Below, piece by piece: positions 1 through 64,000 of a DNA stretch of 64,000 bases (position 1 is the stretch's first letter; each line of letters begins with the position of its first letter). A program made the translations under genes and the position numbers. Source of the DNA: Pseudomonadota bacterium (lineage in GTDB: Bacteria; Pseudomonadota; Alphaproteobacteria; Rhizobiales; MH13). The notes beneath the pieces were generated by a model. The model did no database searches, was not told the DNA's origin, and was given only the letters and a program-made list of their open reading frames with translations. The stretch lies in assembly GCA_039024915.1 (NCBI GenBank), contig JBCCPK010000001.1, positions 62,001-126,000 on the forward strand, written 5' to 3'.

Positions 1-187
1 CGAACTGCACCTGCTGCGAGAAGGCAACGCGCTTGTCCTGATTGGGCGTCGGGCCCTGTTGGCGCGTGAAGTATGAAACCGCGAGCTGTGCAGCAACGCT
101 TAGGCCCGCGGCGATAACCGATGTGGCGACCGCGCCAAGGCCCAGCGCCCCGCCTATGAGCGCTGCGGCAGCAGAAAAGATTGCCAT
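1..187 (-). CDS. Phage tail-tip protein, N-terminal part (cut by window edge)
   Basis: The ATG at 187 opens a frame that runs off the window edge (62 codons visible). The first 40 residues are very rich in Ala and Gly and look like a hydrophobic helix, followed by TRQQGPTPNQDKR. Its place directly after the DUF6950-like gene is where HK97/GTA-like phages of Alphaproteobacteria carry the large tail-tip/host-specificity protein. The function is inferred from position; the visible part contains no diagnostic domain. Confidence 0.55.
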   Translation of the reverse strand, partial: MAIFSAAAALIGGALGLGAVATSVIAAGLSVAAQLAVSYFTRQQGPTPNQDKRVAFSQQVQF

Positions 188-190
188 GGA

Positions 191-613
191 TCAGACCCGG
201 AAAGCCGCTAGGGCCTGCGTGTAAGCGAAGGTGATCGGACCATTCTCGCCCTTGATCCGGAAGTTGCGACCGTCATGCACGCCCACATGCTCCGCGGCAC
301 GTTTTGAGCCTTCGACAGGCAACGCATAGATGCCGAGATCCCCGATCGCAGCACGGGCTGGTGCGATGGGCTCAAACATCCCCTGAAAGAGTGTAACGAG
401 CGATGTGTGCCCCTCGTTGCGCAACACTCGGTGTGCGCCCCTCAGTGTCGAATAGCGACCTTGAAAGTCGCCAACTAGCTTGGAGCCGCGCACGGCATCC
501 GCCACGGTCAAGCCAGTCAGAAAGCAGTCGGACACTCCATACGCGTAAGGCTTCTCAAATTCTGCTTGGAGAACATGGGACACGGTTTCGAAGCGGCTCA
601 CACCCGCCCCCAT
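191..613 (-). CDS. DUF6950-like tail protein (NlpC/P60-position gene)
   Basis: About 140 residues. A conserved YAYGVSDCF segment near the N-terminus has the Cys seen in DUF6950/NlpC-P60-like phage proteins, and a later GDLGIY...EHVGVHDGRN stretch resembles the His-containing half of that fold. In GTA-like tail modules this position holds a cell-wall peptidase, or a degenerate relative, associated with the tail tip. The start at 613 overlaps the end of the preceding gene (stop at 598); a GTG at 601 with a GTGA overlap is an alternative. Whether catalysis is retained is unknown. Confidence 0.65.
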   Translation of the reverse strand: MGAGVSRFETVSHVLQAEFEKPYAYGVSDCFLTGLTVADAVRGSKLVGDFQGRYSTLRGAHRVLRNEGHTSLVTLFQGMFEPIAPARAAIGDLGIYALPVEGSKRAAEHVGVHDGRNFRIKGENGPITFAYTQALAAFRV

Positions 614-1188
614 TCGATTGCCCACTCGCCAACGGTGCCGAGGAATTGTGAACTCGTATCCGTCGGGTCGTTGTCGAACTGCTGTTCTTGCTGACCCGTC
701 GTGGCCGCGGTTTGCTCTCTGATCGCTCGGCCCGGCGCGTCGAGGGTAATGCTCATCGACAGTGCACGCGTACCGTCATCAGCTATAGGCTCGTCGCCAA
801 ACACGACCGATGAGATCTCAAAAGATGCCGTCTCCACCGCCCCGGCAATCTCGCCGGTCTGCGGGTCAATGGCCAAAGACGTGATCTGCACCGGTGCGTT
901 CTGATAAGCGTAGCCCTCTATTGCGGCGATGGAGTCGTCGGCATTTTCAGTGGGTACGTTTGAGAACTGCAACTCCCTCTGCGTGATCGCACTGCCAAGC
1001 GAGCTGATGCCTTCAATTGGCTGCAAATATCGGTTGGGCAGGTAAGTCAGAGCGTTGTACGTCACCGGGCGAGGACCGTTGACGTAGCCGACCGTTCGCC
1101 CTGGCAGGTTAAAGCGAACCAGGTAGGCTTCTCCCGCCCAGCCCTGATCGTAGAGGGCTTGCGCATCGGCCGGAAGTACGACGCTCAC
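598..1188 (-). CDS. DUF2163-like baseplate/tail hub protein
   Basis: 196 residues. The sequence (YLVRF..PGRTVGYVNGPRPVTYNALTYLP near the start and a later EISSVVFGDEP region) resembles the beta-rich DUF2163-type proteins that sit between the distal-tail and cell-wall-peptidase genes in GTA-like phages. It overlaps the upstream gene by 4 nt (ATGA), indicating translational coupling in the tail-tip operon. Assignment rests on family resemblance and gene order. Confidence 0.6.
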   Translation of the reverse strand: MSVVLPADAQALYDQGWAGEAYLVRFNLPGRTVGYVNGPRPVTYNALTYLPNRYLQPIEGISSLGSAITQRELQFSNVPTENADDSIAAIEGYAYQNAPVQITSLAIDPQTGEIAGAVETASFEISSVVFGDEPIADDGTRALSMSITLDAPGRAIREQTAATTGQQEQQFDNDPTDTSSQFLGTVGEWAIEWGRV

Positions 1189-1817
1189 GGTAGGAAAACT
1201 TCCTCGGCATCGAAGCCGAACCCGCGATTGACCGTCGGCTGCACGCCTTGGGTGTCGCTCGTGATCGTCATGACGCAGCCCGGTCGTTCGAGATGAACTG
1301 TCGCTGACGTGGTAAAATCAGACGGAATGGGGTAATCGAGCGGCAGCGTGACGACCCCGCTCGAATTGCCCGTAATCGCCGTGCTCACCATATGCAGGGA
1401 CCGCACCGTGTCTGATTGCCGGAACTCGACCAAATCGCCCTTCGTGAAGATGAAGTTGGCCGGCAGACCGGAGATTTCCGGGGACGCGCGATCCGCCAGA
1501 CTGTTGAGAACCGCGTCACCGTTGAAAGCCCCGCCGGCCGCCCTTGTTCCCGAAAGGGGCGCGGATCGATAAGCTAAGGGCCTAGGCTTTTTAGGGTGTG
1601 TCGCAACGAATGGCGCGCGATCGGACAGGAAGACCGACAACTCCCATGCCTGCTGATCGGTCAGCGGAACGATCGTGTAACGCGCGATCCAAAACCGGTA
1701 ATAACTTTCCAGCGAGGCTGTTTGACGGCCTTCTGACCTTGAGACCTGCAGCGGTCGCACCGCGCGAAATTCGCCTTCTTGTGTGCCAAATGTTGGCATG
1801 GCGACGGGCGTCACCAT
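1185..1817 (-). CDS. Tail protein in the distal-tail position
   Basis: 210 residues. It lies directly downstream of the tape-measure gene, where siphoviruses encode the distal tail protein that caps the tube. Visible features are an aromatic-rich YYRFWIARY segment, a TKGDLVEF beta motif, and a C-terminal region with PGCVMTITSDTQG. The start codon abuts the tape-measure stop and the end overlaps the next gene by 4 nt. The family is not recognised with certainty; the role is inferred from synteny. Confidence 0.6.
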   Translation of the reverse strand: MVTPVAMPTFGTQEGEFRAVRPLQVSRSEGRQTASLESYYRFWIARYTIVPLTDQQAWELSVFLSDRAPFVATHPKKPRPLAYRSAPLSGTRAAGGAFNGDAVLNSLADRASPEISGLPANFIFTKGDLVEFRQSDTVRSLHMVSTAITGNSSGVVTLPLDYPIPSDFTTSATVHLERPGCVMTITSDTQGVQPTVNRGFGFDAEEVFLP

Positions 1818-3562
1818 TAGATTTGCCCGCCATATTTTTTGTGCTTGGCAACCGACCGGACCGCAATGCCCGGAAACTCTTGACGCAGTTGGTTCGCTGC
1901 AGCGCCGACGACATCCTGCATTTCAGCGCGGGACACCGATCCGTTGACGGATATCGCCATGTTGATCGATGAGGCGCCGCCACCACCCATCGACATCGAT
2001 GGCATGGCGCTCAGGTTGTGGTCGTTGACAGTCTCGTTCGGGTGCAGGACGGCGGCAAAGCCGCCACGACCATCAAGGCCACCGGAGCGAAGCCCGCTCC
2101 CCGTATAACCGCCACCCTCATAGCTCCGGCCCAGCAGCGACGACCCGAGCCTACCACCGAACACGCTGCTAAGCAGCGAGGTAAAGAAATTGCCGCCGCC
2201 CGTGCCGTTAACATCGCCCATCATCGTTAGAACACGGCTGAGCGCATTGAGCGCAATTTGTGCCCATTCGTGCCACTCGATCTTTCCGTCCTGCAGCGCG
2301 CTGCTGACATCGTTGACGATGCTGTCTGCAAGGTCGGTGAACCCCTGCGTCATCCGCTGCAGATTGTCGTTGGCGATGCGGATGTTGTCGTTGAGCAAAT
2401 CCATGGGCTCGCCAGCTGCATCACGCAGCGCGCCACCCGTCGCGCGCGCGGCCTGTGTCCCGGCCTGTTCAAAAAGGCCAAACGCTTCAACGATGCGGCG
2501 GGCGTCTTGTTCAGTCGCCTCGAGCTGGCCGCGGAGTTCGCGAAACGCCTCGATACGGCGCGGGTCAACAATTTCGCCGACCGGATCTTGTGCCGGCATG
2601 CGGAACGTCGAGCGGTCGAAAAAGTTGTCTGGGGTTTGAAACCCGCGTGCGTCAATGGCCGCAAGCATGCCAGAAAGGTTTTGGCGCGCCGCGCCCTCCA
2701 CTCCAAAAAGGGCCGTCTGAATTTGCGCCGCTTTTTCGGTGAATACATCCGCTGCTTGCGAAAACGTATCGGCAAAATCAATGGCGATATTTGCAGCGCC
2801 AACCATGCGGGTTTGTGACCAGAGCCACAGGTCGCTGGTCAGACGGTTAAACGCATCGTTCATCCGTTGCGCATCGTCTACCATTTCGTTGGACATCAAT
2901 GTGCCGGTAGAACGCAACTGATCTCCAAAGCTACGGAGGGCGTCCTCCCCTTGCATCAGCAACGGCACAAGCCGCGGCCCGGCATCATCGCCGAACAGCT
3001 GGGCAGCGTACGCGGCCGCGACCGCCGGGTTTTCGATTTCGCCAAACCGTGCGGCGATCTGCCGAAGGATCTCATCCGACGACCGGAGATTGCCGTCCAG
3101 ATCGAAGACCTCGAGGCCCAGGCCTTCGATCGCTGCCTTGGCCGGTCCCGCGCCGCTGTTGGCAAACTCACCCATTCGCCTTGTCAGGCGGCGAAAGCCG
3201 TCATCGGCATCGCGCGCGCTGGCGCCGTTCTGTTCGAGCGCGCGGCGGAAAATCTGCAGAGACTCCGCACTGGCGCCTGCACGGTCCGCTGCATCACCCA
3301 GTTCAGCAACAGACGCCACCGCACTCTGCGCCAGCACGGGCAAGCCCGCCAATGCCGCAGCGCCGGCGCCTCGCGCAAAGCCGATCATGAATTTTTCTGC
3401 TGACAGCGCAGCTGCTTTAAAGCTTCGATCAAGCCGGTTGACGGACGCTGTGTTGCGGCGCATTGACCGGCCAACCTGACCTTCAAGCTTATTAAGCTGG
3501 CGCTCGAACTGGCGCGTTTGCGCCTCAATCGCGACGACAAGGCGCTCGACATCAGTTGTCAT
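1817..3562 (-). CDS. Tail tape measure protein
   Basis: 581 residues. The N-terminus (MTTDVERLVVAIEAQ, then Gln/Arg-rich helices) and an Ala-rich hydrophobic stretch near residues 60-85 are typical of tape-measure proteins, as is the central alpha-helical region with the DAADRAGASAESLQ motif. The C-terminal third is Gly/Ser-rich. It measures tail length and fills the tube lumen. At 581 residues it predicts a rather short siphovirus tail. It overlaps the upstream chaperone gene by 11 nt, the normal order. Confidence 0.9.
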   Translation of the reverse strand: MTTDVERLVVAIEAQTRQFERQLNKLEGQVGRSMRRNTASVNRLDRSFKAAALSAEKFMIGFARGAGAAALAGLPVLAQSAVASVAELGDAADRAGASAESLQIFRRALEQNGASARDADDGFRRLTRRMGEFANSGAGPAKAAIEGLGLEVFDLDGNLRSSDEILRQIAARFGEIENPAVAAAYAAQLFGDDAGPRLVPLLMQGEDALRSFGDQLRSTGTLMSNEMVDDAQRMNDAFNRLTSDLWLWSQTRMVGAANIAIDFADTFSQAADVFTEKAAQIQTALFGVEGAARQNLSGMLAAIDARGFQTPDNFFDRSTFRMPAQDPVGEIVDPRRIEAFRELRGQLEATEQDARRIVEAFGLFEQAGTQAARATGGALRDAAGEPMDLLNDNIRIANDNLQRMTQGFTDLADSIVNDVSSALQDGKIEWHEWAQIALNALSRVLTMMGDVNGTGGGNFFTSLLSSVFGGRLGSSLLGRSYEGGGYTGSGLRSGGLDGRGGFAAVLHPNETVNDHNLSAMPSMSMGGGGASSINMAISVNGSVSRAEMQDVVGAAANQLRQEFPGIAVRSVAKHKKYGGQI

Positions 3563-3755
3563 GTTTCGCCTTTCTGTCGAGTTTCGCGCGGTGCGCGATC
3601 AGGTCGTTGAGATCGGAACGGGTCATGGGCTTGCGCTTGGTCGATCCGCCTTGCGCATCGTTCCAACCGTTGATAGCTGCGAGAATGTCGTTAAGGGTGG
3701 CGGACCAGAACACGTCTGGCGTCCAATGCAGGCACCCGAATGCGAAGCGCTGCAT
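3552..3755 (-). CDS. Tail assembly chaperone, downstream part (gp10.1/rcc01693-like), probable frameshift extension
   Basis: 67 residues if started at the ATG at 3755. RFAFGCLHWTPDVFW matches the rcc01693/DUF2376-type tail assembly chaperone of GTA-like phages (G-hydrophobic-L-x-P-x-x-FW). The frame is also open upstream to 3800, adding residues ending SLKDFICR that continue the family's helix. It can therefore be made as a -1 fusion to the product of 3773-4090, as lambda G-T is. The last 30 residues are highly charged and precede the tape measure. Confidence 0.75.
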   Translation of the reverse strand: MQRFAFGCLHWTPDVFWSATLNDILAAINGWNDAQGGSTKRKPMTRSDLNDLIAHRAKLDRKAKHDN

Positions 3756-3772
3756 ACGACAGATAAAGTCTT

Positions 3773-4090
3773 TCAGGCTTTCGTCTGGTCCGCTGCTGGC
3801 TTTCCCTCAACGGGACCCATCAACTCCGCGATAGCTGCTTGCGCGCCTTGCCCGATTGCGAACAGATGCAGACCCGACGTAACCGCTTCGCGCAGGTCTT
3901 TGTTCGCCGGCGATTGCAGCACGGCCAGCATGGCGCGCGGTTCCGCCCCAATGATTGCGCTGACTGCATCGCCCAGTGTCAGGCTGGACACCGACGCCGA
4001 AACCCGAGCAAGCGCATCCATGTCAATGACCAGCTCGTACGCCTGCCCATTGATTTCGACACGCCCCTCACCTCTAAGTGCGTTCAGCAT
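3773..4090 (-). CDS. Tail assembly chaperone, upstream part (GTA gp10 / rcc01692-like)
   Basis: 105 residues. The sequence RVEINGQAYELVIDMDAL is the hallmark of the small GTA gp10-like family found between the tail tube and tape measure (G-x-x-Y-x-L-x-x-D-x-x-A-L). Such proteins coat the tape measure during tail assembly. The stop codon lies 27 nt past the GGGAAAG heptamer, so a minority of ribosomes could continue in the -1 frame and make the longer chaperone. The start overlaps the tail-tube stop. Confidence 0.75.
   Translation of the reverse strand: MLNALRGEGRVEINGQAYELVIDMDALARVSASVSSLTLGDAVSAIIGAEPRAMLAVLQSPANKDLREAVTSGLHLFAIGQGAQAAIAELMGPVEGKPAADQTKA
3800..3806 (-). promoter_or_regulatory. 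Predicted -1 programmed ribosomal frameshift site (GGGAAAG)
   Basis: On the minus strand the zero-frame codons GGA AAG are preceded by G, giving GGGAAAG in the X XXY YYZ register. This is the same heptamer used by lambda gpG/gpGT. After a -1 slip, the codons from 3800 downward stay open through the downstream chaperone ORF (in frame with its ATG at 3755) to the stop at 3552. That predicts a fusion of about 179 residues. The upstream zero frame ends 27 nt later at 3773. Confidence 0.7.
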
Positions 4091-4494
4091 TACGCTTCCG
4101 CTTCAAAGGTAATGTCACCTGCGCTTTCGACGGTGACGGAGACCTGACCCTCAGCATTGTGATCGCCGCTCGCCTCGACATTGATGATCTGGAAGTTACC
4201 GGCGAACGTGCCGACCCCAGGAACCGTGACGCGGTACGGGTCCACGGTCTGCGCAAGGCAGTCGGTCCACAGCGCCTTTTGCGCCGCGCTGTTGTTGATC
4301 ACGCCCGAGCCAGTAAACGCCAGGCTCTTGATGCCCGCACCAGCCAGCAGCTCGCGAAACTTGTTGACATTATCGTCGCTGGTGACGTCGACCATCTCTG
4401 CGTTCAGCGCGATCGACTTCGACCGAAACCCGCCGATTGTCGTGTAGGGGTCAGCCCCCTTTTCCAGCAGAAAATCGCTGCCTTTAACGCCCAT
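4090..4494 (-). CDS. Major tail tube protein (TP901-1/GTA gp9 family)
   Basis: 134 residues. The N-terminus GSDFLLEKG, the T-I-G-G-F-R-S-K-S motif, the ITSDDN-type VDVTSDDNVNKFRELLAGAG segment and the C-terminal YEGQVSVTVESAGDITFEA-like ending fit the TP901-1/GTA major tail protein family. It polymerises as hexamer rings to form the tail tube. Length is normal for the family. It overlaps the next gene by 1 nt. Confidence 0.9.
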   Translation of the reverse strand: MGVKGSDFLLEKGADPYTTIGGFRSKSIALNAEMVDVTSDDNVNKFRELLAGAGIKSLAFTGSGVINNSAAQKALWTDCLAQTVDPYRVTVPGVGTFAGNFQIINVEASGDHNAEGQVSVTVESAGDITFEAEA

Positions 4495-4498
4495 CTGT

Positions 4499-4915
4499 CT
4501 AGCTCCTGTGAATGATTTCGAGGGAAGCGATACCGTGCTGCGTCATGCCATCGGTATCGGTGAACACTTGCTTGTTGCGGACCCAGCAAAGCGCGGACAC
4601 GCGGCCCGGCACGGTCAATGCGGCTTGGTGCAACCGCGTATGGATTTCGGCCACGATCAGCTTGGCTTCGCGCTGGCCGCGATACCGCGACCACACATGC
4701 AACTCGACGAACTCCGAACTGCCTTCATCACCGCCGGACCCCGACTTGTCCGCGTCATCCGGCACCGCCTGCGTCTCCCCGATGTGAATAAACGGGAAGT
4801 CCTCAGGCGAGGGTGTCGTGTTCGGCGTGTCGCGCACCGACTGAACACCGCTAATCACTGGGCTTGTTAGCGCTTGGTAAAGCGCCGTCTGCAGAGCGAA
4901 ACTGTAATCGGTCAT
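4499..4915 (-). CDS. DUF3168 tail completion protein (GTA gp8-like)
   Basis: 138 residues. The pattern LQTALYQALTS...V..VRDT...DFPFIHIGET...ELHVWSRYRGQREAKLI is typical of DUF3168, the tail-terminator family placed between the gp10-like neck protein and the tail tube. It caps the head-proximal end of the tail. The start overlaps the upstream stop by 4 nt (ATGA). Confidence 0.85.
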   Translation of the reverse strand: MTDYSFALQTALYQALTSPVISGVQSVRDTPNTTPSPEDFPFIHIGETQAVPDDADKSGSGGDEGSSEFVELHVWSRYRGQREAKLIVAEIHTRLHQAALTVPGRVSALCWVRNKQVFTDTDGMTQHGIASLEIIHRS

Positions 4916-5334
4916 CGGGCCGCGATGCGCTTGGCGGCTTTGCTGATCGCCCGTGCCATGCGTGAACGGATGCGCTTACGCAGCGTCCTGTAGGCGGGCA
5001 TCAGGTGTGGCCATGCCATGTTGTTCACGGTGCCGTACTCGACAAAGCGCCAGCGCCACGAGGCGAACACACCAGCCGCGCCAACCGCCCGCGACATGTA
5101 CGCCTGACCCTGATGACGGCGGTCGCGATGCAGAAGCTGCCGCGCCACAATCGACTTGTGATACTCCGATTTGGTTGCCGGGTTTTTCGGCGCCAGACGG
5201 GCGGCCATACCCGCCACTTCCTCGGCGCCTTTCAAACTTGCCTTAGCCAGATCGGCTTCCATGGCGTCATCCATGGCGCGGAGCTTGTTGAACAGCCTTT
5301 CCTTGTTGCGCACATGCATGGTGACGGATGTCAC
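4912..5334 (-). CDS. HK97 gp10-like neck/head-tail protein
   Basis: 140 residues, basic. It shows the HK97-gp10 pattern: an N-terminal helix with KASLKGAEEVAGMAARLAP, followed by a beta region and W-R-F-V-E-Y-G-T near residue 105. The motif E-[YF]-G-T, here before N-M-A-W-P-H, is the signature of the family, which forms part of the head-tail interface. It overlaps its neighbours on both sides by 4 nt. Confidence 0.85.
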   Translation of the reverse strand: MTSVTMHVRNKERLFNKLRAMDDAMEADLAKASLKGAEEVAGMAARLAPKNPATKSEYHKSIVARQLLHRDRRHQGQAYMSRAVGAAGVFASWRWRFVEYGTVNNMAWPHLMPAYRTLRKRIRSRMARAISKAAKRIAAR

Positions 5335-5666
5335 GTCGCGATACTCCCGCGCTCTGCAACAAACTCTAGGTAACGATTACGCTGGTCCGGGTTTGACGGT
5401 GGGCCGAGATTGTACGGTTGCCCGTCGATCATCGCCCGGAAACCAGCGGTGACCTGACGGGTTATGGAACTGGACCGAACCTTGATCACGCCGCGCAGAC
5501 TGTCTTCAAGCCGACCGGCTTCAACGCGCTCGGTTCCCCTTTCGGGTTTGAAAGAGCCCCACACAGTGGTTAGATCAATCCACGACAGATCGTGCCCGCC
5601 GGCACCGTCTGGCGCCTTGACTTCCTGTTGAAACGTGATGCGCTTGCGCATCGGTCCAGCCGCCAT
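5331..5666 (-). CDS. Phage head closure protein (SPP1 gp16 / head-tail adaptor)
   Basis: 111 residues. MRKRITFQQ...DGAGG...WIDLTTVWGSFKP, then a GTERVEAGRLE segment and a C-terminal RYLEFVAERG, matches the small beta-barrel head-tail adaptor/closure family (SPP1 gp16, HK97 gp9-like; DUF-type head-tail joining). It closes the connector after packaging. Normal length. It is the first gene downstream of the plus-strand insert at 5678-5932. Confidence 0.85.
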   Translation of the reverse strand: MAAGPMRKRITFQQEVKAPDGAGGHDLSWIDLTTVWGSFKPERGTERVEAGRLEDSLRGVIKVRSSSITRQVTAGFRAMIDGQPYNLGPPSNPDQRNRYLEFVAERGSIAT

Positions 5667-5677
5667 GGGAGAAAACC

Positions 5678-5932
5678 TTGCAGATATTGTTGGTTATTAT
5701 TGCGATTGCGATCTGGCTAGGCGGTGTGTTGGCTATTTTTCTTAGCGCCGGCGCACCGATGACTGCGTTTGGGCCTGCGATCTCTACGATAGGGATTGGG
5801 ACACTGTGCTTGGCAGCGGCACGGGCCCTGACACACATGGAAGATCAGGCAAGAGAAGCGAAGCGGGCGGCGGACGAAATCCAATCGATGCACCGCACCC
5901 TCGCACTCAACGCGCCGATGCCCAAAGACTAA
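5678..5932 (+). CDS. Small membrane protein on the opposite strand (candidate moron)
   Basis: 84 residues from a TTG start preceded by GGGAGA at good spacing. Residues 1-25 and 29-50 form two hydrophobic segments, followed by a charged helix (HMEDQAREAKRAADEIQ). It is the only plus-strand gene inside the structural module, fitting exactly between the head closure and connector genes. This is the arrangement of morons, which are expressed independently from the lysogen and often alter host envelope or phage entry. The function is unknown. Confidence 0.6.
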   Translation: MQILLVIIAIAIWLGGVLAIFLSAGAPMTAFGPAISTIGIGTLCLAAARALTHMEDQAREAKRAADEIQSMHRTLALNAPMPKD

Positions 5933-5948
5933 GTCCACCTCTAGGCCT

Positions 5949-6530
5949 TTAGACACTGACGCATCGATGCTGCATCAAGAGCGCGTCAACGCCCTTGGGA
6001 ACATCGGCAATCACCACCCCCGCTGACGCAGCCTCCCGATGCTCATACCAGTGCGCGATCAGCAGAAGCATGGCCTGCTTGATCGTCCATGGCACATCCG
6101 TCGCGTTGGCACCGAACCCCGCGGTCAGATCGATTGTGACCGGCTCGGCGGCATCGTCGTACAAGGCAGGATAGTCAAACGCCTGCCGCATGCGGATCGC
6201 CCCGCGACCTGGACTCGAAACCAGTTCGTAGACGCCGGAATCAAGCGTTTGCTCGGCATCGGCAGCATCGCGATAGCGTATAGCGACGTCCGACACATCG
6301 GGAAACGGCAACGCGATTTTTCCGGCCCAGCCACTAAGCCGCATGCGCCATGTCTGGTTGATCAGGCATCGCCCGAGAACGCCGCGATATCCGTCAACGT
6401 GCGCAACGGCCGCATTGATGTAGCCGTCAATCAGAACATCCTCATCGGGGTGATCCACGCGGCAATGCGCCTTGACCTCATCCCTTGTAAGCGGCGCGCT
6501 CACGGGTGCCGTGACGAGCGTCAACTTCAC
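5949..6530 (-). CDS. Head-tail connector protein (gp6-like)
   Basis: 193 residues. The N-terminus LTRDEVKAHCRVDHPDEDVLIDGYINAAV is the standard opening of the HK97 gp6/YqbG-like connector family (L..[DE].[KA].H.R.D...[DE]...), with the helical core LLLIAHWYEHREA near the C-terminus. It forms the ring attached to the portal. It overlaps the upstream small gene by 4 nt. Confidence 0.9.
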   Translation of the reverse strand: MKLTLVTAPVSAPLTRDEVKAHCRVDHPDEDVLIDGYINAAVAHVDGYRGVLGRCLINQTWRMRLSGWAGKIALPFPDVSDVAIRYRDAADAEQTLDSGVYELVSSPGRGAIRMRQAFDYPALYDDAAEPVTIDLTAGFGANATDVPWTIKQAMLLLIAHWYEHREAASAGVVIADVPKGVDALLMQHRCVSV

Positions 6531-6730
6531 GCGTCGGCAGCCTTGTTCTGCACGGTTGGGGCGCCTTTGTTTGCGGGTTTGGTGGCCGCCTTGGTTTTAC
6601 CGCCAGCTTCAACTGGCACCAGAACACCCTTTGCCACGAGATGCTTGACCGATGTCTCCGTTGCCTCGCGCGTGTCGCCAACATTGTACCAGCGATCGCC
6701 TTGGTGCGGGCGTTTGACTGTGAATTTCAT
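6527..6730 (-). CDS. Small phage protein between capsid and connector genes
   Basis: 67 residues. The N-terminus MKFTVKRPHQGDRWYNVGDTREA followed by KHLVAKGVLVPVE resembles the short head-associated proteins often found at this position in HK97-like phages. The last 25 residues are Lys/Ala/Pro-rich and probably unstructured. It is transcribed with the connector gene (4-nt overlap) downstream of the capsid terminator. The function is not known. Confidence 0.6.
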   Translation of the reverse strand: MKFTVKRPHQGDRWYNVGDTREATETSVKHLVAKGVLVPVEAGGKTKAATKPANKGAPTVQNKAADA

Positions 6731-6760
6731 GGTGCGTTCCTTCCGCGCTCAGTTCACAGA

Positions 6761-6787
6761 AAAGGCGGCCTTATGGCCGCCTTTTTT
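6761..6787 (-). terminator. Rho-independent terminator after the capsid gene
   Basis: A perfect 10-bp inverted repeat (AAAGGCGGCC at 6761-6770, GGCCGCCTTT at 6775-6784) with a TTAT loop and T runs on both sides. It begins 23 nt past the capsid stop in the minus-strand direction. It would reduce transcription of downstream genes relative to the highly expressed capsid gene, and can work in both directions. Confidence 0.85.
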
Positions 6788-6806
6788 AGTCAACTGATCG
6801 CTGCGA

Positions 6807-8123
6807 TTACGCGACGTAGCCTAGGTCACCAAAGATGAACGCTTCGGGGCGATAGACCGCCAAGGCGAGACGCTCTTCGCAAAGCATCGTCACAAGGTTG
6901 CGAACGAAATCGTCTTCGTTCTCGGTGGAGATCTCGACGCGCGCCTGCCACCGATCAAACAGCTGCGCACCAAGCTGGAATGCGCCGGTCAGGAACTTGT
7001 CAATGGTCAAGGCCTGTGTGGCAACAACCGGCAGTCCCCAAAGAGTCGGCGGTGTCGTGCCCTGCGGGTTGCTCATAATGTACCAGCCGGCATCGTCCTT
7101 GGTCAGTTCGATCCGCGTCCAGTCGGTCGGATGCATGACGTGACCGGTCGCCGGATACTCCGCCAGGGCAGCCTGCAGCATGGCGAGGCGCATCGTGTCG
7201 ATAGCTGTTCCACCGGTCACCGTGAAAGGCGCAGAAAACGTAGTGGCCTGCGGGACGATGCCATGAAGGTTCTGGCCGGTGCCGTCGCCGTTTAGAAGCT
7301 GAAGCTCCTCGGCAAAGGCTAGCCCATAGCGCAGACGTCCATCGATGTAGGTGCGCAGCTGCGCCGCGTCATCGAGAATCTGCCGCGAGGCCTTTGCGGT
7401 GTGGGCGATGACCTTCGCGGTTGTCGGCACGAGATCCATCTTGATATCCGACTGCGGCTTGGCCGCGCCCTCCGCGACCGTGGCCGCGTTGTTGTTGAAG
7501 CCAATCTCCTGAACATATTCGAGGGTATTGCCGTCCATTTGACCGGGCGTGATCAGATCGCGAATCGTCATCCGACGGTTGGGCGGCGCGATAACGCCAG
7601 GCAACCGGGTCTCGTTAACCAGATCGCCGGCGGAACCGTCTGCGTCGGTCGTTGCGGTGGTGATGGTTGCTTTCTGCAACATCTGGACCTTGCCGCGCTT
7701 TTCCTCGGTCCCGAGGAACGACTTGACCTTGTCATCCTCAATGAACATCTGACCAAGCGATTTGCGAGCTTCGGAATCGCCATTCGGCCCAGTCCGATCA
7801 AGCTTTTGCTCCATCGTCGTGACTTGTTCGGTCAGCTCGTTCATCTTGACCAGCGCTTCGTCGGCAGCGTCTTTCAGAGACGTGGACAGCGTTTCGTTTT
7901 TTGCGGCCTTGCCCAGCGCCTCCTCTGCGATTTCACGCGCCTTGTCGACGGCTTCCTTGTGCGCGGTCTTGATTTCGTCGGCGAGCTTTGTGACCTCAGG
8001 TGAGAGGGAGCCGGTCTCGGTCGGTTTGTCAAAGGTGATGACCGGCGCGAAAGGCATGTCGGACATGGCCGCAAGCGCAGCCACGCCGCCGAGCGCCACC
8101 GCCCGCTGCGTTCGAAAAGACAT
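6807..8123 (-). CDS. Major capsid protein, HK97 fold
   Basis: 438 residues. Residues about 45-125 form a charged coiled coil (the N-terminal delta/scaffold domain removed by the prohead protease), followed by QMFIEDDKVKSFLG and the HK97-fold body with P-G-V-I-A-P-P-N-R-R-M-T-I-R-D-L. The segment YPATGHVMHPTDW..I...KD and the E-loop region are typical. It forms the icosahedral shell. The ATG at 8123 follows an AGGAGA-like Shine-Dalgarno. Confidence 0.95.
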   Translation of the reverse strand: MSFRTQRAVALGGVAALAAMSDMPFAPVITFDKPTETGSLSPEVTKLADEIKTAHKEAVDKAREIAEEALGKAAKNETLSTSLKDAADEALVKMNELTEQVTTMEQKLDRTGPNGDSEARKSLGQMFIEDDKVKSFLGTEEKRGKVQMLQKATITTATTDADGSAGDLVNETRLPGVIAPPNRRMTIRDLITPGQMDGNTLEYVQEIGFNNNAATVAEGAAKPQSDIKMDLVPTTAKVIAHTAKASRQILDDAAQLRTYIDGRLRYGLAFAEELQLLNGDGTGQNLHGIVPQATTFSAPFTVTGGTAIDTMRLAMLQAALAEYPATGHVMHPTDWTRIELTKDDAGWYIMSNPQGTTPPTLWGLPVVATQALTIDKFLTGAFQLGAQLFDRWQARVEISTENEDDFVRNLVTMLCEERLALAVYRPEAFIFGDLGYVA

Positions 8124-8154
8124 GATTGTCTCCTATGTTGTGGTTTGGGGCCTG

Positions 8155-8847
8155 TCAGGCCGAAAGGGCGCGGAGAAATTCCGCGGCTTGGTCCGCCTTG
8201 GCAGGATCCCCCTGCCCTTTCAGGTGAACGCGGGCGGCGCGTTCGGCCTGTGAGTTCGACAAGTGCCAAGTCCCCTTGGCCAACTCTTCGAACTCGCGCT
8301 CGGTCAGCCGATCCCCGGCTGCTACCTTTGCAATGAGTGTATCTATGTGAACACGGGCACCTTTAGCTGACTTAACGTCATCGACGGTTCCGTGCCGGTT
8401 TGCCGGCATGCTGACAACTGAAATCTCATGCAAGTCGATTTCTGTCAGCGTCCAGAGAGATGGGTCGCTTTTGTCTGGATCATAATCCATGAGCCGATAC
8501 CCAATGGAGAGACCGTTCACATCGCCGTTTTTCAAGTGCTCGTAGGTCTCGGCTCCTAACGCGGTTGTCGTCCGCAACTCACCGCGAACCTTAAGCCCGC
8601 GGCTGTCCTCTGTGACCTCTAGCCACTTTCCGATCCACGCCTTTGGGTCATGCTCTCGCAGCATGATGGGTAAGGTGTTGCGAGCGGCGTGCACCGCTAA
8701 GCTTTTGGAAAAAGCACCAGCCGCGATTATGTCGTTATAGTCATCCGGCTCGCCACCGAACGTGCTGGCATAGCCCTCGATTTCACCCTTGCTGCCAGTC
8801 GCTTTCACGTCGAGAATTGCGGCACCGGTCGTGCGTGTGTAGGTCAT
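8155..8847 (-). CDS. HK97-family prohead protease (S78)
   Basis: 230 residues. The order of motifs fits the S78 family: GEIEGYASTFGG near residue 20, a catalytic His in PIMLREHDP near residue 65, and a catalytic Ser in NGLSIGYR near residue 113. It cleaves the capsid delta domain and itself during maturation. The C-terminal 60 residues are helical and charged, as in other members with a scaffold-like tail. It is coupled to the portal gene by a 4-nt overlap. Confidence 0.93.
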   Translation of the reverse strand: MTYTRTTGAAILDVKATGSKGEIEGYASTFGGEPDDYNDIIAAGAFSKSLAVHAARNTLPIMLREHDPKAWIGKWLEVTEDSRGLKVRGELRTTTALGAETYEHLKNGDVNGLSIGYRLMDYDPDKSDPSLWTLTEIDLHEISVVSMPANRHGTVDDVKSAKGARVHIDTLIAKVAAGDRLTEREFEELAKGTWHLSNSQAERAARVHLKGQGDPAKADQAAEFLRALSA

Positions 8848-10082
8848 GCACCCTCCATGGGCGGTCCGCCATTGTGGCCGATCCCCGCCTCGGTGATTGG
8901 AACGTTCTGCATTTGCATGCGCGGAACCTCTCCGCCCGCAACCGGCGGCAGCCCTTCGAGCGCACGCACCTCATTGATGGTCATGGCCCCGATGCTGGTC
9001 ATCTCGCGATAGTACGCGGCGCGGGCGGCGCTGTCGGCGCGCAGCAGACCTTCAATCGCAAACTTGACACCGATGCCCCGAGCCCGTTCAGCCCCAGTCA
9101 GCAGCTGCTTCTCGACCGCCTGTTCAACGCGGCGGAGACGGCGCCGTAACGTGTACTTCTGAAAACCCAGCGTTTGCTGCTCAAGCCCCGTGCCCCAGCT
9201 GGTGGATTTTTCGGTGTGCCCGATCATGAACGGCGGTACGCCGAAGAAACGGCATATGTCCTCAACCGAGAAACCCCGGCTTTCCAGCATCTGGGCATCT
9301 TCGGGATTGATCGAAAGGCTTGTCCAGCTCGCGTCCCCTTCGAGGATCATCGGCTTGCCGGCATTGTGAGCGCCGGCAAACTGTTCAATCAGATCGTTCC
9401 GCGCGATGGACCGGTTTTCCTGCGACAGGAACTCCTTGAACGACAGCACGCCGGACGGGCGCAGGCCGTTGGCGAAGGTTTTGCCCGCGGCCCTGTCGAT
9501 TGCCCGCGCCAGGCCGAAGGCGTGGCGCGCGTAACTCAGCGTCGACAGCCCGCCGAGCGGGCTGCCGCCAAACCCGCGAATGTGAAACACGTTCGTATCG
9601 GGTTTGACAAAACTGGAGCCGTTATCGTCGGTCCAGCTGTACTCAATCGATCCGCTTTGCAGCCGACGGGCCTGCACCGCATCGGGAGCGATCGGGACGA
9701 GCGACGTAACACGCGAGCCTGATCGCAGGATCTGTGCATAGGCATTGCCCCACAGTTCCAGCGAGGCGAACATGAACTCCCAGAAGTCCATGGCCGTCTG
9801 ATCGAAGTTCGGGCTTTCCTGAAGCAGCCCGGAAAGCGGATGCGTGGGATCGGTGCGCACCACACCAGCGCTGTCGCGTCGCCTGACATCCAGCGGTAGA
9901 CTGGCGCTGGTGCCGGCCACCAGATTGACGCACGCCCAGACCGCGCCGATCGTCAGGGCATCCTTGCCGCCGACCAGCTCGCCCGCGTCGGACATGTGGC
10001 CCGTGCTCCACCATTCGTTCAGATTGCGAAGCGTCACAACCCGACGGAACAAGCCGCTCTTGATGCGGTCCATAAGTTTCAT
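8844..10082 (-). CDS. Portal protein, HK97 family
   Basis: 412 residues. The sequence includes the characteristic VWACVNLVAGTSASLPLDV near residue 50, NAYAQILR near 112, VFHIRGFGG near 165, and the C-terminal FSVEDICRFFGVPPFMIGHTEKSTSWGTG core shared by HK97/GTA portals. It forms the dodecameric ring through which DNA is packaged. It overlaps TerL and the protease gene by 4 nt each. Normal length. Confidence 0.95.
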   Translation of the reverse strand: MKLMDRIKSGLFRRVVTLRNLNEWWSTGHMSDAGELVGGKDALTIGAVWACVNLVAGTSASLPLDVRRRDSAGVVRTDPTHPLSGLLQESPNFDQTAMDFWEFMFASLELWGNAYAQILRSGSRVTSLVPIAPDAVQARRLQSGSIEYSWTDDNGSSFVKPDTNVFHIRGFGGSPLGGLSTLSYARHAFGLARAIDRAAGKTFANGLRPSGVLSFKEFLSQENRSIARNDLIEQFAGAHNAGKPMILEGDASWTSLSINPEDAQMLESRGFSVEDICRFFGVPPFMIGHTEKSTSWGTGLEQQTLGFQKYTLRRRLRRVEQAVEKQLLTGAERARGIGVKFAIEGLLRADSAARAAYYREMTSIGAMTINEVRALEGLPPVAGGEVPRMQMQNVPITEAGIGHNGGPPMEGA

Positions 10083-11791
10083 GAGGTAGCCTGGCCAGCA
10101 CGCACCGACCGGAAATAATCGTCCATGGCGCCGCGCGTGGAGGGCTCAGGCCCGCGCGCCATGAACTGATATGAATTGAAACCAGCGATCAGCGGATCGA
10201 TTTTAGCAGTACCGGAAGCCTGCTTGGTGATAACGGTAGCACTGCCGGAAAGCGTCGCCTTGGCGTTGCCGACAACCCAGTTCATCATTTCCGATCCGTT
10301 GTGCCACGCCGTGCCGTCCTTGAGTTTGCGCTCGAACCCCTTGATCGCGGAGTTCAGTCTGTAGCCCTGCGGGACGGCCTTAATCTGGTCCATTGTAAAA
10401 CCAGCCTGCACAAGCAGGTCGACGATCTCCGCAACACCAACCGGGTCGAGGCCGATGGCATCTTCATCTGGGCAAAGACCGGCGAGCAACAACCTTTCGC
10501 AGATCTCCACCAGCTCGCGAAAGTCCCGCCCCATATCATCGTCATCGCAGATCACCAGATCGCAATCCGCCGCGAACGCCTCAAGTCGCGAGGCGATTTT
10601 TTTGCGCTTTTTGAGCACGTCCTTTTGGCACCAGGCTTTGAACCAGAACAGCCAATCGCGGCTGATGGCATCGCGACCCGTGACCGAAAGCCCTAGAAGA
10701 TCGTCGAGCCCGCCGCCATCGACACCGACCGTCACGACATCGCACCGTTTGATTATCTCTTCTAGCGTGATTGAGTCGTCGGCCGCGCCCATCCAGTAGT
10801 CGGCGCCGGCCCACTGGTCGCCCGCCCGCGCCATGCCCACCTGAATGTTCAGGTGCTGCGATGCCCAGATGCGCTCATCTTCCTCGCCCTTTTCGACCGC
10901 TTGGGTATATTGCGGGATCAAACGGTCAACCGTAATTGAGCGGCCATTGTTCGGAGTCACAAGGTGCCACAGGTCAGGGTTCGCCCACGGCTTTTGCTCA
11001 TCGCGTTGTATCGTTTCGGGGAACTCGTACAGCACCGGCAGCATGCGAACGCCTTCGGTTATCCGGCCATCGCGCACGCCTCGGGCATACTCTAGCTCCG
11101 TTCTGAAAACGCCGGTCGGTGCATCGTCGCTTTGGGTGGTGATCATCACCAGACAGCTTTCCGGGTTCGGCAGCAGCCCGCCCCTGATCTGCGCGAGAAT
11201 GCGGCTTGCCGCACGCATAACACCCATCAAGTGCAGCTCGTCGAGCAGCACAAAAACCGGCTTTGACCCGGTGACGACTTTGAGGTCGAACGTCTTGATC
11301 TTCAGCTGCGCTTTCGTGACCAGATCGACAATCGTTTTGTTGTGGTCGCGAACATGGAAGCGCTGCCGCAGGAAAGCATCCGCTTCGATCATGCCCACCG
11401 CCTGGCGAAAGGCGACTTCGGCGACCTCTTGCGTCGGCCCGACATAGATCAGTTCGGCGCGCGGCCTTTGGTTCATCAGCAGCGCGGTAACCGAGATCGC
11501 GCCGCCGCCGGTGGTCTTCGAGTTCTTTTTCGGCACCATCCAGAAGACTTCGCCGACTTGGCGTTCACCATCGACAAGTGAACCGAAGATTGCGCGCACC
11601 ATGTCGCGCTGCCACTCTCCAGCAGCCTCACCGAGCGTTGGGCACCCCGGCACGTCGGGCAGGTGCAGCTTGTTGAAGATGTTGACAGCTTGGGTGGCCA
11701 TCCGGTCGTCAAGCGGCAGGTTAGGCAACAGAGTGCGGCCGTGTTGCAACCGATCCCACCAATCGAGAACGGCGAACGACCAACCGGTCAC
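10079..11791 (-). CDS. terL: Terminase large subunit
   Basis: 570 residues. The N-terminal ATPase carries a degenerate Walker A (VPKKNSKTTGGG near residue 87) and a Walker B followed by the catalytic Glu (VFVLLDELHL near 180). The C-terminal RNase H-like nuclease shows acidic residues in VGVDGGGLDD and LVICDDDDMGRD. It is the packaging motor and headful or cos nuclease. The 4-nt overlap with the TerS gene indicates coupled translation. Confidence 0.95.
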   Translation of the reverse strand: MTGWSFAVLDWWDRLQHGRTLLPNLPLDDRMATQAVNIFNKLHLPDVPGCPTLGEAAGEWQRDMVRAIFGSLVDGERQVGEVFWMVPKKNSKTTGGGAISVTALLMNQRPRAELIYVGPTQEVAEVAFRQAVGMIEADAFLRQRFHVRDHNKTIVDLVTKAQLKIKTFDLKVVTGSKPVFVLLDELHLMGVMRAASRILAQIRGGLLPNPESCLVMITTQSDDAPTGVFRTELEYARGVRDGRITEGVRMLPVLYEFPETIQRDEQKPWANPDLWHLVTPNNGRSITVDRLIPQYTQAVEKGEEDERIWASQHLNIQVGMARAGDQWAGADYWMGAADDSITLEEIIKRCDVVTVGVDGGGLDDLLGLSVTGRDAISRDWLFWFKAWCQKDVLKKRKKIASRLEAFAADCDLVICDDDDMGRDFRELVEICERLLLAGLCPDEDAIGLDPVGVAEIVDLLVQAGFTMDQIKAVPQGYRLNSAIKGFERKLKDGTAWHNGSEMMNWVVGNAKATLSGSATVITKQASGTAKIDPLIAGFNSYQFMARGPEPSTRGAMDDYFRSVRAGQATS

Positions 11792-12252
11792 TGCATGGTT
11801 TCCGTATTAGGCAACAGACCTTCCCAAGGGGTGTCCTTGTGGGCCTCGGGCGCGGCGGCCTCGCGTGCCTGTTTCTTGCCCACCTGCTCTTTCTTCGGAG
11901 CCTTGCGCATGCGCGCTTCGGCAAGCGCCAGGTGCTCGCGTTGCAGCATCCGGTCGAATTCCTTGTGCGCCGGCACGCTGCCAGCCTTCATTTGTTCGAA
12001 CAGCATTGAGAACCGCTGAGCCTTGACGCGATCGTACGCCACCGCGCGCATCTGCAGTTCGGAAAAATAATGCTCGCGCAAGGTGGGTGCCGAAATGCCC
12101 AGCGCCTTTGCGATCCGGACCACCGTCCATCCGGCCGCCAGTAACATCATGACTTTGTTGCGGTTTTCTGATGTCGCCACATGTTGGGGTCGACCGCGCT
12201 CGCCGTGATTGGCGGGCAGCTGCTCACCAAAGAGGTTGAAATCACAGTCCAC
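11788..12252 (-). CDS. terS: Terminase small subunit (DNA recognition)
   Basis: About 154 residues from the GTG at 12252. A helix-turn-helix is visible in AAGWTVVRIAKALGISAPTLREHYFSEL, followed by a long helical region and a charged C-terminal tail. The position directly before TerL supports the call. The frame is open further upstream to 12534, but that part overlaps the HNH gene and has the composition of a shadow frame. The exact start is uncertain; a GGAG lies 11 nt before the chosen GTG. Confidence 0.8.
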   Translation of the reverse strand: MDCDFNLFGEQLPANHGERGRPQHVATSENRNKVMMLLAAGWTVVRIAKALGISAPTLREHYFSELQMRAVAYDRVKAQRFSMLFEQMKAGSVPAHKEFDRMLQREHLALAEARMRKAPKKEQVGKKQAREAAAPEAHKDTPWEGLLPNTETMQ

Positions 12253-12332
12253 CGAAAAAAAATCTCCGCGTAACACCACACCCGGTGCTTGGGCGGCGGC
12301 GCTGATGAAGTTTCGACCCACCCCCCACGGGG

Positions 12333-12638
12333 TTACCGGTTGCGGGCGCGCTTGGCTCTTGCGGTCTTCGTGTTGTGGCAGGCCTGACACAAGCACGCGC
12401 CGTTGCTGTCGTCGAACGGGGCGCCGGCATCTTTGCGCTCGACAATATGGTCCGCGATCAGCCGCACGCCATCGCCCGCTGCGCCGCATCGCTCGCACGT
12501 ATAGCCAGCCCGACGCTTCACGCGCGCTGCCCACGCAAGGTGCCCCTTCGAGCGATAGAACGGTTCGGTGTGCTTAGCCGGCGGGCGCAGACGCGATCCC
12601 GCACGTTTCAGCTTAGGCGTCGCAGACTTGAGCGGCAC
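12333..12638 (-). CDS. HNH endonuclease beside the terminase
   Basis: 101 residues. It has two zinc-binding pairs (CERC near residue 48 and CQAC near 86) and the DHI core (RLIADHIVERKDAG) of HNH nucleases. Phages often encode an HNH protein immediately upstream of the terminase; in HK97-like phages it assists cos cleavage and packaging. The chosen start is the GTG at 12638. It is the first gene of the morphogenesis operon after the terminator at 12769-12799. Confidence 0.9.
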   Translation of the reverse strand: MPLKSATPKLKRAGSRLRPPAKHTEPFYRSKGHLAWAARVKRRAGYTCERCGAAGDGVRLIADHIVERKDAGAPFDDSNGACLCQACHNTKTARAKRARNR

Positions 12639-12850
12639 GGCTCACGTTCATTCTTTGTGATGTAATCCGGTCAGCCGACAACCGCACGTGTCATGAACTG
12701 TTACGGCATGATCTCAAGTCACGTTCGCCCATGGCACCTTCGTTAAGGACACAGGCCAGCGCAAACGCAAAACGCCCCGGCGATGAACCGAAGCGTTTTA
12801 AGGTGCAGTTGTCGACTGTGCGTCATAAGTGCCGTTCACGTGCGCACGTG
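12639..12850. other. Intergenic region between replication and packaging modules
   Basis: About 210 nt without a convincing gene. It holds the terminator at 12769-12799. Minus-strand sequence from about 12740 to 12640 would have to contain the late promoter and possibly the packaging (cos/pac) site, since the HNH-TerS-TerL genes follow. No canonical -35/-10 pair or known cos motif stands out. Confidence 0.5.
12769..12799 (-). terminator. Probable terminator ending the early/replication transcript
   Basis: An inverted repeat (AAAACGC at 12769-12775 and GCGTTTT at 12793-12799) with additional C/G pairing inside. Read on the minus strand the hairpin ends in TTTT. It lies about 50 nt past the stop at 12851, separating the replication genes from the packaging genes. 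Confidence 0.6.
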
Positions 12851-13450
12851 TCAACCCCCTTTTCGAAGACGGGTGTTGATTAGGTCTTGTGCATGGCTCA
12901 GACGCGCCAGACGGGCCGATGGCGTCGTATCTTGCGATTTGAAGCCAAAATGTACCGCAGCCTCTGTGAGCCCGCTCTGCACAGTCTGGGAAACGAACGT
13001 CAATTCATCGCGCGTGGCCTTGCGCCCCGCCCAGCGGTTGGCAACGGTCCGCAGGTCCAGACATTCACCGGCACACAGGATCACCAACGCATATTCGCTC
13101 TTGCCCAGATCTCGCACCAACCCGCCCAATGCCTCGATAGCCTGCAGCTGTGACAGCGATTCGGACTTGGCCGTCTGCCCGCCATCGACGCGCACCGCCT
13201 CAAGATCAACGCCGCGCGCACCGCCCGACTGCATCCGCTCATACAGCGCCCGGATACGGTCACCCGCATGCTTTTGCGCCGCATCGATCCGCCCGCGCGC
13301 ATACAGGCTTTCGATCGCATCGGTCTTTTCGTTCACCTGCGCCTTGATCCGCTTTGGCCCGACGCCGTAAGGGTTGTCGATTTCGCGCTCGCCGATCTTC
13401 ATACGGCCTTCGCTGCCATGCTTGGGCTGTGCGGCTTTGGTTCTCGGCAT
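12851..13450 (-). CDS. DUF6456-like phage protein
   Basis: 199 residues from the ATG at 13450, which begins 2 nt after the upstream stop. RGRIDAAQKHAGDRIR near the middle, then a helix ending in CAGECLDLRTVANRW and a C-terminal L-T-E-A-A-V-H-F-G-F, follow the pattern of DUF6456 proteins of Rhizobiales (DAAQ-x-x-A-G-[ED]-R, ...L.xHYG). Those have unknown function and often sit near DNA-binding genes. The resemblance is moderate. The frame extends 25 codons upstream but with shadow-like composition. Confidence 0.55.
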   Translation of the reverse strand: MPRTKAAQPKHGSEGRMKIGEREIDNPYGVGPKRIKAQVNEKTDAIESLYARGRIDAAQKHAGDRIRALYERMQSGGARGVDLEAVRVDGGQTAKSESLSQLQAIEALGGLVRDLGKSEYALVILCAGECLDLRTVANRWAGRKATRDELTFVSQTVQSGLTEAAVHFGFKSQDTTPSARLARLSHAQDLINTRLRKGG

Positions 13451-13452
13451 CG

Positions 13453-14688
13453 TCAGAGGTTCTCCGCGATATCTTGTGGTGATGGCGGTGCCAGCGGGCG
13501 CAACCCAACCGGCGTGATTTCCCACGCTTTGGCCAGATCGTCGGGCGGCACGAACAGCCAGAAATCATCCGGCAGGCGAAGCGTTTCGGGGTTCCACAAT
13601 TGGTGACCTTCGAGGCGCGCGCACAACCATGCCACAAAGGCCCTGCCCTTCGGGCTGTCCACTTGCGCGCGCCCAAACCGTTCGGCCATGGCGACCAGTT
13701 CATCGTCGCGCGCCTTGCCAAAGCGCAAATAGCCGCCTTGACCGCGCTGGGCGAACCGCAACAGGGTGATGGCCGCCCTTTGCCCTTCGGGCGCCTTGGC
13801 GTGTTCGATCAACGCTGCAGTCCACAAGGGCGAATAGGGCTTGATTTCCGGCGGCAGGTACGCAGCGCCAGACACCGCCTCGCCGTCCAAATCTTCCCAT
13901 TTCCGCTCGGCAAGATAGGTTGATGCCGCAGGTATCGCGCCGCGCTTCTTCCGCTTCAAAACCTCATGGAACGGGGTTATCCCGTCAATCGCGGCTTGCC
14001 GATCGGAATCGGTGATCGTGTCCCAAACCCGTTGAGCTTGCGGCTTGCTTGAGGCGACACGATCAGGCCATTTCGGCCAGAATTTCGAAAACGGGATCGT
14101 TTTGGGTGGGGCTGGTGGTGGGATTTGGGTTTCGGTTTGGGTGCTGGTTTCACCCGTTCGCTCCGTCGCAAGCGACGACCGCTCACGGGCGACGGGCTCG
14201 CGCGCCTGCGCGCCCTCTCTCTCAACCGATGATGGTTCTAATGGTGGTTCTGATGATGGTTTATCCTTTATAGGACCGGCGGCAGTTGCCGCTGGATGTG
14301 CGTCAGTTGCCGCTGGATGTGCGTCAGGTTCCGCTGGTGAAGACTGCTCATCACCAGCGGCGATATCTGCCGGTGGACCCGCCTCTTTTGACCCATTTTC
14401 GGCATGCAATTTCGGCTTACCTTCAAGCGCCAGTTTGTACCGGTTGCGCCCCAATGTGCCGTCTTGGTTGCGTTGCCGAACCTTCGTAACCAGCGCCTTG
14501 TCTTCCAGCCGCTTGATGGCGTCGCGCACCGTGCGTTCAGACAGGTCGGTATCGCCCGCCAACATGGCGATCGTCGGAAAGCATGTGCCCTCTTCGTCGG
14601 CATAATTGGCCAGCATGTACGCGACGAACCGCGCCGAGGAATCCCCCAGCTGCATGGACTTGACCCAGTTGAGCGCTTGGAAGCTCAT
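13453..14688 (-). CDS. Winged-helix phage replication protein
   Basis: 411 residues from the ATG at 14688, which overlaps the preceding stop (ATGA). Residues 1-75 are a winged helix: SSARFVAYMLANYADEEGTCFPTIAMLAGDTDLSERTVRDAIKRLEDKALV, followed by a wing with RNRYKL. This is the helix_turn_helix_36-type domain of phage replication initiators. A low-complexity linker rich in Pro, Ala and Glu (residues about 95-200) contains a 21-bp tandem duplication and one of the hairpin repeats. The C-terminal 200 residues are Trp-rich and unrecognised. Probably the replication initiator. Confidence 0.7.
   Translation of the reverse strand: MSFQALNWVKSMQLGDSSARFVAYMLANYADEEGTCFPTIAMLAGDTDLSERTVRDAIKRLEDKALVTKVRQRNQDGTLGRNRYKLALEGKPKLHAENGSKEAGPPADIAAGDEQSSPAEPDAHPAATDAHPAATAAGPIKDKPSSEPPLEPSSVEREGAQAREPVARERSSLATERTGETSTQTETQIPPPAPPKTIPFSKFWPKWPDRVASSKPQAQRVWDTITDSDRQAAIDGITPFHEVLKRKKRGAIPAASTYLAERKWEDLDGEAVSGAAYLPPEIKPYSPLWTAALIEHAKAPEGQRAAITLLRFAQRGQGGYLRFGKARDDELVAMAERFGRAQVDSPKGRAFVAWLCARLEGHQLWNPETLRLPDDFWLFVPPDDLAKAWEITPVGLRPLAPPSPQDIAENL
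14160..14182 (-). repeat. Hairpin repeat p (inside replication-protein linker)
   Basis: Minus strand: flank GCGGT, stem CGTCGC, loop TT, stem GCGACG, flank GAGC followed by GAACG. It is in frame and encodes part of a SSLATER peptide in the linker of the replication protein. The stem sequence is unique in the family but fully complementary. A GC-rich palindrome (GCGCGC-AG-GCGCGC, then GAGC) lies just upstream in the gene and may be a further relative. Confidence 0.7.
14283..14324. repeat. 21-bp tandem direct repeat (two copies)
   Basis: Two perfect head-to-tail copies, 14283-14303 and 14304-14324. They encode DAHPAAT twice in the linker of the replication protein. The length is a multiple of three, so the reading frame is preserved. 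It could be a simple coding duplication or an iteron-like element, since replication initiator genes sometimes contain the origin. Confidence 0.85.
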
Positions 14689-14897
14689 GATGTGCCGTCC
14701 CCGGCACGCACGTAGGATTTTTGACGCGGGCAATATCGTATGGCCTCAGGATTGCGCTTCTGAAACAGCCGCAAATCGTTGACGGCCTGAGGCAGCGAAA
14801 CGCCGAACTTTTCGCAGATATGGCGACGGTTGATGAAGCCCCAGATACGCACGCTTTCGGCGATCCAAGCCATTCTCTGTTCAACAAACCAGGTCAC
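14685..14897 (-). CDS. Small winged-helix DNA-binding protein
   Basis: 70 residues, essentially one helix-turn-helix: WIAESVRIWGFINRRHICEKFGVSLPQAVNDLRLFQKRNP, with the typical 'I..[FY]G.S..QA..DL..[FY]' pattern of DeoR/HTH-11-type domains, followed by a short basic wing. It sits between the C5 methyltransferase and the replication protein, overlapping both by 4 nt. Probably a phage transcription factor; no target is visible. Confidence 0.65.
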   Translation of the reverse strand: MTWFVEQRMAWIAESVRIWGFINRRHICEKFGVSLPQAVNDLRLFQKRNPEAIRYCPRQKSYVRAGDGTS

Positions 14898-16438
14898 CCC
14901 GCCACCTCACCAGCCGCGAGCATCGCGTCCACAATCCGAAGACGCTCAAACACCAGCTGCCCACAATTGACCGCCCAAGAATTGCCTAAGGCCTTATATC
15001 GCGGCCCGTCTGGGCATTGGTCGGCGGGTTTGCCGCGATACGGTATCGCCGTCCAGCCATCGGGGAAGCCTTGCAGGCGCTCGCATTCCAGCGGTGTCAG
15101 ACGGCGGACGGCGTAGCTTATGGCAACATAGGACCGAGAAGAACCGCCAGAGGCGGCACGCATATTTGCCGTTTCATGTGGGCCTTCTAGAACCGCGCCG
15201 CCCTCGCGTCCACGCAGGTCGAAGGCGACCGCTGTCGTGTGCTTGACCGACAAGGCGGGCGAGAGATCAGGCGTACTTGCAGCCTGAGTACTAGACATCT
15301 CGGCTGGGAAGGCAATCGCAGGCGGAACACCGGCATTCGCATGGCTGCCGTCATGCGCGCCCGCGCGCAAGGTCGGCGACAGGTTTGTCTCAACGTCACC
15401 GCCATGGTCCTTGCTTGAAAAGGCCATCGGCACCAGTGGCGTTCCGCGACCGGTGCCATCCTCGCCCGCGTCAAATCCTTCGGCTCGCAAGGCATGGCTG
15501 ACATACGTATCCAGATCAGCGGAATGACTGTCGTTTGCTTTGGCAAGCAGAGTGTGCGCCACAACCGTCGATAAATCGGCTTCGGGCAATGCGCCCTTGC
15601 GTTCCCGCGCGGTCAATGTGCAGGCAGGATCGTCCGAAACGATCAATCCGCCGTCGCAGTCAAAGTCTGTTCTGAGACCACCGCCCGCAGAGCGGCGGCT
15701 AGGGACGGTGGGAGCGCTTTGCCCCGCTTCTCGGCGCGGCGGAGGATCCCCGCGCAGGCCCTCGCGCTCAAAAAGTACCGCGGCGGCACTGGCCCATCCT
15801 CGAGCACATCCGACAACGAACACACGCCGCCGCCGTTGGGGGACAGCGTGTGGCAGGCCGGATGTTCGGACATATTGAGCGTCCAGAACGCGGTAGGCCC
15901 ACCCGTACCCGCACTGCCCCAGCCCTGCGAGGAAGGTTCCAAAATCCCGCCCTGCGTTTGTCGACAGGACACCGGGGACGTTTTCCCAGACGATCCATCG
16001 AGGACGGTATCGGCGAGCAAGGGCAAGGAAGGTGAGCATGAGGTTCCCGCGCGGGTCATCAAGTCCGTTGCGAAGTCCGGCCACCGAGAAGCTTTGGCAG
16101 GGTGTTCCGCCGACGAGAACATCTGGGTTTGCATCCGGCCACCTTTCAAATTGCGTCATGTCGCCAAGGTTTATAGTGCGACCAGTCTCAGGCAGCGCGG
16201 CAACGCGCTTGATCGCTGCACGGCGCGCACGACCGTCCTTTTCGCTCAGGTCTGGCCTGTCTGGGTCGGGCATGAACAGCGGTCGGGACGACCCGATACG
16301 ATGGTGCAGCACGTGACACGGAAACGGATCGATCTCCGCCTGCCAGCGCCAGTCTATCCATGGCGCCGCCACCTCAGGCGCACCGATCCCGCTGCAGACC
16401 GTCATGCCGCGCATGCGACTCGCCCCGCTGCGTTCCAT
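14894..16438 (-). CDS. DNA cytosine-5 methyltransferase
   Basis: 514 residues. Motif I CSGIGAPE at residues 15-22, catalytic motif IV GGTPCQSFSVAGLRNGL around 110-126 (Cys114), motif VI WENVPG at 151-156, motif VIII QRRRRVF near 210, and motifs IX/X at the C-terminus (RLTPLECERLQGFPDGW, ALGNSWAV). Solitary, with no restriction partner nearby, so it probably protects phage DNA. The region between motifs VIII and IX is long. The ATG at 16438 has GGAG 9 nt upstream, supplied by hairpin q; an internal ATG at 16414 is the alternative. Confidence 0.93.
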   Translation of the reverse strand: MERSGASRMRGMTVCSGIGAPEVAAPWIDWRWQAEIDPFPCHVLHHRIGSSRPLFMPDPDRPDLSEKDGRARRAAIKRVAALPETGRTINLGDMTQFERWPDANPDVLVGGTPCQSFSVAGLRNGLDDPRGNLMLTFLALARRYRPRWIVWENVPGVLSTNAGRDFGTFLAGLGQCGYGWAYRVLDAQYVRTSGLPHAVPQRRRRVFVVGCARGWASAAAVLFEREGLRGDPPPRREAGQSAPTVPSRRSAGGGLRTDFDCDGGLIVSDDPACTLTARERKGALPEADLSTVVAHTLLAKANDSHSADLDTYVSHALRAEGFDAGEDGTGRGTPLVPMAFSSKDHGGDVETNLSPTLRAGAHDGSHANAGVPPAIAFPAEMSSTQAASTPDLSPALSVKHTTAVAFDLRGREGGAVLEGPHETANMRAASGGSSRSYVAISYAVRRLTPLECERLQGFPDGWTAIPYRGKPADQCPDGPRYKALGNSWAVNCGQLVFERLRIVDAMLAAGEVAG

Positions 16439-16444
16439 CCCTGT

Positions 16445-16469
16445 GGCTCCGGGCCGTTGGCCCGACCGC
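16445..16469 (-). repeat. Hairpin repeat q (intergenic, before the C5 methyltransferase)
   Basis: Minus strand: flank GCGGT, stem CGGGCC, loop AAC, stem GGCCCG, flank GAGCC. It occupies the gap between the clamp gene's stop (16487) and the methyltransferase start (16438). Its GGAG provides the Shine-Dalgarno of the downstream gene. A second partial copy without a stem (GCGGTTGGTCACGAGC) directly precedes it at 16470-16485. Confidence 0.8.
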
Positions 16470-16486
16470 TCGTGACCAACCGCACC

Positions 16487-17758
16487 TTACGCCGCCCTTG
16501 GCGCATCTTCGGCCAATTCACGGGACATCGACTGGAACCGCTCAATCAACGGGTGTTTGGGATCTATTGAGCTTTGCATCGGCATCAAAAGTCGACCGCC
16601 ATTCCCGTCCGTCGTGCCGATGGGTGCGCCGACTTGGAAGCTGCGCGGGTCCATTAGGCCGTGCACGGTGCAAACCTCGCCTGCCGCATGCTGCAGGAAC
16701 CGTTGCAGATAGCGATTGTTGAACGATGCATACAAAGTATGCGGATCCGCCCATGTCGCTGCCTGCAGCTTATGCGGCTGCGGCAGCCGGATTGATTCCA
16801 TCAACGCCAACCGCTCAGTGTCCGCGACGGTCTCAACGACAAGATCGAGCCTGTGCGTGCCCTGCGGCACCAGACGGACTGCTCTATCGCGATCATCCTG
16901 CAGCGCACCAAGCCGCCGCAGAGCCGCGCGCACGGCATCGACGGGAAGAATCATTGACCAATCGGTCTGGCCATACTCTGCGTTGCCGCCCAGCCTTTTA
17001 AGAATGACGCGATTGACATCGGGAAAGGCACCGTCAATCAACTTGCTGTGCAAGGTGATGCCAGGCGCGGTCGCCGTGAGACGCTTAACACCCGACGCTG
17101 AGCTGTCACCGGTATCATTCTGCACCGTTAGTCGGTCGATTGTGCCGATGAGCAACAAGGTTTCTATGGTCAGCCGCGGAATAATCGCGCCATACCACGC
17201 GTCGGGCATGGGTGCGTTGAGGAGGCCCCATGCCAGTTCATGCCCGTTCGTGGCGACCGCCACGGCTTCGCCATCAATGCGTGTCAGGCAGGCACCGTGT
17301 AGATAGTATCGGGTCTCTTCGGTCGACAACGCATAGCGCACGGCGCGCAAGGCGGGCAGAAGCCCAGAGATGGCATTACCGCCCAGGCTTTGACCTGTCG
17401 CTGCAGCCGTGGTCGGAAAGTCCGCAGCTGGCACACATGGCAACTCGTACCATGCGTGACCGTGGCGCAGATTGAGCGCGCCAGTATCGCGCGACAAGGT
17501 GATCACCGAATCGGGATCAATCAGCCGCACCACCCGCAAAGCACGAAGCGGAATCGCCAAGGCACCGGCATGCGCCAGCGTCGGCACGGTGACCGTCAAT
17601 GTCTGGTCAAGATCGGTGGCCGTCAGCCGCCCGCCCTTAAACAGAACCGTGGTCAGGACGTTGATAGCCGAGCGGGACATGACGATGCCCTTAAGCAAGC
17701 CCAAAGCCTGCGCGAGATCGCCAGCGCGCATGCGCCATTCAAACGTGGTTTTGGTCAT
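16487..17758 (-). CDS. Phage DNA polymerase III beta (sliding clamp)-like protein
   Basis: 423 residues. Three DnaN-like repeats can be traced: FEWRMRAGDLAQALGLLKGIV at the start, YYLHGACLTRIDGEAVAVATNGHELAWG near residue 150 (compare 'YYLNGI...AVATDGHRL' of DnaN), and a third domain ending LLMPMQ near 395, matching the clamp C-terminus VMPMR. About 25 residues extend beyond that point. It presumably loads as a dimeric ring on phage replication forks in place of the host clamp. Length is greater than the usual 365-375. Confidence 0.85.
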   Translation of the reverse strand: MTKTTFEWRMRAGDLAQALGLLKGIVMSRSAINVLTTVLFKGGRLTATDLDQTLTVTVPTLAHAGALAIPLRALRVVRLIDPDSVITLSRDTGALNLRHGHAWYELPCVPAADFPTTAAATGQSLGGNAISGLLPALRAVRYALSTEETRYYLHGACLTRIDGEAVAVATNGHELAWGLLNAPMPDAWYGAIIPRLTIETLLLIGTIDRLTVQNDTGDSSASGVKRLTATAPGITLHSKLIDGAFPDVNRVILKRLGGNAEYGQTDWSMILPVDAVRAALRRLGALQDDRDRAVRLVPQGTHRLDLVVETVADTERLALMESIRLPQPHKLQAATWADPHTLYASFNNRYLQRFLQHAAGEVCTVHGLMDPRSFQVGAPIGTTDGNGGRLLMPMQSSIDPKHPLIERFQSMSRELAEDAPRAA

Positions 17759-17779
17759 GATCCATCCCTTTTTAGAAGC

Positions 17780-18127
17780 TCAAACGATCAGCCCGACGTC
17801 CATTAAAAGGTGCCATGTGAATGTCGCGGCACAGGCCGCCCACACCCAGTGCGACAGCCGATCCAACATGGCGTCACGATCAGCGCGGGCCTGAATGCGG
17901 GCTATGCGCCGGTTGCTGGCGGCGATGATTTCGTCATGGGTCAAGGCGCGATAGCGCTCAGCGTCGCGCAGCGCGGCACAAAGGTCGCGCGCGCCGGATT
18001 TGCTCAAAGTCACGGTCGCGCCGTCCAGCGTAGGATGTTCCGCTATCCGACGTAAATGCGGTTGCATCCATCGGGCGGTGTCAGATACGCGGTCGTCGGA
18101 CCGGTCGTTGCGGACAAACCTAGTCAT
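17780..18127 (-). CDS. Small phage protein with one membrane segment
   Basis: 115 residues. The N-terminal two thirds is charged and helical (KSGARDLCAALRDAERYRALTHDEIIAASNRRIARIQARADRD), and residues about 92-113 form one hydrophobic segment. It overlaps the upstream methyltransferase gene by 4 nt. No family is recognised. It may be a membrane-tethered phage protein, but nothing in the sequence defines a role. Confidence 0.6.
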   Translation of the reverse strand: MTRFVRNDRSDDRVSDTARWMQPHLRRIAEHPTLDGATVTLSKSGARDLCAALRDAERYRALTHDEIIAASNRRIARIQARADRDAMLDRLSHWVWAACAATFTWHLLMDVGLIV

Positions 18128-19557
18128 GCCGCGCCACCTGAAAACAACGGCCCAGCATCGGGTGCAGGCTGCGTCTTAAGCTTAGCCACGGTGGCCTCAA
18201 CCGACCCTTGCCACGCCTCTTCGATGCGCTTGCGCGCTATGTCGGCATAGGCCGGGTTCAATTCGATCAGATCGCAGGTCATGCCCTTTGCGAGAGCGAC
18301 AAGCGCCGTTGTGCCAGCGCCGCCAAACGGATCAAGAACGCGCCCGCCCTTGGGCCCGCCGGCATCGAGGCAGCGCTCAACCAGTTCCGGCGGAAAAGTT
18401 GCGAAATGCGCATCCGAGAAAGACGCTGTGGCCATCGACCACACAGCGGGTGGCGCGGGCTCATAGTTGCGCAGGTAACGGCCACCGGATTGCTGTTCAG
18501 CTTTGTCCCAACGATCGTTGAACCCGGCATGGCGGCGACTGTGACCGCGTTGTTTGTCAGATATAGGCCCGCCAACAGCCTTCATGGTGCCATTTGTCTT
18601 CGCACCGCCGTTCGCGCGCGTTGAACCCGCTTGGCTGTCGATGTCCTGTGACCACCTCTGCAAGCTTGAGGGCTGCGCAGGTATACGAACGCTCTCTGCA
18701 TCAAAATAATGCCCGAGCGCCGTCCACCTGTTGCGTTCCTTGCCGTTCGCCCCAATGCAGGTTTCGCCAAGGTCGGGGCTGTCGCTAACCTCTTTGGTAT
18801 CGCGCGCCACCCACCACCCCTTGGCGTCCACCGACTTGGTCAAAAGGAAAATCTTTTCGTGCGCCGTCGCGGGTCGATACAGGCCGCTTGAGTCTGGCAT
18901 GGCGTTCGGCTTGGCCCAGAAGATTTCCGACCGAACCCACCAGCCCGCGTCCTGCAGCGCGATCGCCAGCCGGTTCGGGATCATGCACAAATCTTTGGGT
19001 TTCAACGTGCCGCCAGCGACAATGCGACCGCAATGGCCGGTCTGCCGATTGTGGCCCTTGTTGGCGCCACCGCCACGCCGATCCGCCATGTCGTATTTTT
19101 GTGTGTAAACCGGTCCGGACGGATTGTTGCCACCGCCGCGACATCCAGAGCCGTTTGCAGCCTCTTGCGCCCCGCTCAGCGCGCCATAAATCGGCCCGAC
19201 GGTCGAGAACGGTTTGTCGCGAAAGGTCCGGTCGTCGGTGCCTGCGGCCTTGGTGTCCTGTGCCGAACGCCCGTTGGGCTGCGTCGCATAGCAATCGCCA
19301 TAGTTCAGCCACAGCGTACCCGTCGGCTTAAGCACGCGGCGAACCTCATCAAACACCGCGGCCATGACGTCGAGATGCTCGCCAAGCGTCCGCTCAAGCC
19401 CAATTTGACCATCGACGCCATAGTCACGCAGGCCCCAATAGGGCGGCGATGTCACGACGCAATCGAAATGATCGTCCGGTAGATCAGCAAGCCGCGCCAG
19501 CACATCGCCCATATGCATCGTCACGCGCCCATCCAGAAAGGTTTGCGATGCCGTCAT
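18124..19557 (-). CDS. Amino (N6-adenine/N4-cytosine) DNA methyltransferase
   Basis: 477 residues. Catalytic motif IV is TSPPYWGLRDYG at residues 36-47, and motif I, DPFGGAGTTALVALAKG, lies near residue 425: the beta-class order (catalytic motif first). GDCYA and motif WAKPNAMP fit phage and restriction-associated MTases. TSPPYW is shared by N4-cytosine and N6-adenine enzymes, so the modified base cannot be assigned. It is not CcrM-like by length or C-terminus. No endonuclease partner is visible, so it is probably protective. Overlaps both neighbours by 4 nt. Confidence 0.92.
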   Translation of the reverse strand: MTASQTFLDGRVTMHMGDVLARLADLPDDHFDCVVTSPPYWGLRDYGVDGQIGLERTLGEHLDVMAAVFDEVRRVLKPTGTLWLNYGDCYATQPNGRSAQDTKAAGTDDRTFRDKPFSTVGPIYGALSGAQEAANGSGCRGGGNNPSGPVYTQKYDMADRRGGGANKGHNRQTGHCGRIVAGGTLKPKDLCMIPNRLAIALQDAGWWVRSEIFWAKPNAMPDSSGLYRPATAHEKIFLLTKSVDAKGWWVARDTKEVSDSPDLGETCIGANGKERNRWTALGHYFDAESVRIPAQPSSLQRWSQDIDSQAGSTRANGGAKTNGTMKAVGGPISDKQRGHSRRHAGFNDRWDKAEQQSGGRYLRNYEPAPPAVWSMATASFSDAHFATFPPELVERCLDAGGPKGGRVLDPFGGAGTTALVALAKGMTCDLIELNPAYADIARKRIEEAWQGSVEATVAKLKTQPAPDAGPLFSGGAA

Positions 19558-20459
19558 ACTGACCCCTTCGGCCGACGCAGCAGATCGATCTTTCCGACAA
19601 GCCGCAGCGGCCCGCCGGGGTGCGTGTTGCCTATGGTGCAGTCGAGATCATCGAGCTTGGCGCGCAGCCGCGACAACAGCGCGTCAAACGCGGCGGCCTG
19701 GTCGCGGTGACCCAGTCTATTGAGCTGCGTACACACATTGTTGCGGGTGCAATTTGAGGCATACATGAGCGCATGCAGAACGGCCGTTTCGGCCGCGTCG
19801 AACCCATGGCTGTGGTGGACCGACGTACGGTTGCCCGCATCATCGGGCGTTGACGGCAGGGGGAACGGGGAAGCGGATGGCTTGGTTGGCGATGCCTGCG
19901 GCGCAGCAGGAGTTTTGGGCTTGCTCTGGGACCCTTCCTTGGCTCCAGACCGTTGGTCCGACCGCGGCGGCACAACCGCACTTTGCCCTTTGCTCTGCTC
20001 CTGCGGCCCAACCGCACTTTGACCTTTGCTCTGGGCCTGCGGCCCAACCATGCGTGTTTCATCGGCCCAAGGCGGCAACACCAGCTCCAGGGTGCCATCG
20101 TCCAGCATCTCAAACGCGCAGCCTTGCGCCCGCTCTTTCCGGTTGACGAAAGACGGCACGTGACCAAGGTCCAGCCGGTAGTATTGGCCGGTGCCACGCG
20201 AGAATTTCCGCTTTTGCAAAGCGAAGCCGGACGCGCCAGACTCAAGCCGCCTCAGATGCAGCAAACCGTGATGCTCGCCGCTACCAAGATCGACTTGGAA
20301 GATGTCACCTTCGCTCCACTCTTGCGCTGCGACGAATGCACCGCTCAACGTAAGCCACAGGCGGGCATCACTTGCTTTGCCTGGGCGAGATAGCCACGCG
20401 CGGATGACATGCATGGCGGTTGGTTTGGGCGCGGTCGGCGTCAGCGTCTGAAAACCCAT
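19554..20459 (-). CDS. Phage protein of unknown function with hairpin-derived linker
   Basis: 301 residues from the ATG at 20459, which overlaps the GcrA-like stop (TGATG). Residues about 10-110 form a compact basic region (SDARLWLTLSGAFVAAQEWSEGDIFQVDLG...YRLDLGHVPSF). Residues about 125-200 form a disordered linker largely built from three or four hairpin repeats, giving the peptides VGPQAQSK, VGPQEQSK and PRSDQRSGAK. The C-terminal 90 residues look helical with an HTH-like stretch. The function is not recognised; the neighbours suggest DNA transactions. Confidence 0.6.
   Translation of the reverse strand: MGFQTLTPTAPKPTAMHVIRAWLSRPGKASDARLWLTLSGAFVAAQEWSEGDIFQVDLGSGEHHGLLHLRRLESGASGFALQKRKFSRGTGQYYRLDLGHVPSFVNRKERAQGCAFEMLDDGTLELVLPPWADETRMVGPQAQSKGQSAVGPQEQSKGQSAVVPPRSDQRSGAKEGSQSKPKTPAAPQASPTKPSASPFPLPSTPDDAGNRTSVHHSHGFDAAETAVLHALMYASNCTRNNVCTQLNRLGHRDQAAAFDALLSRLRAKLDDLDCTIGNTHPGGPLRLVGKIDLLRRPKGSV
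19923..19979 (-). repeat. Hairpin repeat c: apparent nested copy (inner 19941-19965)
   Basis: Inner copy on the minus strand: GCGGT, stem CGGACC, loop AAC, stem GGTCTG (one G-T wobble), GAGCC. Around it sit the halves of an outer copy: GCGGT with TGTGCC at 19969-19979, and the other arm plus GAGC at 19923-19932. The outer arms now match at only 4 of 6 positions. The whole is in frame in the 19554-20459 gene. Confidence 0.65.
19991..20015 (-). repeat. Hairpin repeat b
   Basis: Minus strand: GCGGT, stem TGGGCC, loop about GCA, decayed stem GGAGCA, then GAGCAAAGG. The downstream bases (GGGCAAAGTGC) are shared with copy a, so these two adjacent copies look like a tandem duplication of hairpin plus spacer. 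In frame (AVGPQEQSK). Confidence 0.65.
20026..20049 (-). repeat. Hairpin repeat a
   Basis: Minus strand: GGT preceded by AT instead of GC, perfect stem TGGGCC/GGCCCA, loop GCA, flank GAGCAAAGG. It encodes VGPQAQSK in the linker of the 19554-20459 gene. Confidence 0.8.
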
Positions 20460-21259
20460 CAGTCCACCTCGCCAACGACACGCTGCGCGGCCCGCGCCGC
20501 ACACGCCTCGCAATAGGAGCTATGCGCTGTCTTTTCGCTCTGTGCCTTGATTTCAGACCCGCGCGCATCGCCCGACCGCACCGGCACAACCGCAGTGCTA
20601 TTGATCGGCGCGCCGCAAACCATGCCGTAATCGGGATGGAAACGATCCGCGTCATGCGGCCAGATCGGCCATGCGCATTGATTGGCGCGACGGTCAACAA
20701 GTGAGATGGGATCATTTTTGCTTGGCTCCGTTCCTGTGGAACGACCGCCGCTGTTTCCTTGCTCTGGGCCACCCCGTTGGCTCCGGACCGTTGGTCCGAC
20801 CGCTGTGGCCCAACCGCTAGCATTCCCGCTCTGCTCTGGGCCTTCGGCCCAACCGCTTCCGTTAGAAAAGACCGCCGCAGATTCGGGCGCTGACGATGAA
20901 GACTGCGGCGGCAAGTTGGCGGCACAGGATGCACCGCCTTCGGGAGGCGCGCCCGTCAAATCCATGCAGGGCGCAGGGTTTGCCGCTACCGAAAAGGGAT
21001 CGGCAGGCGGCAAATCTGTTGCATGCGATGCAAGCGGAACGGGGCGCTTTGCTGGGCTGCCACCACGGCGGCGCAGCTCGCGCTGCGGCTTGGCTTGCCG
21101 AACGGGCGCACCATTCAGGCCGTTGCGATCAATCAGCCCGCAAATCGCGTTGCGCGTCACGCCAAAATGCGCGGCAATATCCGAACGGCTCATGCCGTCG
21201 TCGAGCATCGCCGCGACATGGCGTTTTTGGCCGTCTGTCCATCGCGCGGCAGGCATCAC
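20459..21259 (-). CDS. GcrA-like cell-cycle regulator, phage-encoded
   Basis: 266 residues. The N-terminus WTDGQKRHVAAMLDDGMSRSDIAAHFGVTRNAICGLIDRNGL is the GcrA DNA-binding helix-turn-helix, and the C-terminus holds the sigma70-binding zinc-type motif in split form: CAWPIWP, then MVCGAP, then YCEACAARAAQ. Host GcrA recruits sigma70 RNA polymerase to promoters containing methylated GANTC. Cellular GcrA is about 170-180 residues; the excess here is a long linker (residues about 70-195) and an insertion between VCGAP and YC, both containing hairpin repeats. It overlaps its neighbours in the early operon. Confidence 0.85.
   Translation of the reverse strand: MMPAARWTDGQKRHVAAMLDDGMSRSDIAAHFGVTRNAICGLIDRNGLNGAPVRQAKPQRELRRRGGSPAKRPVPLASHATDLPPADPFSVAANPAPCMDLTGAPPEGGASCAANLPPQSSSSAPESAAVFSNGSGWAEGPEQSGNASGWATAVGPTVRSQRGGPEQGNSGGRSTGTEPSKNDPISLVDRRANQCAWPIWPHDADRFHPDYGMVCGAPINSTAVVPVRSGDARGSEIKAQSEKTAHSSYCEACAARAAQRVVGEVD
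20537..20593 (-). repeat. Hairpin repeat: outer copy interrupted by a second element
   Basis: Outer copy on the minus strand: GCGGT plus TGTGCC at 20583-20593 and the perfectly complementary GGCACA plus GAGC at 20537-20546, separated by 36 nt. The interrupting segment (20547-20582) also begins with GCGGT (20575-20579) followed by a GC-rich palindromic stretch and GGTCTGAAATCAA. It lies in frame in the GcrA-like gene between VCGAP and the YC pair, adding about 12 residues. Confidence 0.7.
20724..20748 (-). repeat. Hairpin repeat f
   Basis: Minus strand: GCGGT, perfect stem CGTTCC/GGAACG, loop ACA, flank GAGCCAAG. The stem sequence is found only here. In frame in the GcrA-like linker (SGGRSTGTEPS). 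Confidence 0.8.
20761..20817 (-). repeat. Hairpin repeat e: nested copy (inner 20779-20803)
   Basis: The clearest nested case. Outer arms are perfectly complementary (TGGGCC at 20807-20812, GGCCCA at 20765-20770, minus strand, extended by AC/GT), with flanks GCGGT and GAGCAAGG. Inside the outer loop is a complete inner copy with GCGGT, stem CGGACC, loop AAC, stem GGTCCG and GAGCC. The reading frame of the GcrA-like gene is kept. Confidence 0.8.
20833..20856 (-). repeat. Hairpin repeat d
   Basis: Minus strand: GCGGT, perfect stem TGGGCC/GGCCCA, loop GAA, flank GAGCAGAG. In frame in the GcrA-like linker as SGWAEGPEQS, a different reading phase from copies a, h and n. Confidence 0.8.
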
Positions 21260-21504
21260 GCACCACCATCAAACGTGCCTGCACGCGGCACACGGCTCAG
21301 ACTGGTTTCAGGGCCATCTTTGAGACTGTCCTCGCGGGCAAACCGGTCGAACAGATCGCGCACCTTTTCGGTGCTCATCAGCATCGCGCCCGACACCTTC
21401 ATCACCGACCATTCGGCACGCCACAGCATCCGTACGGCGGCCATACGCGCCGGGCTGATCACCGGCTCGTAATGGTGCTCGCCGGTACTCACGGCATCAC
21501 CCAT
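21256..21504 (-). CDS. Small phage protein, unknown
   Basis: About 82 residues from the ATG at 21504 (GTG at 21492, overlapping the upstream stop as GTGA, is the alternative). It contains ISPARMAAVRMLWRAEWSVMKVSGAMLMSTEKVRDLFDRFA, likely two or three helices that could be an HTH. It overlaps the GcrA-like start by 4 nt, so it is part of the same early operon. No family recognised. Confidence 0.55.
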   Translation of the reverse strand: MGDAVSTGEHHYEPVISPARMAAVRMLWRAEWSVMKVSGAMLMSTEKVRDLFDRFAREDSLKDGPETSLSRVPRAGTFDGGA

Positions 21505-21893
21505 TGCTCTGTGCCGTCGGCACAACCGCCAAAACCTGCCTTTGCATAGGCTTCTGTCTGCCGAATGTGCTCAAACCCTGCGTTCGTTATGCCGTAACCA
21601 GCCCCTGCAGGCTGGCCGTCTTCGGTCCACAGACCCCGCTCATACACGACGAAATTGCGGGCGCGCAGGTCAGCGATCACGCCGCGAATGACCTCGCGAT
21701 TGAGTCCAAGCGCATCTTGCAGAACGCGCAGACCAACGCGGCATTCAGGAAACCAGCCATGGATTTCGCACCGCGCCAGTTCGATCAGGATCGCATCCTC
21801 GACCCGTTGGATAGCAACAAGCGCGGCGCACGCGTGATCGGGCAAATGCGAGGGGGTATCTTTGGACTGATCGGGGTTGGCCTGGGCGGTCAT
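21489..21893 (-). CDS. Phage HTH-like protein, C-terminus built on a hairpin repeat
   Basis: 134 residues. RVGLRVLQDALGLNREVIRGVIADLRARNFVVYERGLW is a winged-helix/HTH-like segment, followed by a wing and a GYGITNAG loop. The last 12 residues (GGCADGTEQWVMP) are encoded by hairpin repeat g, so the natural C-terminus may have been shorter. It overlaps the membrane protein gene upstream by 4 nt. Likely a small DNA-binding regulator. Confidence 0.6.
   Translation of the reverse strand: MTAQANPDQSKDTPSHLPDHACAALVAIQRVEDAILIELARCEIHGWFPECRVGLRVLQDALGLNREVIRGVIADLRARNFVVYERGLWTEDGQPAGAGYGITNAGFEHIRQTEAYAKAGFGGCADGTEQWVMP
21506..21529 (-). repeat. Hairpin repeat g
   Basis: Minus strand: GCGGT, perfect stem TGTGCC/GGCACA, loop GAC, flank GAGCAATGG. 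It forms the 3' end of the 21489-21893 gene and spans the start region of the next gene. Confidence 0.8.
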
Positions 21894-22090
21894 GAACCAA
21901 GACCCGGCGCCAGATAGCCCGCAACGGCGGCCACGGTGGGAACCGCAAAAACCAAGAAGAATATCGACCAGAACGCGAATCGCCGCACCTGAGCATCGTC
22001 GCGGTTCTCTTTGTAGACCATGGCGGCAATCGCCAACGTCATGGCCAGAAAAAGCGACAAAGCCGATAGGACAAACGCCATCAGAAGCAT
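21890..22090 (-). CDS. Small two-segment membrane protein
   Basis: 66 residues from the ATG at 22090, preceded by GGGGAGGGG. There are two hydrophobic segments: LLMAFVLSALSLFLAMTLAIAAM near the N-terminus and a second with FWSIFFLVFAVPTVAAVAGYL, joined by a charged loop (YKENRDDAQVRRF). Unknown phage membrane protein of the early operon; its position near the immunity region makes an exclusion role conceivable. Confidence 0.6.
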   Translation of the reverse strand: MLLMAFVLSALSLFLAMTLAIAAMVYKENRDDAQVRRFAFWSIFFLVFAVPTVAAVAGYLAPGLGS

Positions 22091-22091
22091 A

Positions 22092-22388
22092 CTAACGCCC
22101 CTCCCCTTGATCAGCCTGTCGCGCGGTCTCGAGTTCGGCAAGACGCCCCTCCCATTCAGCGTAAAAATTAGGCTGATCATTCATTGCAGACGCGGACTCA
22201 ACGCTCTGAAAAATGGGAACCTGAGCAGATGCCTGACGTGGAAAAAAATGATCGACACGCAAATCATGCGCTCTTGCTTCGGCGTGCAGCTGCTCAATCA
22301 AGCTGCCCTTTCCTAAGCGGTTCAATTTCTCTGCTGTGCGCCGCACAAAACCGGACAAGACCTTAGAGCCATATTGATGCTTAACCAT
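22092..22388 (-). CDS. Small phage protein, unknown
   Basis: 98 residues, charged. The N-terminal half (KHQYGSKVLSGFVRRTAEKLNRLGKGSLIEQLHAEARAHDLRVDHFFP) looks helical and basic; the C-terminal half is acidic and Gln/Glu-rich. Stop and next start are separated by one base. No recognisable family. Confidence 0.5.
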   Translation of the reverse strand: MVKHQYGSKVLSGFVRRTAEKLNRLGKGSLIEQLHAEARAHDLRVDHFFPRQASAQVPIFQSVESASAMNDQPNFYAEWEGRLAELETARQADQGEGR

Positions 22389-22423
22389 TGTCGGCCTCTT
22401 CCGGGGTCATCTTTCCGCTTCGC

Positions 22424-22672
22424 TTAGGCATCCGAACGCCCCTCCCTGCGGTCGTCGGCGCGCGATTGAAACCGCGCGTGCTGCTCAAGGCCGCGCTCCA
22501 AAAACCGCACCATGTCCATGTCGCTCGCCTTGCGGTCGACGCGCGTGGCATGCTCGCCAAGCCAATCGGACGCGAAAAAAAACGGCAGCGCAGGGATCTC
22601 AAAAACCCATGACAGCGCCCGCGCGCACACCGCCCAGACCCGCAAAGCGGTAATGGCAATCGCCCGCTTCAT
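22424..22672 (-). CDS. Small phage protein with a hydrophobic N-terminus
   Basis: 82 residues. IAITALRVWAVCARALSWVFEIPALPFFFA forms one long hydrophobic stretch (residues 4-34), followed by a charged tail ending ERGLEQHARFQSRADDRREGRSDA. The start overlaps the upstream stop by 4 nt. Likely a membrane protein; no family recognised. A GCGGT-containing palindromic stretch at about 22448-22480 overlaps its 3' end. Confidence 0.5.
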   Translation of the reverse strand: MKRAIAITALRVWAVCARALSWVFEIPALPFFFASDWLGEHATRVDRKASDMDMVRFLERGLEQHARFQSRADDRREGRSDA

Positions 22673-23106
22673 CGCGCAGCCCCGTCATCTTTTGGCATGT
22701 GAGCGTGCGGCCCGACGGCGTGTTTCCACTTGCTCTGTGCCTTCGGCACAACCGCGCGTTTAGCCCGCAAATCCGCGAGCATTCCTTTGCGGCGCTTAAT
22801 GTCGGCGATCATCGCCGCCTCGGCTTCGGCAACCTGCGCCGCGGTCAGCCAGTCAAACGCAGACCCCGGCCAAAGCGCGGCGATAACCTGCGGGCCGTAG
22901 GCGCTGACGAGCGCCCAGAAATGCTCAAGCCGCATGCCCGAGCGACGCTCAAGCCAGTTGCGTACGGTGTCGGCGGGCAAGCCTGTGTCGGCGGCGACGG
23001 CGAAGCGGGTTGAATTGGGGTGCAGGCGGCGCAGGAATGCGGCCAGCCCGTCATAATCGGGCGAAAAGGACGATGGGCAGTTTTGACCATGCTTTGGGGC
23101 AGTCAT
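22669..23106 (-). CDS. Phage helix-turn-helix regulator (CII-position)
   Basis: 145 residues from the ATG at 23106 with GGAG upstream. An HTH is visible in DYDGLAAFLRRLHPNSTRFAVAADTGLPADTVRNWLERRSGMRLEHFWALVSAYGP, and a later segment has the I-K-R-R-K-G-M-L-A-D-L-R-A-K-R pattern common in alphaproteobacterial phage regulators. The C-terminus includes AVVPKAQSK from hairpin h. The 5' leader carries a GACAAG/CTTGTC stem just before the Shine-Dalgarno. As second gene of the leftward transcript it may act like a CII or replication activator. Confidence 0.6.
   Translation of the reverse strand: MTAPKHGQNCPSSFSPDYDGLAAFLRRLHPNSTRFAVAADTGLPADTVRNWLERRSGMRLEHFWALVSAYGPQVIAALWPGSAFDWLTAAQVAEAEAAMIADIKRRKGMLADLRAKRAVVPKAQSKWKHAVGPHAHMPKDDGAAR
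22732..22755 (-). repeat. Hairpin repeat h
   Basis: Minus strand: GCGGT, perfect stem TGTGCC/GGCACA, loop GAA, flank GAGCAAGTGG. It encodes AVVPKAQSK near the C-terminus of the 22669-23106 gene. A decayed GTCGGGCCGCA stretch follows 20 nt later. Confidence 0.8.
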
Positions 23107-23309
23107 GACAGGAACTCCGTGACAAGGTGAACTTGTCGCGGGGAAATCCTGCGGTTGTGCCGAAGGCACAGAGCAAGAAGCAAAACGCCGTTGGGCGGAA
23201 TGCCGAGAGCAGACAGAAACGGCACCAAGCGGTCGGTCGGAAGGACCGTAGCGCGGTGCGCAAAGCGAAGATGCACCGGAGCGCGGTGCAGAGATTGAAA
23301 CAGAGCGAC
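23107..23309. repeat. Leader region filled with plus-strand hairpin repeats (j, k, l and relatives)
   Basis: About 200 nt between two minus-strand genes. Read on the plus strand: copy j (23152-23175, perfect stem TGTGCC/GGCACA, loop GAA), degenerate copy k (23188-23211, flanks GCCGT and GAGC), copy l (23230-23253, stem CGGTC/GACCG, flank TAGC), and a further palindrome with CGGTGC/GCACCG followed by GAGC at 23254-23285. Orientation is opposite to transcription. A plus-strand reading frame crosses all copies without a stop, but it lacks other gene features. Confidence 0.7.
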
Positions 23310-23633
23310 TCATTCCGCAGCCTCCGCAGGCTGCGCAGGATCGGCACCATCGGCGGCAACCGATGGCGCCAAAGCGGCAGGGCCGGGGCGGGGCACATCG
23401 TCCGGCCAAATCGCATCAAGGGGCCAATTTTGAGAAAGCCATGAAACCAGCTGATCATGCTTGCGGACGTTAAAACCCCGCGCGTCGCTCCGAACCGCCA
23501 ACATGAAGTCTGGTTGTCGTAAAATGCGATGGCAGACGGTGTTAATCGACCACGCGCGTTGCGATGCCGCTTCATAGGCGTCGCAAAGCGCTATCAGGTT
23601 CCGACGCAGTTTCTGTTCAAGCAAAGGCTCCAT
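23310..23633 (-). CDS. First gene of the leftward lytic operon (Cro position)
   Basis: 107 residues. YEAASQRAWSINTVCHRILRQPDFMLAVRS...GFNVRKHDQLVSWLSQNWPLDA looks like a divergent helix-turn-helix found in alphaproteobacterial phage immunity regions. The last 25 residues are Ala/Pro-rich. It is transcribed divergently from the repressor gene with three operators in between, as Cro would be. Assignment as Cro analogue is by position and the HTH-like pattern. Confidence 0.6.
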   Translation of the reverse strand: MEPLLEQKLRRNLIALCDAYEAASQRAWSINTVCHRILRQPDFMLAVRSDARGFNVRKHDQLVSWLSQNWPLDAIWPDDVPRPGPAALAPSVAADGADPAQPAEAAE

Positions 23634-23722
23634 GGGCCGTCATAGATTTATGACGATTATCAGTTTGTCAATCAGATTTTTATGATCTGCGCAAATTTCT
23701 CAGTCAGCTAAAACTGACCGGT
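23634..23722. promoter_or_regulatory. Phage immunity region: divergent promoters with three operators
   Basis: Three 16-bp sites of the form RTCA-N8-TGAY: 23639-23654 (GTCATAGATTTATGAC), 23671-23686 (ATCAGATTTTTATGAT) and 23703-23718 (GTCAGCTAAAACTGAC). Their centres are exactly 32 bp apart. Leftward promoter: TTGACA on the minus strand at 23666-23671, with the first operator over its -10 region. Rightward repressor promoter: TTATCA (23657-23662), 18 bp, TATGAT (23681-23686), with the second operator over the -10. The third operator touches the repressor start and suggests autoregulation. Confidence 0.8.
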
Positions 23723-24418
23723 ATGGACACAGTCTTTCAAAGTCGCGTCAAAGAACGCCTTCGCGAACTGAACATCAACGAGTACGACGCGGCCCAACGT
23801 ATGGGCAAGAGCCGCACCTTCGTCTACGATATCGTCACAGGCAAAAAGACCAGCGTGCAGGGCGAAAACCTCGTGCATTTGGCACGTGCCCTCAATGTCA
23901 GCGCTAACTGGCTTTTGGGCGCTTCTGACGAAAAAACAGCGCGTATCGATAAACCACAAGAACGGCGCTCAGTCCCAAATTCTGACCCGCTTGAAATTGC
24001 AAGCATGACACCGCGCGACGTACCAGTCTTCGGCACCGCATCCGGATCGATCCTTGGCACCAAATCGGGTGCATGGCAGCTCACCGACGAGCCCGTTGAC
24101 TGGGTGCATCGCCCTCCGGGGCTCATTGGCGCGCGCGACGCTTATGCGCTCTATGTTGAAAATGAGAGCATGGTGCCGCAGCACAACCCCGGCGATTTGG
24201 TCTATGTCCACCCAGGCCGGCCTGTTCGATCCGGCGACAGCGTCATCGTCAAGATCCAGAATGCCGAGCGCGAAACCTACATAAAGCGTTTCCGCAAGCG
24301 CGAGAACGGCGACGTGCGGTGCGAACAACACAACCCGAAATCCACAGTCACATACAAGCGCGACACCGTCATCGGCGTGCACAAGGTCCTGTCACTGGCC
24401 GAACTTATGGGGGTTTGA
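23723..24418 (+). CDS. CI/LexA-type phage repressor with S24 autoprotease domain
   Basis: 231 residues. Residues 1-65 are an XRE-type HTH (SRVKERLRELNINEYDAAQRMGKSRTFVYDIVTGKKTSVQGENLVHLARALNVSANWLL). The C-terminal S24 domain has the catalytic Ser in NESMVPQHNPGDLVYVHPG and the Lys in ERETYIKRF. It keeps the lysogen silent by binding the operators on both sides of its operon and is inactivated by RecA-stimulated self-cleavage. The start ATG lies 4 nt past the third operator. Confidence 0.95.
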   Translation: MDTVFQSRVKERLRELNINEYDAAQRMGKSRTFVYDIVTGKKTSVQGENLVHLARALNVSANWLLGASDEKTARIDKPQERRSVPNSDPLEIASMTPRDVPVFGTASGSILGTKSGAWQLTDEPVDWVHRPPGLIGARDAYALYVENESMVPQHNPGDLVYVHPGRPVRSGDSVIVKIQNAERETYIKRFRKRENGDVRCEQHNPKSTVTYKRDTVIGVHKVLSLAELMGV

Positions 24419-24422
24419 TTTG

Positions 24423-24689
24423 ATGGGTGTTCTTCTCGGCATTGTGCACTGGATCATCGCGCTGCCCTTACTGGGCTTCACGCTGGTCACGATTGTGCCC
24501 GTCGGCTTGTTTCTGCTCTTCGGAGCATTGATCCCGGCGGCCATCGCCAAAAGCAAGGACCGCAGTTTCTGGCTTTGGTACGCCTATGGCGTGAACCTTT
24601 GGATCGTGGCGCTGATTCACGCGCTCGTTCTCAGCCGACCGCCGCAGCGCGTGATTGTCGAATATCGCGACCGACCTGAGACCGACTGA
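24423..24689 (+). CDS. Small membrane protein cotranscribed with the repressor
   Basis: 88 residues with three hydrophobic segments (residues about 3-20, 20-42 and 52-70) and a charged C-terminus VEYRDRPETD. It begins 5 nt after the repressor stop, so it is expressed in the lysogen. In many temperate phages a small membrane protein in this slot mediates superinfection exclusion. That role is an inference from position and topology only. Confidence 0.65.
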   Translation: MGVLLGIVHWIIALPLLGFTLVTIVPVGLFLLFGALIPAAIAKSKDRSFWLWYAYGVNLWIVALIHALVLSRPPQRVIVEYRDRPETD

Positions 24690-24713
24690 TAGTGCACAGA
24701 AAGGCCGTCTACC

Positions 24714-25535
24714 TTGGTTGGACCCACTATCAGCGACAACTCCAGGCGGGTATTTCCGAGCGCCGGCCTAAAGCACGATTGGGCCAACCATCACATCCAA
24801 GCTCTGCATCAACAGTGGCGAGCTTTCCTCGAATCGGATTTCTGCGAAGTCGCGACCGAGGACGATGCGACTGGGGGTCAAACGCTTCGGATCTACAGTG
24901 TCAAGAAGATGCCGGCAACCATCCCGCTCATGCTTGGAGACGCGATCCACGCGTTGAATTCTGCCCTGGACCACATGATTACTGACTTGGTCGACGTCAA
25001 CGACCACCGGTCCAATTTTCCCCGAGACGAAACGCGGGAGCAGCTTGTAGCCGCCTTCAGAACTGAACCTGAGACCATCGCCGGCCGCACAAAGAAAAAA
25101 GGACGGTACGCGGCGATAGAAGAGGCTGTGCCCGGAATCGCCCAATTCATCATCGACGACATACAACCTTACCGGGGCGCGGATAACTTTCTTTGGGCCC
25201 TCAATAAGCTCGACGTCCGTGATAAGCACCGCATGCTCATCCTGATCACGGGGCTCAGCCATATCAGCGGCATCAACGCCGTAAACGAAAATGGCGAGCC
25301 GTGTATTCGCGACTTCAGCGCAGTCTTGAAAACCGATGGATCGATTGGGCCGATTGGCTTCACGAGGCAAAAGATCGAGATCACCAGTTATAACAAGCCC
25401 TCTGCCGAGATATTCATAAACGAGCCCGGCGTTATGACGCAGCAACGAGTCATGCCAACGCTGGTTTATGCTTCGCAAACCGTTTCTGAGACTATCGATC
25501 GCGTTGCTCAATTTGTTCTTTCCAAGAAACGTTGA
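24714..25535 (+). CDS. HEPN-reminiscent protein, candidate lysogen defence gene
   Basis: 273 residues from a TTG preceded by GAAAGG. The segment MPATIPLMLGDAIHALNSALDHMITDLV resembles a widespread uncharacterised family whose core reads L-G-D-x-x-H-N-L-R-S-A-L-D-H, with a HEPN-like R-x4-H. Here the Arg is replaced by Asn (N-S-A-L-D-H). A later KLDVRDKHRMLI is also typical of that family. It lies in the repressor transcription unit, so it is expressed in the lysogen and could be an exclusion or abortive-infection gene. The role is inferred. Confidence 0.6.
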   Translation: MVGPTISDNSRRVFPSAGLKHDWANHHIQALHQQWRAFLESDFCEVATEDDATGGQTLRIYSVKKMPATIPLMLGDAIHALNSALDHMITDLVDVNDHRSNFPRDETREQLVAAFRTEPETIAGRTKKKGRYAAIEEAVPGIAQFIIDDIQPYRGADNFLWALNKLDVRDKHRMLILITGLSHISGINAVNENGEPCIRDFSAVLKTDGSIGPIGFTRQKIEITSYNKPSAEIFINEPGVMTQQRVMPTLVYASQTVSETIDRVAQFVLSKKR

Positions 25536-25538
25536 CGA

Positions 25539-25964
25539 TCAGCGTTGCGCCGATCCAGTGCGATGCCGATCAATCACGCTAGACAGAGCAAGCGACATCG
25601 TACTCAGCGCCGCGCTGTAGGCTTCGCTTCCAGAAACATCGTCGTCATGGACGAAGTACGGCTTTGATGACTGAGCTTCCAACTCGCGTGCAAGGTCCGT
25701 GAGTACCGTCATCAAAAGCGGTTGCGATTGCGGCTCATCAAACCGAGCTTTTGTCCCGTTATCGTCTTCGTCCTGAGCCCGCGCCACCCATGCCTCAAAC
25801 CGAACCAGATCTCGGATCACAGCGCGAAACAAGTCGCGCGTGGTCTCGCCATCGTCTAAATCGTCCCAATCGGCGGCGCCAGTTGGGTCCAGCCGTTCGA
25901 TGTACGAGTAGAGGCGTTCGGCAAGTTTATCGATGGCCTCGTTTGGGCTCAGGTCCTCAGCCAC
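25539..25964 (-). CDS. Acidic phage protein, convergent to the repressor operon
   Basis: 141 residues from the GTG at 25964, chosen because GGAGGA lies 8 nt upstream. The protein is acidic and mostly helical, with LSPNEAIDKLAERLYSYIERLDP at the start and a region ALSTMSLALSSVIDRHR at the end. No family recognised. Only 3 nt separate its stop from that of the HEPN-reminiscent gene. Its position in the immunity region and opposite orientation fit an accessory gene. Confidence 0.55.
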   Translation of the reverse strand: MAEDLSPNEAIDKLAERLYSYIERLDPTGAADWDDLDDGETTRDLFRAVIRDLVRFEAWVARAQDEDDNGTKARFDEPQSQPLLMTVLTDLARELEAQSSKPYFVHDDDVSGSEAYSAALSTMSLALSSVIDRHRTGSAQR

Positions 25965-26073
25965 CGCGCAGATCCTCCAGAACCGAGACAAACCAAAGTG
26001 CCGCCAGCCAACCGAATGTATCGGCAACGCGCATGTTAAGCAGGGAAGTCAGCAGGTCGGTTATATAAAGCAT
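25957..26073 (-). CDS. Putative 38-residue membrane peptide upstream of the acidic gene
   Basis: The ATG at 26073 follows GAAGAAAC. It encodes a peptide with a hydrophobic stretch (TFGWLAALWFVSVLEDL) and ends at 25957, overlapping the GTG start of the next gene by 8 nt. Small hydrophobic leader plus acidic downstream protein could be a toxin-antitoxin-like or coupled pair, but only the overlap and the RBS-like sequence support the gene. Confidence 0.35.
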   Translation of the reverse strand: MLYITDLLTSLLNMRVADTFGWLAALWFVSVLEDLRGG

Positions 26074-26167
26074 GTTTCTTCGTTTGTTTTCGACGCGGCT
26101 AGATTAAGCCCAGATCGAACAGCGAGGATAACAATAAGCAAACCCTCTACCACACCGATTGAGAATC

Positions 26168-26233
26168 GTCATTTTAAAATGATCATATATTTATGATTAT
26201 CTGATTGACAGTCATATTTATCTGACTTACCGT
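26168..26233 (+). promoter_or_regulatory. Second repressor-type operator cluster and rightward promoter
   Basis: Three sites of the same 16-bp form as in the immunity region: 26168-26183 (GTCATTTTAAAATGAT), 26182-26197 (ATCATATATTTATGAT) and 26211-26226 (GTCATATTTATCTGAC). A perfect -35 TTGACA lies at 26205-26210 and a TACCGT -10 at 26228-26233 (17-bp spacing), with the third operator filling the spacer. Repressor binding should therefore silence the operon starting at 26266. The region 26074-26167 upstream is AT-richer and shows no gene. Confidence 0.75.
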
Positions 26234-26265
26234 CCGCCGCCATCACACCGATGGAAGGCGCGACG

Positions 26266-26739
26266 ATGACGCATCACCCGAACCCCGCAAGCCCCCGACC
26301 TGTTACGTACCATCTGGACGTCGACGCGACACTGGCCATGATGCTGCACGCGCGCACCGCCGACGAGGCGCTGGCGTTGTTGCAGACCCCGCCGGGCGGC
26401 GCGGCAATCGCCAAATCTATAGCATCCGAATGGGCGGCGGACCCTGCCGCGGCCATGGCGCAGGTTGCTTTGCAGCGCCGCGCCATGGTCGCCTCCCACG
26501 ATGCGCACAACCCTCACGACGTCGAGCGGGTCATCCCACTGTTCAAGGGTTTGGGCTACAGTTATGACGACCTGTTCGCCCACCTTCCTCGCGCCATTGA
26601 ACTCTACGCCGCCGCCGTCACGGCGTCCGCGCAAGTGCTGGCGCGCACCTGCGGCGCGGTTGTGCCACAGGCACAGAGCGAAGCGGAATGTCCGGTTGTG
26701 CCGAAGGCACAGAGCGGAGCGGACGGAAAAGCGGCATGA
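26266..26739 (+). CDS. First gene of the rightward phage operon, unknown
   Basis: 157 residues from the ATG at 26266, chosen because GGAAGG lies 7 nt before it (an ATG at 26251 is in frame). The N-terminal 130 residues are Ala-rich and helical (DEALALLQTPPGGAAIAKSIASEWAADP). The final 25 residues are encoded by two hairpin repeats (AVVPQAQSE and PVVPKAQSG). No family recognised. Its expression is expected to be repressor-controlled. Confidence 0.6.
   Translation: MTHHPNPASPRPVTYHLDVDATLAMMLHARTADEALALLQTPPGGAAIAKSIASEWAADPAAAMAQVALQRRAMVASHDAHNPHDVERVIPLFKGLGYSYDDLFAHLPRAIELYAAAVTASAQVLARTCGAVVPQAQSEAECPVVPKAQSGADGKAA
26656..26679 (+). repeat. Hairpin repeat n
   Basis: Plus strand: GCGGT, perfect stem TGTGCC/GGCACA, loop ACA, flank GAGCGAAGCGG. 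In frame as AVVPQAQSE. It is one of the few copies oriented rightward, matching its host gene's direction. Confidence 0.8.
26692..26715 (+). repeat. Hairpin repeat o
   Basis: Plus strand: CCGGT, perfect stem TGTGCC/GGCACA, loop GAA, flank GAGCGGAGCGG. It lies 12 nt after copy n and shares its downstream AGCGGA-type spacer, so the pair may be a tandem duplication. Confidence 0.8.
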
Positions 26740-26813
26740 CCCACTCGCACACGATGCACGCCGTCTCTGTCGCGGCCATTCTGGCGGTGCTATTCGTTGC
26801 GGTGCTGGCATGA
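26736..26813 (+). CDS. 25-residue single-span membrane peptide
   Basis: The ATG at 26736 overlaps the upstream stop (ATGA) and the TGA at 26811-26813 overlaps the next ATG. The encoded peptide has a short His-containing start and one hydrophobic stretch ([17 protein letters not shown]) that could span the membrane. Exact coupling on both sides argues that it is translated. No known family at this length. Confidence 0.5.
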   Translation: MTHSHTMHAVSVAAILAVLFVAVLA

Positions 26814-27367
26814 GCGCGAACACAAAGCCTATAGGCCCCGCCCAGCAGGAATGGGTGCTGCAAATCCCAATCATGCAGCAATCGGTACTGTTCGCCGCCG
26901 TGCGCGCGCCAGACGGCATCCGCAAGAACCATCCGGTCAAGGTGCTGTTGCGCTGGTATCGCCGCTGCGTGCTCTTGTCGGCCTTTGATCAGACGGCTTT
27001 GCTGTCGCCGTTTGAGCTAGGCGGCGGCAGCTTCACCGGACCGTTTGAGAACCATCACGCCGACGAATTCGTCTGGTCACGGCTTCCGGAACGCGGCTTG
27101 CTGGCAACCGCGTTCGACATGATGCGCGACGTTTATCTTGAGCACGTGGACGAGCTACCGCACCATTTTCAGCTGCACTTTATGCACGCCGCACAGATCG
27201 TCGGCGTGCACCATAGCGAGCAGTCGATCCGCAATTGGTGGTGGCACTTTTATTTGATGATCGTCAACGACGCGCATCTGCAGCCTGAATCGGTGGCGGA
27301 CATGAACCGTCGCCTTTCGGACGATCGCGACGAATGGAAAGCACGCGAAGAGGTAACGGCCCGATGA
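26810..27367 (+). CDS. Phage protein of unknown function
   Basis: 185 residues from the ATG at 26810, which overlaps the preceding stop (ATGA). It has aromatic and His-rich segments: [40 protein letters not shown], and [20 protein letters not shown]. The pattern looks like a conserved helical phage protein, but I cannot name the family. It overlaps the GapR gene by 4 nt, so the two are cotranslated. Confidence 0.6.
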
Positions 27368-27858
27368 CCGAAGACCATTACGATTTTGGGCCGCGGCCCG
27401 TGCCCGAAGCGGCGACGCCCAAGGCACCAGCGAAGGCAAAGGCTAAACCCGCTGCGAAGCGGAAACCCAACAGCGCGGCAAAAACGCGGGCAAAGACCAA
27501 GGCAACAACCAAACCAAAGCCGACGCCTAAGCCAACGCCCAAGGCAGAAACGCCGCCAGAACCGAAACCGCAACCGGAAACAGTCAACCGTGGTGGGGTC
27601 GCCGGTGGCAAGATTCGCGCTTTTGTCGAGCGCATTGAGCGCTTGGAGGACGAGAAAAAGGGCATCGCGGAGGACATCAAGGATGTCTACGCCGAAGCCA
27701 AGTCCGACGGCTTTGACACCAAAGTTCTGCGCAAGCTGGTCGGCATCCGCAAGCAGGATCCCGCCGAACGGCAGGAGGAAGAGTCGCTTCTCGACATTTA
27801 CATGCACGCGCTGGGCATGACCCCGCTTGAGAAGGCCATAGCGGGGGATGAGGCGTGA
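27364..27858 (+). CDS. GapR (DUF2312) nucleoid protein with histone-like N-terminal tail
   Basis: 164 residues. The C-terminal 85 residues, from [60 protein letters not shown], are a near-canonical DUF2312/GapR domain, the alphaproteobacterial protein that binds overtwisted DNA ahead of replication and transcription. Cellular GapR is about 90 residues. Here residues about 15-75 form an extra tail made of Lys, Ala, Pro and Thr, like histone H1 or AlgP-type tails. It may organise phage DNA or compete with host GapR. Confidence 0.9.
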
Positions 27859-27935
27859 GTGATTTCGGCGGCGCGTCCGCCGATCAGGTCCACAGAAAAG
27901 CCGCCATCAGCGCTCGTAGCGAGGGGGACGGGTGA
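27855..27935 (+). pseudogene. 26-codon ORF, probable duplicated gene-end fragment
   Basis: The GTG at 27855 overlaps the GapR stop (GTGA), and the frame ends at 27935 (TGATG) on the next gene's start. Its last 12 residues, KAAISARSEGDG, closely match the C-terminus of the 28594-29163 gene (IAAAIRARSEGDG), and the DNA is 39/40 identical over 27900-27939 and 29128-29167. It is best read as a copied 3' end that now serves as a junction. Confidence 0.55.
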
Positions 27936-27939
27936 TGGC
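27900..27939 (+). repeat. Gene-junction repeat 1, copy A (copy B at 29128-29167)
   Basis: 40 bp, one mismatch. It contains the end of the upstream ORF, the Shine-Dalgarno GAGGGGG and the start ATGGC of the next gene. Both copies sit at the same relative place, across a stop/start junction. Confidence 0.85.
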
Positions 27940-28408
27940 AGAGAAGTTTGGCGGCTTCGCCACAACGCACGACGGGAAACACGTCACCCTGTCCCAGGAT
28001 GAGGCTAGGGCGTTGCTGGACTCTGCGGAGAAGCAAAAACAGCAGCGCGCCTCAGATATCCCGACATCCCATAATGCGCTGGCGATCATATCGAACGCCA
28101 TGATCAGGCTCCGCGAACTGGGATGGCGTGACGCCTGTTACTGCCCCAAAGATGGCAGCGAATTCGCAGTTCTTGAACTGGGCTCCACTGGCATTTTCCG
28201 CTCGTTCTACATGGGGGAATCGCCGGACGGGCGTCTGTATCTCGACGACTTCTTCGTGCACCCGGACGGCTGCTTGTTTAAGCCGCTGGACCGCCTCACT
28301 GACGACGAGCGCACGCAGCTCGAACAGTGCGACGAGCAAACCAGGCGCAACATAGAGCGTGATTGCGAGCGCTTCGCCTCCTTCAAGGATCAGCAAGATG
28401 AAGGGTGA
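27935..28408 (+). CDS. Phage protein of unknown function
   Basis: 157 residues from the ATG at 27935. A helical N-terminus (DEARALLDSAEKQKQQRASD) is followed by a compact region AIISNAMIRLRELGWRDACYCPKDGSEFAVLELGSTGIFRSFYMGESPDGRLYLDDFFVHPDG, which looks like a small beta-rich domain seen in phage accessory proteins. It ends DQQDEG, a tail shared with the gene at 29163-29486 because of junction repeat 2. No name can be given. Confidence 0.6.
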   Translation: MAEKFGGFATTHDGKHVTLSQDEARALLDSAEKQKQQRASDIPTSHNALAIISNAMIRLRELGWRDACYCPKDGSEFAVLELGSTGIFRSFYMGESPDGRLYLDDFFVHPDGCLFKPLDRLTDDERTQLEQCDEQTRRNIERDCERFASFKDQQDEG

Positions 28409-28411
28409 GCG
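28374..28411 (+). repeat. Gene-junction repeat 2, copy A (copy B at 29452-29489)
   Basis: 38 bp with two or three mismatches between copies. It covers the last 11 codons of the upstream gene (ending QQDEG), and the start MKGER of the next gene, which overlaps out of frame. Same stop/start junction in both copies. Confidence 0.85.
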
Positions 28412-28601
28412 CACACAAACCGTCAAGCCCGCGCAGGGACTGGCTGAGTTCGCGAAGCACGTGCTGGGCGAAAGCAAGTTCTTTGGCGAAACCAACGGAT
28501 CAGTGGGCGGAACCACTCACTACATTTCTTGGTTCCACATCCGGCGTGCGCGCCAATCCCTAAACGCGTTCAACAAAGCTATGGAGGCGGACAATGGATG
28601 A
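28398..28601 (+). CDS. Small phage protein, unknown
   Basis: 67 residues from the ATG at 28398, inside junction repeat 2. The first five residues, MKGER, are identical to those of the DUF4326 gene at 29476 because of the duplicated junction. The body GLAEFAKHVLGESKFFGETNGSVGGTTHYISWFHIRRAR is not recognised. It overlaps its neighbours on both sides. Confidence 0.5.
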   Translation: MKGERTQTVKPAQGLAEFAKHVLGESKFFGETNGSVGGTTHYISWFHIRRARQSLNAFNKAMEADNG

Positions 28602-29163
28602 AACACTGACGACGGATTGGCGGCAGCATCTGGCAGAAGCACATGGAAGGCTGTCGGAAGGTCAGAAGCTCATTGACGCTCTCAATGAGTGGTCGATCGA
28701 TGTCCACAACCATCTAACAGATGTAGGGGCGTCGTTGTCAAAAACGCAGCCGCACAGTGTCGAAACCCTCAACGGCAAGATCGCGTCCCTCACCGTCGAA
28801 CGCGACGCCCTCACAGCACAGGTAAAAGAGTTGCGGGGAGCTTTGGCAAGCTTGCTGGCGCGTGTTGATGAACATGGTGTAGAGCATTGGGACGACGACA
28901 TGCTGCCTGATCGTATTGAGGCAATTATTGCTGCGAGCGACATCGCCCATAAAGCCCTCGCCTCCACCCCATCACAATCGCTTAAAGCCGTTATCAAGCG
29001 GGCGAAAGCGGAGGAACGTGAGGCGTGTGCGAAGGCGGCAGACAACATGGCTGATGATGCCATTTACGAGCAGAGCGGCGACGAGGACGCGGACATAATG
29101 GAGTCCGTTCACTATCGAGAGATAGCCGCCGCCATCCGCGCTCGTAGCGAGGGGGACGGGTGA
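28594..29163 (+). CDS. Coiled-coil phage protein (Ea22-like architecture)
   Basis: 189 residues. LNGKIASLTVERDALTAQVKELRGALASLLARV is a clear heptad-patterned coiled coil in the middle. The C-terminal IKRAKAEEREACAKAADNMADDAI...IAAAIRARSEGDG follows the arrangement of Ead/Ea22-type accessory proteins of temperate phages, in which a conserved 'E[RA]CAK...A..[AI]R.R' segment ends the protein. The function of such proteins is unknown. The 3' end is part of junction repeat 1. Confidence 0.6.
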   Translation: MDETLTTDWRQHLAEAHGRLSEGQKLIDALNEWSIDVHNHLTDVGASLSKTQPHSVETLNGKIASLTVERDALTAQVKELRGALASLLARVDEHGVEHWDDDMLPDRIEAIIAASDIAHKALASTPSQSLKAVIKRAKAEEREACAKAADNMADDAIYEQSGDEDADIMESVHYREIAAAIRARSEGDG

Positions 29164-29167
29164 TGGC
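29128..29167 (+). repeat. Gene-junction repeat 1, copy B
   Basis: Second copy of the 40-bp junction at 27900-27939 (one mismatch, A to C), spanning the end of the coiled-coil gene and the start of the 29163 gene. Confidence 0.85.
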
Positions 29168-29486
29168 TCCCCTAGAAGCAACGGAAATTAAGCGAGCGGC
29201 TGCTGCTATTGATGGTGTCGTTGCGATCGACAAGACCATCGAATGGTTGATGAAAGACGACAAGGCGCAATTGGCTCAGCATGGCCAGAAAGCCCGCGAA
29301 TCCTTTGGCCGCAACCGACTCAGGCATTTTACCGACGAGCAGCTTGGTTCAATCGTTCGGCGCTCGATCGTGGAGGAGCTTCTACTGGAGCGTGAAGGGG
29401 TTGTCGCCGAGCACGGTAAGGTCGTGCAGTTCCCCTCACCGCCAGCAGTCATCGCCTCCCTCAAGGAGCAGCAAGATGAAGGGTGA
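29163..29486 (+). CDS. Small phage protein, unknown
   Basis: 107 residues from the ATG at 29163. The sequence EIKRAAAAIDGVVAIDKTIEWLMKDDKAQLAQHGQKARESFGRNRLRHFTDEQLGSIVRRSIVEELLLERE is helical and charged; no family recognised. It begins in junction repeat 1 and ends in junction repeat 2, so it is a gene cassette flanked by duplicated boundaries. Confidence 0.55.
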   Translation: MAPLEATEIKRAAAAIDGVVAIDKTIEWLMKDDKAQLAQHGQKARESFGRNRLRHFTDEQLGSIVRRSIVEELLLEREGVVAEHGKVVQFPSPPAVIASLKEQQDEG

Positions 29487-29489
29487 GCG
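29452..29489 (+). repeat. Gene-junction repeat 2, copy B
   Basis: Second copy of the junction at 28374-28411, spanning the end of the 29163 gene and the MKGER start of the DUF4326 gene. Confidence 0.85.
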
Positions 29490-29832
29490 ACCGATTCGCG
29501 TGCAGCGGCAACGCACAAAGGGTTGGGAGATGCCGCCAAACACGATTTACGTTGGGCGACCAACCCGCTGGGCGAACTTCTATCGTGTTGGACAGCCGAT
29601 GTGTCGCGAGACAATTCTTCGCTGGGGCCACTCGCTTAGGGACTTCAAGAACCTTGACTATTGCTGCACCGACGCAGCCGACGCCGTTCGCCGTTTCACT
29701 GCGGTGCTAGGCTTCGACGAGGCCATATGGCCACAGCTCAAAGCCGAACTCGGCGGCAAAAATCTTGCTTGTTGGTGCGCACTTGATCAGCCGTGCCACG
29801 CCGACGTGCTGCTGAAAATCGCCAATGACTGA
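29476..29832 (+). CDS. DUF4326 family protein
   Basis: 118 residues. IYVGRPTRWANFYRVG near the start and NLACWCALDQPCHADVLLKIAN at the end are the two diagnostic motifs of DUF4326, a small family common in phages. The Cys-x-Cys-A-x5-C-H cluster probably binds a metal. The function is unknown. It overlaps the 29163 gene's 3' end and the excisionase gene's start. Confidence 0.9.
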   Translation: MKGERPIRVQRQRTKGWEMPPNTIYVGRPTRWANFYRVGQPMCRETILRWGHSLRDFKNLDYCCTDAADAVRRFTAVLGFDEAIWPQLKAELGGKNLACWCALDQPCHADVLLKIAND

Positions 29833-30214
29833 CCCCACCACGCCACTCACACTTGAACGCGCTGCCGCGCTGGCTTTCCCCGAGGGGGGTATAACCGCCC
29901 GTTCACTGCGCACCGAGCGCGAGAACGGCCGGTTGCGCACGTTCAAGATCGCGGGCAAGGTCATGACGACCCTTGCCGATATCGACAAGATGATTCAGCG
30001 ATGCCAGCAAAACGAGGAAGACCGGCCGAAGGCCCACGGCTCATCTACCGCGCGGACCGCGGCACATGGTCGATACACGACGGGGCGGTGCGGCGTAGCA
30101 CGGGATGCGGCCGCGATGACCGCGCGTGCGCTGAAAGAGCGCTCGCAACCTACATCGCCGAAAAGCACGAACCGGGCGACACAGACCAACGTGATCCCTC
30201 TGCAGTCCCCGTAG
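29825..30214 (+). CDS. Excisionase-like DNA-binding protein overlapping the integrase
   Basis: 129 residues. Residues 8-58 (LTLERAAALAFPEGGITARSLRTERENGRLRTFKIAGKVMTTLADIDKMI) form a winged HTH of the excisionase/MerR-like type common beside alphaproteobacterial integrases. Residues 60-129 are encoded in the region that also encodes the integrase N-terminus, in another frame (214-nt overlap), and are low-complexity. The functional part is probably the N-terminal domain. It likely directs the integrase toward excision. Confidence 0.7.
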   Translation: MTDPTTPLTLERAAALAFPEGGITARSLRTERENGRLRTFKIAGKVMTTLADIDKMIQRCQQNEEDRPKAHGSSTARTAAHGRYTTGRCGVARDAAAMTARALKERSQPTSPKSTNRATQTNVIPLQSP

Positions 30215-31122
30215 CGGACGCTATCAACCTGTATTTGCGCGACTGCGCGCCTCACCACAGCCGGCCGCATGAAACCGCCGGTCGCGCGATGCGTTTGCTC
30301 GATTTTTGGGGTGATCGAACCATCGCCGATGTGACGTCCGCGACGTGCCGGGCCTACGCAGCACAAAGACCGTCGACGGCCGGCGCAAGGCGCGACCTCG
30401 AGGATCTTCGCGGTGCACTCAACCACTACATGGCCGAAGTCTTCGCGCGGCCCGGTCCGCCCGTGCGGCTGCCGCCGAAGCCAGCGCCGCGCGATCGATG
30501 GTTGGAGTCCGGAGAAGCGGCGCGCCTGATCTGGACCGCCTGGCGATATCGAGAAGTGCAAAAAGGCATGACCACACAGCGGCGCACCCGCCAGCATATT
30601 GCGCGCTTTGCGATCGTCGCGCTGTACACTGGAAGCCGCGCCGGCGCGATCTGTTCGGCCAGTTTCGAGCGCATGCCAGGGCGTGGCTATGTTGATTTGG
30701 AAAGCGGGCTGTTCTACCGCCGGCCGGAAGGCGAAGCGGAGACAAACAAGCGCAAGCCGACCATCACCTTGCCGCGGCGATTGCTCGCGCACATGCGGCG
30801 CTGGCGTGCTAATGGCCAGACCTATGTTGTCGAGTTTGGGGGGAAGCCGGTTGCGCGGATCGGCAAGGCGTTTCGGCACGTTGTCGCCGATTCGGGACTT
30901 GGTCCGGACGTGACGCCGCATGTCTTGCGGCACACCGCGATCACGTGGGCGATGCGCGAAGGCATGCGCCCATGGAAGGCCGCCGGCTATTTCGGCCTAT
31001 CGGTTGACATGATTGATCGGGTGTATGGTCACCATAGCCCTGACGGCAACGCCGAGACCGGCGAAGCCATTACACGACGCGGTGCAGAAAAGGTGCGTAA
31101 ATTATCGGCAATCACCGCCTGA
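30001..31122 (+). CDS. int: Tyrosine-family site-specific integrase
   Basis: 373 residues. The catalytic residues are visible: Arg in GSRAGAICSASFERM (about 217), Lys further on, HVLRHTAITWAM containing H-x-x-R-H (about 308), and the tyrosine in DRVYGHHSPD (about 344). The N-terminal 100 residues are the arm/core-binding region. It recombines attP with the tRNA-Pro site; the att core lies 57 nt downstream of its stop. Normal length for phage integrases. Confidence 0.95.
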   Translation: MPAKRGRPAEGPRLIYRADRGTWSIHDGAVRRSTGCGRDDRACAERALATYIAEKHEPGDTDQRDPSAVPVADAINLYLRDCAPHHSRPHETAGRAMRLLDFWGDRTIADVTSATCRAYAAQRPSTAGARRDLEDLRGALNHYMAEVFARPGPPVRLPPKPAPRDRWLESGEAARLIWTAWRYREVQKGMTTQRRTRQHIARFAIVALYTGSRAGAICSASFERMPGRGYVDLESGLFYRRPEGEAETNKRKPTITLPRRLLAHMRRWRANGQTYVVEFGGKPVARIGKAFRHVVADSGLGPDVTPHVLRHTAITWAMREGMRPWKAAGYFGLSVDMIDRVYGHHSPDGNAETGEAITRRGAEKVRKLSAITA

Positions 31123-31179
31123 AACGTCAAACGGCGCACCCAGACGCCTTGAAACTATTTATCTTTTACAAAAACACAA

Positions 31180-31227
31180 TCGTTCGGGACGAGGGGGTCG
31201 GAGGTTCAAATCCTCTCGCTCCGACCA
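31180..31227 (+). other. attR: 3' half of tRNA-Pro(CGG)
   Basis: The sequence from the anticodon loop (TTCGGGA, anticodon CGG) through the T arm (GGAGG-TTCAAAT-CCTCT), acceptor strand CGCTCCG, discriminator A and CCA is a standard tRNA-Pro 3' half. Upstream of 31180 the match to the tRNA stops: the anticodon stem 5' strand is only partly complementary and no D arm is present. This is therefore the displaced 3' half left at the right junction. The intact tRNA gene should lie at the left junction outside the window. Confidence 0.85.
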
Positions 31228-31394
31228 TCCACTCAAAAATTGACGCGGTGGTTGGGCGACAGACTGAACCGGGCCGAACTTTTGTGCGGCAATTGCTCGC
31301 ATTACAGGCTGCACTGGTCGTTCACCGAAGCTTACGAATTGGCGCGCTATGGTAGGGTTTCATTCACCTTGCCGATCACGAGCATGAGTGCGCC
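31228..31394. other. Host intergenic region right of the prophage
   Basis: Continuous chromosomal sequence between attR and the antiporter gene. It shows no convincing gene. A plus-strand frame from 31240 overlaps the antiporter start in another frame and looks like noise. The promoter of the antiporter gene should be here but no clear -35/-10 is seen. Confidence 0.5.
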
Positions 31395-32999
31395 ATGCTA
31401 CCCGAACTTTCCGTATCCCTTTCTGATCCGATCTGGCTCATCCTCGCCTTTGCGCTTGGAATGGCCTCCCGAAGTATCGGGCTACCACCGCTGGTAGGCT
31501 ATCTCATCGCAGGCTTTGGGCTTGCAGCCTACGGGGCGGAGACCGGCGATCTGCTCACCGGTATCGCCGACCTCGGCATCACGCTGATGCTGTTTACGAT
31601 TGGGCTCAAGATTTCGCTGGGCAGCTTGAAGGCTCCCGAAATACTGGGCGTTGCCACAATACACATGGTGGTGACGATCATCGGCGGCATGCTGGGATTG
31701 ATGGTGTTAGGACTGCTTGGGCTTTTGCTGTTTGACGGCATCAGCTGGCAGACTGCCGCGCTCGTTGCGTTTGCGATGAGCTTCTCGTCGACCGTATTTG
31801 CCGTGAAGGTACTCGAAGATAAGGGCGAGTTCTCCTCGCGTCATGGCCGCATTGCGATCGGTATTCTGGTCATTCAGGACATCATTGCGGTGGTGTTCAT
31901 GGCTGCGTCATCCGGCACGGTGCCGAGCATCTTCGCGCTGGCGTTGTTGGGCCTTGTGTTTCTGCGCAAACCCCTGGACCGACTTGCCCAGAGGGCGGGT
32001 CATGGCGAACTTCTGATCTTGTTTGGCTTCGGCATGGCGCTCGCCGGGTATGCCCTGTTCGACTTGTTGAACCTGAAGGGCGATCTGGGCGCGTTGATTT
32101 TCGGTATGCTGCTCGCCTCTTCACCAAAAGCAAGCGAGCTGAACAAAGCACTTAGCTCTTTCAAAGACATCTTCCTGATCGGCTTCTTTCTATCGATCGG
32201 CCAATCGGGCCTGCCAGACCTGCAGATTGCGCTAACATCTCTGGTGCTGCTGCTCCTGATGGTACCAAAAACGGCGCTCTGGATGGTGCTGTTTCTGGGT
32301 GCACGGCTGCGCAGCCGTGTCAGTTTCCTGTCGACGCTCACGCTGGGAAACTACTCTGAGTTTGCCCTCATCGTTGCGGCGGTTGCGGTTGAGGCGGGAT
32401 GGCTCGGATCCGAATGGCTGGTCGCGCTTGCGGTTGCGGTTGCGCTCTCGTTCTGCATTTCAGCCCCCATCAACGCATCAGCCAACCGTCTGTTTGCCAA
32501 GAGCCGTGGACGCCTGCAGCCGCTGGAGTCCGAAAAGTTTCTGACCGAAGACAAACCCGTCGATCTCGGCGAGGCTCAAACTCTCATATTCGGGATGGGT
32601 CGGGTCGGATCAGCGGCGTTCGCGAAACTTGCCGATGATATTCCTGGCAAAGTCATCGGGTTCGATGTCGATAACAAGGTCGTCGATCGTCACTATGCGT
32701 TGGGTCGCAATGTGATGCGCGGCGACGCGAACAACCCGGAACTGTGGTCCAAGCTGCACGGCTACCAAACGCAAATTGATCTGATCATGTTTGCCACGCC
32801 TTACCTTGCCTCCAACCTCTCCGCGATCGAACTTCTCCGGGAGAGCGGGTACAAGGGAAAAATCGCGACCATTGCCCTGTATCCAGACGATGAGGCTGAG
32901 CTTTACGAAGCGGGCGCCGACAGCGTTTACAACATCTACAAAGAGGCCGGCGACGGAATTGCCGCCGAACTGGAAGAGATCATTGAAGCGGCTGCCTAG
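31395..32999 (+). CDS. KefB/YbaL-type cation:proton antiporter with TrkA-N domain
   Basis: 534 residues. The first about 370 residues are hydrophobic with 10-12 membrane segments and the Na+/H+ exchanger pattern (FAMSFSSTVFAVKVLEDKGEFSSRHGRIAIGILVIQDIIAVV). The C-terminal cytoplasmic part begins LIFGMGRVGSAAFAKLADD, a TrkA-N Rossmann NAD-binding motif. It is similar to potassium-efflux/monovalent-cation antiporters that respond to stress. It is the first host gene after the prophage. Confidence 0.92.
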   Translation: MLPELSVSLSDPIWLILAFALGMASRSIGLPPLVGYLIAGFGLAAYGAETGDLLTGIADLGITLMLFTIGLKISLGSLKAPEILGVATIHMVVTIIGGMLGLMVLGLLGLLLFDGISWQTAALVAFAMSFSSTVFAVKVLEDKGEFSSRHGRIAIGILVIQDIIAVVFMAASSGTVPSIFALALLGLVFLRKPLDRLAQRAGHGELLILFGFGMALAGYALFDLLNLKGDLGALIFGMLLASSPKASELNKALSSFKDIFLIGFFLSIGQSGLPDLQIALTSLVLLLLMVPKTALWMVLFLGARLRSRVSFLSTLTLGNYSEFALIVAAVAVEAGWLGSEWLVALAVAVALSFCISAPINASANRLFAKSRGRLQPLESEKFLTEDKPVDLGEAQTLIFGMGRVGSAAFAKLADDIPGKVIGFDVDNKVVDRHYALGRNVMRGDANNPELWSKLHGYQTQIDLIMFATPYLASNLSAIELLRESGYKGKIATIALYPDDEAELYEAGADSVYNIYKEAGDGIAAELEEIIEAAA

Positions 33000-33238
33000 G
33001 GCAGCACAATGGTGCGTCAATGCGTACGCGAAGTAGGCTTGATCCAATCAGCGCCGAATGGTGTATGTCGTTTTGAACAGTTCTAAGGTAGGCTTTTGCG
33101 TAGATACGTAAGCCGGACGGATATGGGGATGGTTGCGGATTTCGCGCGCACGTAATTTGCGCATCATGCGATCTGCACTAATCGTGGCGCTGCCGCTCGG
33201 GAGGCTGGAAACGTCACAAGGTTTTTCGGGAGCATTTG
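33000..33238. other. Intergenic region upstream of hemA
   Basis: About 240 nt without a gene; it must contain the hemA promoter. Just before the start is the Shine-Dalgarno CGGGAG (7 nt before the ATG at 33239). No clear FNR box or other named operator is seen. Confidence 0.5.
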
Positions 33239-34456
33239 ATGAATTACGAGCGCTTTTTTCAGTCTGGGCTAGAAGCGCTGAAAGACGAAGGCCGGTATCG
33301 GGTCTTTGCCGATCTTGAGCGTCATCGTGGCGATTTTCCACGTGCCACGCGTTACCGCGAAGACGGTTCTGTTCAAGAAGTCACGGTGTGGTGCTCAAAC
33401 GATTATCTCGGCATGGGCCAAAACCACGATGTACTCGGTGCGATGCATGAGGCGCTTGATAAGTGCGGCTCTGGCGCCGGCGGGACGCGGAATATTTCGG
33501 GGACCAATCATTACCATGTGCGCCTGGAGCGCGAGTTGGCCGATCTGCACGGAAAAGAAGCTGCACTGCTGTTCACGTCGGGCTATGTGTCCAATTGGGC
33601 AACACTCTCCACGCTTGGTGCAAAACTACCCGACGCCGTTATTTTATCTGACGAAAAGAACCACGCCTCGATGATCGAAGGTATCCGTCATTCGCGGGCC
33701 GATAAGGTTATCTGGAAGCACAACGACCCCGATGACCTCGACCGCAAGCTATCCGCTCTGAGCCCGAACTGCGCGAAGATCGTGGCGTTTGAATCGGTCT
33801 ACTCGATGGATGGGGACATCGCACCGATCAAAGAGATTTGTGACGTGGCTGAGGCACACGGCGCGATGACCTATCTAGACGAGGTCCATGCCGTCGGCAT
33901 GTACGGTCCACGCGGTGGTGGTATTGCGGAGCGCGAGGGCCTGATGGACCGCCTTACCGTCATCGAAGGGACGCTGGGTAAAGCGTTTGGTGTGATGGGG
34001 GGCTACATTACAGCATCCTCTGCGCTGTGCGATTTCGTCCGAAGCTATGCATCGGGCTTCATTTTCACCACATCCCTCCCCCCGACGCTGGCTGCCGGCG
34101 CTCTGACGTCCATCAGCCATCTTAAGCAGAGCGACGTCGAACGGCGCGGCCAGCAGGCTAATGTGCAAAAGGTCCGGCGCCTCCTGGACCGGGCGGGTAT
34201 CCCCTACATGCCAGCGCCGAGTCACATCATCCCCGTCATGGTGGGCGATCCGCGCAAGGCAAAGTTCATCTCCGACTACCTGCTGGACGGCTACGGAATT
34301 TACGTCCAGCCGATCAACTACCCGACAGTTGCTAAAGGCACCGAGCGGTTGCGCATCACGCCTGGGCCGCTGCACACCGATGAAGACATCGATAAGCTGG
34401 TCGGCGCACTTTCGGATCTGTGGTCGCAATGCGCGCTCGCACGTGCCGTTGCGTGA
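33239..34456 (+). CDS. hemA: 5-aminolevulinate synthase
   Basis: 405 residues. It makes 5-aminolevulinate from glycine and succinyl-CoA, the first step of haem synthesis in Alphaproteobacteria (C4 pathway). Recognisable motifs: [12 protein letters not shown] near residue 50, [17 protein letters not shown] near 80, [18 protein letters not shown] near 210, and the PLP-lysine in [13 protein letters not shown] near 245. The ATG at 33239 follows CGGGAG. Full length. Confidence 0.97.
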
Positions 34457-34591
34457 GGTGATAAGCGCCGAAAAGCTTAAAGCTAATTAAGAATAAGCGC
34501 TGCAAGTCTTAACCCCTTCTATTAACTGCATAATCGACTTTCGATTGTCGCAGCAAAGACCCGTTGCTACCGTTCAAGCTGCAAGAATTGT

Positions 34592-34903
34592 ATGCAAGGC
34601 AAACGGTCCATGCTTGGGTCAACTTCACTATCGAAGACATCAAATGTCGCGTTGTACGCTGCCCTCGCTGAGGTGCTGCGGACGGCTGACAAGGATCGGC
34701 TCGCGCGCCATCTTGGGCTGGTAAGCGCAGGCGCAGCGGAGGCGCTGATCAGCCATCCAACCGCTCTGTTCCGTCTGTGTGAACGTCTGGCCGAAGGCTG
34801 TGGCACGATGGATCACGAGGTTGCTGTCGACGCGGCAGCCCAGCTGTTCAAAAGCCCGAAGCGCGCGACGCCAAAAGTCCCGCCGCAATCGGTTTTGGGC
34901 TGA
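34592..34903 (+). CDS. Unrecognised small protein after hemA
   Basis: 103 residues. NVALYAALAEVLRTADKDRLARHLGLVSAGAAEALISHPTALFRLCERLAEGCGTMDHEVAVDAAAQLF is helical with an Ala-rich pattern. It heads a group of three closely spaced plus-strand genes (34592, 34915, 35204). No family recognised. The start could also be the ATG at 34610. The AT-richer 135 nt before it may hold a promoter. Confidence 0.5.
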   Translation: MQGKRSMLGSTSLSKTSNVALYAALAEVLRTADKDRLARHLGLVSAGAAEALISHPTALFRLCERLAEGCGTMDHEVAVDAAAQLFKSPKRATPKVPPQSVLG

Positions 34904-34914
34904 GGTGAGACGCT

Positions 34915-35211
34915 ATGAGCAAGGTGCTCACCAAAGCCAAGATGAACGAAGCAGCGGGACAACGCGAGCCGCTTGATCTTGAAGAACTTGTTGCGCCTTC
35001 AGCAGATGATCTGCTGGACCTGACCCAGGCAGCGCTAGGGGATATCGATCCCCCTTTATGGATGTCCAATAGCCAGCGAGAGCAGCTTCGTCTCGCGCTC
35101 AGAGCGCGGCTTGCCAGCGACCTGATCAGCGCTTCGGCGCGGCGCAGTGCAGCTTTCGCGCCCAAGCCGTTTTCCCGTTCGGGCAGCCCCATCGGCTCCG
35201 GAGATGAGTGA
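34915..35211 (+). CDS. Unrecognised small protein, second gene of the set
   Basis: 98 residues, preceded by GAGGTGAGA. The composition is acidic in the first half (DLEELVAPSADDLLDLTQAALGDIDPP) and helical in the second (REQLRLALRARLASDLIS). It begins 11 nt after the previous stop and overlaps the next start, so it is cotranscribed. No family recognised. Confidence 0.5.
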   Translation: MSKVLTKAKMNEAAGQREPLDLEELVAPSADDLLDLTQAALGDIDPPLWMSNSQREQLRLALRARLASDLISASARRSAAFAPKPFSRSGSPIGSGDE

Positions 35212-36184
35212 GATGAACATCATCAACCAACCTAAAGCGCTGGAGCGCGCCGCGCTGGTCCCCAGCCGTCCTGAGCGCGTTCTAAGCCAGAACGATCTTT
35301 CGCGGTGGTCCGCCGACGAGTTTGCGCTTGCGATTGCGTTGGCGCGCCGCCCGGCCCGCTTCATGAGCGGCATGAACGCTCAACCGGTGTCCCTTCAGCC
35401 GCTGATGAAATCCCAACTTGAGCCAGTGCTGGCCCATGTGCCACTGGAAACCAAAGATGGTGCGTGCACTTTGCACCTGACCGCGGAAGCCTTGGATACG
35501 TTAGCAGCATTGCTGACACCGGAAGTTGACGACCCGCGCGGGCTCGGCCGATCTCTTTCACTTGATGCATTAGAAGCGATCCTTGTGGCGTTGCTGTCGC
35601 CAGTTGACGGTCTGACGGTTGGCCGGGCGGCATGGATGGATGATCCTGCCCATGGCGCAAGTGCCGCGCTGTCGTTTGCTTCGATTGCGATGCCTATCTG
35701 GGGGGCAAGCGGCGCGCTCGTTGCCCTTTACCGGCTCATTGCCGCCGCCGGGATGGCCTCGCCGGACTTGCTGGCAGGCACGGTCGCAGAACGGTTGGCG
35801 CAGGCCGAAGCAATCGGCGTTCAAGCCGAGCGACTGTTTGGGACGGTCGAACTTAGCCCGCAAGACCGTGTTGCACTGGAAGTTGGTGGCGGCATCATGC
35901 TCGATACCTATTGGCCCAACGGCACGGTTGCCCTTGGCCGGCGGTTCTCGAAGGTGGGGAATGGTTGGCGCATGCTGCCTGACTTGCGCAAAAGTAAAGC
36001 GCTTGTGCTGCGTTCACATCACGCGATCCAGGCCCTCAGCGATCCAGAGCTTGGTTACCTTCCCGAGAGCACCCGCCAGCTCGACCTGCTAGACGGTCAC
36101 ACCGTGATCGCGACCGGTCGTCTGGTCCCAGCGGTCGTCAACGACAGTGAAGCCTTGGTGCTCCGTATCGACGAACTGCGGTAG
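35204..36184 (+). CDS. Unrecognised protein with a SpoA-like C-terminal region
   Basis: 326 residues from the ATG at 35204 overlapping the previous stop. The C-terminus reads DLLDGHTVIATGRLVPAVVNDSEALVLRIDEL, which resembles the SpoA (FliN/SctQ) pattern of a beta-rich segment with 'GRL..' and a final 'VLRI'. The rest is Ala/Leu-rich helical sequence. If the resemblance is real it may belong to a flagellar or type III secretion-like ring, but no other such gene lies nearby. Low certainty. Confidence 0.5.
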   Translation: MSEMNIINQPKALERAALVPSRPERVLSQNDLSRWSADEFALAIALARRPARFMSGMNAQPVSLQPLMKSQLEPVLAHVPLETKDGACTLHLTAEALDTLAALLTPEVDDPRGLGRSLSLDALEAILVALLSPVDGLTVGRAAWMDDPAHGASAALSFASIAMPIWGASGALVALYRLIAAAGMASPDLLAGTVAERLAQAEAIGVQAERLFGTVELSPQDRVALEVGGGIMLDTYWPNGTVALGRRFSKVGNGWRMLPDLRKSKALVLRSHHAIQALSDPELGYLPESTRQLDLLDGHTVIATGRLVPAVVNDSEALVLRIDELR

Positions 36185-36203
36185 CGGTCGATAAGCCTTT
36201 TGA

Positions 36204-37022
36204 TCAGCCACTCCTCAAACGCTCGCGAAACGCCGGCATACCCATCAGTTCGCGCACCACTTCTTCCGCCCAAAGCTTCGCGCCAGTTTCGTTGACATGA
36301 AACCCATCACGGGCAAATCCCTCCGCTGGGAAATCCATATGGCGCGCGAACCGCACCACGCCCCCCGCTGCACAGAGGCAAGCCGCCCGTGCATCGATGA
36401 CGTCTGAGCGCCAGCGCAGCAGTGTCTTCAAGGGCTGTGGCAGAAGCGGGATCACAGAAAGGGGCACGATCGGGCAATGCGCGACAAGCGCGCTGGGAAA
36501 GCGCGCCTTCAAACCATAAACCAACGTCGAAAAGGCACGCGAGAAGCGCTTTACGGTGTGCAGGTTCTTGGCATCGTTTACGCCAATGACGAGAACAATA
36601 ACGTCAAAGCTGTCGCGCGGCAGATGTCGCAGTACGTGGTCGCGCAAGTCGGACGCAGTCGCTGAACTGTTGCCGGCGATATGCAAAGCGACGGGCCGGT
36701 CTACGGCGGCGCTTAACACCTGGGCAATCTGGACCGGAAGCGCGTCCTCGAGCCGCCCGGTTCCCACGCCGGCAACCGTGCTGTCACCCATGACAAGCAG
36801 CCGCAACGGAGCCCTATGGGGCTGATCGATGGCACCGCTGCTACCAACTGTTCGCAACAGTGGTCCGGCTGGTGGCATCAGCCGCGACTGGCGGCGGCGT
36901 ACCCAGAAAGCTTGAGGAAGGCAAACTGGCAGCAAGAGCCAGCTTGCCCACGCTTTCAACCTGGTTCGGCGAACATCGTCCAGAAAGGGATTATCGCGCG
37001 GTTCGGAAAGCGGGTCTTTCAT
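36204..37022 (-). CDS. SGNH/GDSL-type hydrolase
   Basis: 272 residues. Block I is VMGDSTVAGVGTG (catalytic Ser), block III VLVIGVNDAKN (Gly-x-Asn), and block V DGFHVNETGAKLWA (Asp and His), the complete SGNH set. The N-terminus has a hydrophobic stretch (ASWLLLPVCLPQAFWV) that may anchor it in the membrane. The substrate is unknown; relatives are esterases or acetyl-hydrolases. It is convergent with the preceding gene. Confidence 0.88.
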   Translation of the reverse strand: MKDPLSEPRDNPFLDDVRRTRLKAWASWLLLPVCLPQAFWVRRRQSRLMPPAGPLLRTVGSSGAIDQPHRAPLRLLVMGDSTVAGVGTGRLEDALPVQIAQVLSAAVDRPVALHIAGNSSATASDLRDHVLRHLPRDSFDVIVLVIGVNDAKNLHTVKRFSRAFSTLVYGLKARFPSALVAHCPIVPLSVIPLLPQPLKTLLRWRSDVIDARAACLCAAGGVVRFARHMDFPAEGFARDGFHVNETGAKLWAEEVVRELMGMPAFRERLRSG

Positions 37023-37064
37023 GAAGCCGCTGCCCGAACCAGCACGTGACGTTCGATTCTGCCG

Positions 37065-37691
37065 CTACTGGCCCCTGCGGGGTGAAAGCAGTGCCAGACC
37101 TGCGGGAACAGCTAAAGCAGCGAGCGCAAGCTTGGTCGCATCACCGAGCACGAACGGCAACAAGCCATGGGTGATAGCGGCTTCAAAGCCGATCAGCGTC
37201 GCCAGGTAGCCCACACCAAGGATAAACAGAACGATCAAACCGACGAGCATTGCGGCGCCGATTTTGAGGACCGAAGCGCCCCAGCCCCGGTCTGCGGCTG
37301 CCCCCACGATGGCTGAACAAGCAAGGAAGCCCAGTAGGTATCCGCCCGTCGGCCCCATCATGTAGGCCAACCCAATACCCCGTTCCGGCGTGCCTGTGAA
37401 AACGGGCAAGCCAACAGCACCTTGCGCGAGGTAGAGAAGAACCGTGGCAATCGCCAGGTTACGCCCATAGGCGGCGGCAATCGCCAAAATGGCGAACGTC
37501 TGCATCGTCATTTCGACGGGGTAAAATGGAACCTTGATCTTGGCCGACAGCGTCAAAAGGATCGAACCGATAAGCGCAAGGCCAACAAATCGAAGGGCTT
37601 TCACAGTTGCACTCGCCGCGTCTGAGGACGGCCAGATGCGATCAGCGAGTGTCGGCGCAATACCCGTGGGGGATAGGGATGCGGTGGTCAT
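37065..37691 (-). CDS. bioY: BioY biotin transporter (S component)
   Basis: 208 residues from the ATG at 37691, preceded by GGAGA. It has about six membrane segments. The pattern KIKVPFYPVEMTMQTFAILAIAAAYG...ATVLLYLAQGAVGLPVFTG...GIGLAYMMGPTGGYLLGF is the BioY signature (PVPMTLQ-like and GPTGGYL). It imports biotin through an ECF complex or alone. No obvious BioR box is seen upstream. Confidence 0.95.
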   Translation of the reverse strand: MTTASLSPTGIAPTLADRIWPSSDAASATVKALRFVGLALIGSILLTLSAKIKVPFYPVEMTMQTFAILAIAAAYGRNLAIATVLLYLAQGAVGLPVFTGTPERGIGLAYMMGPTGGYLLGFLACSAIVGAAADRGWGASVLKIGAAMLVGLIVLFILGVGYLATLIGFEAAITHGLLPFVLGDATKLALAALAVPAGLALLSPRRGQ

Positions 37692-37860
37692 CAAAAAATC
37701 TCCATGGACCAGAAGCCGACAACGCAGTCTCAGCGGTAGCGGCGGTAGACGTCTGTGTGCTCGACTGATTAAACCGCCTGTGTGGGAGCGTAAAGTGTGC
37801 CGATCACCGTCGAAGGGATAGGATGGCGCTCCCATCGCCGAACCTTGAGCGCCGAGCCAA

Positions 37861-38784
37861 ATGGTAAGCTTGCACTTCGATCGAAGTTTCAGCGCCCGGC
37901 CGGGCGAGGTTGTGGAAATCGCACCCGGACTTCGCCGTATCACAGCCAACAACCCCGGGCCGATGACCTTCACGGGCACAAACAGCTACCTTATCGGCTC
38001 TGACCCCGTAGTTGTCCTCGACCCCGGCCCCGAGGATGACGCCCACTTGCGGTCGCTTGTACGGGCAATCGGCGGTGCCAAAGTTGATGCGATCATTGTC
38101 AGCCATAGTCATCGTGACCACTGCGCCCTCGTCCCGAGCCTCAAGGCGAAACTGCAGGCTCCGGTTATCGGCGCGGCAGCACATATGCCTGCGCGCCCGG
38201 CGCATCCTGGGGAGGCCGCCGCTCAAGAAGCGTCGGACACCGTGTATGCGCCGGACCGGGTGTTGCTCGCCGGTCAGCATATCACGTTTGGAGGAACGGA
38301 ACTGGAGGTCATCGAGACGCCCGGCCACACCATGAACCATCTCTGTTACGCAGTCGGCGGAACTGATTTCCTTTTTTCTGGCGACCATGTGATGGCTTGG
38401 TCCACGACCCTTGTTGCCCCACCCGATGGCGCGATGACACCCTATCTTGCGAGCCTTCAGACCCTCCTGGGTAGGAGGGAGACGATCTACCTGCCGGGCC
38501 ATGGGGCCAAGCTCAACGATGCCCATCACTTCACGCAAGCATTGTATGCCCACCGAATGGATCGGGAAGCCGCCATTATGACCGCACTGGGCGTTGATGG
38601 GCTGACCGTACCGGAGCTGGTCGAAGCGCTTTATGACGGGCTGGACCCGCGTTTGCGCTACGCCGCTGGTCTGTCGGTTTTGGCTCACCTTGAACGGCTG
38701 CAGGCGCTTGGGCACGCTAGCAAGAGCCTTGCCGGCGACGATCGATGGATCGCAGCGAGCACAGCCTTCGAGAGCGCGTCTTGA
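37861..38784 (+). CDS. MBL-fold metal-dependent hydrolase (LACTB2-like)
   Basis: 307 residues. The metal-binding H-x-H-x-D-H is seen in VSHSHRDHCALV near residue 82, followed by a conserved TPGHTMNHL near 155, FLFSGDHVM near 175 and YLPGHG near 210. PGPMTFTGTNSYLIG at the start and the C-terminal helical extension match the LACTB2/beta-lactamase-like protein 2 group. Substrate unknown (esterase or nuclease in relatives). Confidence 0.9.
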   Translation: MVSLHFDRSFSARPGEVVEIAPGLRRITANNPGPMTFTGTNSYLIGSDPVVVLDPGPEDDAHLRSLVRAIGGAKVDAIIVSHSHRDHCALVPSLKAKLQAPVIGAAAHMPARPAHPGEAAAQEASDTVYAPDRVLLAGQHITFGGTELEVIETPGHTMNHLCYAVGGTDFLFSGDHVMAWSTTLVAPPDGAMTPYLASLQTLLGRRETIYLPGHGAKLNDAHHFTQALYAHRMDREAAIMTALGVDGLTVPELVEALYDGLDPRLRYAAGLSVLAHLERLQALGHASKSLAGDDRWIAASTAFESAS

Positions 38785-38804
38785 TCACGGGATCGACGAG
38801 CGCG

Positions 38805-39590
38805 CTAAAGATCCGACGCTGGCGGTGGTGTTGCCGATAAGGCTTGGTCGAAGGTGACCAGCACGCGCCGGAGGACCCGGGCATTGGTGCCGAAATCATG
38901 CATTGGCGTGGTTGCCACAGATCGAAAGTCAACCAGTGACCCGCGCCCATCATCAATAATACGCACCGCCACGAGATGCGGGACGAAGGGAATTGCCCCG
39001 GTCGCCGACAATTCGATTTCGAAAGTTTGATTACCGACCTGCTCGATGCGCGCCTGTTCCCAACCGTTCCCTTCGGCCAGATCTTCGACAATGTTCGCCA
39101 GATGCCACCCCGGCCTCTCGATATAAACGGTGGTGAAGTCAGGAAAGGCCTGAAGCAGTGCGCTGCGCTCTTCGGCACTGGTATCGTCAAGGCGCGTCAG
39201 GGAAGCGCGATCTCCGGCAGTAAGCACAGAGAATTGCGGCGGATTGGAAAGGTTGGTCGTAAGGTCTGGGTAGCTGGGCGTTCGCGTCAACACGAAATAC
39301 AGCGCCGAGGCGCAAACGATAACCGGCAGCGCCCACACAAGAGCGATCAAGCAATCGATCGTGCCCTTCCCGGTTTCCCGCCAGATGCGCGCCAGACCAT
39401 AAATGCTCTGCAGCAAAGCGAGCGCAGCGAGCGCCGAGGCTACGCCCAGTGCAACCAAAGCACCTTCAAAGGAGATCGCGCCGAAGCCAATGAACACAAA
39501 CGCCACAAGGATCGACATCAGCCCGAGCGCGGAAACGGTACGCGCGCGGCGCGGAGCGAGCAAAGGTTTGCGCAAGGGGCGAAATTTCAT
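38805..39590 (-). CDS. DUF1499 membrane protein
   Basis: 261 residues. Three or four hydrophobic segments occupy the first 100 residues. The C-terminal soluble domain begins with YPDLTTNLSNPPQF and includes TFEIELSATGAIPFVPHLVAVRI, DGRGSLVDFRSVATTPMHDFGTNARVLRRVL, the DUF1499 pattern ('D...R..S.....DLG.N..R'). Function unknown. Convergent with the MBL gene. Confidence 0.88.
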   Translation of the reverse strand: MKFRPLRKPLLAPRRARTVSALGLMSILVAFVFIGFGAISFEGALVALGVASALAALALLQSIYGLARIWRETGKGTIDCLIALVWALPVIVCASALYFVLTRTPSYPDLTTNLSNPPQFSVLTAGDRASLTRLDDTSAEERSALLQAFPDFTTVYIERPGWHLANIVEDLAEGNGWEQARIEQVGNQTFEIELSATGAIPFVPHLVAVRIIDDGRGSLVDFRSVATTPMHDFGTNARVLRRVLVTFDQALSATPPPASDL

Positions 39591-40146
39591 CTCAGTGCCG
39601 CATCAGCCTATTGGGGGCTCGTCGTTGTCGAGGTTTAAGCGCCTGCTATGCCGGTATCTGCAGCGACCCGCAACAGGTACCGTGGCGGTCTTTGTCGCCG
39701 ATCAAGCTCACAAAACAGCGCGGCCGAGCTGCAATCGGCTAACCATCTGTTCACCATGACGCAGATCGCTGGCAAAAGTCTCGGGAATACCCGCTCCTTG
39801 CCATGGTTTCGTCATAGCAGGCCGCGATCGTGTTTAGGTTATCAACCAAAACCCAAAGGACCTGCACTCCAGTGACCCTTCTGAACACCCACGACATCAC
39901 GATGTCCGACCTTCACTCATCTGATCACAATGCTCTGCAACACGCTTCGCGTGGCGCGGCCGACGCGGACGGACAGATCAAGACTGCACTGGATTGCGAC
40001 ATCCTTACGCTGGCGCGTAGGACAAAAGCCGCCGAGAAAGCGGCTGTCACGCGTCATGATCGTTCTGCTGATCCGCTGGCACGCCATTACCGACCGCTCG
40101 GAAACCCGGACGTGCGCACCGTCATAGGCCAGCGCTGAGCCCAAAC
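39591..40146. other. Intergenic region with at most one weak ORF
   Basis: About 550 nt between the divergent DUF1499 gene and the end of pdxH. An open frame from 39902 to 40138 (plus, 78 codons: begins MSDLHSSDHNALQHASRG, ends RHYRPLGNPDVRTVIGQR) has no Shine-Dalgarno and no recognised family, so a real gene is possible but not shown. No RNA gene or repeat is apparent. Confidence 0.4.
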
Positions 40147-40758
40147 CTACGGATAGAGCCGCGCGCTGCTCCAGGCCGTGCCGGCTCTATCTCGTTTGAA
40201 CTGAAGCCGATCATGGAGCCTGAACGGCCGATCGTGCCACAGCTCAAACTCCAACGGCGTCAGCTCGAAGCCAGACCAATGCGGCGGTCTCGGGACTGGC
40301 CCCTGTTCTCCATAACGCGCGGTCATTTCATCGACGCGCGCTTGCAGTGCGCCATCGGCTTCAAGCGGCTGTGACTGCTTGGACGCCCAAGCGCCAAGGC
40401 GCGAATTGCGCGGACGGCTTTCGAAGTAAGCGTCAGCGGTTGGATCGGACACCTGGGCCACGGTGCCCCGTACCCGCACTTGCCGACCCAATGTCTTCCA
40501 ATGGAAGTTTAGCGCGGCGGCGCCTTGGCCAAGCAGTTCCTTACCCTTCGCGCTGGTCAGGTTGGTGTAAAAGACAAAACTGTCATCGCCGACAGCCTTG
40601 ACCAAAACGACCCGCACGTTGGGCATACCGCCGGCATCGACGGTGGCAAGCGCCGCCGCATTTGGGTCGTTAGGTTCGCTGCCTGCTGCCTCTTCGAGCC
40701 ACCCCCGGAAGACGGCAAATGGTTCGGTTGCGTTGAGAAATGTCGTTTCCGTCATCAA
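40147..40758 (-). CDS. pdxH: Pyridoxamine 5'-phosphate oxidase
   Basis: 203 residues. It oxidises pyridoxamine/pyridoxine phosphate to PLP using FMN. Motifs: ALATVDAGGMPNVRVVLVKAVGDDSFVFYTNLTSAKGKEL, ALNFHWKTLGRQVRVRG, and the C-terminal ELWHDRPFRLHDRLQF...RLYP, matching the family's 'EFWQ...RLHDR...RL.P' ending. Full length. Confidence 0.96.
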   Translation of the reverse strand: MMTETTFLNATEPFAVFRGWLEEAAGSEPNDPNAAALATVDAGGMPNVRVVLVKAVGDDSFVFYTNLTSAKGKELLGQGAAALNFHWKTLGRQVRVRGTVAQVSDPTADAYFESRPRNSRLGAWASKQSQPLEADGALQARVDEMTARYGEQGPVPRPPHWSGFELTPLEFELWHDRPFRLHDRLQFKRDRAGTAWSSARLYP

Positions 40759-40892
40759 ACCCGCTCAATTTTTAAGGTTTCAAAAACCGTTTATCCACAT
40801 ATTCGAAGTTGGTGGCTTGTTGGCCTGCTGGGCATTTGTCCACAGTTGTGTCACGGCGCAAGGGCGGCTGATCGTGTAGCTAGGGTTGGGTT
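40759..40892. promoter_or_regulatory. Divergent intergenic region with two DnaA-box-like sites
   Basis: TTATCCACA at 40791-40799 and TTGTCCACA at 40836-40844 match the DnaA-box consensus (TTATNCACA) exactly and with one change. They lie between pdxH and the lipoprotein gene, so they may mediate DnaA control or titration. There is no AT-rich unwinding region or gene context to call it oriC. Confidence 0.5.
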
Positions 40893-41483
40893 ATGTCCAT
40901 ATTGGGGAGCGTTTTAAAGCGGCAAGCGCCGCACCTTATGCCCCTCGTGCTTTCTGCCTTTGTCCTTTCCGGTTGCGCCAGCGTCAGCATTCCTTTTTCT
41001 TCGCTCGGCGGTGGAACATCAGACGCACAACTTACCACCGGTTCGATCGATAGCTCCACGGACCTCTCATCCTCGCAAACGGAAATGCCGCCACCCCTGG
41101 CAACTGCGGTTGCGCCACCTCAGCCTGTCGAGGTCGTTCGACCAGCAGGTGGAGACCGTCCTGCCGAGGCGCTGGTCGCGGTCGTTGAGACCACGCCTCA
41201 GCCCATGAGCTTTACACAAGCCGACCTCGACGCGCTCGGGGCCCAGCTCACGCGCAAGCTCGCCGCCGACGCGGCGGTGGGGACGTTTGACTGGTCGATC
41301 GAAACGTCGGGCCTGTCCGGGGCCATGACGCCGTTCCGGTCCGCGCAGACCGGTAATGAGGCCTGTAGAATGGTGTCCGTCGAGGTCAGCGATGGGAACC
41401 GCGATGCAATCGTTCTCGCTGACGCCTGCCAACGCGACGGCCAATACGTCTTTACAACGCCGCAAGCTGGCCAAGCGCTCTAA
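40893..41483 (+). CDS. Surface lipoprotein, RT0821/Lpp0805-like
   Basis: 196 residues. The signal peptide ends at a lipobox (VLSGC, Cys28), so it is probably an outer-membrane lipoprotein. A low-complexity region follows, then a C-terminal domain with TFDWSIETSGLSGAMTPFRSAQTGNEACRMVSVEV...ADACQRDGQYVF, similar to the 17-kDa-antigen/RT0821 surface-protein domain with two Cys. Common next to pdxH and dnaJ-like genes in Rhizobiales. Confidence 0.75.
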   Translation: MSILGSVLKRQAPHLMPLVLSAFVLSGCASVSIPFSSLGGGTSDAQLTTGSIDSSTDLSSSQTEMPPPLATAVAPPQPVEVVRPAGGDRPAEALVAVVETTPQPMSFTQADLDALGAQLTRKLAADAAVGTFDWSIETSGLSGAMTPFRSAQTGNEACRMVSVEVSDGNRDAIVLADACQRDGQYVFTTPQAGQAL

Positions 41484-41588
41484 CACAGGGGTATGGGCCG
41501 GCCTCTACCGGGGTGATGCTGGAATCCAGGCCTCATCGTGCTTATTTGAGCACAATCGAATGTTTCCCAACTGAGCAGTAGGTTTGTC

Positions 41589-42599
41589 ATGCGTGATCCC
41601 TATTCGGTGCTCGGTCTTACCAAACAGGCCGACAGCGGCGCCATCAAATCGGCCTATCGGCGGCTTGCCAAAGCCCACCATCCTGATTCCAACCCCGATG
41701 ACCCTAAGGCGAAGGAACGTTTTTCTGAGATTAGCGCGGCCTACGATATTCTTGGTGATGCCGACAAACGCAAGCAGTTCGACCGTGGCGAGATCGATGC
41801 TGACGGCAACCCGACGATGACCGGGTTCAACCCGTTCGGCGGCGCGCGCGCAGGCCGGGCCCAAGGCGGGCCGAACGCCGCATTCGACGATCTGTTTGCG
41901 CAGTTTCACGCTGGACAAGGAGGCGGCGGGTTTCGGCCTTCGGGGTTCGGCGGTAGCGGCGGCGGTGGTGGCGCCGAGGATATCTTCAATTCAATCTTCG
42001 GCGCTGGTGGGCCGCAGCCGGGAATGAACGGACGCGGTGGCCCAAGACAAGCCGGCGGACAAACACGCAAGCCGAGCCGCGGGGCGGATGTTCAGGCAAC
42101 CGTTACCGTAACGCTTGACGACATTCTGAAAGGCGACAAAGTCACCGTCAGCCTTCCCGGCGCAGGTGCCGTCAAGGTCGCGCTTCCCAAGGGCGTTACC
42201 CATGGTCAGGTAATCCGTCTCAAAGGAAAGGGTTCGCCTTCGAACGCACCAGGCGGCCAACCTGGCGACGCGCGCATCACCGTTCGCGTTGCACCCCATG
42301 CCAACTTCAGGGCTGAGGGCACGAACCTCCTGATGGATTTGCCTGTAACGCTTGATGAAGCCGTTCTTGGTGCTCGTATTTCGGTGGAGACACTTGATGG
42401 AACGGTTGCATTGAGCCTGCCCGAGGGCACGCAGTCTGGTCGGGTGATGCGACTTAAAGGTCGCGGACTGCCGGACAGTGGTGGCGGGCGTGGGGACGTG
42501 TTGATCAAGGTGATGATCAAACTACCCGATGACGGTGATGAGGCTCTGCAGACGCTGATGCGACGGTGGCGCAGCACCGGTCGCTACTCCGTCCGATAG
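41589..42599 (+). CDS. DnaJ-class chaperone (CbpA-like, no zinc finger)
   Basis: 336 residues. J domain at residues 1-68 with the HPD motif (AKAHHPDSNPDD). A Gly/Phe-rich linker (residues about 85-160) leads directly into the C-terminal substrate-binding domains (DVQATVTVTLDDILKGDKVTV..., LMDLPVTLDEAVLGARISVETLDG) without the CxxCxGxG zinc region, so it is a type II (CbpA-like) protein acting with DnaK. Confidence 0.93.
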   Translation: MRDPYSVLGLTKQADSGAIKSAYRRLAKAHHPDSNPDDPKAKERFSEISAAYDILGDADKRKQFDRGEIDADGNPTMTGFNPFGGARAGRAQGGPNAAFDDLFAQFHAGQGGGGFRPSGFGGSGGGGGAEDIFNSIFGAGGPQPGMNGRGGPRQAGGQTRKPSRGADVQATVTVTLDDILKGDKVTVSLPGAGAVKVALPKGVTHGQVIRLKGKGSPSNAPGGQPGDARITVRVAPHANFRAEGTNLLMDLPVTLDEAVLGARISVETLDGTVALSLPEGTQSGRVMRLKGRGLPDSGGGRGDVLIKVMIKLPDDGDEALQTLMRRWRSTGRYSVR

Positions 42600-42696
42600 C
42601 ACCGCTATTCGCCTAATTGGACCGGGCGGCAAGTGTATGACACCATGGCAAAGGTTGCCGCTTTGAGGAGGGCGGTGAGCCGATCCGGGGGGAGCC

Positions 42697-43629
42697 ATGC
42701 ACCAAACGCTTTATCTTTCGCATCCGAGCTATCTCGACCATGCGACGCCGACCGGCCACCCCGAGCGGCCTGACCGACTGCGCGCGATCGATCGGGTGCT
42801 GGAGGAAGAGTGCTTCATGGCGCTCGACCGCGATACCGCGCCTTGGGGAACCCTGGAGCAAATCGCTCTGGCCCACCCAACGCGCTACGCCACAGCCATT
42901 CGAGATGCATGCCCCGATGAGGGCTTGGTTCGCATCGACGCGGACACGACAGTGTCACCGGGAACATGGGAAGCGGCGCTTCGCGCCGTCGGTGCAGCCT
43001 GCCAGGCGGTCGACGAGGTGATGACGCGCAAGGTGAAAAACGCATTCTCCGCGTCGCGACCACCGGGCCACCACGCCGAGTATGCCACATCGATGGGCTT
43101 TTGTTTTTTCAACAACGCTGTCATCGCAGCCCGCCATGCACAAAAGCACCATGGCGCCGAGCGCGTCGCAATCGTCGATTTCGACGTGCACCATGGCAAC
43201 GGTACGCAGGATATCGTCTGGAACGATCCGACAATCATGTACGCCTCCGCACACCAGGCACCGCTTTTTCCAGGGACCGGCGCCAAGACCGAAACCGGCG
43301 AGCACGATACCGTGGTCAATGCGCCGCTCGCGTCCGGCGATGGTCGGGCCGAATTCGCTTCGGCATTCGGTGAGGTTCTCTTACCGAAGCTTGAGGCCTT
43401 CGGTCCCGATCTGGTGGTGATCTCGGCGGGCTTTGACATGCACACCCGCGACCCACTCGCGAATATCCATCTCGATGAGACCGACTTTGCGTGGATCACC
43501 GAGCAGCTGATGGGCTTGGCCGAGCGAAAAGCGGGCTCCCGCGTGGTTTCGCTGCTGGAGGGCGGTTACGATCTGCATGGGCTGTCCCGCTCGGTGGCGG
43601 CCCATGTACGCACGCTTATGCAAGCCTAG
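42697..43629 (+). CDS. Histone deacetylase family (acetylpolyamine amidohydrolase-like)
   Basis: 310 residues. Zinc and catalytic motifs: [47 protein letters not shown] and [14 protein letters not shown], all at the expected spacing. Bacterial members deacetylate small amines or acetylated lysines. The N-terminus [17 protein letters not shown] is typical. Confidence 0.95.
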
Positions 43630-43751
43630 CTTGCAACCAACGCATCGAGCCCCGGTTGTCCAACGCCGAGGGCCGGCCCTTTCTTGACGTTGCTGGCGCT
43701 GCCCGGCACGGTCAGAAGCACCTCCCAAAAAAGCTGCGGAATACGAATCAC

Positions 43752-44000
43752 ATGAGCGACGCAAAACCTGCCGATGTCACCAGCCTGACCTTCGAAGCGG
43801 CGATGGCAGAGCTTGAGCGAATTGTGGAACAGCTTGAGCGGGGCGAAGTCCCGCTGGAAGATTCCATCGCGATCTATGAGCGCGGAGAAGCGCTCAAGGG
43901 CCGGTGTGACGCGCTGCTTAAGGCAGCCGAGGAGCGGGTTGAAAAGATCCGCGTCGACGCTGGAGGGAGCGCGGTGGATACAGAACCGCTCGACCCCTAG
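43752..44000 (+). CDS. xseB: Exodeoxyribonuclease VII small subunit
   Basis: 82 residues. [57 protein letters not shown] is the full family signature. It forms the exonuclease VII complex with XseA (not in this window). The start is the ATG at 43752. Confidence 0.95.
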
Positions 44001-44021
44001 CAGGTTGAACGGCGCGCGCAG

Positions 44022-44456
44022 ATGCTGGCGGCGTTTTGCATTGTCTGCGGTTTGGTCCTCCTGGCTAGCTGGGCCTACATCGTGCGCGTCTGGTTCCTAA
44101 GCATGCGATGGGACTTTGCCCTGGGCACGGTTCGGGGAAGCCTCATCGAACCGGCGCGAAGCGATGATGCTCTTCGGCAGGTTCAAGGTTTCAAACCGGT
44201 CATCCGCTACGCGTATGATATCGATGGCCAAACCTACGTCTCATCACGCTTTTCGGCGACGAAAGAGCCCTTCTTCAGCGAAGAATCGGACGCGCGAGCG
44301 TTCATCGAACGATTCCCACATGGCGCGAAGCTCCGCGTCCGCGTCAATCCGAACAACGCCCGGCAAACGGTGCTTGAACGCCGGCTGACATTCATTGACG
44401 CGCTTCCGGCCTACCTTGCGATCGGCTGCATCGCGCTCGGTCTCTTGCTGGTTTGA
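44022..44456 (+). CDS. DUF3592 membrane protein
   Basis: 144 residues. One N-terminal segment (AFCIVCGLVLLASWAYIVRVWF) and one C-terminal segment flank a periplasmic or cytoplasmic domain with VIRYAYDIDGQTYVSSRF and LRVRVNPNNARQTVLE, the DUF3592 pattern ('Y.Y.v.G..Y.......V.YnP.np..s.L'). Function unknown. It starts 21 nt after xseB. Confidence 0.85.
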   Translation: MLAAFCIVCGLVLLASWAYIVRVWFLSMRWDFALGTVRGSLIEPARSDDALRQVQGFKPVIRYAYDIDGQTYVSSRFSATKEPFFSEESDARAFIERFPHGAKLRVRVNPNNARQTVLERRLTFIDALPAYLAIGCIALGLLLV

Positions 44457-44581
44457 AGAAGCAACCAATCTCCAAGCGATTGTCTCCTTGAAGGTGACAA
44501 TGCGTTCGGCAACGGCTCTCTGGCTCTTTGTGGCTTGGGCTATACATTGGAAGCATTCCAAACCAAACAGGATAGAGTTCC

Positions 44582-45499
44582 ATGAGCTGGTTGACCGACG
44601 CGGACCCCGTAGCGGGTGATCCGACTTCATGCGACGCCGTTGAAACGATCATTGTGCCACGCGCGCGCGACCTTGGCGGATTTGAGGTTCGCCGGGCCCT
44701 TCCGTCTGGCAAACGCCAAATGGTTGGCCCCTTCATCTTCTTCGACCAGATGGGTCCGGCGGAGTTTCTCGTTGGTGGCGGGATCGACGTTCGGCCCCAT
44801 CCCCATATTGGTCTGGCGACGGTGACGTATCTGTTCGACGGCGAGATCAGCCATAAGGATTCGCTGGGATCCGATCTGGTGATCAAGCCGGGCGAGTTGA
44901 ACCTCATGACCGCCGGACAGGGTATTGTGCACTCTGAGCGTGCGACCGAAAACACCCGCGCCTTCGGTGGCAAGATGTTCGGTATCCAAAGCTGGATCGC
45001 CCTTCCTGAGAACGTCGAAGAGAGCGAGCCCGCCTTTCTTCACTATGGCGCTGACCAACTGCCGATGATCAACGATCATGGCTTGTCCGTGCGTGTGATC
45101 GCAGGCGAACTTGCCGGGGTGAAAGCTCCCACGGAAACGACCTGGCCCACCCTTTACGCCGACGCCGTCCTCGCGGCGGGTGCGCGGCTTCCGTTGGACA
45201 CCACCTATGAGGATCGCGCGATCTACACCCTGAAGGGCACCGTCCAGATTGCGGGCGATTCGTTCGAGCCGGGGCAGTTGCTGGTTTTCAAGCCGGGCGA
45301 CCCGGTCCACATCACCGCAACCACCGACGCCCGTTTCATGGTGGTCGGCGGTGCGCCGATGGATTCGAAGCGGTACATCTGGTGGAACTTTGTCTCGTCG
45401 TCCAAAGAGCGAATCGAGCAGGCCAAGGAAGACTGGAAACAGGGCCGCTTCGACACGGTTCCCGGCGACGCGGAGGAGTTTATCCCGCTGCCCAATTAG
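44582..45499 (+). CDS. Pirin family protein
   Basis: 305 residues. The bicupin is recognised by VGPFIFFDQMGP...PHPHIGLATVTYLFDGEISHKDSLGSDLVIKPGELNLMTAGQGIVHSE, which includes the metal-binding His set (PHPHIG, HKDS) and Glu. Possible quercetinase or regulator; the substrate is unknown. It ends before the terminator at 45552-45581. Confidence 0.95.
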   Translation: MSWLTDADPVAGDPTSCDAVETIIVPRARDLGGFEVRRALPSGKRQMVGPFIFFDQMGPAEFLVGGGIDVRPHPHIGLATVTYLFDGEISHKDSLGSDLVIKPGELNLMTAGQGIVHSERATENTRAFGGKMFGIQSWIALPENVEESEPAFLHYGADQLPMINDHGLSVRVIAGELAGVKAPTETTWPTLYADAVLAAGARLPLDTTYEDRAIYTLKGTVQIAGDSFEPGQLLVFKPGDPVHITATTDARFMVVGGAPMDSKRYIWWNFVSSSKERIEQAKEDWKQGRFDTVPGDAEEFIPLPN

Positions 45500-45551
45500 G
45501 CGGTGCGGGCTTAGCCCGAAACTGCCGCCCAATTCAGCACCTGTACAAACG

Positions 45552-45581
45552 AAAGCGGAAGCTCATTGGCTTCCGCTTTTT
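45552..45581 (+). terminator. Rho-independent terminator after the pirin gene
   Basis: Perfect 11-bp stem (AAAGCGGAAGC at 45552-45562 and GCTTCCGCTTT at 45569-45579) with a TCATTG loop and a T run to 45581. It lies about 50 nt past the pirin stop. Confidence 0.93.
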
Positions 45582-45667
45582 GCTGATTTAAGGGACACAG
45601 CGCCCATGCTATCGGCGGTCGCATCACGGTGGCGTGACCGATCAAGGTGTCTTCTATGCACGGCCTG

Positions 45668-45691
45668 AAGTGTCAAATAAACTTTACACTT
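45668..45691. promoter_or_regulatory. Imperfect palindrome upstream of dxs
   Basis: AAGTGT (45668-45673) and ACACTT (45686-45691) are inverted repeats 12 bp apart, extended by TGTCAA/TTTACA. It lies about 95 nt before the dxs start and resembles a site for a dimeric repressor. No regulator can be named; it could also be the promoter core. Confidence 0.35.
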
Positions 45692-45783
45692 TATTGCGGC
45701 AGGCGTAGGCTGCCCTGTCATGCGCCCCTTCGCCGCGTTTCGCAACGTGGCCAACGCGCCGAATGAAGCGATAGTGTGCTCCC

Positions 45784-47721
45784 ATGGATTTAATTGAACG
45801 CCCCCAGACCCCCCTGCTTGATACAGTTTCGAGCCCGGAGGATTTAAGGGGTAAGTCCCATGAAGAGCTCCAGGCAATCGCCGAAGAGGTGCGCGCCGAG
45901 ATGGTGTCTGCCGTCTCGGTAACAGGCGGACATTTGGGGGCGGGTCTCGGCGTGGTCGAGCTATCGGTCGCCATCCATGCGGTCTTCGACACCCCTGCGG
46001 ATCGGCTGATCTGGGATGTCGGCCACCAATGTTATCCGCATAAGATACTCACCGGTCGTCGGGATCGCATCCGCACCATCCGTCAGGGTGGGGGCCTTTC
46101 GGGTTTCACCAAACGCGCGGAAAGCGATTTTGACCCGTTCGGTGCGGCCCATTCCTCAACGTCGATTTCAGCCGGCCTTGGGATGGCCGTGGCGCGCGAT
46201 CAGTTGGGTAAGACCAACAATGTCGTCGCTGTGATCGGCGATGGCGCGATGTCGGCCGGTATGGCTTATGAGGCCATGAACAATGCCGGGGCGATGGACG
46301 CACGGCTTATCGTCATCCTTAACGACAATGACATGTCTATCGCGCCGCCCACCGGCGCGATGAGCGCGTATCTGGCTCGGCTTGTATCGGGCAACACCTA
46401 CCGCTCGGTGCGTGAAGGCTTGAAGCGTGTCGCCAAGAAGTTCCCGCCCTACTGGCACAAGAAGGCGGCGCAAGCGGAGGAATTCACCCGCTCGTTCTTC
46501 ACCGGCGGCACCATGTTCGAGGAGCTGGGCTTCTACTATGTCGGGCCGATCGATGGGCACAATATCTCCCATCTCATCCCGGTTCTGGAGAACGTCCGCG
46601 ATGCCGAGACCGGGCCGATCCTCGTCCATGTCCGCACGCAGAAGGGCAAAGGCTACGCGCCCGCTGAGGCCTCAGCCGACAAGTATCACGGCGTCTCGAA
46701 ATTCAACGTCATCACGGGCGAGCAGGCCAAGTCCAAGCCGAACGCGCCCAGCTACACGCGCGTTTTCGGCCAGGGTCTTATTCGCGAAGCGCAAGAAGAT
46801 GAGCGCATCGTCGGGGTGACGGCAGCCATGCCTGGCGGCACTGGCATCGACCTGTTCGGACAGGCGTTTCCGACCCGCACCTTCGATGTAGGCATCGCCG
46901 AGCAGCACGCCGTGACGTTCTCAGCGGGGATGGCCGCCGACGGATTGCGTCCATTCTGCGCGATTTATTCGACGTTCCTGCAACGTGGCTATGATCAGGT
47001 CGTCCATGATGTGGCCATCCAGGGCTTGCCGGTGCGCTTCCCAATAGACCGCGCCGGTCTTGTCGGCGCTGACGGGCCGACGCATGCCGGCTCGTTTGAT
47101 ATCGCCTATCTGGGCTGCTTGCCCGGCTTCACCATCATGGCCGCAGGCGACGAAGCGGAACTGATGCATATGGTGCGCACCGCCGCCGCTTACGACGAAG
47201 GCCCCGTCGCCTTCCGCTACCCGCGTGGCGAAGGCGTTGGGCTCGACCTGCCCGAACGAGGCGAATTGCTTGAGATCGGCAAAGGGCGCATCGTCAAGGA
47301 AGGCTCGACGGTCGCGATCCTTTCGCTTGGCTCGCGTTTGAAGGATGCGCTTAAAGCGGCGGAACGCCTTGAAAGCGATGGCCTGTCGACGACCGTCGCC
47401 GACGCACGATTTGCCAAACCACTTGATACCGATCTGGTCACTCGCCTCGCCCGCGAGCACGAGGTCCTGATTACCGTTGAGGAAGGATCGGTCGGAGGCT
47501 TCGGCTCATTCGTTCTGCACACGCTTAACGACGCGGCTCTGCTTGATGGTCGCTTGAAGTTGGCGACGCTCACACTGCCCGACCGCTTCATCGATCAGGA
47601 TTCGCCCGCAAAAATGGTGGCGGAAGCGGGTCTTGATGCGGACGGAATTGTCGGCGCGGTGTTCCGGCTTCTGGGCCGCGACGAGGTTCCCCCATCAGTC
47701 GTGGCGCCAGCCATCGCCTAG
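45784..47721 (+). CDS. dxs: 1-deoxy-D-xylulose-5-phosphate synthase
   Basis: 645 residues. It condenses pyruvate and glyceraldehyde-3-phosphate in the first step of the MEP isoprenoid pathway, using TPP. Motifs: [40 protein letters not shown], the TPP-binding [18 protein letters not shown], and in the pyrimidine domain [18 protein letters not shown]. Full length. Confidence 0.98.
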
Positions 47722-47849
47722 CGATCTGCGGGGCGCCTGCGGGGCGGCGGCTCAAAACATTATCGGAAGATCACTTTCCGCTTGCGATGCGCCCGATTGC
47801 GGTGCAATGCGCGCTCAGATGCGTTGTCTCGCTTGCGAAGTGATGCCCC

Positions 47850-49172
47850 ATGCGCGCTCTTGCCCCTTTTACGGCCCTCCTGATCTCTACAGCGCTGCTC
47901 GTTGCGGGGTATGCCCTCCAAAACGCGCTTATCCCTCTGCGCGGTGAAGCAGAAGCCTTCGGTTCCTTCTGGGTCGGGGGCATGGGATCGGGTTTTTTCA
48001 TCGGTTTCGCCATCGGCTGCTGGTTTGCGCCATCGCTGGTTACACGCGCTGGGCATATACGTGCCTTCGCAGCACTCGTCGGCCTGATGTCGGGCACCAT
48101 CATCTTGCATCCGCTGGCAATCGAGCCGGCCTTCTGGGTCTTCCTGCGTATGGTCACCGGCTTCTCGATCGCCGCGCTCTACATCATAATCGAAAGCTGG
48201 CTCAACGAGCGCACCGACAATGCCAACCGGGGCGCCGTCATGTCGTTCTACGTTGTCATGAACTTTGCGATGATGGCGGTTGGGCAGATGCTGCTGACGC
48301 TCTACCCGCTTGAAAGCTTCGCACTTTTCACCTTGGCATCGGTGCTGATCTCCTTTGCCGCGCTGCCCCTCGCCCTGAGCCGTGCGACGCAACCCGCGCC
48401 GCTGTACGATGTGCGGCTGAACCTACGCCGACTGGTCGACAATTCTCCCGTTGGTGTTCTCGCCATCTTTGGAACTGGGCTTTCCACCGGTGCTTTCTGG
48501 GCATTTGGCGGCGTTTTCGCGACGCGTGCCGGCCTCGATAGCGACGGGGCGGCGCTGTTTCTCACAGTCACCATCGTAGGTGCCGCATTGCTTCAGTGGC
48601 CGCTGGGCCGATTGTCCGACACGATGGATCGGCGCTATGTTCTGCTTGGTGTTGGCGCAGCGGCGATCATCATCTGCCTGATCGTCTTCATCATGCGGCC
48701 GGAAACCCCAAGCTTTATCTTCCTCGCCGGCCTTGCTTTTGGTGCGGTGATCTTCCCCGCATACGCGCTGGCCGTCGCGCACGCCTTCGATCATGCCGAT
48801 GCAGATCAGCACGTCATGGTGTCTTCAGGGCTGTTGCTGGCCTTCGCCATTGGGTCCGCAGTGGGGCCGATCCTCGCATCGGTCACCATCGAATGGGTCG
48901 GAACGCATGGGCTGTTCGCATACGTTGCGGTGATCCAGTCGCTGGTTGCCGCCTTTGTTGTTTTGCGCCTTTCGACGCGCAGCGCGGTTGCGGCGGCCGA
49001 CAAGGAGGATTTCACGCTCTACGGAACGTCACCACTGGGTGCCGTCCTCGTCGATTCCGAACTCGAAGATCAGGATATCGAGCTTTACGAGCCCGTTCCC
49101 ATCGAGTTTGACTATGAAGAACCGCCAGACGAGCCCGCGCCGCGACACGATCACCCACAAGCAACACCTTGA
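47850..49172 (+). CDS. MFS transporter (12 TM)
   Basis: 440 residues with 12 hydrophobic segments. Motifs between TM2 and TM3 (GFAIGCWFAPSLVTRAGHIRAFA) and in TM5-6 (ESWLNERTDNANRGAVMSFYVVMNFAMMAVGQ) match the sub-family of YfkF/YcaD-like MFS proteins ('IESWLN'). The last 60 residues are acidic and cytoplasmic. The substrate is unknown. Confidence 0.9.
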   Translation: MRALAPFTALLISTALLVAGYALQNALIPLRGEAEAFGSFWVGGMGSGFFIGFAIGCWFAPSLVTRAGHIRAFAALVGLMSGTIILHPLAIEPAFWVFLRMVTGFSIAALYIIIESWLNERTDNANRGAVMSFYVVMNFAMMAVGQMLLTLYPLESFALFTLASVLISFAALPLALSRATQPAPLYDVRLNLRRLVDNSPVGVLAIFGTGLSTGAFWAFGGVFATRAGLDSDGAALFLTVTIVGAALLQWPLGRLSDTMDRRYVLLGVGAAAIIICLIVFIMRPETPSFIFLAGLAFGAVIFPAYALAVAHAFDHADADQHVMVSSGLLLAFAIGSAVGPILASVTIEWVGTHGLFAYVAVIQSLVAAFVVLRLSTRSAVAAADKEDFTLYGTSPLGAVLVDSELEDQDIELYEPVPIEFDYEEPPDEPAPRHDHPQATP

Positions 49173-49204
49173 GATCGCCACAAAAATCTATTTAGACGTT
49201 CTTG

Positions 49205-49573
49205 ATGACTGCCAGACGCTCCTCCGTCCAGCTCCGCGGCCCACTCGTCGCCCTTGCTCTGTGCGCGCTGTGCGCGCAGCAGCTTGTCGGCTTTGTCTTG
49301 GTCGCGTCCCCCGCGATGGCCGACGATCTGGCATGGACACTGTGTCTTTCAAGCTCGGACAGCGACCAGCCCGGCGAAAAAGGTCTCGTTTCCGCCGAGC
49401 TGTGCGACTGTATTATGCACCAGACGGGGGCTATCCTGTCGAGCGGCGATCCTGCCGTGTTGGTCGCCCTTGGTCTGGCCAAGCAGCAATCACCCCTCAT
49501 CGGCGAACGTCCGATTGGGATTTATCCAACGGGTCCTCCGCCTGCGCGTGGACCCCCGGTTTTCCTCATTTAA
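49205..49573 (+). CDS. DUF2946-like secreted protein upstream of PCuAC
   Basis: 122 residues. A hydrophobic signal segment (GPLVALALCALCAQQLVGFVLVA) is followed by a short periplasmic region with Cys residues: WTLCLSS and ELCDCIMHQTG. DUF2946-type proteins often precede copper-chaperone genes. The link is by position and by the CxxCxxxH-like pattern. It may take part in copper handling. Confidence 0.55.
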   Translation: MTARRSSVQLRGPLVALALCALCAQQLVGFVLVASPAMADDLAWTLCLSSSDSDQPGEKGLVSAELCDCIMHQTGAILSSGDPAVLVALGLAKQQSPLIGERPIGIYPTGPPPARGPPVFLI

Positions 49574-49642
49574 GCCAGTTACTTCGCCGGCTGTATGGGT
49601 GCGTCCCTGCAGGCGGCACCCTGCTTTCCTGAGGAAAAATCG

Positions 49643-50239
49643 ATGATGATCACTCTACAAAAAACCGTTCTGGCCGCCGGTACAGCCCTTTCACTGATCG
49701 CTGTACCCTCCGCCGCATTCGCCTGGTGTTCCGGCGGTTATGCGCAAACGACAATCGCTGAGCAGCTTGAGGAAGCGGTATCAACGCACGGCGCTGATAC
49801 GATTTCCGTTGGCGACTTGCACCTTTTCAACCGCCATGCGCTCGAGACACCGCCGAATGCCCGCAGCGCTGGCGGTTTTCTGTCGATCCACAATTATTCG
49901 TCCGAACCAAACAGGCTGGTGTCGGCCAGTTCCCCGGTGTCTGAGCGGGTCGAACTGCACACCATGACGATGGAAGACGATATTATGCGCATGCGTGAAC
50001 TCGAAGACGGCATTGAGCTGCCTGGAGAAACGCAGGTCGATCTTGAGCGCGGCGGTCTGCATATCATGTTCATCGGTCTTGAAGATCCATTTGTGGAAGG
50101 CGATGAAATCCCGGTCACGCTGACGTTCGCCAGCGGCGAAAGCCGGGAGATCATGCTGCCGGTTCGGGCGCGGACGATGGATCACGGCTCAATGGACCAT
50201 GGGAATGGTCACGGACACGATCACGGGAACCATAACTGA
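49643..50239 (+). CDS. Periplasmic copper chaperone PCuAC
   Basis: 198 residues from the ATG at 49643. A signal peptide (LAAGTALSLIAVPSAAFA) is followed by the PCuAC fold: AGGFLSIHNYSSEPNRLVSASSPVSERVELHTM...(Met-rich)...LERGGLHIMFIGL, the H(M)x10Mx21HxM copper site, and a C-terminal Met/His-rich tail. It delivers Cu(I) for cytochrome oxidase assembly with the SCO protein encoded next to it (1-nt overlap). Confidence 0.93.
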   Translation: MMITLQKTVLAAGTALSLIAVPSAAFAWCSGGYAQTTIAEQLEEAVSTHGADTISVGDLHLFNRHALETPPNARSAGGFLSIHNYSSEPNRLVSASSPVSERVELHTMTMEDDIMRMRELEDGIELPGETQVDLERGGLHIMFIGLEDPFVEGDEIPVTLTFASGESREIMLPVRARTMDHGSMDHGNGHGHDHGNHN

Positions 50240-50853
50240 TGCGTACGGTCAGACTTGTTGTTTGGGCCCTTGTGGGGCTTGCGCTCGTGGCGATGGGCCT
50301 GATCGCTTGGCAAGCGGCTCAGCGAGCCGGAGATGACCAGGCACTCTATGACGAGGCCGTTGAAACAATCGGCGGACCGTTTGAGCTGGTGCGTTCCGAT
50401 ACGCTCGAAACGGTCACCGACGCAGACTTCGCCGACAAACCGAAGGCGATCTTTTTTGGCTTCACCTTTTGCCCGGATGTTTGCCCGACGACTTTGTTCG
50501 AACTGGCGAACCACCTCGAAGCGCTGGGTGAGAACGCCGACAACATCCACGCCTTGATGGTGACCATCGACCCAGAACGGGACACTGCGGAGTTCCTGCA
50601 AGACTATGTGGGCGCGTTCTCCGACCGCATTGTCGGGCTGACCGGAAGCCAGGAAGCTATCGATGAAGTTGTCGCCAACTTTCGTGTCTACGCACGCCGC
50701 GTCGAGCTCGATGATGGCGACTACACGATGGACCACACCGCATCGATTTTCCTGATGAACACCGACAATGAGTTGGTGGGCACGATCGCCTATCAGGAGA
50801 ACCCCGATACCGCGCTGCAGAAACTGCAGCGCCTTGCGCAGAGCGAAGGCTAG
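50239..50853 (+). CDS. SCO1/SenC family copper metallochaperone
   Basis: 204 residues. One N-terminal membrane segment, then a thioredoxin fold with the CxxxC motif (FCPDVCPTT, residues about 80) and the distal His in DYTMDHTASIFL. It inserts Cu into the CuA centre of cytochrome c oxidase, in step with PCuAC. Translation starts at the TGA/ATG overlap of the previous gene. Confidence 0.95.
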   Translation: MRTVRLVVWALVGLALVAMGLIAWQAAQRAGDDQALYDEAVETIGGPFELVRSDTLETVTDADFADKPKAIFFGFTFCPDVCPTTLFELANHLEALGENADNIHALMVTIDPERDTAEFLQDYVGAFSDRIVGLTGSQEAIDEVVANFRVYARRVELDDGDYTMDHTASIFLMNTDNELVGTIAYQENPDTALQKLQRLAQSEG

Positions 50854-50856
50854 GAT

Positions 50857-51597
50857 ATGGCCGCGTCGGGGCGCACGCGCCTCGACCAGGCGTTGGTTGC
50901 GCGGGGATACTTCAGTTCCCGCGCCCGCGCCCGCGATGCGGTGGAAAGGGGCTGCGTCGTCGTCGATGGACAGGTCGCGCGGAAACCCGGGCAGCTCATC
51001 TCGTCGGATGACCCTGTGTCGGTGGATGACCCGGCATCCCGATACGTCGCCCGCTCAGCGCTGAAGCTGTCGGCCGCTCTGGATGCGTTTGGAGTTGATC
51101 CCGCTGGCCGGCATGCGCTCGATGTCGGCCAGTCGACCGGAGGCTTTACCCAGGTCCTTCTCGAGCGCGGAGCGGCGCACGTCACCGGCGTCGATGTCGG
51201 CCATGGCCAAGTGCACCCCAGCTTGCAGGACCATCAGCAAATCACGATCCTTGAGGGGATCAATGCGCGCCACGCCGACCAGATGCCCGTGGGCCCATTC
51301 GATCTCGCCGTCATCGATGTAAGCTTCATTTCGCTACGGCTGATCCTACCCGTCGTGGCGAGCCGACTTAAGCGCGGCGGCCCGGCCGTCGCCCTGTTCA
51401 AACCCCAGTTTGAAGTCGGCCGCTCGTCAGTCGGCAGCGGCGGCATCGTGACTCAACCGGACGCCGTTGACGAAGCGCTCGATGGCCTCGAAAGAGCCGT
51501 GCCACAGCTCGGTTTGCGCTGGCATGCGTCAATCCGCTCCCCCCTTCCCGGCGCTGACGGCAATGTCGAGCGGCTCGTGCATCTTGTCCGCTTGTGA
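50857..51597 (+). CDS. tlyA: TlyA family rRNA methyltransferase/hemolysin-like protein
   Basis: 246 residues. The S4 RNA-binding domain (RTRLDQALVARGYFSSRARARDAVERGCVVVDG) is followed by an FtsJ-like SAM domain with LDVGQSTGGFTQVLLERGAAHVTGVDVGHGQVHP and LAVIDVSFISLRLILP. TlyA methylates ribose in rRNA. It starts 3 nt after the SCO gene. Confidence 0.93.
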   Translation: MAASGRTRLDQALVARGYFSSRARARDAVERGCVVVDGQVARKPGQLISSDDPVSVDDPASRYVARSALKLSAALDAFGVDPAGRHALDVGQSTGGFTQVLLERGAAHVTGVDVGHGQVHPSLQDHQQITILEGINARHADQMPVGPFDLAVIDVSFISLRLILPVVASRLKRGGPAVALFKPQFEVGRSSVGSGGIVTQPDAVDEALDGLERAVPQLGLRWHASIRSPLPGADGNVERLVHLVRL

Positions 51598-52787
51598 GGG
51601 GCGAGCCATTTTATCAGGACGCACGACGCGACATACGACACCAGTTGGAAGCGGGGCCTCCTCCCATGGCTGAAGCACAATCCCTGAAACCCACACCAAG
51701 GCCAGCGCTTGGACGCGTGAGGGGCCTTTCGCAGCTTGCACAACGCGCCCGGTATGTTGCGCAACAAGGCACCCGCGTTGGCTGGTACGCTGGCCAGGCC
51801 TACCGGATGCGGAGGGTTCAACAGGCCGCGATCGAGGCTGACCCGACGCTGAGACCAAAGGTCGAATCCCCGAAGGGTCACGTTCCCGGTGTGCCCGAAT
51901 TGCTGCGCGGGGTCGCGGCGCTGTCAGCCCGCGATCTGGCGAACGTTGAGGCGGGCCTGTACCCCGCACCACGCGACAACGCAGACTGGGGCCAGCGCAT
52001 TCGCGACGCGCGGGCCTTTTTTGCGGACCTGCCAGAGGTCGCGCGCCGCCGCGCCGAACAGAACCACCAGGAAGTCCACGAAAGCGATGTGGCCGGCAAA
52101 CGCCCACGCTACTATGAGCAAAATTTTCACTTCCAGACCGATGGCTGGATGTCCGAGCGTTCGGCGCAGCTTTACGACACGCAAGTCGAGGTTCTGTTTT
52201 CAGGCGCAACGGAAGCCATGCGGCGGCAAGCTCTGGTTCCCATAGCCGACTTCATGCGCGGCCAGGACCAGCGGTCGGTGCGCGCGGTCGACCTCGCCAC
52301 CGGCCCCGGCAACATGGCCGACGCGTTGAGTCACGCGTATCCGCGCATGCCATTAACAGCGGTTGACCTGTCGGAGGCCTACACGCGACACGCACTGGGG
52401 CGTTTCAAGAAGGCGCGCCACCATCGGGGCATGGTTGCGAAAGGGGAAACGCTGCCGTTCGCCGATGGATCGGTCGACCTGCTGACCTGCGTTTTCCTGT
52501 TCCACGAATTACCACCGAAGATCCGCAAGCTGGTTGCGGCGGAGATCGCCCGCGTTCTCAGGCCAGGCGGCCTGTTCGCGTTCGTCGACAGCCTTCAACC
52601 GGGCGATACGCCAGCCTATGACGGGCTGCTGGAGCTGTTCCCGCAGTTGTTCCATGAGCCCTACTACACAAGCTACGCGACCACGGATCTGACCGCGCTT
52701 TTTACAGACGCAGGTCTGGAACCCGCCCACGATGATACCGCATTCGTCTCCAAGGTCCTCGCCTTCCGCAAGCCCGTCGGGGCCTAA
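51594..52787 (+). CDS. Class I SAM-dependent methyltransferase
   Basis: 397 residues from a GTG overlapping the tlyA stop (GTGA); an ATG at 51666 is the alternative. The core is AVDLATGPGNMADALSHAYPRMPLTAVDLSEAYTRHAL (motif I, near residue 225) and LPFADGSVDLLTCVFLFHELP. The first 200 residues are extra and helical. The substrate is unknown; ubiquinone-type or lipid methylation would fit, but nothing proves it. Confidence 0.85.
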   Translation: MRGEPFYQDARRDIRHQLEAGPPPMAEAQSLKPTPRPALGRVRGLSQLAQRARYVAQQGTRVGWYAGQAYRMRRVQQAAIEADPTLRPKVESPKGHVPGVPELLRGVAALSARDLANVEAGLYPAPRDNADWGQRIRDARAFFADLPEVARRRAEQNHQEVHESDVAGKRPRYYEQNFHFQTDGWMSERSAQLYDTQVEVLFSGATEAMRRQALVPIADFMRGQDQRSVRAVDLATGPGNMADALSHAYPRMPLTAVDLSEAYTRHALGRFKKARHHRGMVAKGETLPFADGSVDLLTCVFLFHELPPKIRKLVAAEIARVLRPGGLFAFVDSLQPGDTPAYDGLLELFPQLFHEPYYTSYATTDLTALFTDAGLEPAHDDTAFVSKVLAFRKPVGA

Positions 52788-52845
52788 TCAAATGGCAACC
52801 AGTCGGCGTTAGTGTCGCCGATCTCAACGGGTACGGGGAGCGGAC

Positions 52846-53163
52846 GTGACCAAGGTCGTCAAAGGTTGGATCATGCGCATCATAGGCTGGGGGCTGACGG
52901 TCCTTGGCTTTGTGATGTTTGTCCTGCCGATACCGCTCGGGATACCTGTCATGGCAACGGGCATGATGATCCTGATCACGACGTCGAAAACGGCGCGCCG
53001 GTGGTTTCGCTTTATCCGGATGCGTTCGCCAGTCACCGACAAGAGCTTTTCGTATATCGAGACGCGCGTTCCGGCGCGCATCGGTGCGGTCCTGCGCAAA
53101 ACGCGGTTTCGGGCCATTGGCCGCAAGGTGGCGCAGGCAGTCAGACAAGGTGATCCCGCTTAG
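52846..53163 (+). CDS. Small membrane protein (PGPGW/DUF454-like)
   Basis: 105 residues. Two hydrophobic segments separated by PIPLGIPVMATG (a Pro/Gly turn as in PGPGW or DUF454 proteins), then a basic tail with TSKTARRWFRFIRMRSP. It probably lies in the inner membrane. Function unknown. Confidence 0.65.
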   Translation: MTKVVKGWIMRIIGWGLTVLGFVMFVLPIPLGIPVMATGMMILITTSKTARRWFRFIRMRSPVTDKSFSYIETRVPARIGAVLRKTRFRAIGRKVAQAVRQGDPA

Positions 53164-53171
53164 GCCAGCGT

Positions 53172-54053
53172 TCAGTCGATCGAGATATCGAGACCGAGAT
53201 CAAGCGCCGGGGCCGACGCTGTGAGCCAACCGGACGAGATGTAGTCCACACCGCTCTCAGCGACAGCTGCTATCGTTTCCAGCGTGATGCCACCAGAGGC
53301 TTCAAGCACGACGCACCGCCCAATGGCCTCCTCGTTGAGCAGCACCGCCTGGCGCAGTTGATCGGGCTCCATATTATCGAGCATGACAACATCCGGCCTC
53401 GCCGTATCTGGAAGCTCCAGCAGGCTGACAAACTGGTCAAGTGTGTCGACTTCGATCTCGATTTTCACCAGATGGCCGGCAAACGCCCGCGCCGACGCCA
53501 TCGCCTCCACAACGCCGCCGCACACGGCAACATGGTTGTCCTTGATCAGGATCGCATCATCGAGGCCGTACCGGTGGTTCGACCCCCCGCCCATGCGCAC
53601 CGCGTACTTCTGTAGGGCCCGCAAGCCAGGAAGGGTCTTGCGCGTGCACGTGACCTTGGCATCAGTGTGAGCGATCGCGTCAGCGTAGGCGCGCGTTGCG
53701 GTGGCAATGCCGGACAGATGGGTCAGGAAGTTGAGGGCCACGCGCTCGGCTGACAGGACGTGGATCGCCGGCCCCTTGATGGTTGCAATGGTCGAGTCAA
53801 CCTCGACGGCTGCGCCGTCGGCTGTGTGGGCTTCAAAACGAACGCCCTTGCCGATCTGTGCAAAGGCTTCCTCTGCAAGCGGCAATCCGGCGATGACGCC
53901 GGGCTTACGCGCCTTGATAACCGCGCTTGCCGTTGATCCTTCGGGCAAAGTCGCAAGGCTGGTGATGTCCCCTGCCCGGCCCAGGTCCTCCCGCAGAGCC
54001 ATGCCCACAGCATCTACAATGATTGGATGCGGCAGCAGCGCGATAGAGCTGTT
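53172..54053 (-). CDS. nadC: Nicotinate-nucleotide pyrophosphorylase (carboxylating)
   Basis: 293 residues from the ATG at 54053. It converts quinolinate and PRPP to nicotinate mononucleotide. Motifs: ALREDLGRAGDITSLA, ERVALNFLTHLSGIATATRAY, TRKTLPGLRALQKYAVRMGGGSNHRYGLDDAILIKDNH, and EASGGITLETIAAVAESGVDYISSG. Third gene of nadA-nadB-nadC. Confidence 0.97.
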   Translation of the reverse strand, partial: NSSIALLPHPIIVDAVGMALREDLGRAGDITSLATLPEGSTASAVIKARKPGVIAGLPLAEEAFAQIGKGVRFEAHTADGAAVEVDSTIATIKGPAIHVLSAERVALNFLTHLSGIATATRAYADAIAHTDAKVTCTRKTLPGLRALQKYAVRMGGGSNHRYGLDDAILIKDNHVAVCGGVVEAMASARAFAGHLVKIEIEVDTLDQFVSLLELPDTARPDVVMLDNMEPDQLRQAVLLNEEAIGRCVVLEASGGITLETIAAVAESGVDYISSGWLTASAPALDLGLDISID

Positions 54054-54133
54054 CATACGATGTGAGACCCTAACCACCAAACGTCACCCTCGCCCTCTTG
54101 GCGGGGGCCGGTATGGAACCAAACATGGAATGA

Positions 54134-54156
54134 ATTCTCGCCACAAGGGCGAGAAT
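54134..54156. repeat. Intergenic palindrome between nadB and nadC
   Basis: ATTCTCGCC (54134-54142) and GGCGAGAAT (54148-54156) form a perfect 9-bp hairpin with a 5-nt loop, in the 124-nt gap between nadB and nadC. It looks like the ATTCTCGCC-type interspersed palindromes frequent in Rhizobiales, and could also attenuate or stabilise the operon mRNA. Only one copy is seen in this window. Confidence 0.6.
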
Positions 54157-54177
54157 GACACCGGCGCAGTTCACACG

Positions 54178-55752
54178 CTAGGCCGCTACAGCAGCCGGAC
54201 CCACCGCAGCGCGAAGCCTATCCAGCGTCCAGAATGACCGCTGGGATTGGGATGGGTCGCTTTGCGGATAGTCTGATCGGGCGTGCCCGCCCCGGCTCTC
54301 GGTCCGACTTAAGGCGCTGGCCGTCACGATCCACGCGGCGAGCGCCATGTTGCGGATCGAAAGATTGATCGCGTTGGTCCGTATCTGATCCAACGTGACA
54401 AGCGCCGCGTTCAAGCCGTCAGCGTTACGTTCGACGCCGACATGCTGGCCCATCACCATGCGGATCGCCCGGCTTGCCTCCTCATCGGAATGGCTAAGCG
54501 CAATCGCTGATCCATCACCTTCGATGGTCGTGCGGTTGAGTTCGGCGACGGGCATAACTTGCACAATGTCCTGCGCTATGCGCGCCCCGAACACGACAGC
54601 TTCCAGCAAAGAGTTGGACGCAAGGCGGTTCGCCCCATGCGCGCCGGTGGAGGAGACTTCGCCCGCCGCCCACAGACCATCGAGGGATGTCCGGCCTGCC
54701 GCATCGGTCAGGATACCACCCATGTGGTAGTGAGCCGCCGGCTCGACTGGCAGGGGCTCTTTCACCGGGTCGAGACCCGCCTCAATGGCGCTCTGGTAGA
54801 CCGTCGGGAACATGTCCGGGAATGCATCGCCGACCGCTTGCCGGCTATCGAGGAACGCTCCCTTGCCCGACTGGACGGCCCGATGGATTGCGCGTGCCAC
54901 GATATCGCGGGGGGCAAGTTCAAGGTCTGGATGGATACCCTCCATCAACCGTGATCCATCTGCATGGATCAGGGTTGCGCCCTTCCCGCGCAGGGCTTCG
55001 GTCGCCAGCGGCGCAGGGTCCTTACCGACGGACAGGGCGGTTGGGTGGAACTGGACAAACTCGGCATCCGCAATCACCGCACCGGCACGCGCGGCCATTG
55101 CAAGGCCCTGGCCACGCGCTTCGACAGGGTTCGTTGTCATGGCGTACAGTCCGCCAACACCACCGGAGGTCAATACCACGGCGCGGGTGTTAATTCGCGT
55201 CGCTTGCTGCGCGTGGCCCCCGTCTGCGCGCGCCTGCACGCCAACAACTTGCCGACCCTGGGTCAGCAGCACCTCAACGGCGTGGTTCTCGATGATACGG
55301 ATGCTCGGCGTCTTTTGAACCGCGTCAATCAGAGCCGCCATGATGGCTTTTCCGGCGCGGTCACCTTGAACGTGGACGATGCGATCGGCCGAATGGGCTG
55401 CTTCACGGCCGAAGGTCAGCTTTCCCTCGAGATCGGTATCGAAGGGCACCCCATAGCGCAGCAAGTCTTCGATGCTGGCATTCGCTTCGCGTACCAGAAG
55501 CGTCGCCATGCCTTCATCGACCAGCCCAGCGCCCGCATTGATCGTGTCGGCAAGGTGCGCCTGCCACGTATCGCCCTCGGCAATCGCCGCCGCGATGCCG
55601 CCTTGGGCCCAGGCGGAAGATGCGCCAAGTCCCAGCGGTGCGGACGTGATCACCGTGACAGGGCGAGGTGCCATCTTGAGGGCACAGAACAGCCCCGCGA
55701 GGCCGCCGCCGACAATCACAACGTCATCAGTATGGGTGGGTGAGTTCATCAT
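54178..55752 (-). CDS. nadB: L-aspartate oxidase
   Basis: 524 residues. FAD-binding at the N-terminus (VVIVGGGLAGLFCALKM), catalytic region SSAWAQGGIAAAI, HPTALSV, YHMGGILTDAAGRTSLDGLWAAGEVSSTGAHGANRLASNSLLEAVVFG. It oxidises L-aspartate to iminoaspartate, which NadA uses to form quinolinate. Full length; second gene of the operon. Confidence 0.97.
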   Translation of the reverse strand: MMNSPTHTDDVVIVGGGLAGLFCALKMAPRPVTVITSAPLGLGASSAWAQGGIAAAIAEGDTWQAHLADTINAGAGLVDEGMATLLVREANASIEDLLRYGVPFDTDLEGKLTFGREAAHSADRIVHVQGDRAGKAIMAALIDAVQKTPSIRIIENHAVEVLLTQGRQVVGVQARADGGHAQQATRINTRAVVLTSGGVGGLYAMTTNPVEARGQGLAMAARAGAVIADAEFVQFHPTALSVGKDPAPLATEALRGKGATLIHADGSRLMEGIHPDLELAPRDIVARAIHRAVQSGKGAFLDSRQAVGDAFPDMFPTVYQSAIEAGLDPVKEPLPVEPAAHYHMGGILTDAAGRTSLDGLWAAGEVSSTGAHGANRLASNSLLEAVVFGARIAQDIVQVMPVAELNRTTIEGDGSAIALSHSDEEASRAIRMVMGQHVGVERNADGLNAALVTLDQIRTNAINLSIRNMALAAWIVTASALSRTESRGGHARSDYPQSDPSQSQRSFWTLDRLRAAVGPAAVAA

Positions 55753-55795
55753 CGGTCCACCGGGTTGGCTGCAAGGCCGGCTGTCGGCCCCGCGC

Positions 55796-56920
55796 TTAGT
55801 TTTTCAGATTGACCATCGCCTCGACCGAACGACGGGCGCGCTTGGCCATTTCCTCAGGGATAAACACCTCGCCCTCCATCGTGAGAAGCGTGTCGAGGAT
55901 CTTGGGCAATGTGATCCGCTTCATGTGCGGGCACAGATTGCATGGCCGAACAAACTCGATTTCTGGCGCCGCGGTGGCCACATTGTCGGCCATCGAGCAT
56001 TCGGTCACCATCAGCACTTTTCCGTTTTTGTGCTCGGTTACCCAATCGATGATCCCAGCCGTGGAGCCGGTGTAATCTGCTTCCGCGATAACATCAGGCG
56101 GGCACTCGGGATGTGCGATGATCTTGATCGACGGATCGCTTTGCTTGTAGGCGCGCAACTCTTCGCCTGAGAAGCGCTCATGCACTTCGCAAGCGCCTTT
56201 CCATGCGATGATGTCGACCGATGTCTGCGAGGCGACCCAACGCGCCAGATACTGATCAGGCAGGAAGATGACCTTGTCGGTATTCAGGCTTTCGACAATT
56301 TGAACTGCGTTCGAGGAGGTGCAGCAAATGTCGACCTCGGCCTTCACGTCTGCCGACGTGTTGACATAAGCCACGACAGGGATGCCCGGGTAGGCTGCTT
56401 TCAAGGCGCGAACGTCCGACCCTGTGATAGACGATGCGAGGGAACAGCCGGCGTTCATGTCGGGAATGAGAACCGTCTTCTCCGGGTTCAGCATCTTCGA
56501 CGTCTCGGCCATGAAGTGCACGCCGCACTGAATGATGACGTCTTCACTGACCTTGGTGGCCTCTTTGGCCAGCTGTAAGCTGTCGCCAACGATGTCGGCG
56601 ACCCCATGGAAGATCTCCGGGGTCTGATAATTGTGCGCCAGAATGACCGCGCCGCGCTGTTTCTTCAGCCGGTTGATCGCGGCGATCGTCGGCGCGTGAA
56701 CGGGCCACTCGATGCGCGGGATCGCATGTGCCATCTTCTCATACAGATGACCGACTTCGGCCTCCACAGCTGGTGTGTAGGTCAGATCGGGCATCGGCAA
56801 ATGGTCAAAACGAGAGCTGGCGGGCGGCGCTGCGGTGGCGCGAGCCCAGTCGGGCATTGCAACCGGCGACAGCGTACGCGGGCTTTCAAGTTTGAAGTCG
56901 CCACCTATTTGTAAACTCAT
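55796..56920 (-). CDS. nadA: Quinolinate synthase
   Basis: 374 residues. It is an iron-sulfur enzyme that condenses iminoaspartate with DHAP. Three Cys ligands are visible in [22 protein letters not shown] and CNLCPHMK, with the [12 protein letters not shown]-like segment in between. It leads the nadABC operon (all minus strand), with a long upstream region that holds candidate regulatory sites. Full length. Confidence 0.97.
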
Positions 56921-57295
56921 GCGACCGTCCTCCTTGTGTCGCGGGGACCGAACGGCTCTGAAGACCGCTTCATCGGCTCAAATCGGTTTCAAGCAGCGCA
57001 AGATAACCGATCACTGGCCCCTAATTCTCATGATGAGCAAAAAGCGATTGGAAACGATACTGCTTTTGCTCAAGTTGAGTTTATACATAGAGCCAATCGC
57101 GCCGTGACGCAAGGGCAGCCTTGGCTCGCTGGGGAAAGTGGCCAGATTTCGCGGGCGACAAAAAGGCATCGTTGAAAAAAGTTGACGTCTGCCTTGAAGA
57201 AATTGCGTTTGGCTTTGGCCGTATGGGCGTGTAGGCGGGAAATCCGACCGGTGGCGGACATCGCGCCCCCTGCGGCGGGCAGATGAGGGACAGAC
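56921..57295. promoter_or_regulatory. nadA/MFS divergent intergenic region with candidate NadQ operator
   Basis: 375 nt without a gene. TGAGCAAAA (57034-57042) and TTTTGCTCA (57064-57072) are perfect inverted repeats, and CTCAAGTTGAG (57069-57079) is an overlapping near-perfect palindrome. On the minus strand a TATAAA lies right next to it, so the site would overlap the nadA promoter. The NadQ-like protein encoded at 60002-61093 is the obvious candidate regulator. The rest, 57110-57295, serves the divergent MFS gene. Confidence 0.6.
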
Positions 57296-58543
57296 ATGGC
57301 CGATAATCCAGCAAAACAGGTGCCTGCGACGGGTATTTCCGGAAACGCGCTTTTGCTGGTGATCGTCGCCGGTTGCCTCATTGCGCTTTTGTCATTTGGC
57401 CCGCGTTCGATTCTCGGCCTTTTTCTCGTCCCGGTGACCGAAGCACGCGAGTGGAGCCGCGAAATATTCGCGCTGTCTCTGGCGATCCAGAACCTGATGT
57501 GGGGAATCGGGCAGCCTTTTGCAGGCGCTATTGCCGATAAGTACGGCAGCGCCCGCGTGCTGGCCGGCGGCGGTATTCTCTACGCGGCCGGGCTGATGCT
57601 GATGGCGTGGGCGCCAACGCCGCTGTGGCTTTATTTCTCCGCCGGTATCTTGATTGGTCTTGCTGCCTCGGCAGGTTTCTCGATCGTTTTGGCGGCCTTG
57701 GGCCGCCGCGTCCCCCCAGCGAAACAGGCTTTGGTCTTCGGCATCGGTACGGCCGCCAGTTCGATGGGGCAGTTCCTGTTTGCACCCTTAGGCCGCTCGT
57801 TCATCGCGGACTATGGCTGGGAGCAAGCTTTGCTGATGCTCGGGGGCCTGATGCTGGCCGTGCCACTTCTGGCGTACGCCCTGCGCGGCAAGGCGGACTC
57901 CGAAGCCGCCGCAGACTTCATCAAGGACCAGACCCTCACCGACGCATTAAAGCAGGCACTTGCTTACCGGTCCTATGTGCTCTTGGTCGCTGGCTTTTTC
58001 GTATGCGGGTTCCACGTTCAGTTCATCGCGGCACACATGCCCGCCTATATTGAGGATATTGGTCTCGATCCTGCCATTGGGGCGTGGTCGATAGCACTGA
58101 TCGGCCTGTTCAACGTATTCGGTTCGCTTGCCTCAGGCGTCATCGCCGGGCGTTACTCGAAACCGATCTTTCTGGCGCTGATCTATCTGGGGCGCGCAGC
58201 CGCGATCACGCTTTTCCTGATCCTGCCGGTCTCATCTCTGACCGTTCTCGTCTTCTCGGCGACCATGGGCCTTTTGTGGCTGTCGACCGTTCCGCCCACC
58301 TCCGCCTTGGTCGCGATCATGTTCGGCCCAAAGTATCTCGCAACCCTGATGGGCATCGTGTTCTTCAGCCATCAAGTCGGCGCTTTCATCGGCGTCTGGC
58401 TGGGTGGGCGGCTGTTCGATACGACCGGTTCCTATGATGTCGTGTGGTATATCAGCATTGCCCTTGGCATCTTCGCGGCAATCGTGCATTGGCCGATACG
58501 CGAAGCTCGCGCCGACAGCCCACTGGCGACTCCCGCCGAATAA
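57296..58543 (+). CDS. MFS transporter, OFA-like
   Basis: 415 residues, 12 TM segments. The sequence SFGPRSILGLFLVPVTEAREWSREIFALSLAIQNLMWGIGQPFAGAIADKYGSARVLAGGGILYAAGL, with the motif A loop between TM2 and TM3, is typical of the oxalate/formate antiporter (OFA) and monocarboxylate-type branch. The substrate is not defined. Shine-Dalgarno GAGGGAC before the ATG. Confidence 0.92.
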   Translation: MADNPAKQVPATGISGNALLLVIVAGCLIALLSFGPRSILGLFLVPVTEAREWSREIFALSLAIQNLMWGIGQPFAGAIADKYGSARVLAGGGILYAAGLMLMAWAPTPLWLYFSAGILIGLAASAGFSIVLAALGRRVPPAKQALVFGIGTAASSMGQFLFAPLGRSFIADYGWEQALLMLGGLMLAVPLLAYALRGKADSEAAADFIKDQTLTDALKQALAYRSYVLLVAGFFVCGFHVQFIAAHMPAYIEDIGLDPAIGAWSIALIGLFNVFGSLASGVIAGRYSKPIFLALIYLGRAAAITLFLILPVSSLTVLVFSATMGLLWLSTVPPTSALVAIMFGPKYLATLMGIVFFSHQVGAFIGVWLGGRLFDTTGSYDVVWYISIALGIFAAIVHWPIREARADSPLATPAE

Positions 58544-58555
58544 AGGATCACACCC

Positions 58556-59554
58556 ATGGCAACTCCCGACCCGTTCAAGGCGATCTTGATCACGTCCGAT
58601 GACGGCAAGCGCGCCAAGCCGGCCGTCGTGCAGGAGATCACGATGGATGATCTGATGGACGGCGATGTGACGGTGAAAGTCAGCCACTCCACGGTGAACT
58701 ACAAGGATGGCCTCGCTATAACCGCCAAGGGGCCGATCGCGCGAAAATTCCCGATGATCCCGGGCGTCGATCTCGCCGGAACGGTGGTCAGCTCAGACCA
58801 TTCGGACTTTTCGGAAGGCGATGAGGTCATTCTCAACGGCTTTGGCGTCGGCGAAGGCCATATGGGCGCCTATGCACCTTATGCGCGGCTCAACGGCGAC
58901 TGGTTGATCCATCGACCGAAAGGGCTGACCGCAGCGCAGGCCATGGCGATCGGTACGGCGGGCTACACCGCCATGCTCTGCGTGATGGGCCTTGATGAGG
59001 CTGGCGTTAAGCCAGACGATGGCCCGATCCTTGTGACCGGTTCGGCCGGTGGTGTTGGATCGGTCGCCATCGCGATCCTCGCCAAACGCGGCTACCATGT
59101 CGTGGCATCGACCGGGCGGCCTGAAGAGGAAGCCTACCTTAAGGGCCTTGGCGCTGCGGAGATCGTCGACCGGAATGAATTCAATGGCGATGTCCGCCCG
59201 CTGTCGCGGGAAAAATGGGCTGGTGCGGTCGATGCCGTCGGCTCGAAGACGCTTGCCAACGTTCTTAGCCAGGTGAAGTACGGGGGCGCAGTCGCAGCCT
59301 GCGGTCTCGCGCAAGGTGGTGATCTGCCATCCTTCGTGCATCCATTCATTCTGCGCGCGGTCAAACTCATCGGCATTGAGTCCGTGATGAGCCCAATTTC
59401 AAAGCGCAAAGAAGCCTACGCCCAACTGGCGCAGGACCTCGATATGGACAAGCTCGACACAATGACCCGGCACATCGGCTTTGACGACCTGTTGCAGGCC
59501 GGAGCCGATATCGTCGAAGGCAAAGTGCGCGGACGCCTCGTCGTCACACTTTAG
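58556..59554 (+). CDS. Acrylyl-CoA reductase-like MDR oxidoreductase (AcuI/YhdH)
   Basis: 332 residues. Zinc-free medium-chain reductase: FKAILITSDDGKRAKPAVVQEITMDDLMDGDVTVKVSHSTVNYKDGLAITAKGPIARKFPMIPGVDLAGTVVSS, and NADPH-binding VTGSAGGVGSVAIAILAKRGYHVVASTGRPEEEAYLKGLGAAEIVDR. It fits AcuI/YhdH, which detoxify acryloyl-CoA or related enoyl-CoA. It lies 12 nt after the transporter gene, so they are probably cotranscribed. Confidence 0.93.
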   Translation: MATPDPFKAILITSDDGKRAKPAVVQEITMDDLMDGDVTVKVSHSTVNYKDGLAITAKGPIARKFPMIPGVDLAGTVVSSDHSDFSEGDEVILNGFGVGEGHMGAYAPYARLNGDWLIHRPKGLTAAQAMAIGTAGYTAMLCVMGLDEAGVKPDDGPILVTGSAGGVGSVAIAILAKRGYHVVASTGRPEEEAYLKGLGAAEIVDRNEFNGDVRPLSREKWAGAVDAVGSKTLANVLSQVKYGGAVAACGLAQGGDLPSFVHPFILRAVKLIGIESVMSPISKRKEAYAQLAQDLDMDKLDTMTRHIGFDDLLQAGADIVEGKVRGRLVVTL

Positions 59555-59575
59555 GCTTCGCACTGGCTGTCGACG

Positions 59576-59815
59576 TTACAACTTGGCGCTGACATCCGCA
59601 TTGCGGATCATCTCGGCACGGGTCACGAGGTCGAGTTCCGCGCCCTGCTTGAAGTCAGCATCGCGATACAGCACGGCGGCAGCCCCGCCCGCGAGAAGTG
59701 CAGGCACGATGATGCCAAGAAGGTTGGACGCGTAGGCGCGACGCCGACCTACCCGCTTAGCCACCCTTGTGCGGGTCTGCCGCAAAGCTTCCCTGTTGGG
59801 CGCTATATGATGTCC
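59576..59815 (-). CDS. Small membrane protein, unknown
   Basis: 79 residues from the ATG at 59815 (the frame extends to 59863). The basic N-terminus (NREALRQTRTRVAKRVGRRRAYASN) is followed by a hydrophobic segment LLGIIVPALLAGGAAAVLY and a short charged tail. No family recognised. Confidence 0.5.
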   Translation of the reverse strand, partial: GHHIAPNREALRQTRTRVAKRVGRRRAYASNLLGIIVPALLAGGAAAVLYRDADFKQGAELDLVTRAEMIRNADVSAKL

Positions 59816-59951
59816 CATTTGGCCAACCCACCAACCTGTTTTCCAGCGCTTTTGGTCTAGCAAATGCCGGGTGGGAAACCCTTACCTGCCGTAGAGAATT
59901 TGCGGCCAGTTTGTGGCAAAGCAAATCGTTCGTTGGGTCCTGCGTTCAAAT

Positions 59952-59978
59952 GAAAATCGCATTTCAATCAAATGCGAT
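59952..59978 (-). terminator. Rho-independent terminator after the NadQ-like gene
   Basis: Perfect 9-bp stem (ATCGCATTT at 59956-59964, AAATGCGAT at 59970-59978), CAATC loop, followed in the minus direction by TTTTC. It lies 24 nt beyond the regulator's stop. The remaining sequence up to 59815 shows nothing else. Confidence 0.85.
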
Positions 59979-60001
59979 GTTTCCGCGTAACCCGCCGCAC
60001 G

Positions 60002-61093
60002 CTACCGCACGACGGATTGACCCAATCGCAGACCAGCGGCAGGGCGTTCAGCTGTCACTTCGCGGCGGAACCGATACAGCGCAGCGGGTCTTCCGCCGGT
60101 GGCCACAGCGGTCCCGCCGGTTGGCTCCACCAGTCCTGCCCGGTCAACCAGGCGGCGGAAATTCTGCTTGTGCAAACGCCGTCCGGAAATCGCCTCAACG
60201 GCCAATTGCAGGTCGGTCAGGGTGAAGGCTTCGGGCATCATTTCGAAAACCACCGGGCGGTATTTCATCTTGCCGCGCAGCCGCGCGATTGCGGTGGCGA
60301 GAATGCGCCTGTGATCGAGCGCCATACGCCTTCCCAGCGGGGCGTCTTCATGGGCCCGATCCGTGCGGCCATCACGCCATGCTTCGCCCACAAGTCCCGC
60401 CTCATACAGCAGTTCATACCGTTCCAGCACCCGCTCCTCATCCCAGATGGCCTCGTCTGCGGGACCGGTTGGAGAGAGCGTTGCACCAAAAGCCAACGCC
60501 GCACGCCTTTGGCGCGACATGGTTCGTCCCGGGGGTTCGTCTCCCGACGTCTCAGCAAGCCAGTGGCGGAGCCTTGGCAACAAGTTTGCCTCGAGAATGG
60601 CCGGGCGCCCATCGCGCCAGTCTTCCCAAGGGAAAAATCCATACCAGTGTTGCCACGACCACTCGTCGTGGGGTTCGGGTTGAACGACGGATTGCGCAGG
60701 CTGGCTGTCTGTGTACGCCCGGGTCAGCGCAACATAGCCCACTGACAACATGTGCGGCGTGTCGGTTTGGGCGGTCGCGTGCCGCCCGCGATCACCGAAT
60801 GCGTACAGCTGTTCAATGTAGCCCAGGCGAAAGCCCGTTTGCGCTTCAACAAAGCCGCGCAGGCCAAGCTCCAACGTCCGATGTTTCAACGGCTCGAAGG
60901 GACCCGATGGCAGCGCTGGGTCAGGGGCATCGGTCTTACCGGCGTCCACGCTTTGGGGGACGGCAACAATGGCTGGGTTCCCATCAACCAGCGCGACGAC
61001 CGCGGCCGTCAAATCAAGGCCAATCGACTGCACGGAAGGCGGCTGCTGAGCCTGTTGTGATGACCTGTCCGCCGAAGGGTCCGTTCGAGGCAC
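60002..61093 (-). CDS. nadQ: NadQ-like NAD regulator (Nudix-like + winged helix)
   Basis: 363 residues from the GTG at 61093. The N-terminal Nudix-like domain has GFRLGYIEQLYAFGDRGR and LSVGYVALTR, as in COG4111/NrtR proteins, but the Nudix box (GPFEPLKHRTLELGLRGFVEAQTGF) lacks the catalytic REUxEE, so it is a sensor, not a hydrolase. The C-terminal MKYRPVVFEMMPEAFTLTDLQLAVEAISGRRLHKQNFRRLVDRAGLVEPTG is the winged helix shared by these regulators. NadQ represses nadABC in Alphaproteobacteria, and the operon lies in this window. Confidence 0.85.
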   Translation of the reverse strand: MPRTDPSADRSSQQAQQPPSVQSIGLDLTAAVVALVDGNPAIVAVPQSVDAGKTDAPDPALPSGPFEPLKHRTLELGLRGFVEAQTGFRLGYIEQLYAFGDRGRHATAQTDTPHMLSVGYVALTRAYTDSQPAQSVVQPEPHDEWSWQHWYGFFPWEDWRDGRPAILEANLLPRLRHWLAETSGDEPPGRTMSRQRRAALAFGATLSPTGPADEAIWDEERVLERYELLYEAGLVGEAWRDGRTDRAHEDAPLGRRMALDHRRILATAIARLRGKMKYRPVVFEMMPEAFTLTDLQLAVEAISGRRLHKQNFRRLVDRAGLVEPTGGTAVATGGRPAALYRFRREVTAERPAAGLRLGQSVVR

Positions 61094-61098
61094 GCTGA

Positions 61099-61629
61099 TC
61101 AGCCTGCATCCACCGGCAGTTGAAAGGGGCGTCCCTCGTAGGCATTCGCACCCCGCCCGATTGCCTGGATCGCTGCCTGCATCTCGCCACCAGCACCGAG
61201 CGCCGCGTCTGCCAAGGCGATCATGCGCGCATTCGGCGTGGCCCAAGGAGCGCGCGAGCGCAAAAGGCGAGCCGTCGCGTGGGGCTCAGCCCCTTCGCTG
61301 AGGGCCAATGATAAAATGTAACCCGCTGCAGTCGATCGGCTGACCCCGGCCCAACAATGGACGATCATCGGCGCTTTGCGATCCCAGGCCCGGCCAAAAG
61401 CAAGAAGAGCATCGATATGTTCGCGCCCTGGGGGCGTCAGGCCATGAGCTGGGGCGGTGATATCATTGAATTCCAGAAACAGATGATTGTCAGCCGCAAT
61501 GGATGCGGGGCGCTCAACTGGGCTGCCCGAGCTGAGAACGGACAACATATGGCTGGCACCGGTTTGTTCGGCGACCGCATCAATGGCCGAAAGTGAACAA
61601 ACGTAAAGTGCAGCGTGGGGGGCGGACAT
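61099..61629 (-). CDS. Protein tyrosine/dual-specificity phosphatase-like
   Basis: 176 residues. The active-site loop HCWAGVSRSTAAGYI matches HCx5R. The first half includes DNHLFLEFNDI and the general-acid region before the loop. Bacterial members of this type are often annotated as protein phosphatase. The substrate is unknown. The start of the NadQ-like gene is 5 nt past its stop. Confidence 0.9.
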   Translation of the reverse strand: MSAPHAALYVCSLSAIDAVAEQTGASHMLSVLSSGSPVERPASIAADNHLFLEFNDITAPAHGLTPPGREHIDALLAFGRAWDRKAPMIVHCWAGVSRSTAAGYILSLALSEGAEPHATARLLRSRAPWATPNARMIALADAALGAGGEMQAAIQAIGRGANAYEGRPFQLPVDAG

Positions 61630-61657
61630 GGGATTCGCCTAGCACACAGGCTCCGAC

Positions 61658-62290
61658 CTAGTCATCACCTTCCGCAAGAAAGGAGGCGTTGAGGCGTCGG
61701 TGCCGGTTGAGAAAGGCCTGCGCAGCCTCCTCCGGCGGCATTGGCTCGAGCGTCACATCATGCAGTGCTGGCGGGAGTTTGCCAAAGAACTTGGTGGCCT
61801 CGGTTGGCTCAAAACCGGCGAGCTGTGTCGCCTCAAGCAGCGCGCATGCGCGGTCGGCGCGCTTGATCAGTTTCTGCCAGGCGTCAGGCAATTGGGCCGG
61901 AAGGCCATGACGGACAAAGATGGCCGACGCGAGACGCGCCTCAATCTGCCGATAGCTGTCGCCCAACAGCGCCTTGAAGGGCGAAATCATGTCCCCGATC
62001 ACATATTCAGGGGCGTCATGCAGCAGCGCTGCAAGGCCAAGTGCAGCGGGCCGACCGGCCTTGCGCCGCGATACGGCATCCAGCGACTGAAGAATATCGA
62101 CGACAACCAGGCTGTGTTGAGCGACCGAAAAGGGGTGTGCACCAATCGTTTGGCCGTTCCACCGCGCAACCCGCGCCAGCCCGTGCGCAATATCGTCTAT
62201 CTCGACATCCAGCGGAGACGGATCGGCCAGATCAAGCCGCCTGCCTGACAGCATCCGCTGCCAAACGCGCGGCGGGGTCTGTTTTGGCAC
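61658..62290 (-). CDS. HD-domain hydrolase (YfbR-like)
   Basis: 210 residues. HD motifs are visible as HPFSVAQHSLVV, LAALLHDAPEYVIGDMISPFKALLGDSYRQIE, and a later KRADRACALLEATQL. These match the 5'-nucleotidase YfbR-like branch of HD phosphohydrolases acting on deoxynucleotides. The exact substrate is not shown. Confidence 0.87.
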   Translation of the reverse strand: MPKQTPPRVWQRMLSGRRLDLADPSPLDVEIDDIAHGLARVARWNGQTIGAHPFSVAQHSLVVVDILQSLDAVSRRKAGRPAALGLAALLHDAPEYVIGDMISPFKALLGDSYRQIEARLASAIFVRHGLPAQLPDAWQKLIKRADRACALLEATQLAGFEPTEATKFFGKLPPALHDVTLEPMPPEEAAQAFLNRHRRLNASFLAEGDD

Positions 62291-62292
62291 GG

Positions 62293-63117
62293 TCAGCCGC
62301 CCTGCAAGGTGATTTCCACCTCAAGCCCATACGTTGCGTAGGGCGGCACCGAAACCGATACAGCACGGCCCGCAACACTGAGCGGTCCGCGAATATGGTC
62401 GAGCCGAACCACCGCGATCGCTTGGCGGGCTGTGGCTGACCGCGTGACACCAATCTCGCGTTCGCCACACAGGACTGGCTCGCCTGCCCCGATACTTTCG
62501 CCCGTCAGAATCACTGGCCTTCGCCTTGCGGTCCCACGGTGTTTGACGCGGCTGACCACCTCCTGGCCGACAAAGCAGCCCTTGTTGAAGGCAACCGCCT
62601 CCGTCAAATCCAGCGCTACGTCATGCGGGAAATCCTGCCCGCTGGCGATCTCCTGCGGACCCTCAAGGACGCCGGCCGCCACGCGACGCGCGGTGTAGCG
62701 GGCCAATGCGGCCCCATCGTCTTGCGCGCTGCTATGCCCATAGGTCCGCGCTTCGCGGCTGCCAGCCACGTTGCTGAAACGCAGGTCCCTCAAGGCGCCC
62801 GGCGCTTCTGTTTCCCAATCGGTTGAAAAAGCACCCATCGCTTCGGGTTCTATGGTCACATTTGCCCGCAACTTATACAGCGTCAGCCGCTTGATCAGGG
62901 CATCACGTTCGGTCGCGTCGCACTCCAGACGGAAACCCTCGGGCGTACGGCTGAGGAGGAACGTGAACAGGATTTTTCCTTGCGGGGTCAGCAATGCCGA
63001 TCCCACAACGTCTGATTCACCGGGCAGGCGGGCGGTCACCAAGCCTTCAAGCAGATGCTCGGCGTCCGGGCCGGAAAGGGCGATCAGCGAACGGTGGCGC
63101 AGCGGCGTAAGGGGCAT
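62293..63117 (-). CDS. ygfZ: Folate-dependent Fe-S assembly protein YgfZ/CAF17-like
   Basis: 274 residues from the ATG at 63117. The diagnostic motif KGCFVGQEVVSR (K-G-C-[FY]-x-G-Q-E) is present near residue 190, in a tetrahydrofolate-binding fold (LSGPDAEHLLEGLVTARLP, LLTPQGKILFTFLL). It supports iron-sulfur cluster assembly. It ends 2 nt before the HD gene. Confidence 0.95.
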   Translation of the reverse strand: MPLTPLRHRSLIALSGPDAEHLLEGLVTARLPGESDVVGSALLTPQGKILFTFLLSRTPEGFRLECDATERDALIKRLTLYKLRANVTIEPEAMGAFSTDWETEAPGALRDLRFSNVAGSREARTYGHSSAQDDGAALARYTARRVAAGVLEGPQEIASGQDFPHDVALDLTEAVAFNKGCFVGQEVVSRVKHRGTARRRPVILTGESIGAGEPVLCGEREIGVTRSATARQAIAVVRLDHIRGPLSVAGRAVSVSVPPYATYGLEVEITLQGG

Positions 63118-63164
63118 GGTGCTCGGTCCGTGGGGCTTCGATAAGCCCAACGGACATAGGCGCG

Positions 63165-64000
63165 TTACTGGATGATCTCAAGCTCGGGTTCAAACGCGTA
63201 CACCACGAAGGCGAAGGTCACGTCGTGGACAACGGGCTCGTCGTCGCGCATGACTGTGATGCTGCCGACATCGCGACCCTCACTCATGGTCGATGTATCG
63301 AGCGCCGAGGCTTGGCCTGCGGCAAAACGCAGTGTCACCCCTTCCATTTCGATCGTTCCTTCTTCGGCGATCTTGGCCGTGCTGATGGCGAAAACATTGT
63401 CGCCGTCACGCACCATCACCACACGCTCAAGCGGTGCGATGCCGTCGGGAAAAGGTCCATCATAAAGGAATGGCTGTGCGAGGGTATCGTAGCCCGGATA
63501 AGGGTTCTGGCCGTAGGGGCGGCGGAAATTGTTCGGGTCGTCGAGGACGAGTGCACTGGGATACTGCTCGGCGAACTGTTGCCAACTGATCAGCTTGCTG
63601 GGCAGCATTGTCAGTTCGGTTCCGGCATAGCTGCCAGCGATCGCTTCGCCGGAGAACTGCTGCCACCAGCTATCGGTCTGGCGGTCGTACATCACCAGGT
63701 CGGAGCGCCGCAGTTTGCCGGTCGTACCGAAATCAACCACCTCGCCATCAATCATGCGATCGAAGACAATCGCGGCGTTGCACAGCGGGCAATACGTTAC
63801 GGCAACCGGATCGCCAGCGATGACGTCGTTGACGATCTCATGAAAGGTCATCACGCGCAGCGGGTACCCTCGGGTTTCGCCCTTGTGCGTGAAGCTGAGG
63901 ATCGGGTCGCGCGGGTCGAGATGATCCACCTCCGCGACCGGCTCAAAGCGTGGGTTGTCAATGGGCGGGATGCCATCGCGCCGCGGTCCTCCGTCGAGGA
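63165..64000 (-). CDS. DUF3179 protein, N-terminus beyond window
   Basis: At least 278 residues. GGPRRDGIPPIDNPRFEPVAEVDHLDPRDPILSFTHKGETRGYPLRVMTFHEIVNDVIAGDPVAVTYCPLCNAAIVFDRMIDGEVVDFGTTGKLRRSDLVMYDRQTDSWWQQFSGEAI covers the DUF3179 core, including the CPLC motif. The frame is open to the window edge, so the start and signal peptide are missing. Function unknown; often secreted. Confidence 0.9.
   Translation of the reverse strand, partial: LDGGPRRDGIPPIDNPRFEPVAEVDHLDPRDPILSFTHKGETRGYPLRVMTFHEIVNDVIAGDPVAVTYCPLCNAAIVFDRMIDGEVVDFGTTGKLRRSDLVMYDRQTDSWWQQFSGEAIAGSYAGTELTMLPSKLISWQQFAEQYPSALVLDDPNNFRRPYGQNPYPGYDTLAQPFLYDGPFPDGIAPLERVVMVRDGDNVFAISTAKIAEEGTIEMEGVTLRFAAGQASALDTSTMSEGRDVGSITVMRDDEPVVHDVTFAFVVYAFEPELEIIQ

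Follow-up and report, generated by a model that had tools for sequence, protein, structure and literature searches.

What is the tiny hairpin that recurs through the prophage genes of this genome, and does it belong to the phage at all? The window analysed here is the whole stretch of 64 000 nt (G000:C1:62001–126000; G000 denotes the genome of the window, and G001, G002 and G003 are congeners). The element in the window consists of GCGGT, a 6 bp stem enclosing mostly a 3 nt loop, and GAGC, giving 24 bp in all. A covariance model run with filters off returned 14 copies at E ≤ 0.03, all of which lie within 14160–26715; an extra match at 63681 (E = 0.28) was taken as chance. Besides these 14, there are three hairpins whose loop is interrupted by a nested copy, one of the three keeping 4/6 pairs, and one further copy at 23187 is degenerate, which agrees with the 'about 18 copies' counted in an earlier, sequence-only reading of this DNA. 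The six stems named in that reading were all found.

The prophage that carries these copies spans 1817–31122, its outer ends not being defined. It encodes tape measure, tail terminator, capsid, protease, portal and TerL proteins at 1.8–11.8 kb, a CI-type repressor at 23723–24418 and an integrase at 30001–31122, as well as RepO-like, Pol III beta-like and GcrA-like proteins and two methylases. On the minus strand, the 23 bp copy at 14160–14182 (GCGGT, stem CGTCGC/GCGACG, loop TT, GAGC) lies in the RepO-like gene at aa 184, and the copy at 16446–16469 (CGGGCC/AAC/GGCCCG) between the C5-methylase and Pol III beta-like genes. A 319-aa ORF holds a nested copy at 19942–19965 (CGGACC/AAC/GGTCTG), a copy with a decayed stem at 19992–20015 and, 36 bp from the latter, a copy at 20028–20051; the split outer hairpin around the nested copy (19923–19979) is the one with 4/6 pairs. 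The split hairpin at 20537–20593 (TGTGCC/GGCACA, 6/6 pairs) surrounds a degenerate copy and is also matched as a whole by covariance model R1 with a span of 57 nt. Three copies lie in the GcrA-like gene, at 20725–20748 (CGTTCC/ACA/GGAACG), 20780–20803 (CGGACC/AAC/GGTCCG) and 20833–20856 (TGGGCC/GAA/GGCCCA), the second of them nested in the split hairpin TGGGCC/GGCCCA at 20761–20817 (6/6 pairs). The remaining minus-strand copies occupy the C-terminus of a 134-aa ORF (21506–21529, TGTGCC/GAC/GGCACA) and the C-terminal part of the ORF that starts at 22669 (22732–22755, TGTGCC/GAA/GGCACA). On the plus strand, one copy at 23151–23174 (TGTGCC/GAA/GGCACA) and one degenerate copy at 23229–23252 (E = 0.015) fall in the mechanical ORF 22669–23409, and two copies 36 bp apart, at 26656–26679 (TGTGCC/ACA/GGCACA) and downstream of it at 26692–26715, in a 162-aa ORF, the former at its C-terminus. 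Thirteen of the 14 copies are thus inside mechanical ORFs; the number is probably 11 when the two plus-strand copies at 23.2 kb, upstream of a likely start near 23107, are omitted. A stop codon in any of the six frames was found in 13 of 65 distinct copies; in plain shuffles, where the palindrome is lost, the share was 59%.

Several familiar explanations were set aside. A conserved protein motif does not account for copies that occur on either strand, in more than one reading frame and between genes as well. Intrinsic terminator-like sites between 13.4 and 31.5 kb number 16, no more than in shuffles (mean 20.1), and not one of those listed overlaps a copy; a described Rfam RNA was rejected likewise: no family matched the window at gathering score, and Rfam searches of 15 of 19 loci returned a tRNA only.

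How far does the pairing exceed chance? The flanks alone (GCGGT-N15-GAGC) matched 13 times in the window, against 1.25 times on average and at most 5 in shuffles, and nine of these 13 matches had at least 5/6 Watson–Crick pairs. Because the window had been chosen for stem pairing in the first place, the count over the whole genome is the fairer one. With the flanks and a single C-G pair held constant, G000 gave 50 matches, compared with six for the control pattern, and the 50 fell into sharply separated groups: 40 had at least 5/6 pairs (33 with six, seven with five) and 10 had one to four, only one of them exactly four. The proportion in the genus loci (76 of 91 copies paired) is biased upward, since these loci were fetched for the copies they hold, with patterns in which several stem pairs are prescribed. 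Among 93 copies (59 distinct), the feet were 5′ GCGGT and 3′ GAGC with few variants, feet which were also search criteria; the first stem position was T-A or C-G and the second G-C. Most of the 93 had a 3 nt loop, and 72 a GNA loop, in a scan that assumed a 6 bp stem. GNA loops give very stable DNA mini-hairpins, and their prevalence fits a DNA form of the hairpin, short of proof. The minimum-energy DNA fold was the expected hairpin in 39 of 65 copies. In 38 of 65, RNA folding additionally closed the GC pairs at the outside together with a U-G pair, so that by these predictions a role as RNA may be compatible with the structure.

The stems are under structural constraint. In the 59 distinct genus copies, which were preselected for near-complete stems, both sides change in five of the six stem pairs, and the covariation score (0.437, versus 0.172 in shuffles) was reached by none of 500 shuffles; the bare number of pairs changing on both sides was reached by 29 of 500. 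Covariation was seen again in a genome of the Omnitrophica, described below, which bears out the earlier claim of compensatory change. The outermost flank pair covaries in Omnitrophica, in which 35 distinct rows, taken from an alignment fitted to R1, have GC (27), CG (6), AU (1) and UG (1) at this position, but not in the window's own genus, in which the pair is either constant or broken (G-C in 52 of the 59 copies, unpaired in seven).

We then asked whether the hairpin is confined to the prophage. The suggestion that host DNA lacks it did not survive: copies lie within and between ordinary genes on the chromosomes of G000 and of all three congeners. R1 gave 76 matches at E ≤ 1 in G000, 59 in G003, 21 in G002 and two in G001 (150 candidates scored per genome), and none or one, at E 0.4–1, in each of five outgroups. 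Scoring in these and the later scans was limited to some of the candidates in each genome (150, 54 or 20), which makes the counts lower bounds and the absences weak, and counts at E ≤ 1 contain some chance matches. A strict pattern found 40 copies in G000, one, eight and 20 in the three congeners and none in 37 other genomes; among 299 genomes of the phylum, G000 included, the only match beyond G000 had 4/6 pairs. In G000, further copies lie in and around imuA-imuB-dnaE2, where those within imuA and imuB form antisense arrays, and beside uvrB, PNPase, ftsZ/ftsA, an iron-sulfur protein gene and an L21 gene. We take the identities of imuA and dnaE2, and likewise of ICDH, bacterioferritin, metX, metW, ispE, livM and sdhB from sequence or from general Pfam domains. 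In G003, seven of 33 copies stand 0–15 nt past a gene end on the same strand. At the uvrB end G000 and G003 both have a copy, and some copy sites are therefore old; in the ftsZ-ftsA gap, the G000 copy aligns to a decayed copy in G003, which has one extra. The occurrence of copies at imuAB-dnaE2, at uvrB and in the prophage hints at a possible link to SOS-type genes. From its GcrA-like protein and ImuAB-DnaE2 we judge the window's genome to be alphaproteobacterial.

Do the copies move? No empty site could be read for those in the window, since searches with four prophage proteins turned up no close relatives: the RepO-like protein matched 33 phage records, at less than 60% identity throughout and in no case over 80% of its length, and the other queries returned nothing. 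Chromosomal orthologues, in turn, do differ. Between fixed anchors, ImuA has 33 residues in G000 and 10 in its G001 orthologue (23 more), and ImuB 136 and 47 (89 more); the surplus consists of in-frame hairpin copies and their linkers, and partly of other sequence. The ImuA difference is 69 nt, which is not exactly two 36 nt units, and other length changes must therefore have contributed. In-frame entry into genes is the respect in which the likeness to Rickettsia palindromic elements, drawn from the window alone, proved apt.

Gene ends showed the same differences between congeners. We took ten of 14 gene ends, picked because one species has a copy there (nine in G003, one in G002), and left aside L079, L088, L089 and L090, where the copy is upstream or antisense in the gene or the orthologues are unclear. 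Of the 24 orthologous ends, 22 had no match within 400 nt; one G001 contig (L162) stops within about 160 nt, and the orthologue at L083 is uncertain. The G002 end at L082 has another copy, and the ispE end of G000 one weak match, taken as chance. The bacterioferritin end of G002 may hold a decayed copy below threshold. At the putative metX end, three congeners continue directly into the next gene, and G003 has an insert with several copies. Together with the nested copies, these differences in length and in presence or absence support mobility, and we read them, from comparison of the sequences, as the likely result of insertion.

The nested copies also indicate how long the moving unit would be. 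A scan of the window and 28 loci of the genus found six nested cases with at least 4/6 outer pairs (three with six, three with four), and none in the reversed sequence. Their geometry is nearly fixed. In all three same-strand cases, which are the split hairpins of the window (19923–19979, 20537–20593 and 20761–20817), the inner copy begins 3 nt past the left arm and ends 9 nt before the right (3+24+9); inverted cases are arranged as 10+24+5 (two) or 9+24+5 (one), and a seventh case, read from locus L087, is again 10+24+5. Given an original loop of 3 nt, the nested insert is therefore 33 or 35–36 nt long. The clusters are themselves dense, and no preference for loops over linkers is claimed on this basis. 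Array spacing gives a similar value: 38 of 49 spacings between same-strand neighbours up to 60 bp apart are 32–37 bp, and one array in G000 has 13 units with a period of 37 bp. Arrays run mainly head-to-tail, with 49 neighbours within 60 bp in the same and five in opposite orientation, and members at one locus have stems and linkers in common. A CRISPR was rejected, as the array linkers are near-copies and there are no varied spacers. Downstream of the hairpin, an excess of purines or of A fades after approximately 10–12 nt (21 single genus copies, 40 Omnitrophica copies). From nesting, spacing and tail we infer a moving unit of hairpin plus tail, about 33–36 nt in length.

A strict scan of genome contigs, which may leave out records near the window's own, yielded a single match, in the Omnitrophica genome UBA2337. 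In this genome R1 matched 45 times at E ≤ 1, and R2 46 times at E ≤ 0.01. Twenty stretches from it, located with a model that scores pairing, contain 40 hairpins in which the constant letters recur; their stems measure 5–8 bp, and the outer pair is GC in 27, CG in nine, AT in two, TG in one and unpaired in one. Some Omnitrophica copies appear, from the sequence, to follow an intrinsic terminator. The idea of a phage element finds no support here either. Among 144 other genomes sampled in the Omnitrophica phylum, three had one weak match each. A scan of 385 genomes of the window's class (E ≤ 0.001, 20 candidates per genome) found 13 matches in G766 and three in G795, which belong to families other than the window's, and one match in each of three further genomes. 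Several G766 copies seem to sit within a further outer stem, and the three in G795 lie in repeats of about 230 bp that are 87–92% alike. One 24 kb viral contig had three matches, two of them strong. Of 47 stretches from viral contigs, 45 held 45 matches, two of them with six pairs, close to the one or two that we estimate for chance. The other two stretches, L009 and L010, do pair fully but read as host DNA, L010 aligning to G000 over 2.8 kb.

Which known elements come closest? GTAG REP elements are described as small hairpins with an unpaired foot motif and variable stems with compensatory change, biased towards gene 3′ ends, clustered and in some cases within genes (PMC3116915, PMC3733652, PMC8266576). 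The element described here shares these traits with GTAG REP/REPIN sequences, but the unpaired GTAG foot is absent: its conserved motifs, 5′ GCGGT and 3′ GAGC, flank the stem on both sides. Inverted doublets are not the rule, neighbours being mostly in the same orientation, and copies are nested. Nor was a RAYT gene found: Y1_Tnp (PF01797, IS200/RAYT-type) had no match up to E 10 in G000–G004 or G337. The control of this search was positive in 10 genomes out of 14; completeness is 78% for G002 and 58% for G004.

The CGTC REP super-family, which includes dRS3, RPE-4 and RPE-6, is described as most common in alphaproteobacteria and without a dedicated transposase; its members have an 8–9 bp stem with A-T at the first two positions, a loop of 4–5, head-head dimers and CCA tails and, like GTAG elements, follow genes and enter repair genes including uvrB and dnaE2 (PMC3733652). 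It is conceivable that our family is a divergent branch of that group, given its similar size class and alphaproteobacterial bias, the lack of a known transposase and copies in or beside genes of the uvrB/dnaE2 type. We consider this unlikely, because the rules for tag, stem, loop and tail all differ: instead of CGTC/TGTC/CCTC there is GCGGT or, on the other strand, GCTC (one letter from CCTC); the stem has 6 bp (5–8 in Omnitrophica) beginning with T-A or C-G and then G-C; the loop is mostly 3 nt; and the tail is a purine-rich stretch lacking CCA, with neighbours head-to-tail. By the features tested, the family is REP-like in behaviour and a member of neither super-family. Rickettsia palindromic elements also insert in frame into genes with shorter orthologues, as we saw for ImuA and ImuB in G000 versus G001, but at about 150 bp (PMC10969869) they are set apart by length from a 24 bp core and a 33–36 nt unit. 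No description of a GCGGT…GAGC hairpin was met in the openly available PMC literature, which does not in itself show absence. Cyanobacterial small dispersed repeats (SDR) are also very small mobile repeats. The likeness to them is drawn at the level of general description.

The remaining explanations dispense either with a DNA intermediate, with an enzyme or with movement itself. The hairpin might be transcribed, in the manner of a SINE, with an A-rich tail, and then reverse-transcribed and inserted. An A- or purine-rich stretch of about 10–12 nt in two phyla would suit such a route, as would the closing of outer pairs in predicted RNA folds and the G003 copies placed just after same-strand gene ends. 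However, the arrays in imuA and imuB are antisense, nested copies occur in both orientations and, on our reading, an apparent intrinsic terminator precedes some Omnitrophica copies, and we think an RNA route improbable. Multiplication by slippage, template switching and palindrome-correcting repair, with no dedicated enzyme, has a similarly small chance of being the whole explanation. The likeness of stems and linkers within the array of one locus speaks for it. Correction templated by a hairpin would likewise restore pairing, as is generally known of such repair, and tandem duplication and repair of this kind could generate some of the arrays, and some of the covariation, with no enzyme. Yet copies are dispersed over unlinked loci, are present or absent at otherwise intact gene ends and nest with near-fixed geometry, and the same constant foot recurs in unrelated lineages.

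Least probable of all, in our view, are immobile regulatory hairpins selected to protect mRNA 3′ ends or to bind a protein. The constrained stem and the part of the G003 copies that stand after gene ends would be expected of them, but the congeners differ at 22 of 24 gene ends, copies occur in both orientations and within genes, and no terminator-like site in the window region overlaps a copy. A benefit of the copies to the host is a proposal at most.

Taken as a whole, the evidence favours, with a probability of roughly 0.6, a new REP-like family of tiny mobile palindromes with its own signature, which a trans-acting enzyme probably moves in single-stranded form. The unit would read N-C-GGT, a stem of usually 6 bp with a loop of usually 3 nt (often GNA), GA-G-N′ and a tail of approximately 10 nt that is purine-rich (A-rich in Omnitrophica), about 33–36 nt altogether. 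We infer its single-strandedness, the enzyme and the direction and order of events from the copies themselves, whereas the constraint on the stems, the differences between congeners, the in-frame copies and the nesting geometry were observed directly. An enzyme supplied in trans would recognize the constant GGT/GA foot of the folded single strand; the unit, excised or copied into a short single strand, would then be joined to another hairpin next to its loop, or to some other site where single-stranded DNA is exposed, and arrays would expand through repeated insertion or tandem duplication. The prophage would then be one crowded landing place among others, where copies may survive in linkers and termini because few contain stop codons. 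A bolder version, which we entertain tentatively and rate as rather unlikely, is a third REP-type super-family, defined by the two-sided foot NC-GGT…GA-GN′ in unrelated bacteria, in which a single strand of 33–36 nt is copied and inserted at a fixed point beside the loops of its own hairpins by an enzyme unrelated to RAYTs; if true, few mobile DNA units as small as these would be known.

These results add to the REP-like repeats a family that has a recognition foot of its own, and the near-fixed geometry of the nested copies suggests the length of the moving unit. Within one genus, ImuA and ImuB, which both belong to an error-prone repair system, grow in frame. The constant GGT/GA foot in unrelated genomes provides a clean target in the search for a non-RAYT enzyme that moves REP-like elements.

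Hairpin copies were densest, among the sites seen, at the imuA-imuB-dnaE2 locus (L016) and at uvrB (L012) of the genome that contains the window, and in the window prophage. Loci of these three kinds are usually under SOS control, and the coincidence may be due to chance. At L012, hairpin arrays on either side flank two A+T-rich genes (about 7890-9755), the first of which reads, from its sequence, like an HD-domain protein.

Within the window prophage, two pairs of direct repeats, of 40 nt (27900-27939 and 29128-29167; 98% alike) and 38 nt (28374-28411 and 29452-29489; 95% alike), look as if one prophage gene had been duplicated. Two gaps rich in A+T, one adjoining the CI-type repressor gene (23640-23720) and the other 5′ of the 162-aa ORF (26160-26230), have TTTATGA-like words in common, as read in the sequence; these are perhaps operators.

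Outside this genome, contigs L009 and L010 are viral by their IMG/VR listing; despite that listing, L010 aligns at 75% over 2.8 kb with a locus of the window's genome that adjoins a hairpin copy. At L204-L206 of G795, a genome of the same class and another family, repeats of ∼230 bp are 87-92% alike and carry the family's hairpin at the apex of a long inverted repeat.

An identical inner copy, CGGTCC/GAA/GGACCG, was found at three loci of the window's genus (L013, 4450; L018, 7287; L016, 7605), each time with a similar left neighbour and within or adjoining a split outer hairpin, i.e. a copy whose loop holds another. It looks as if the composite of split outer hairpin and inner copy were itself spreading.
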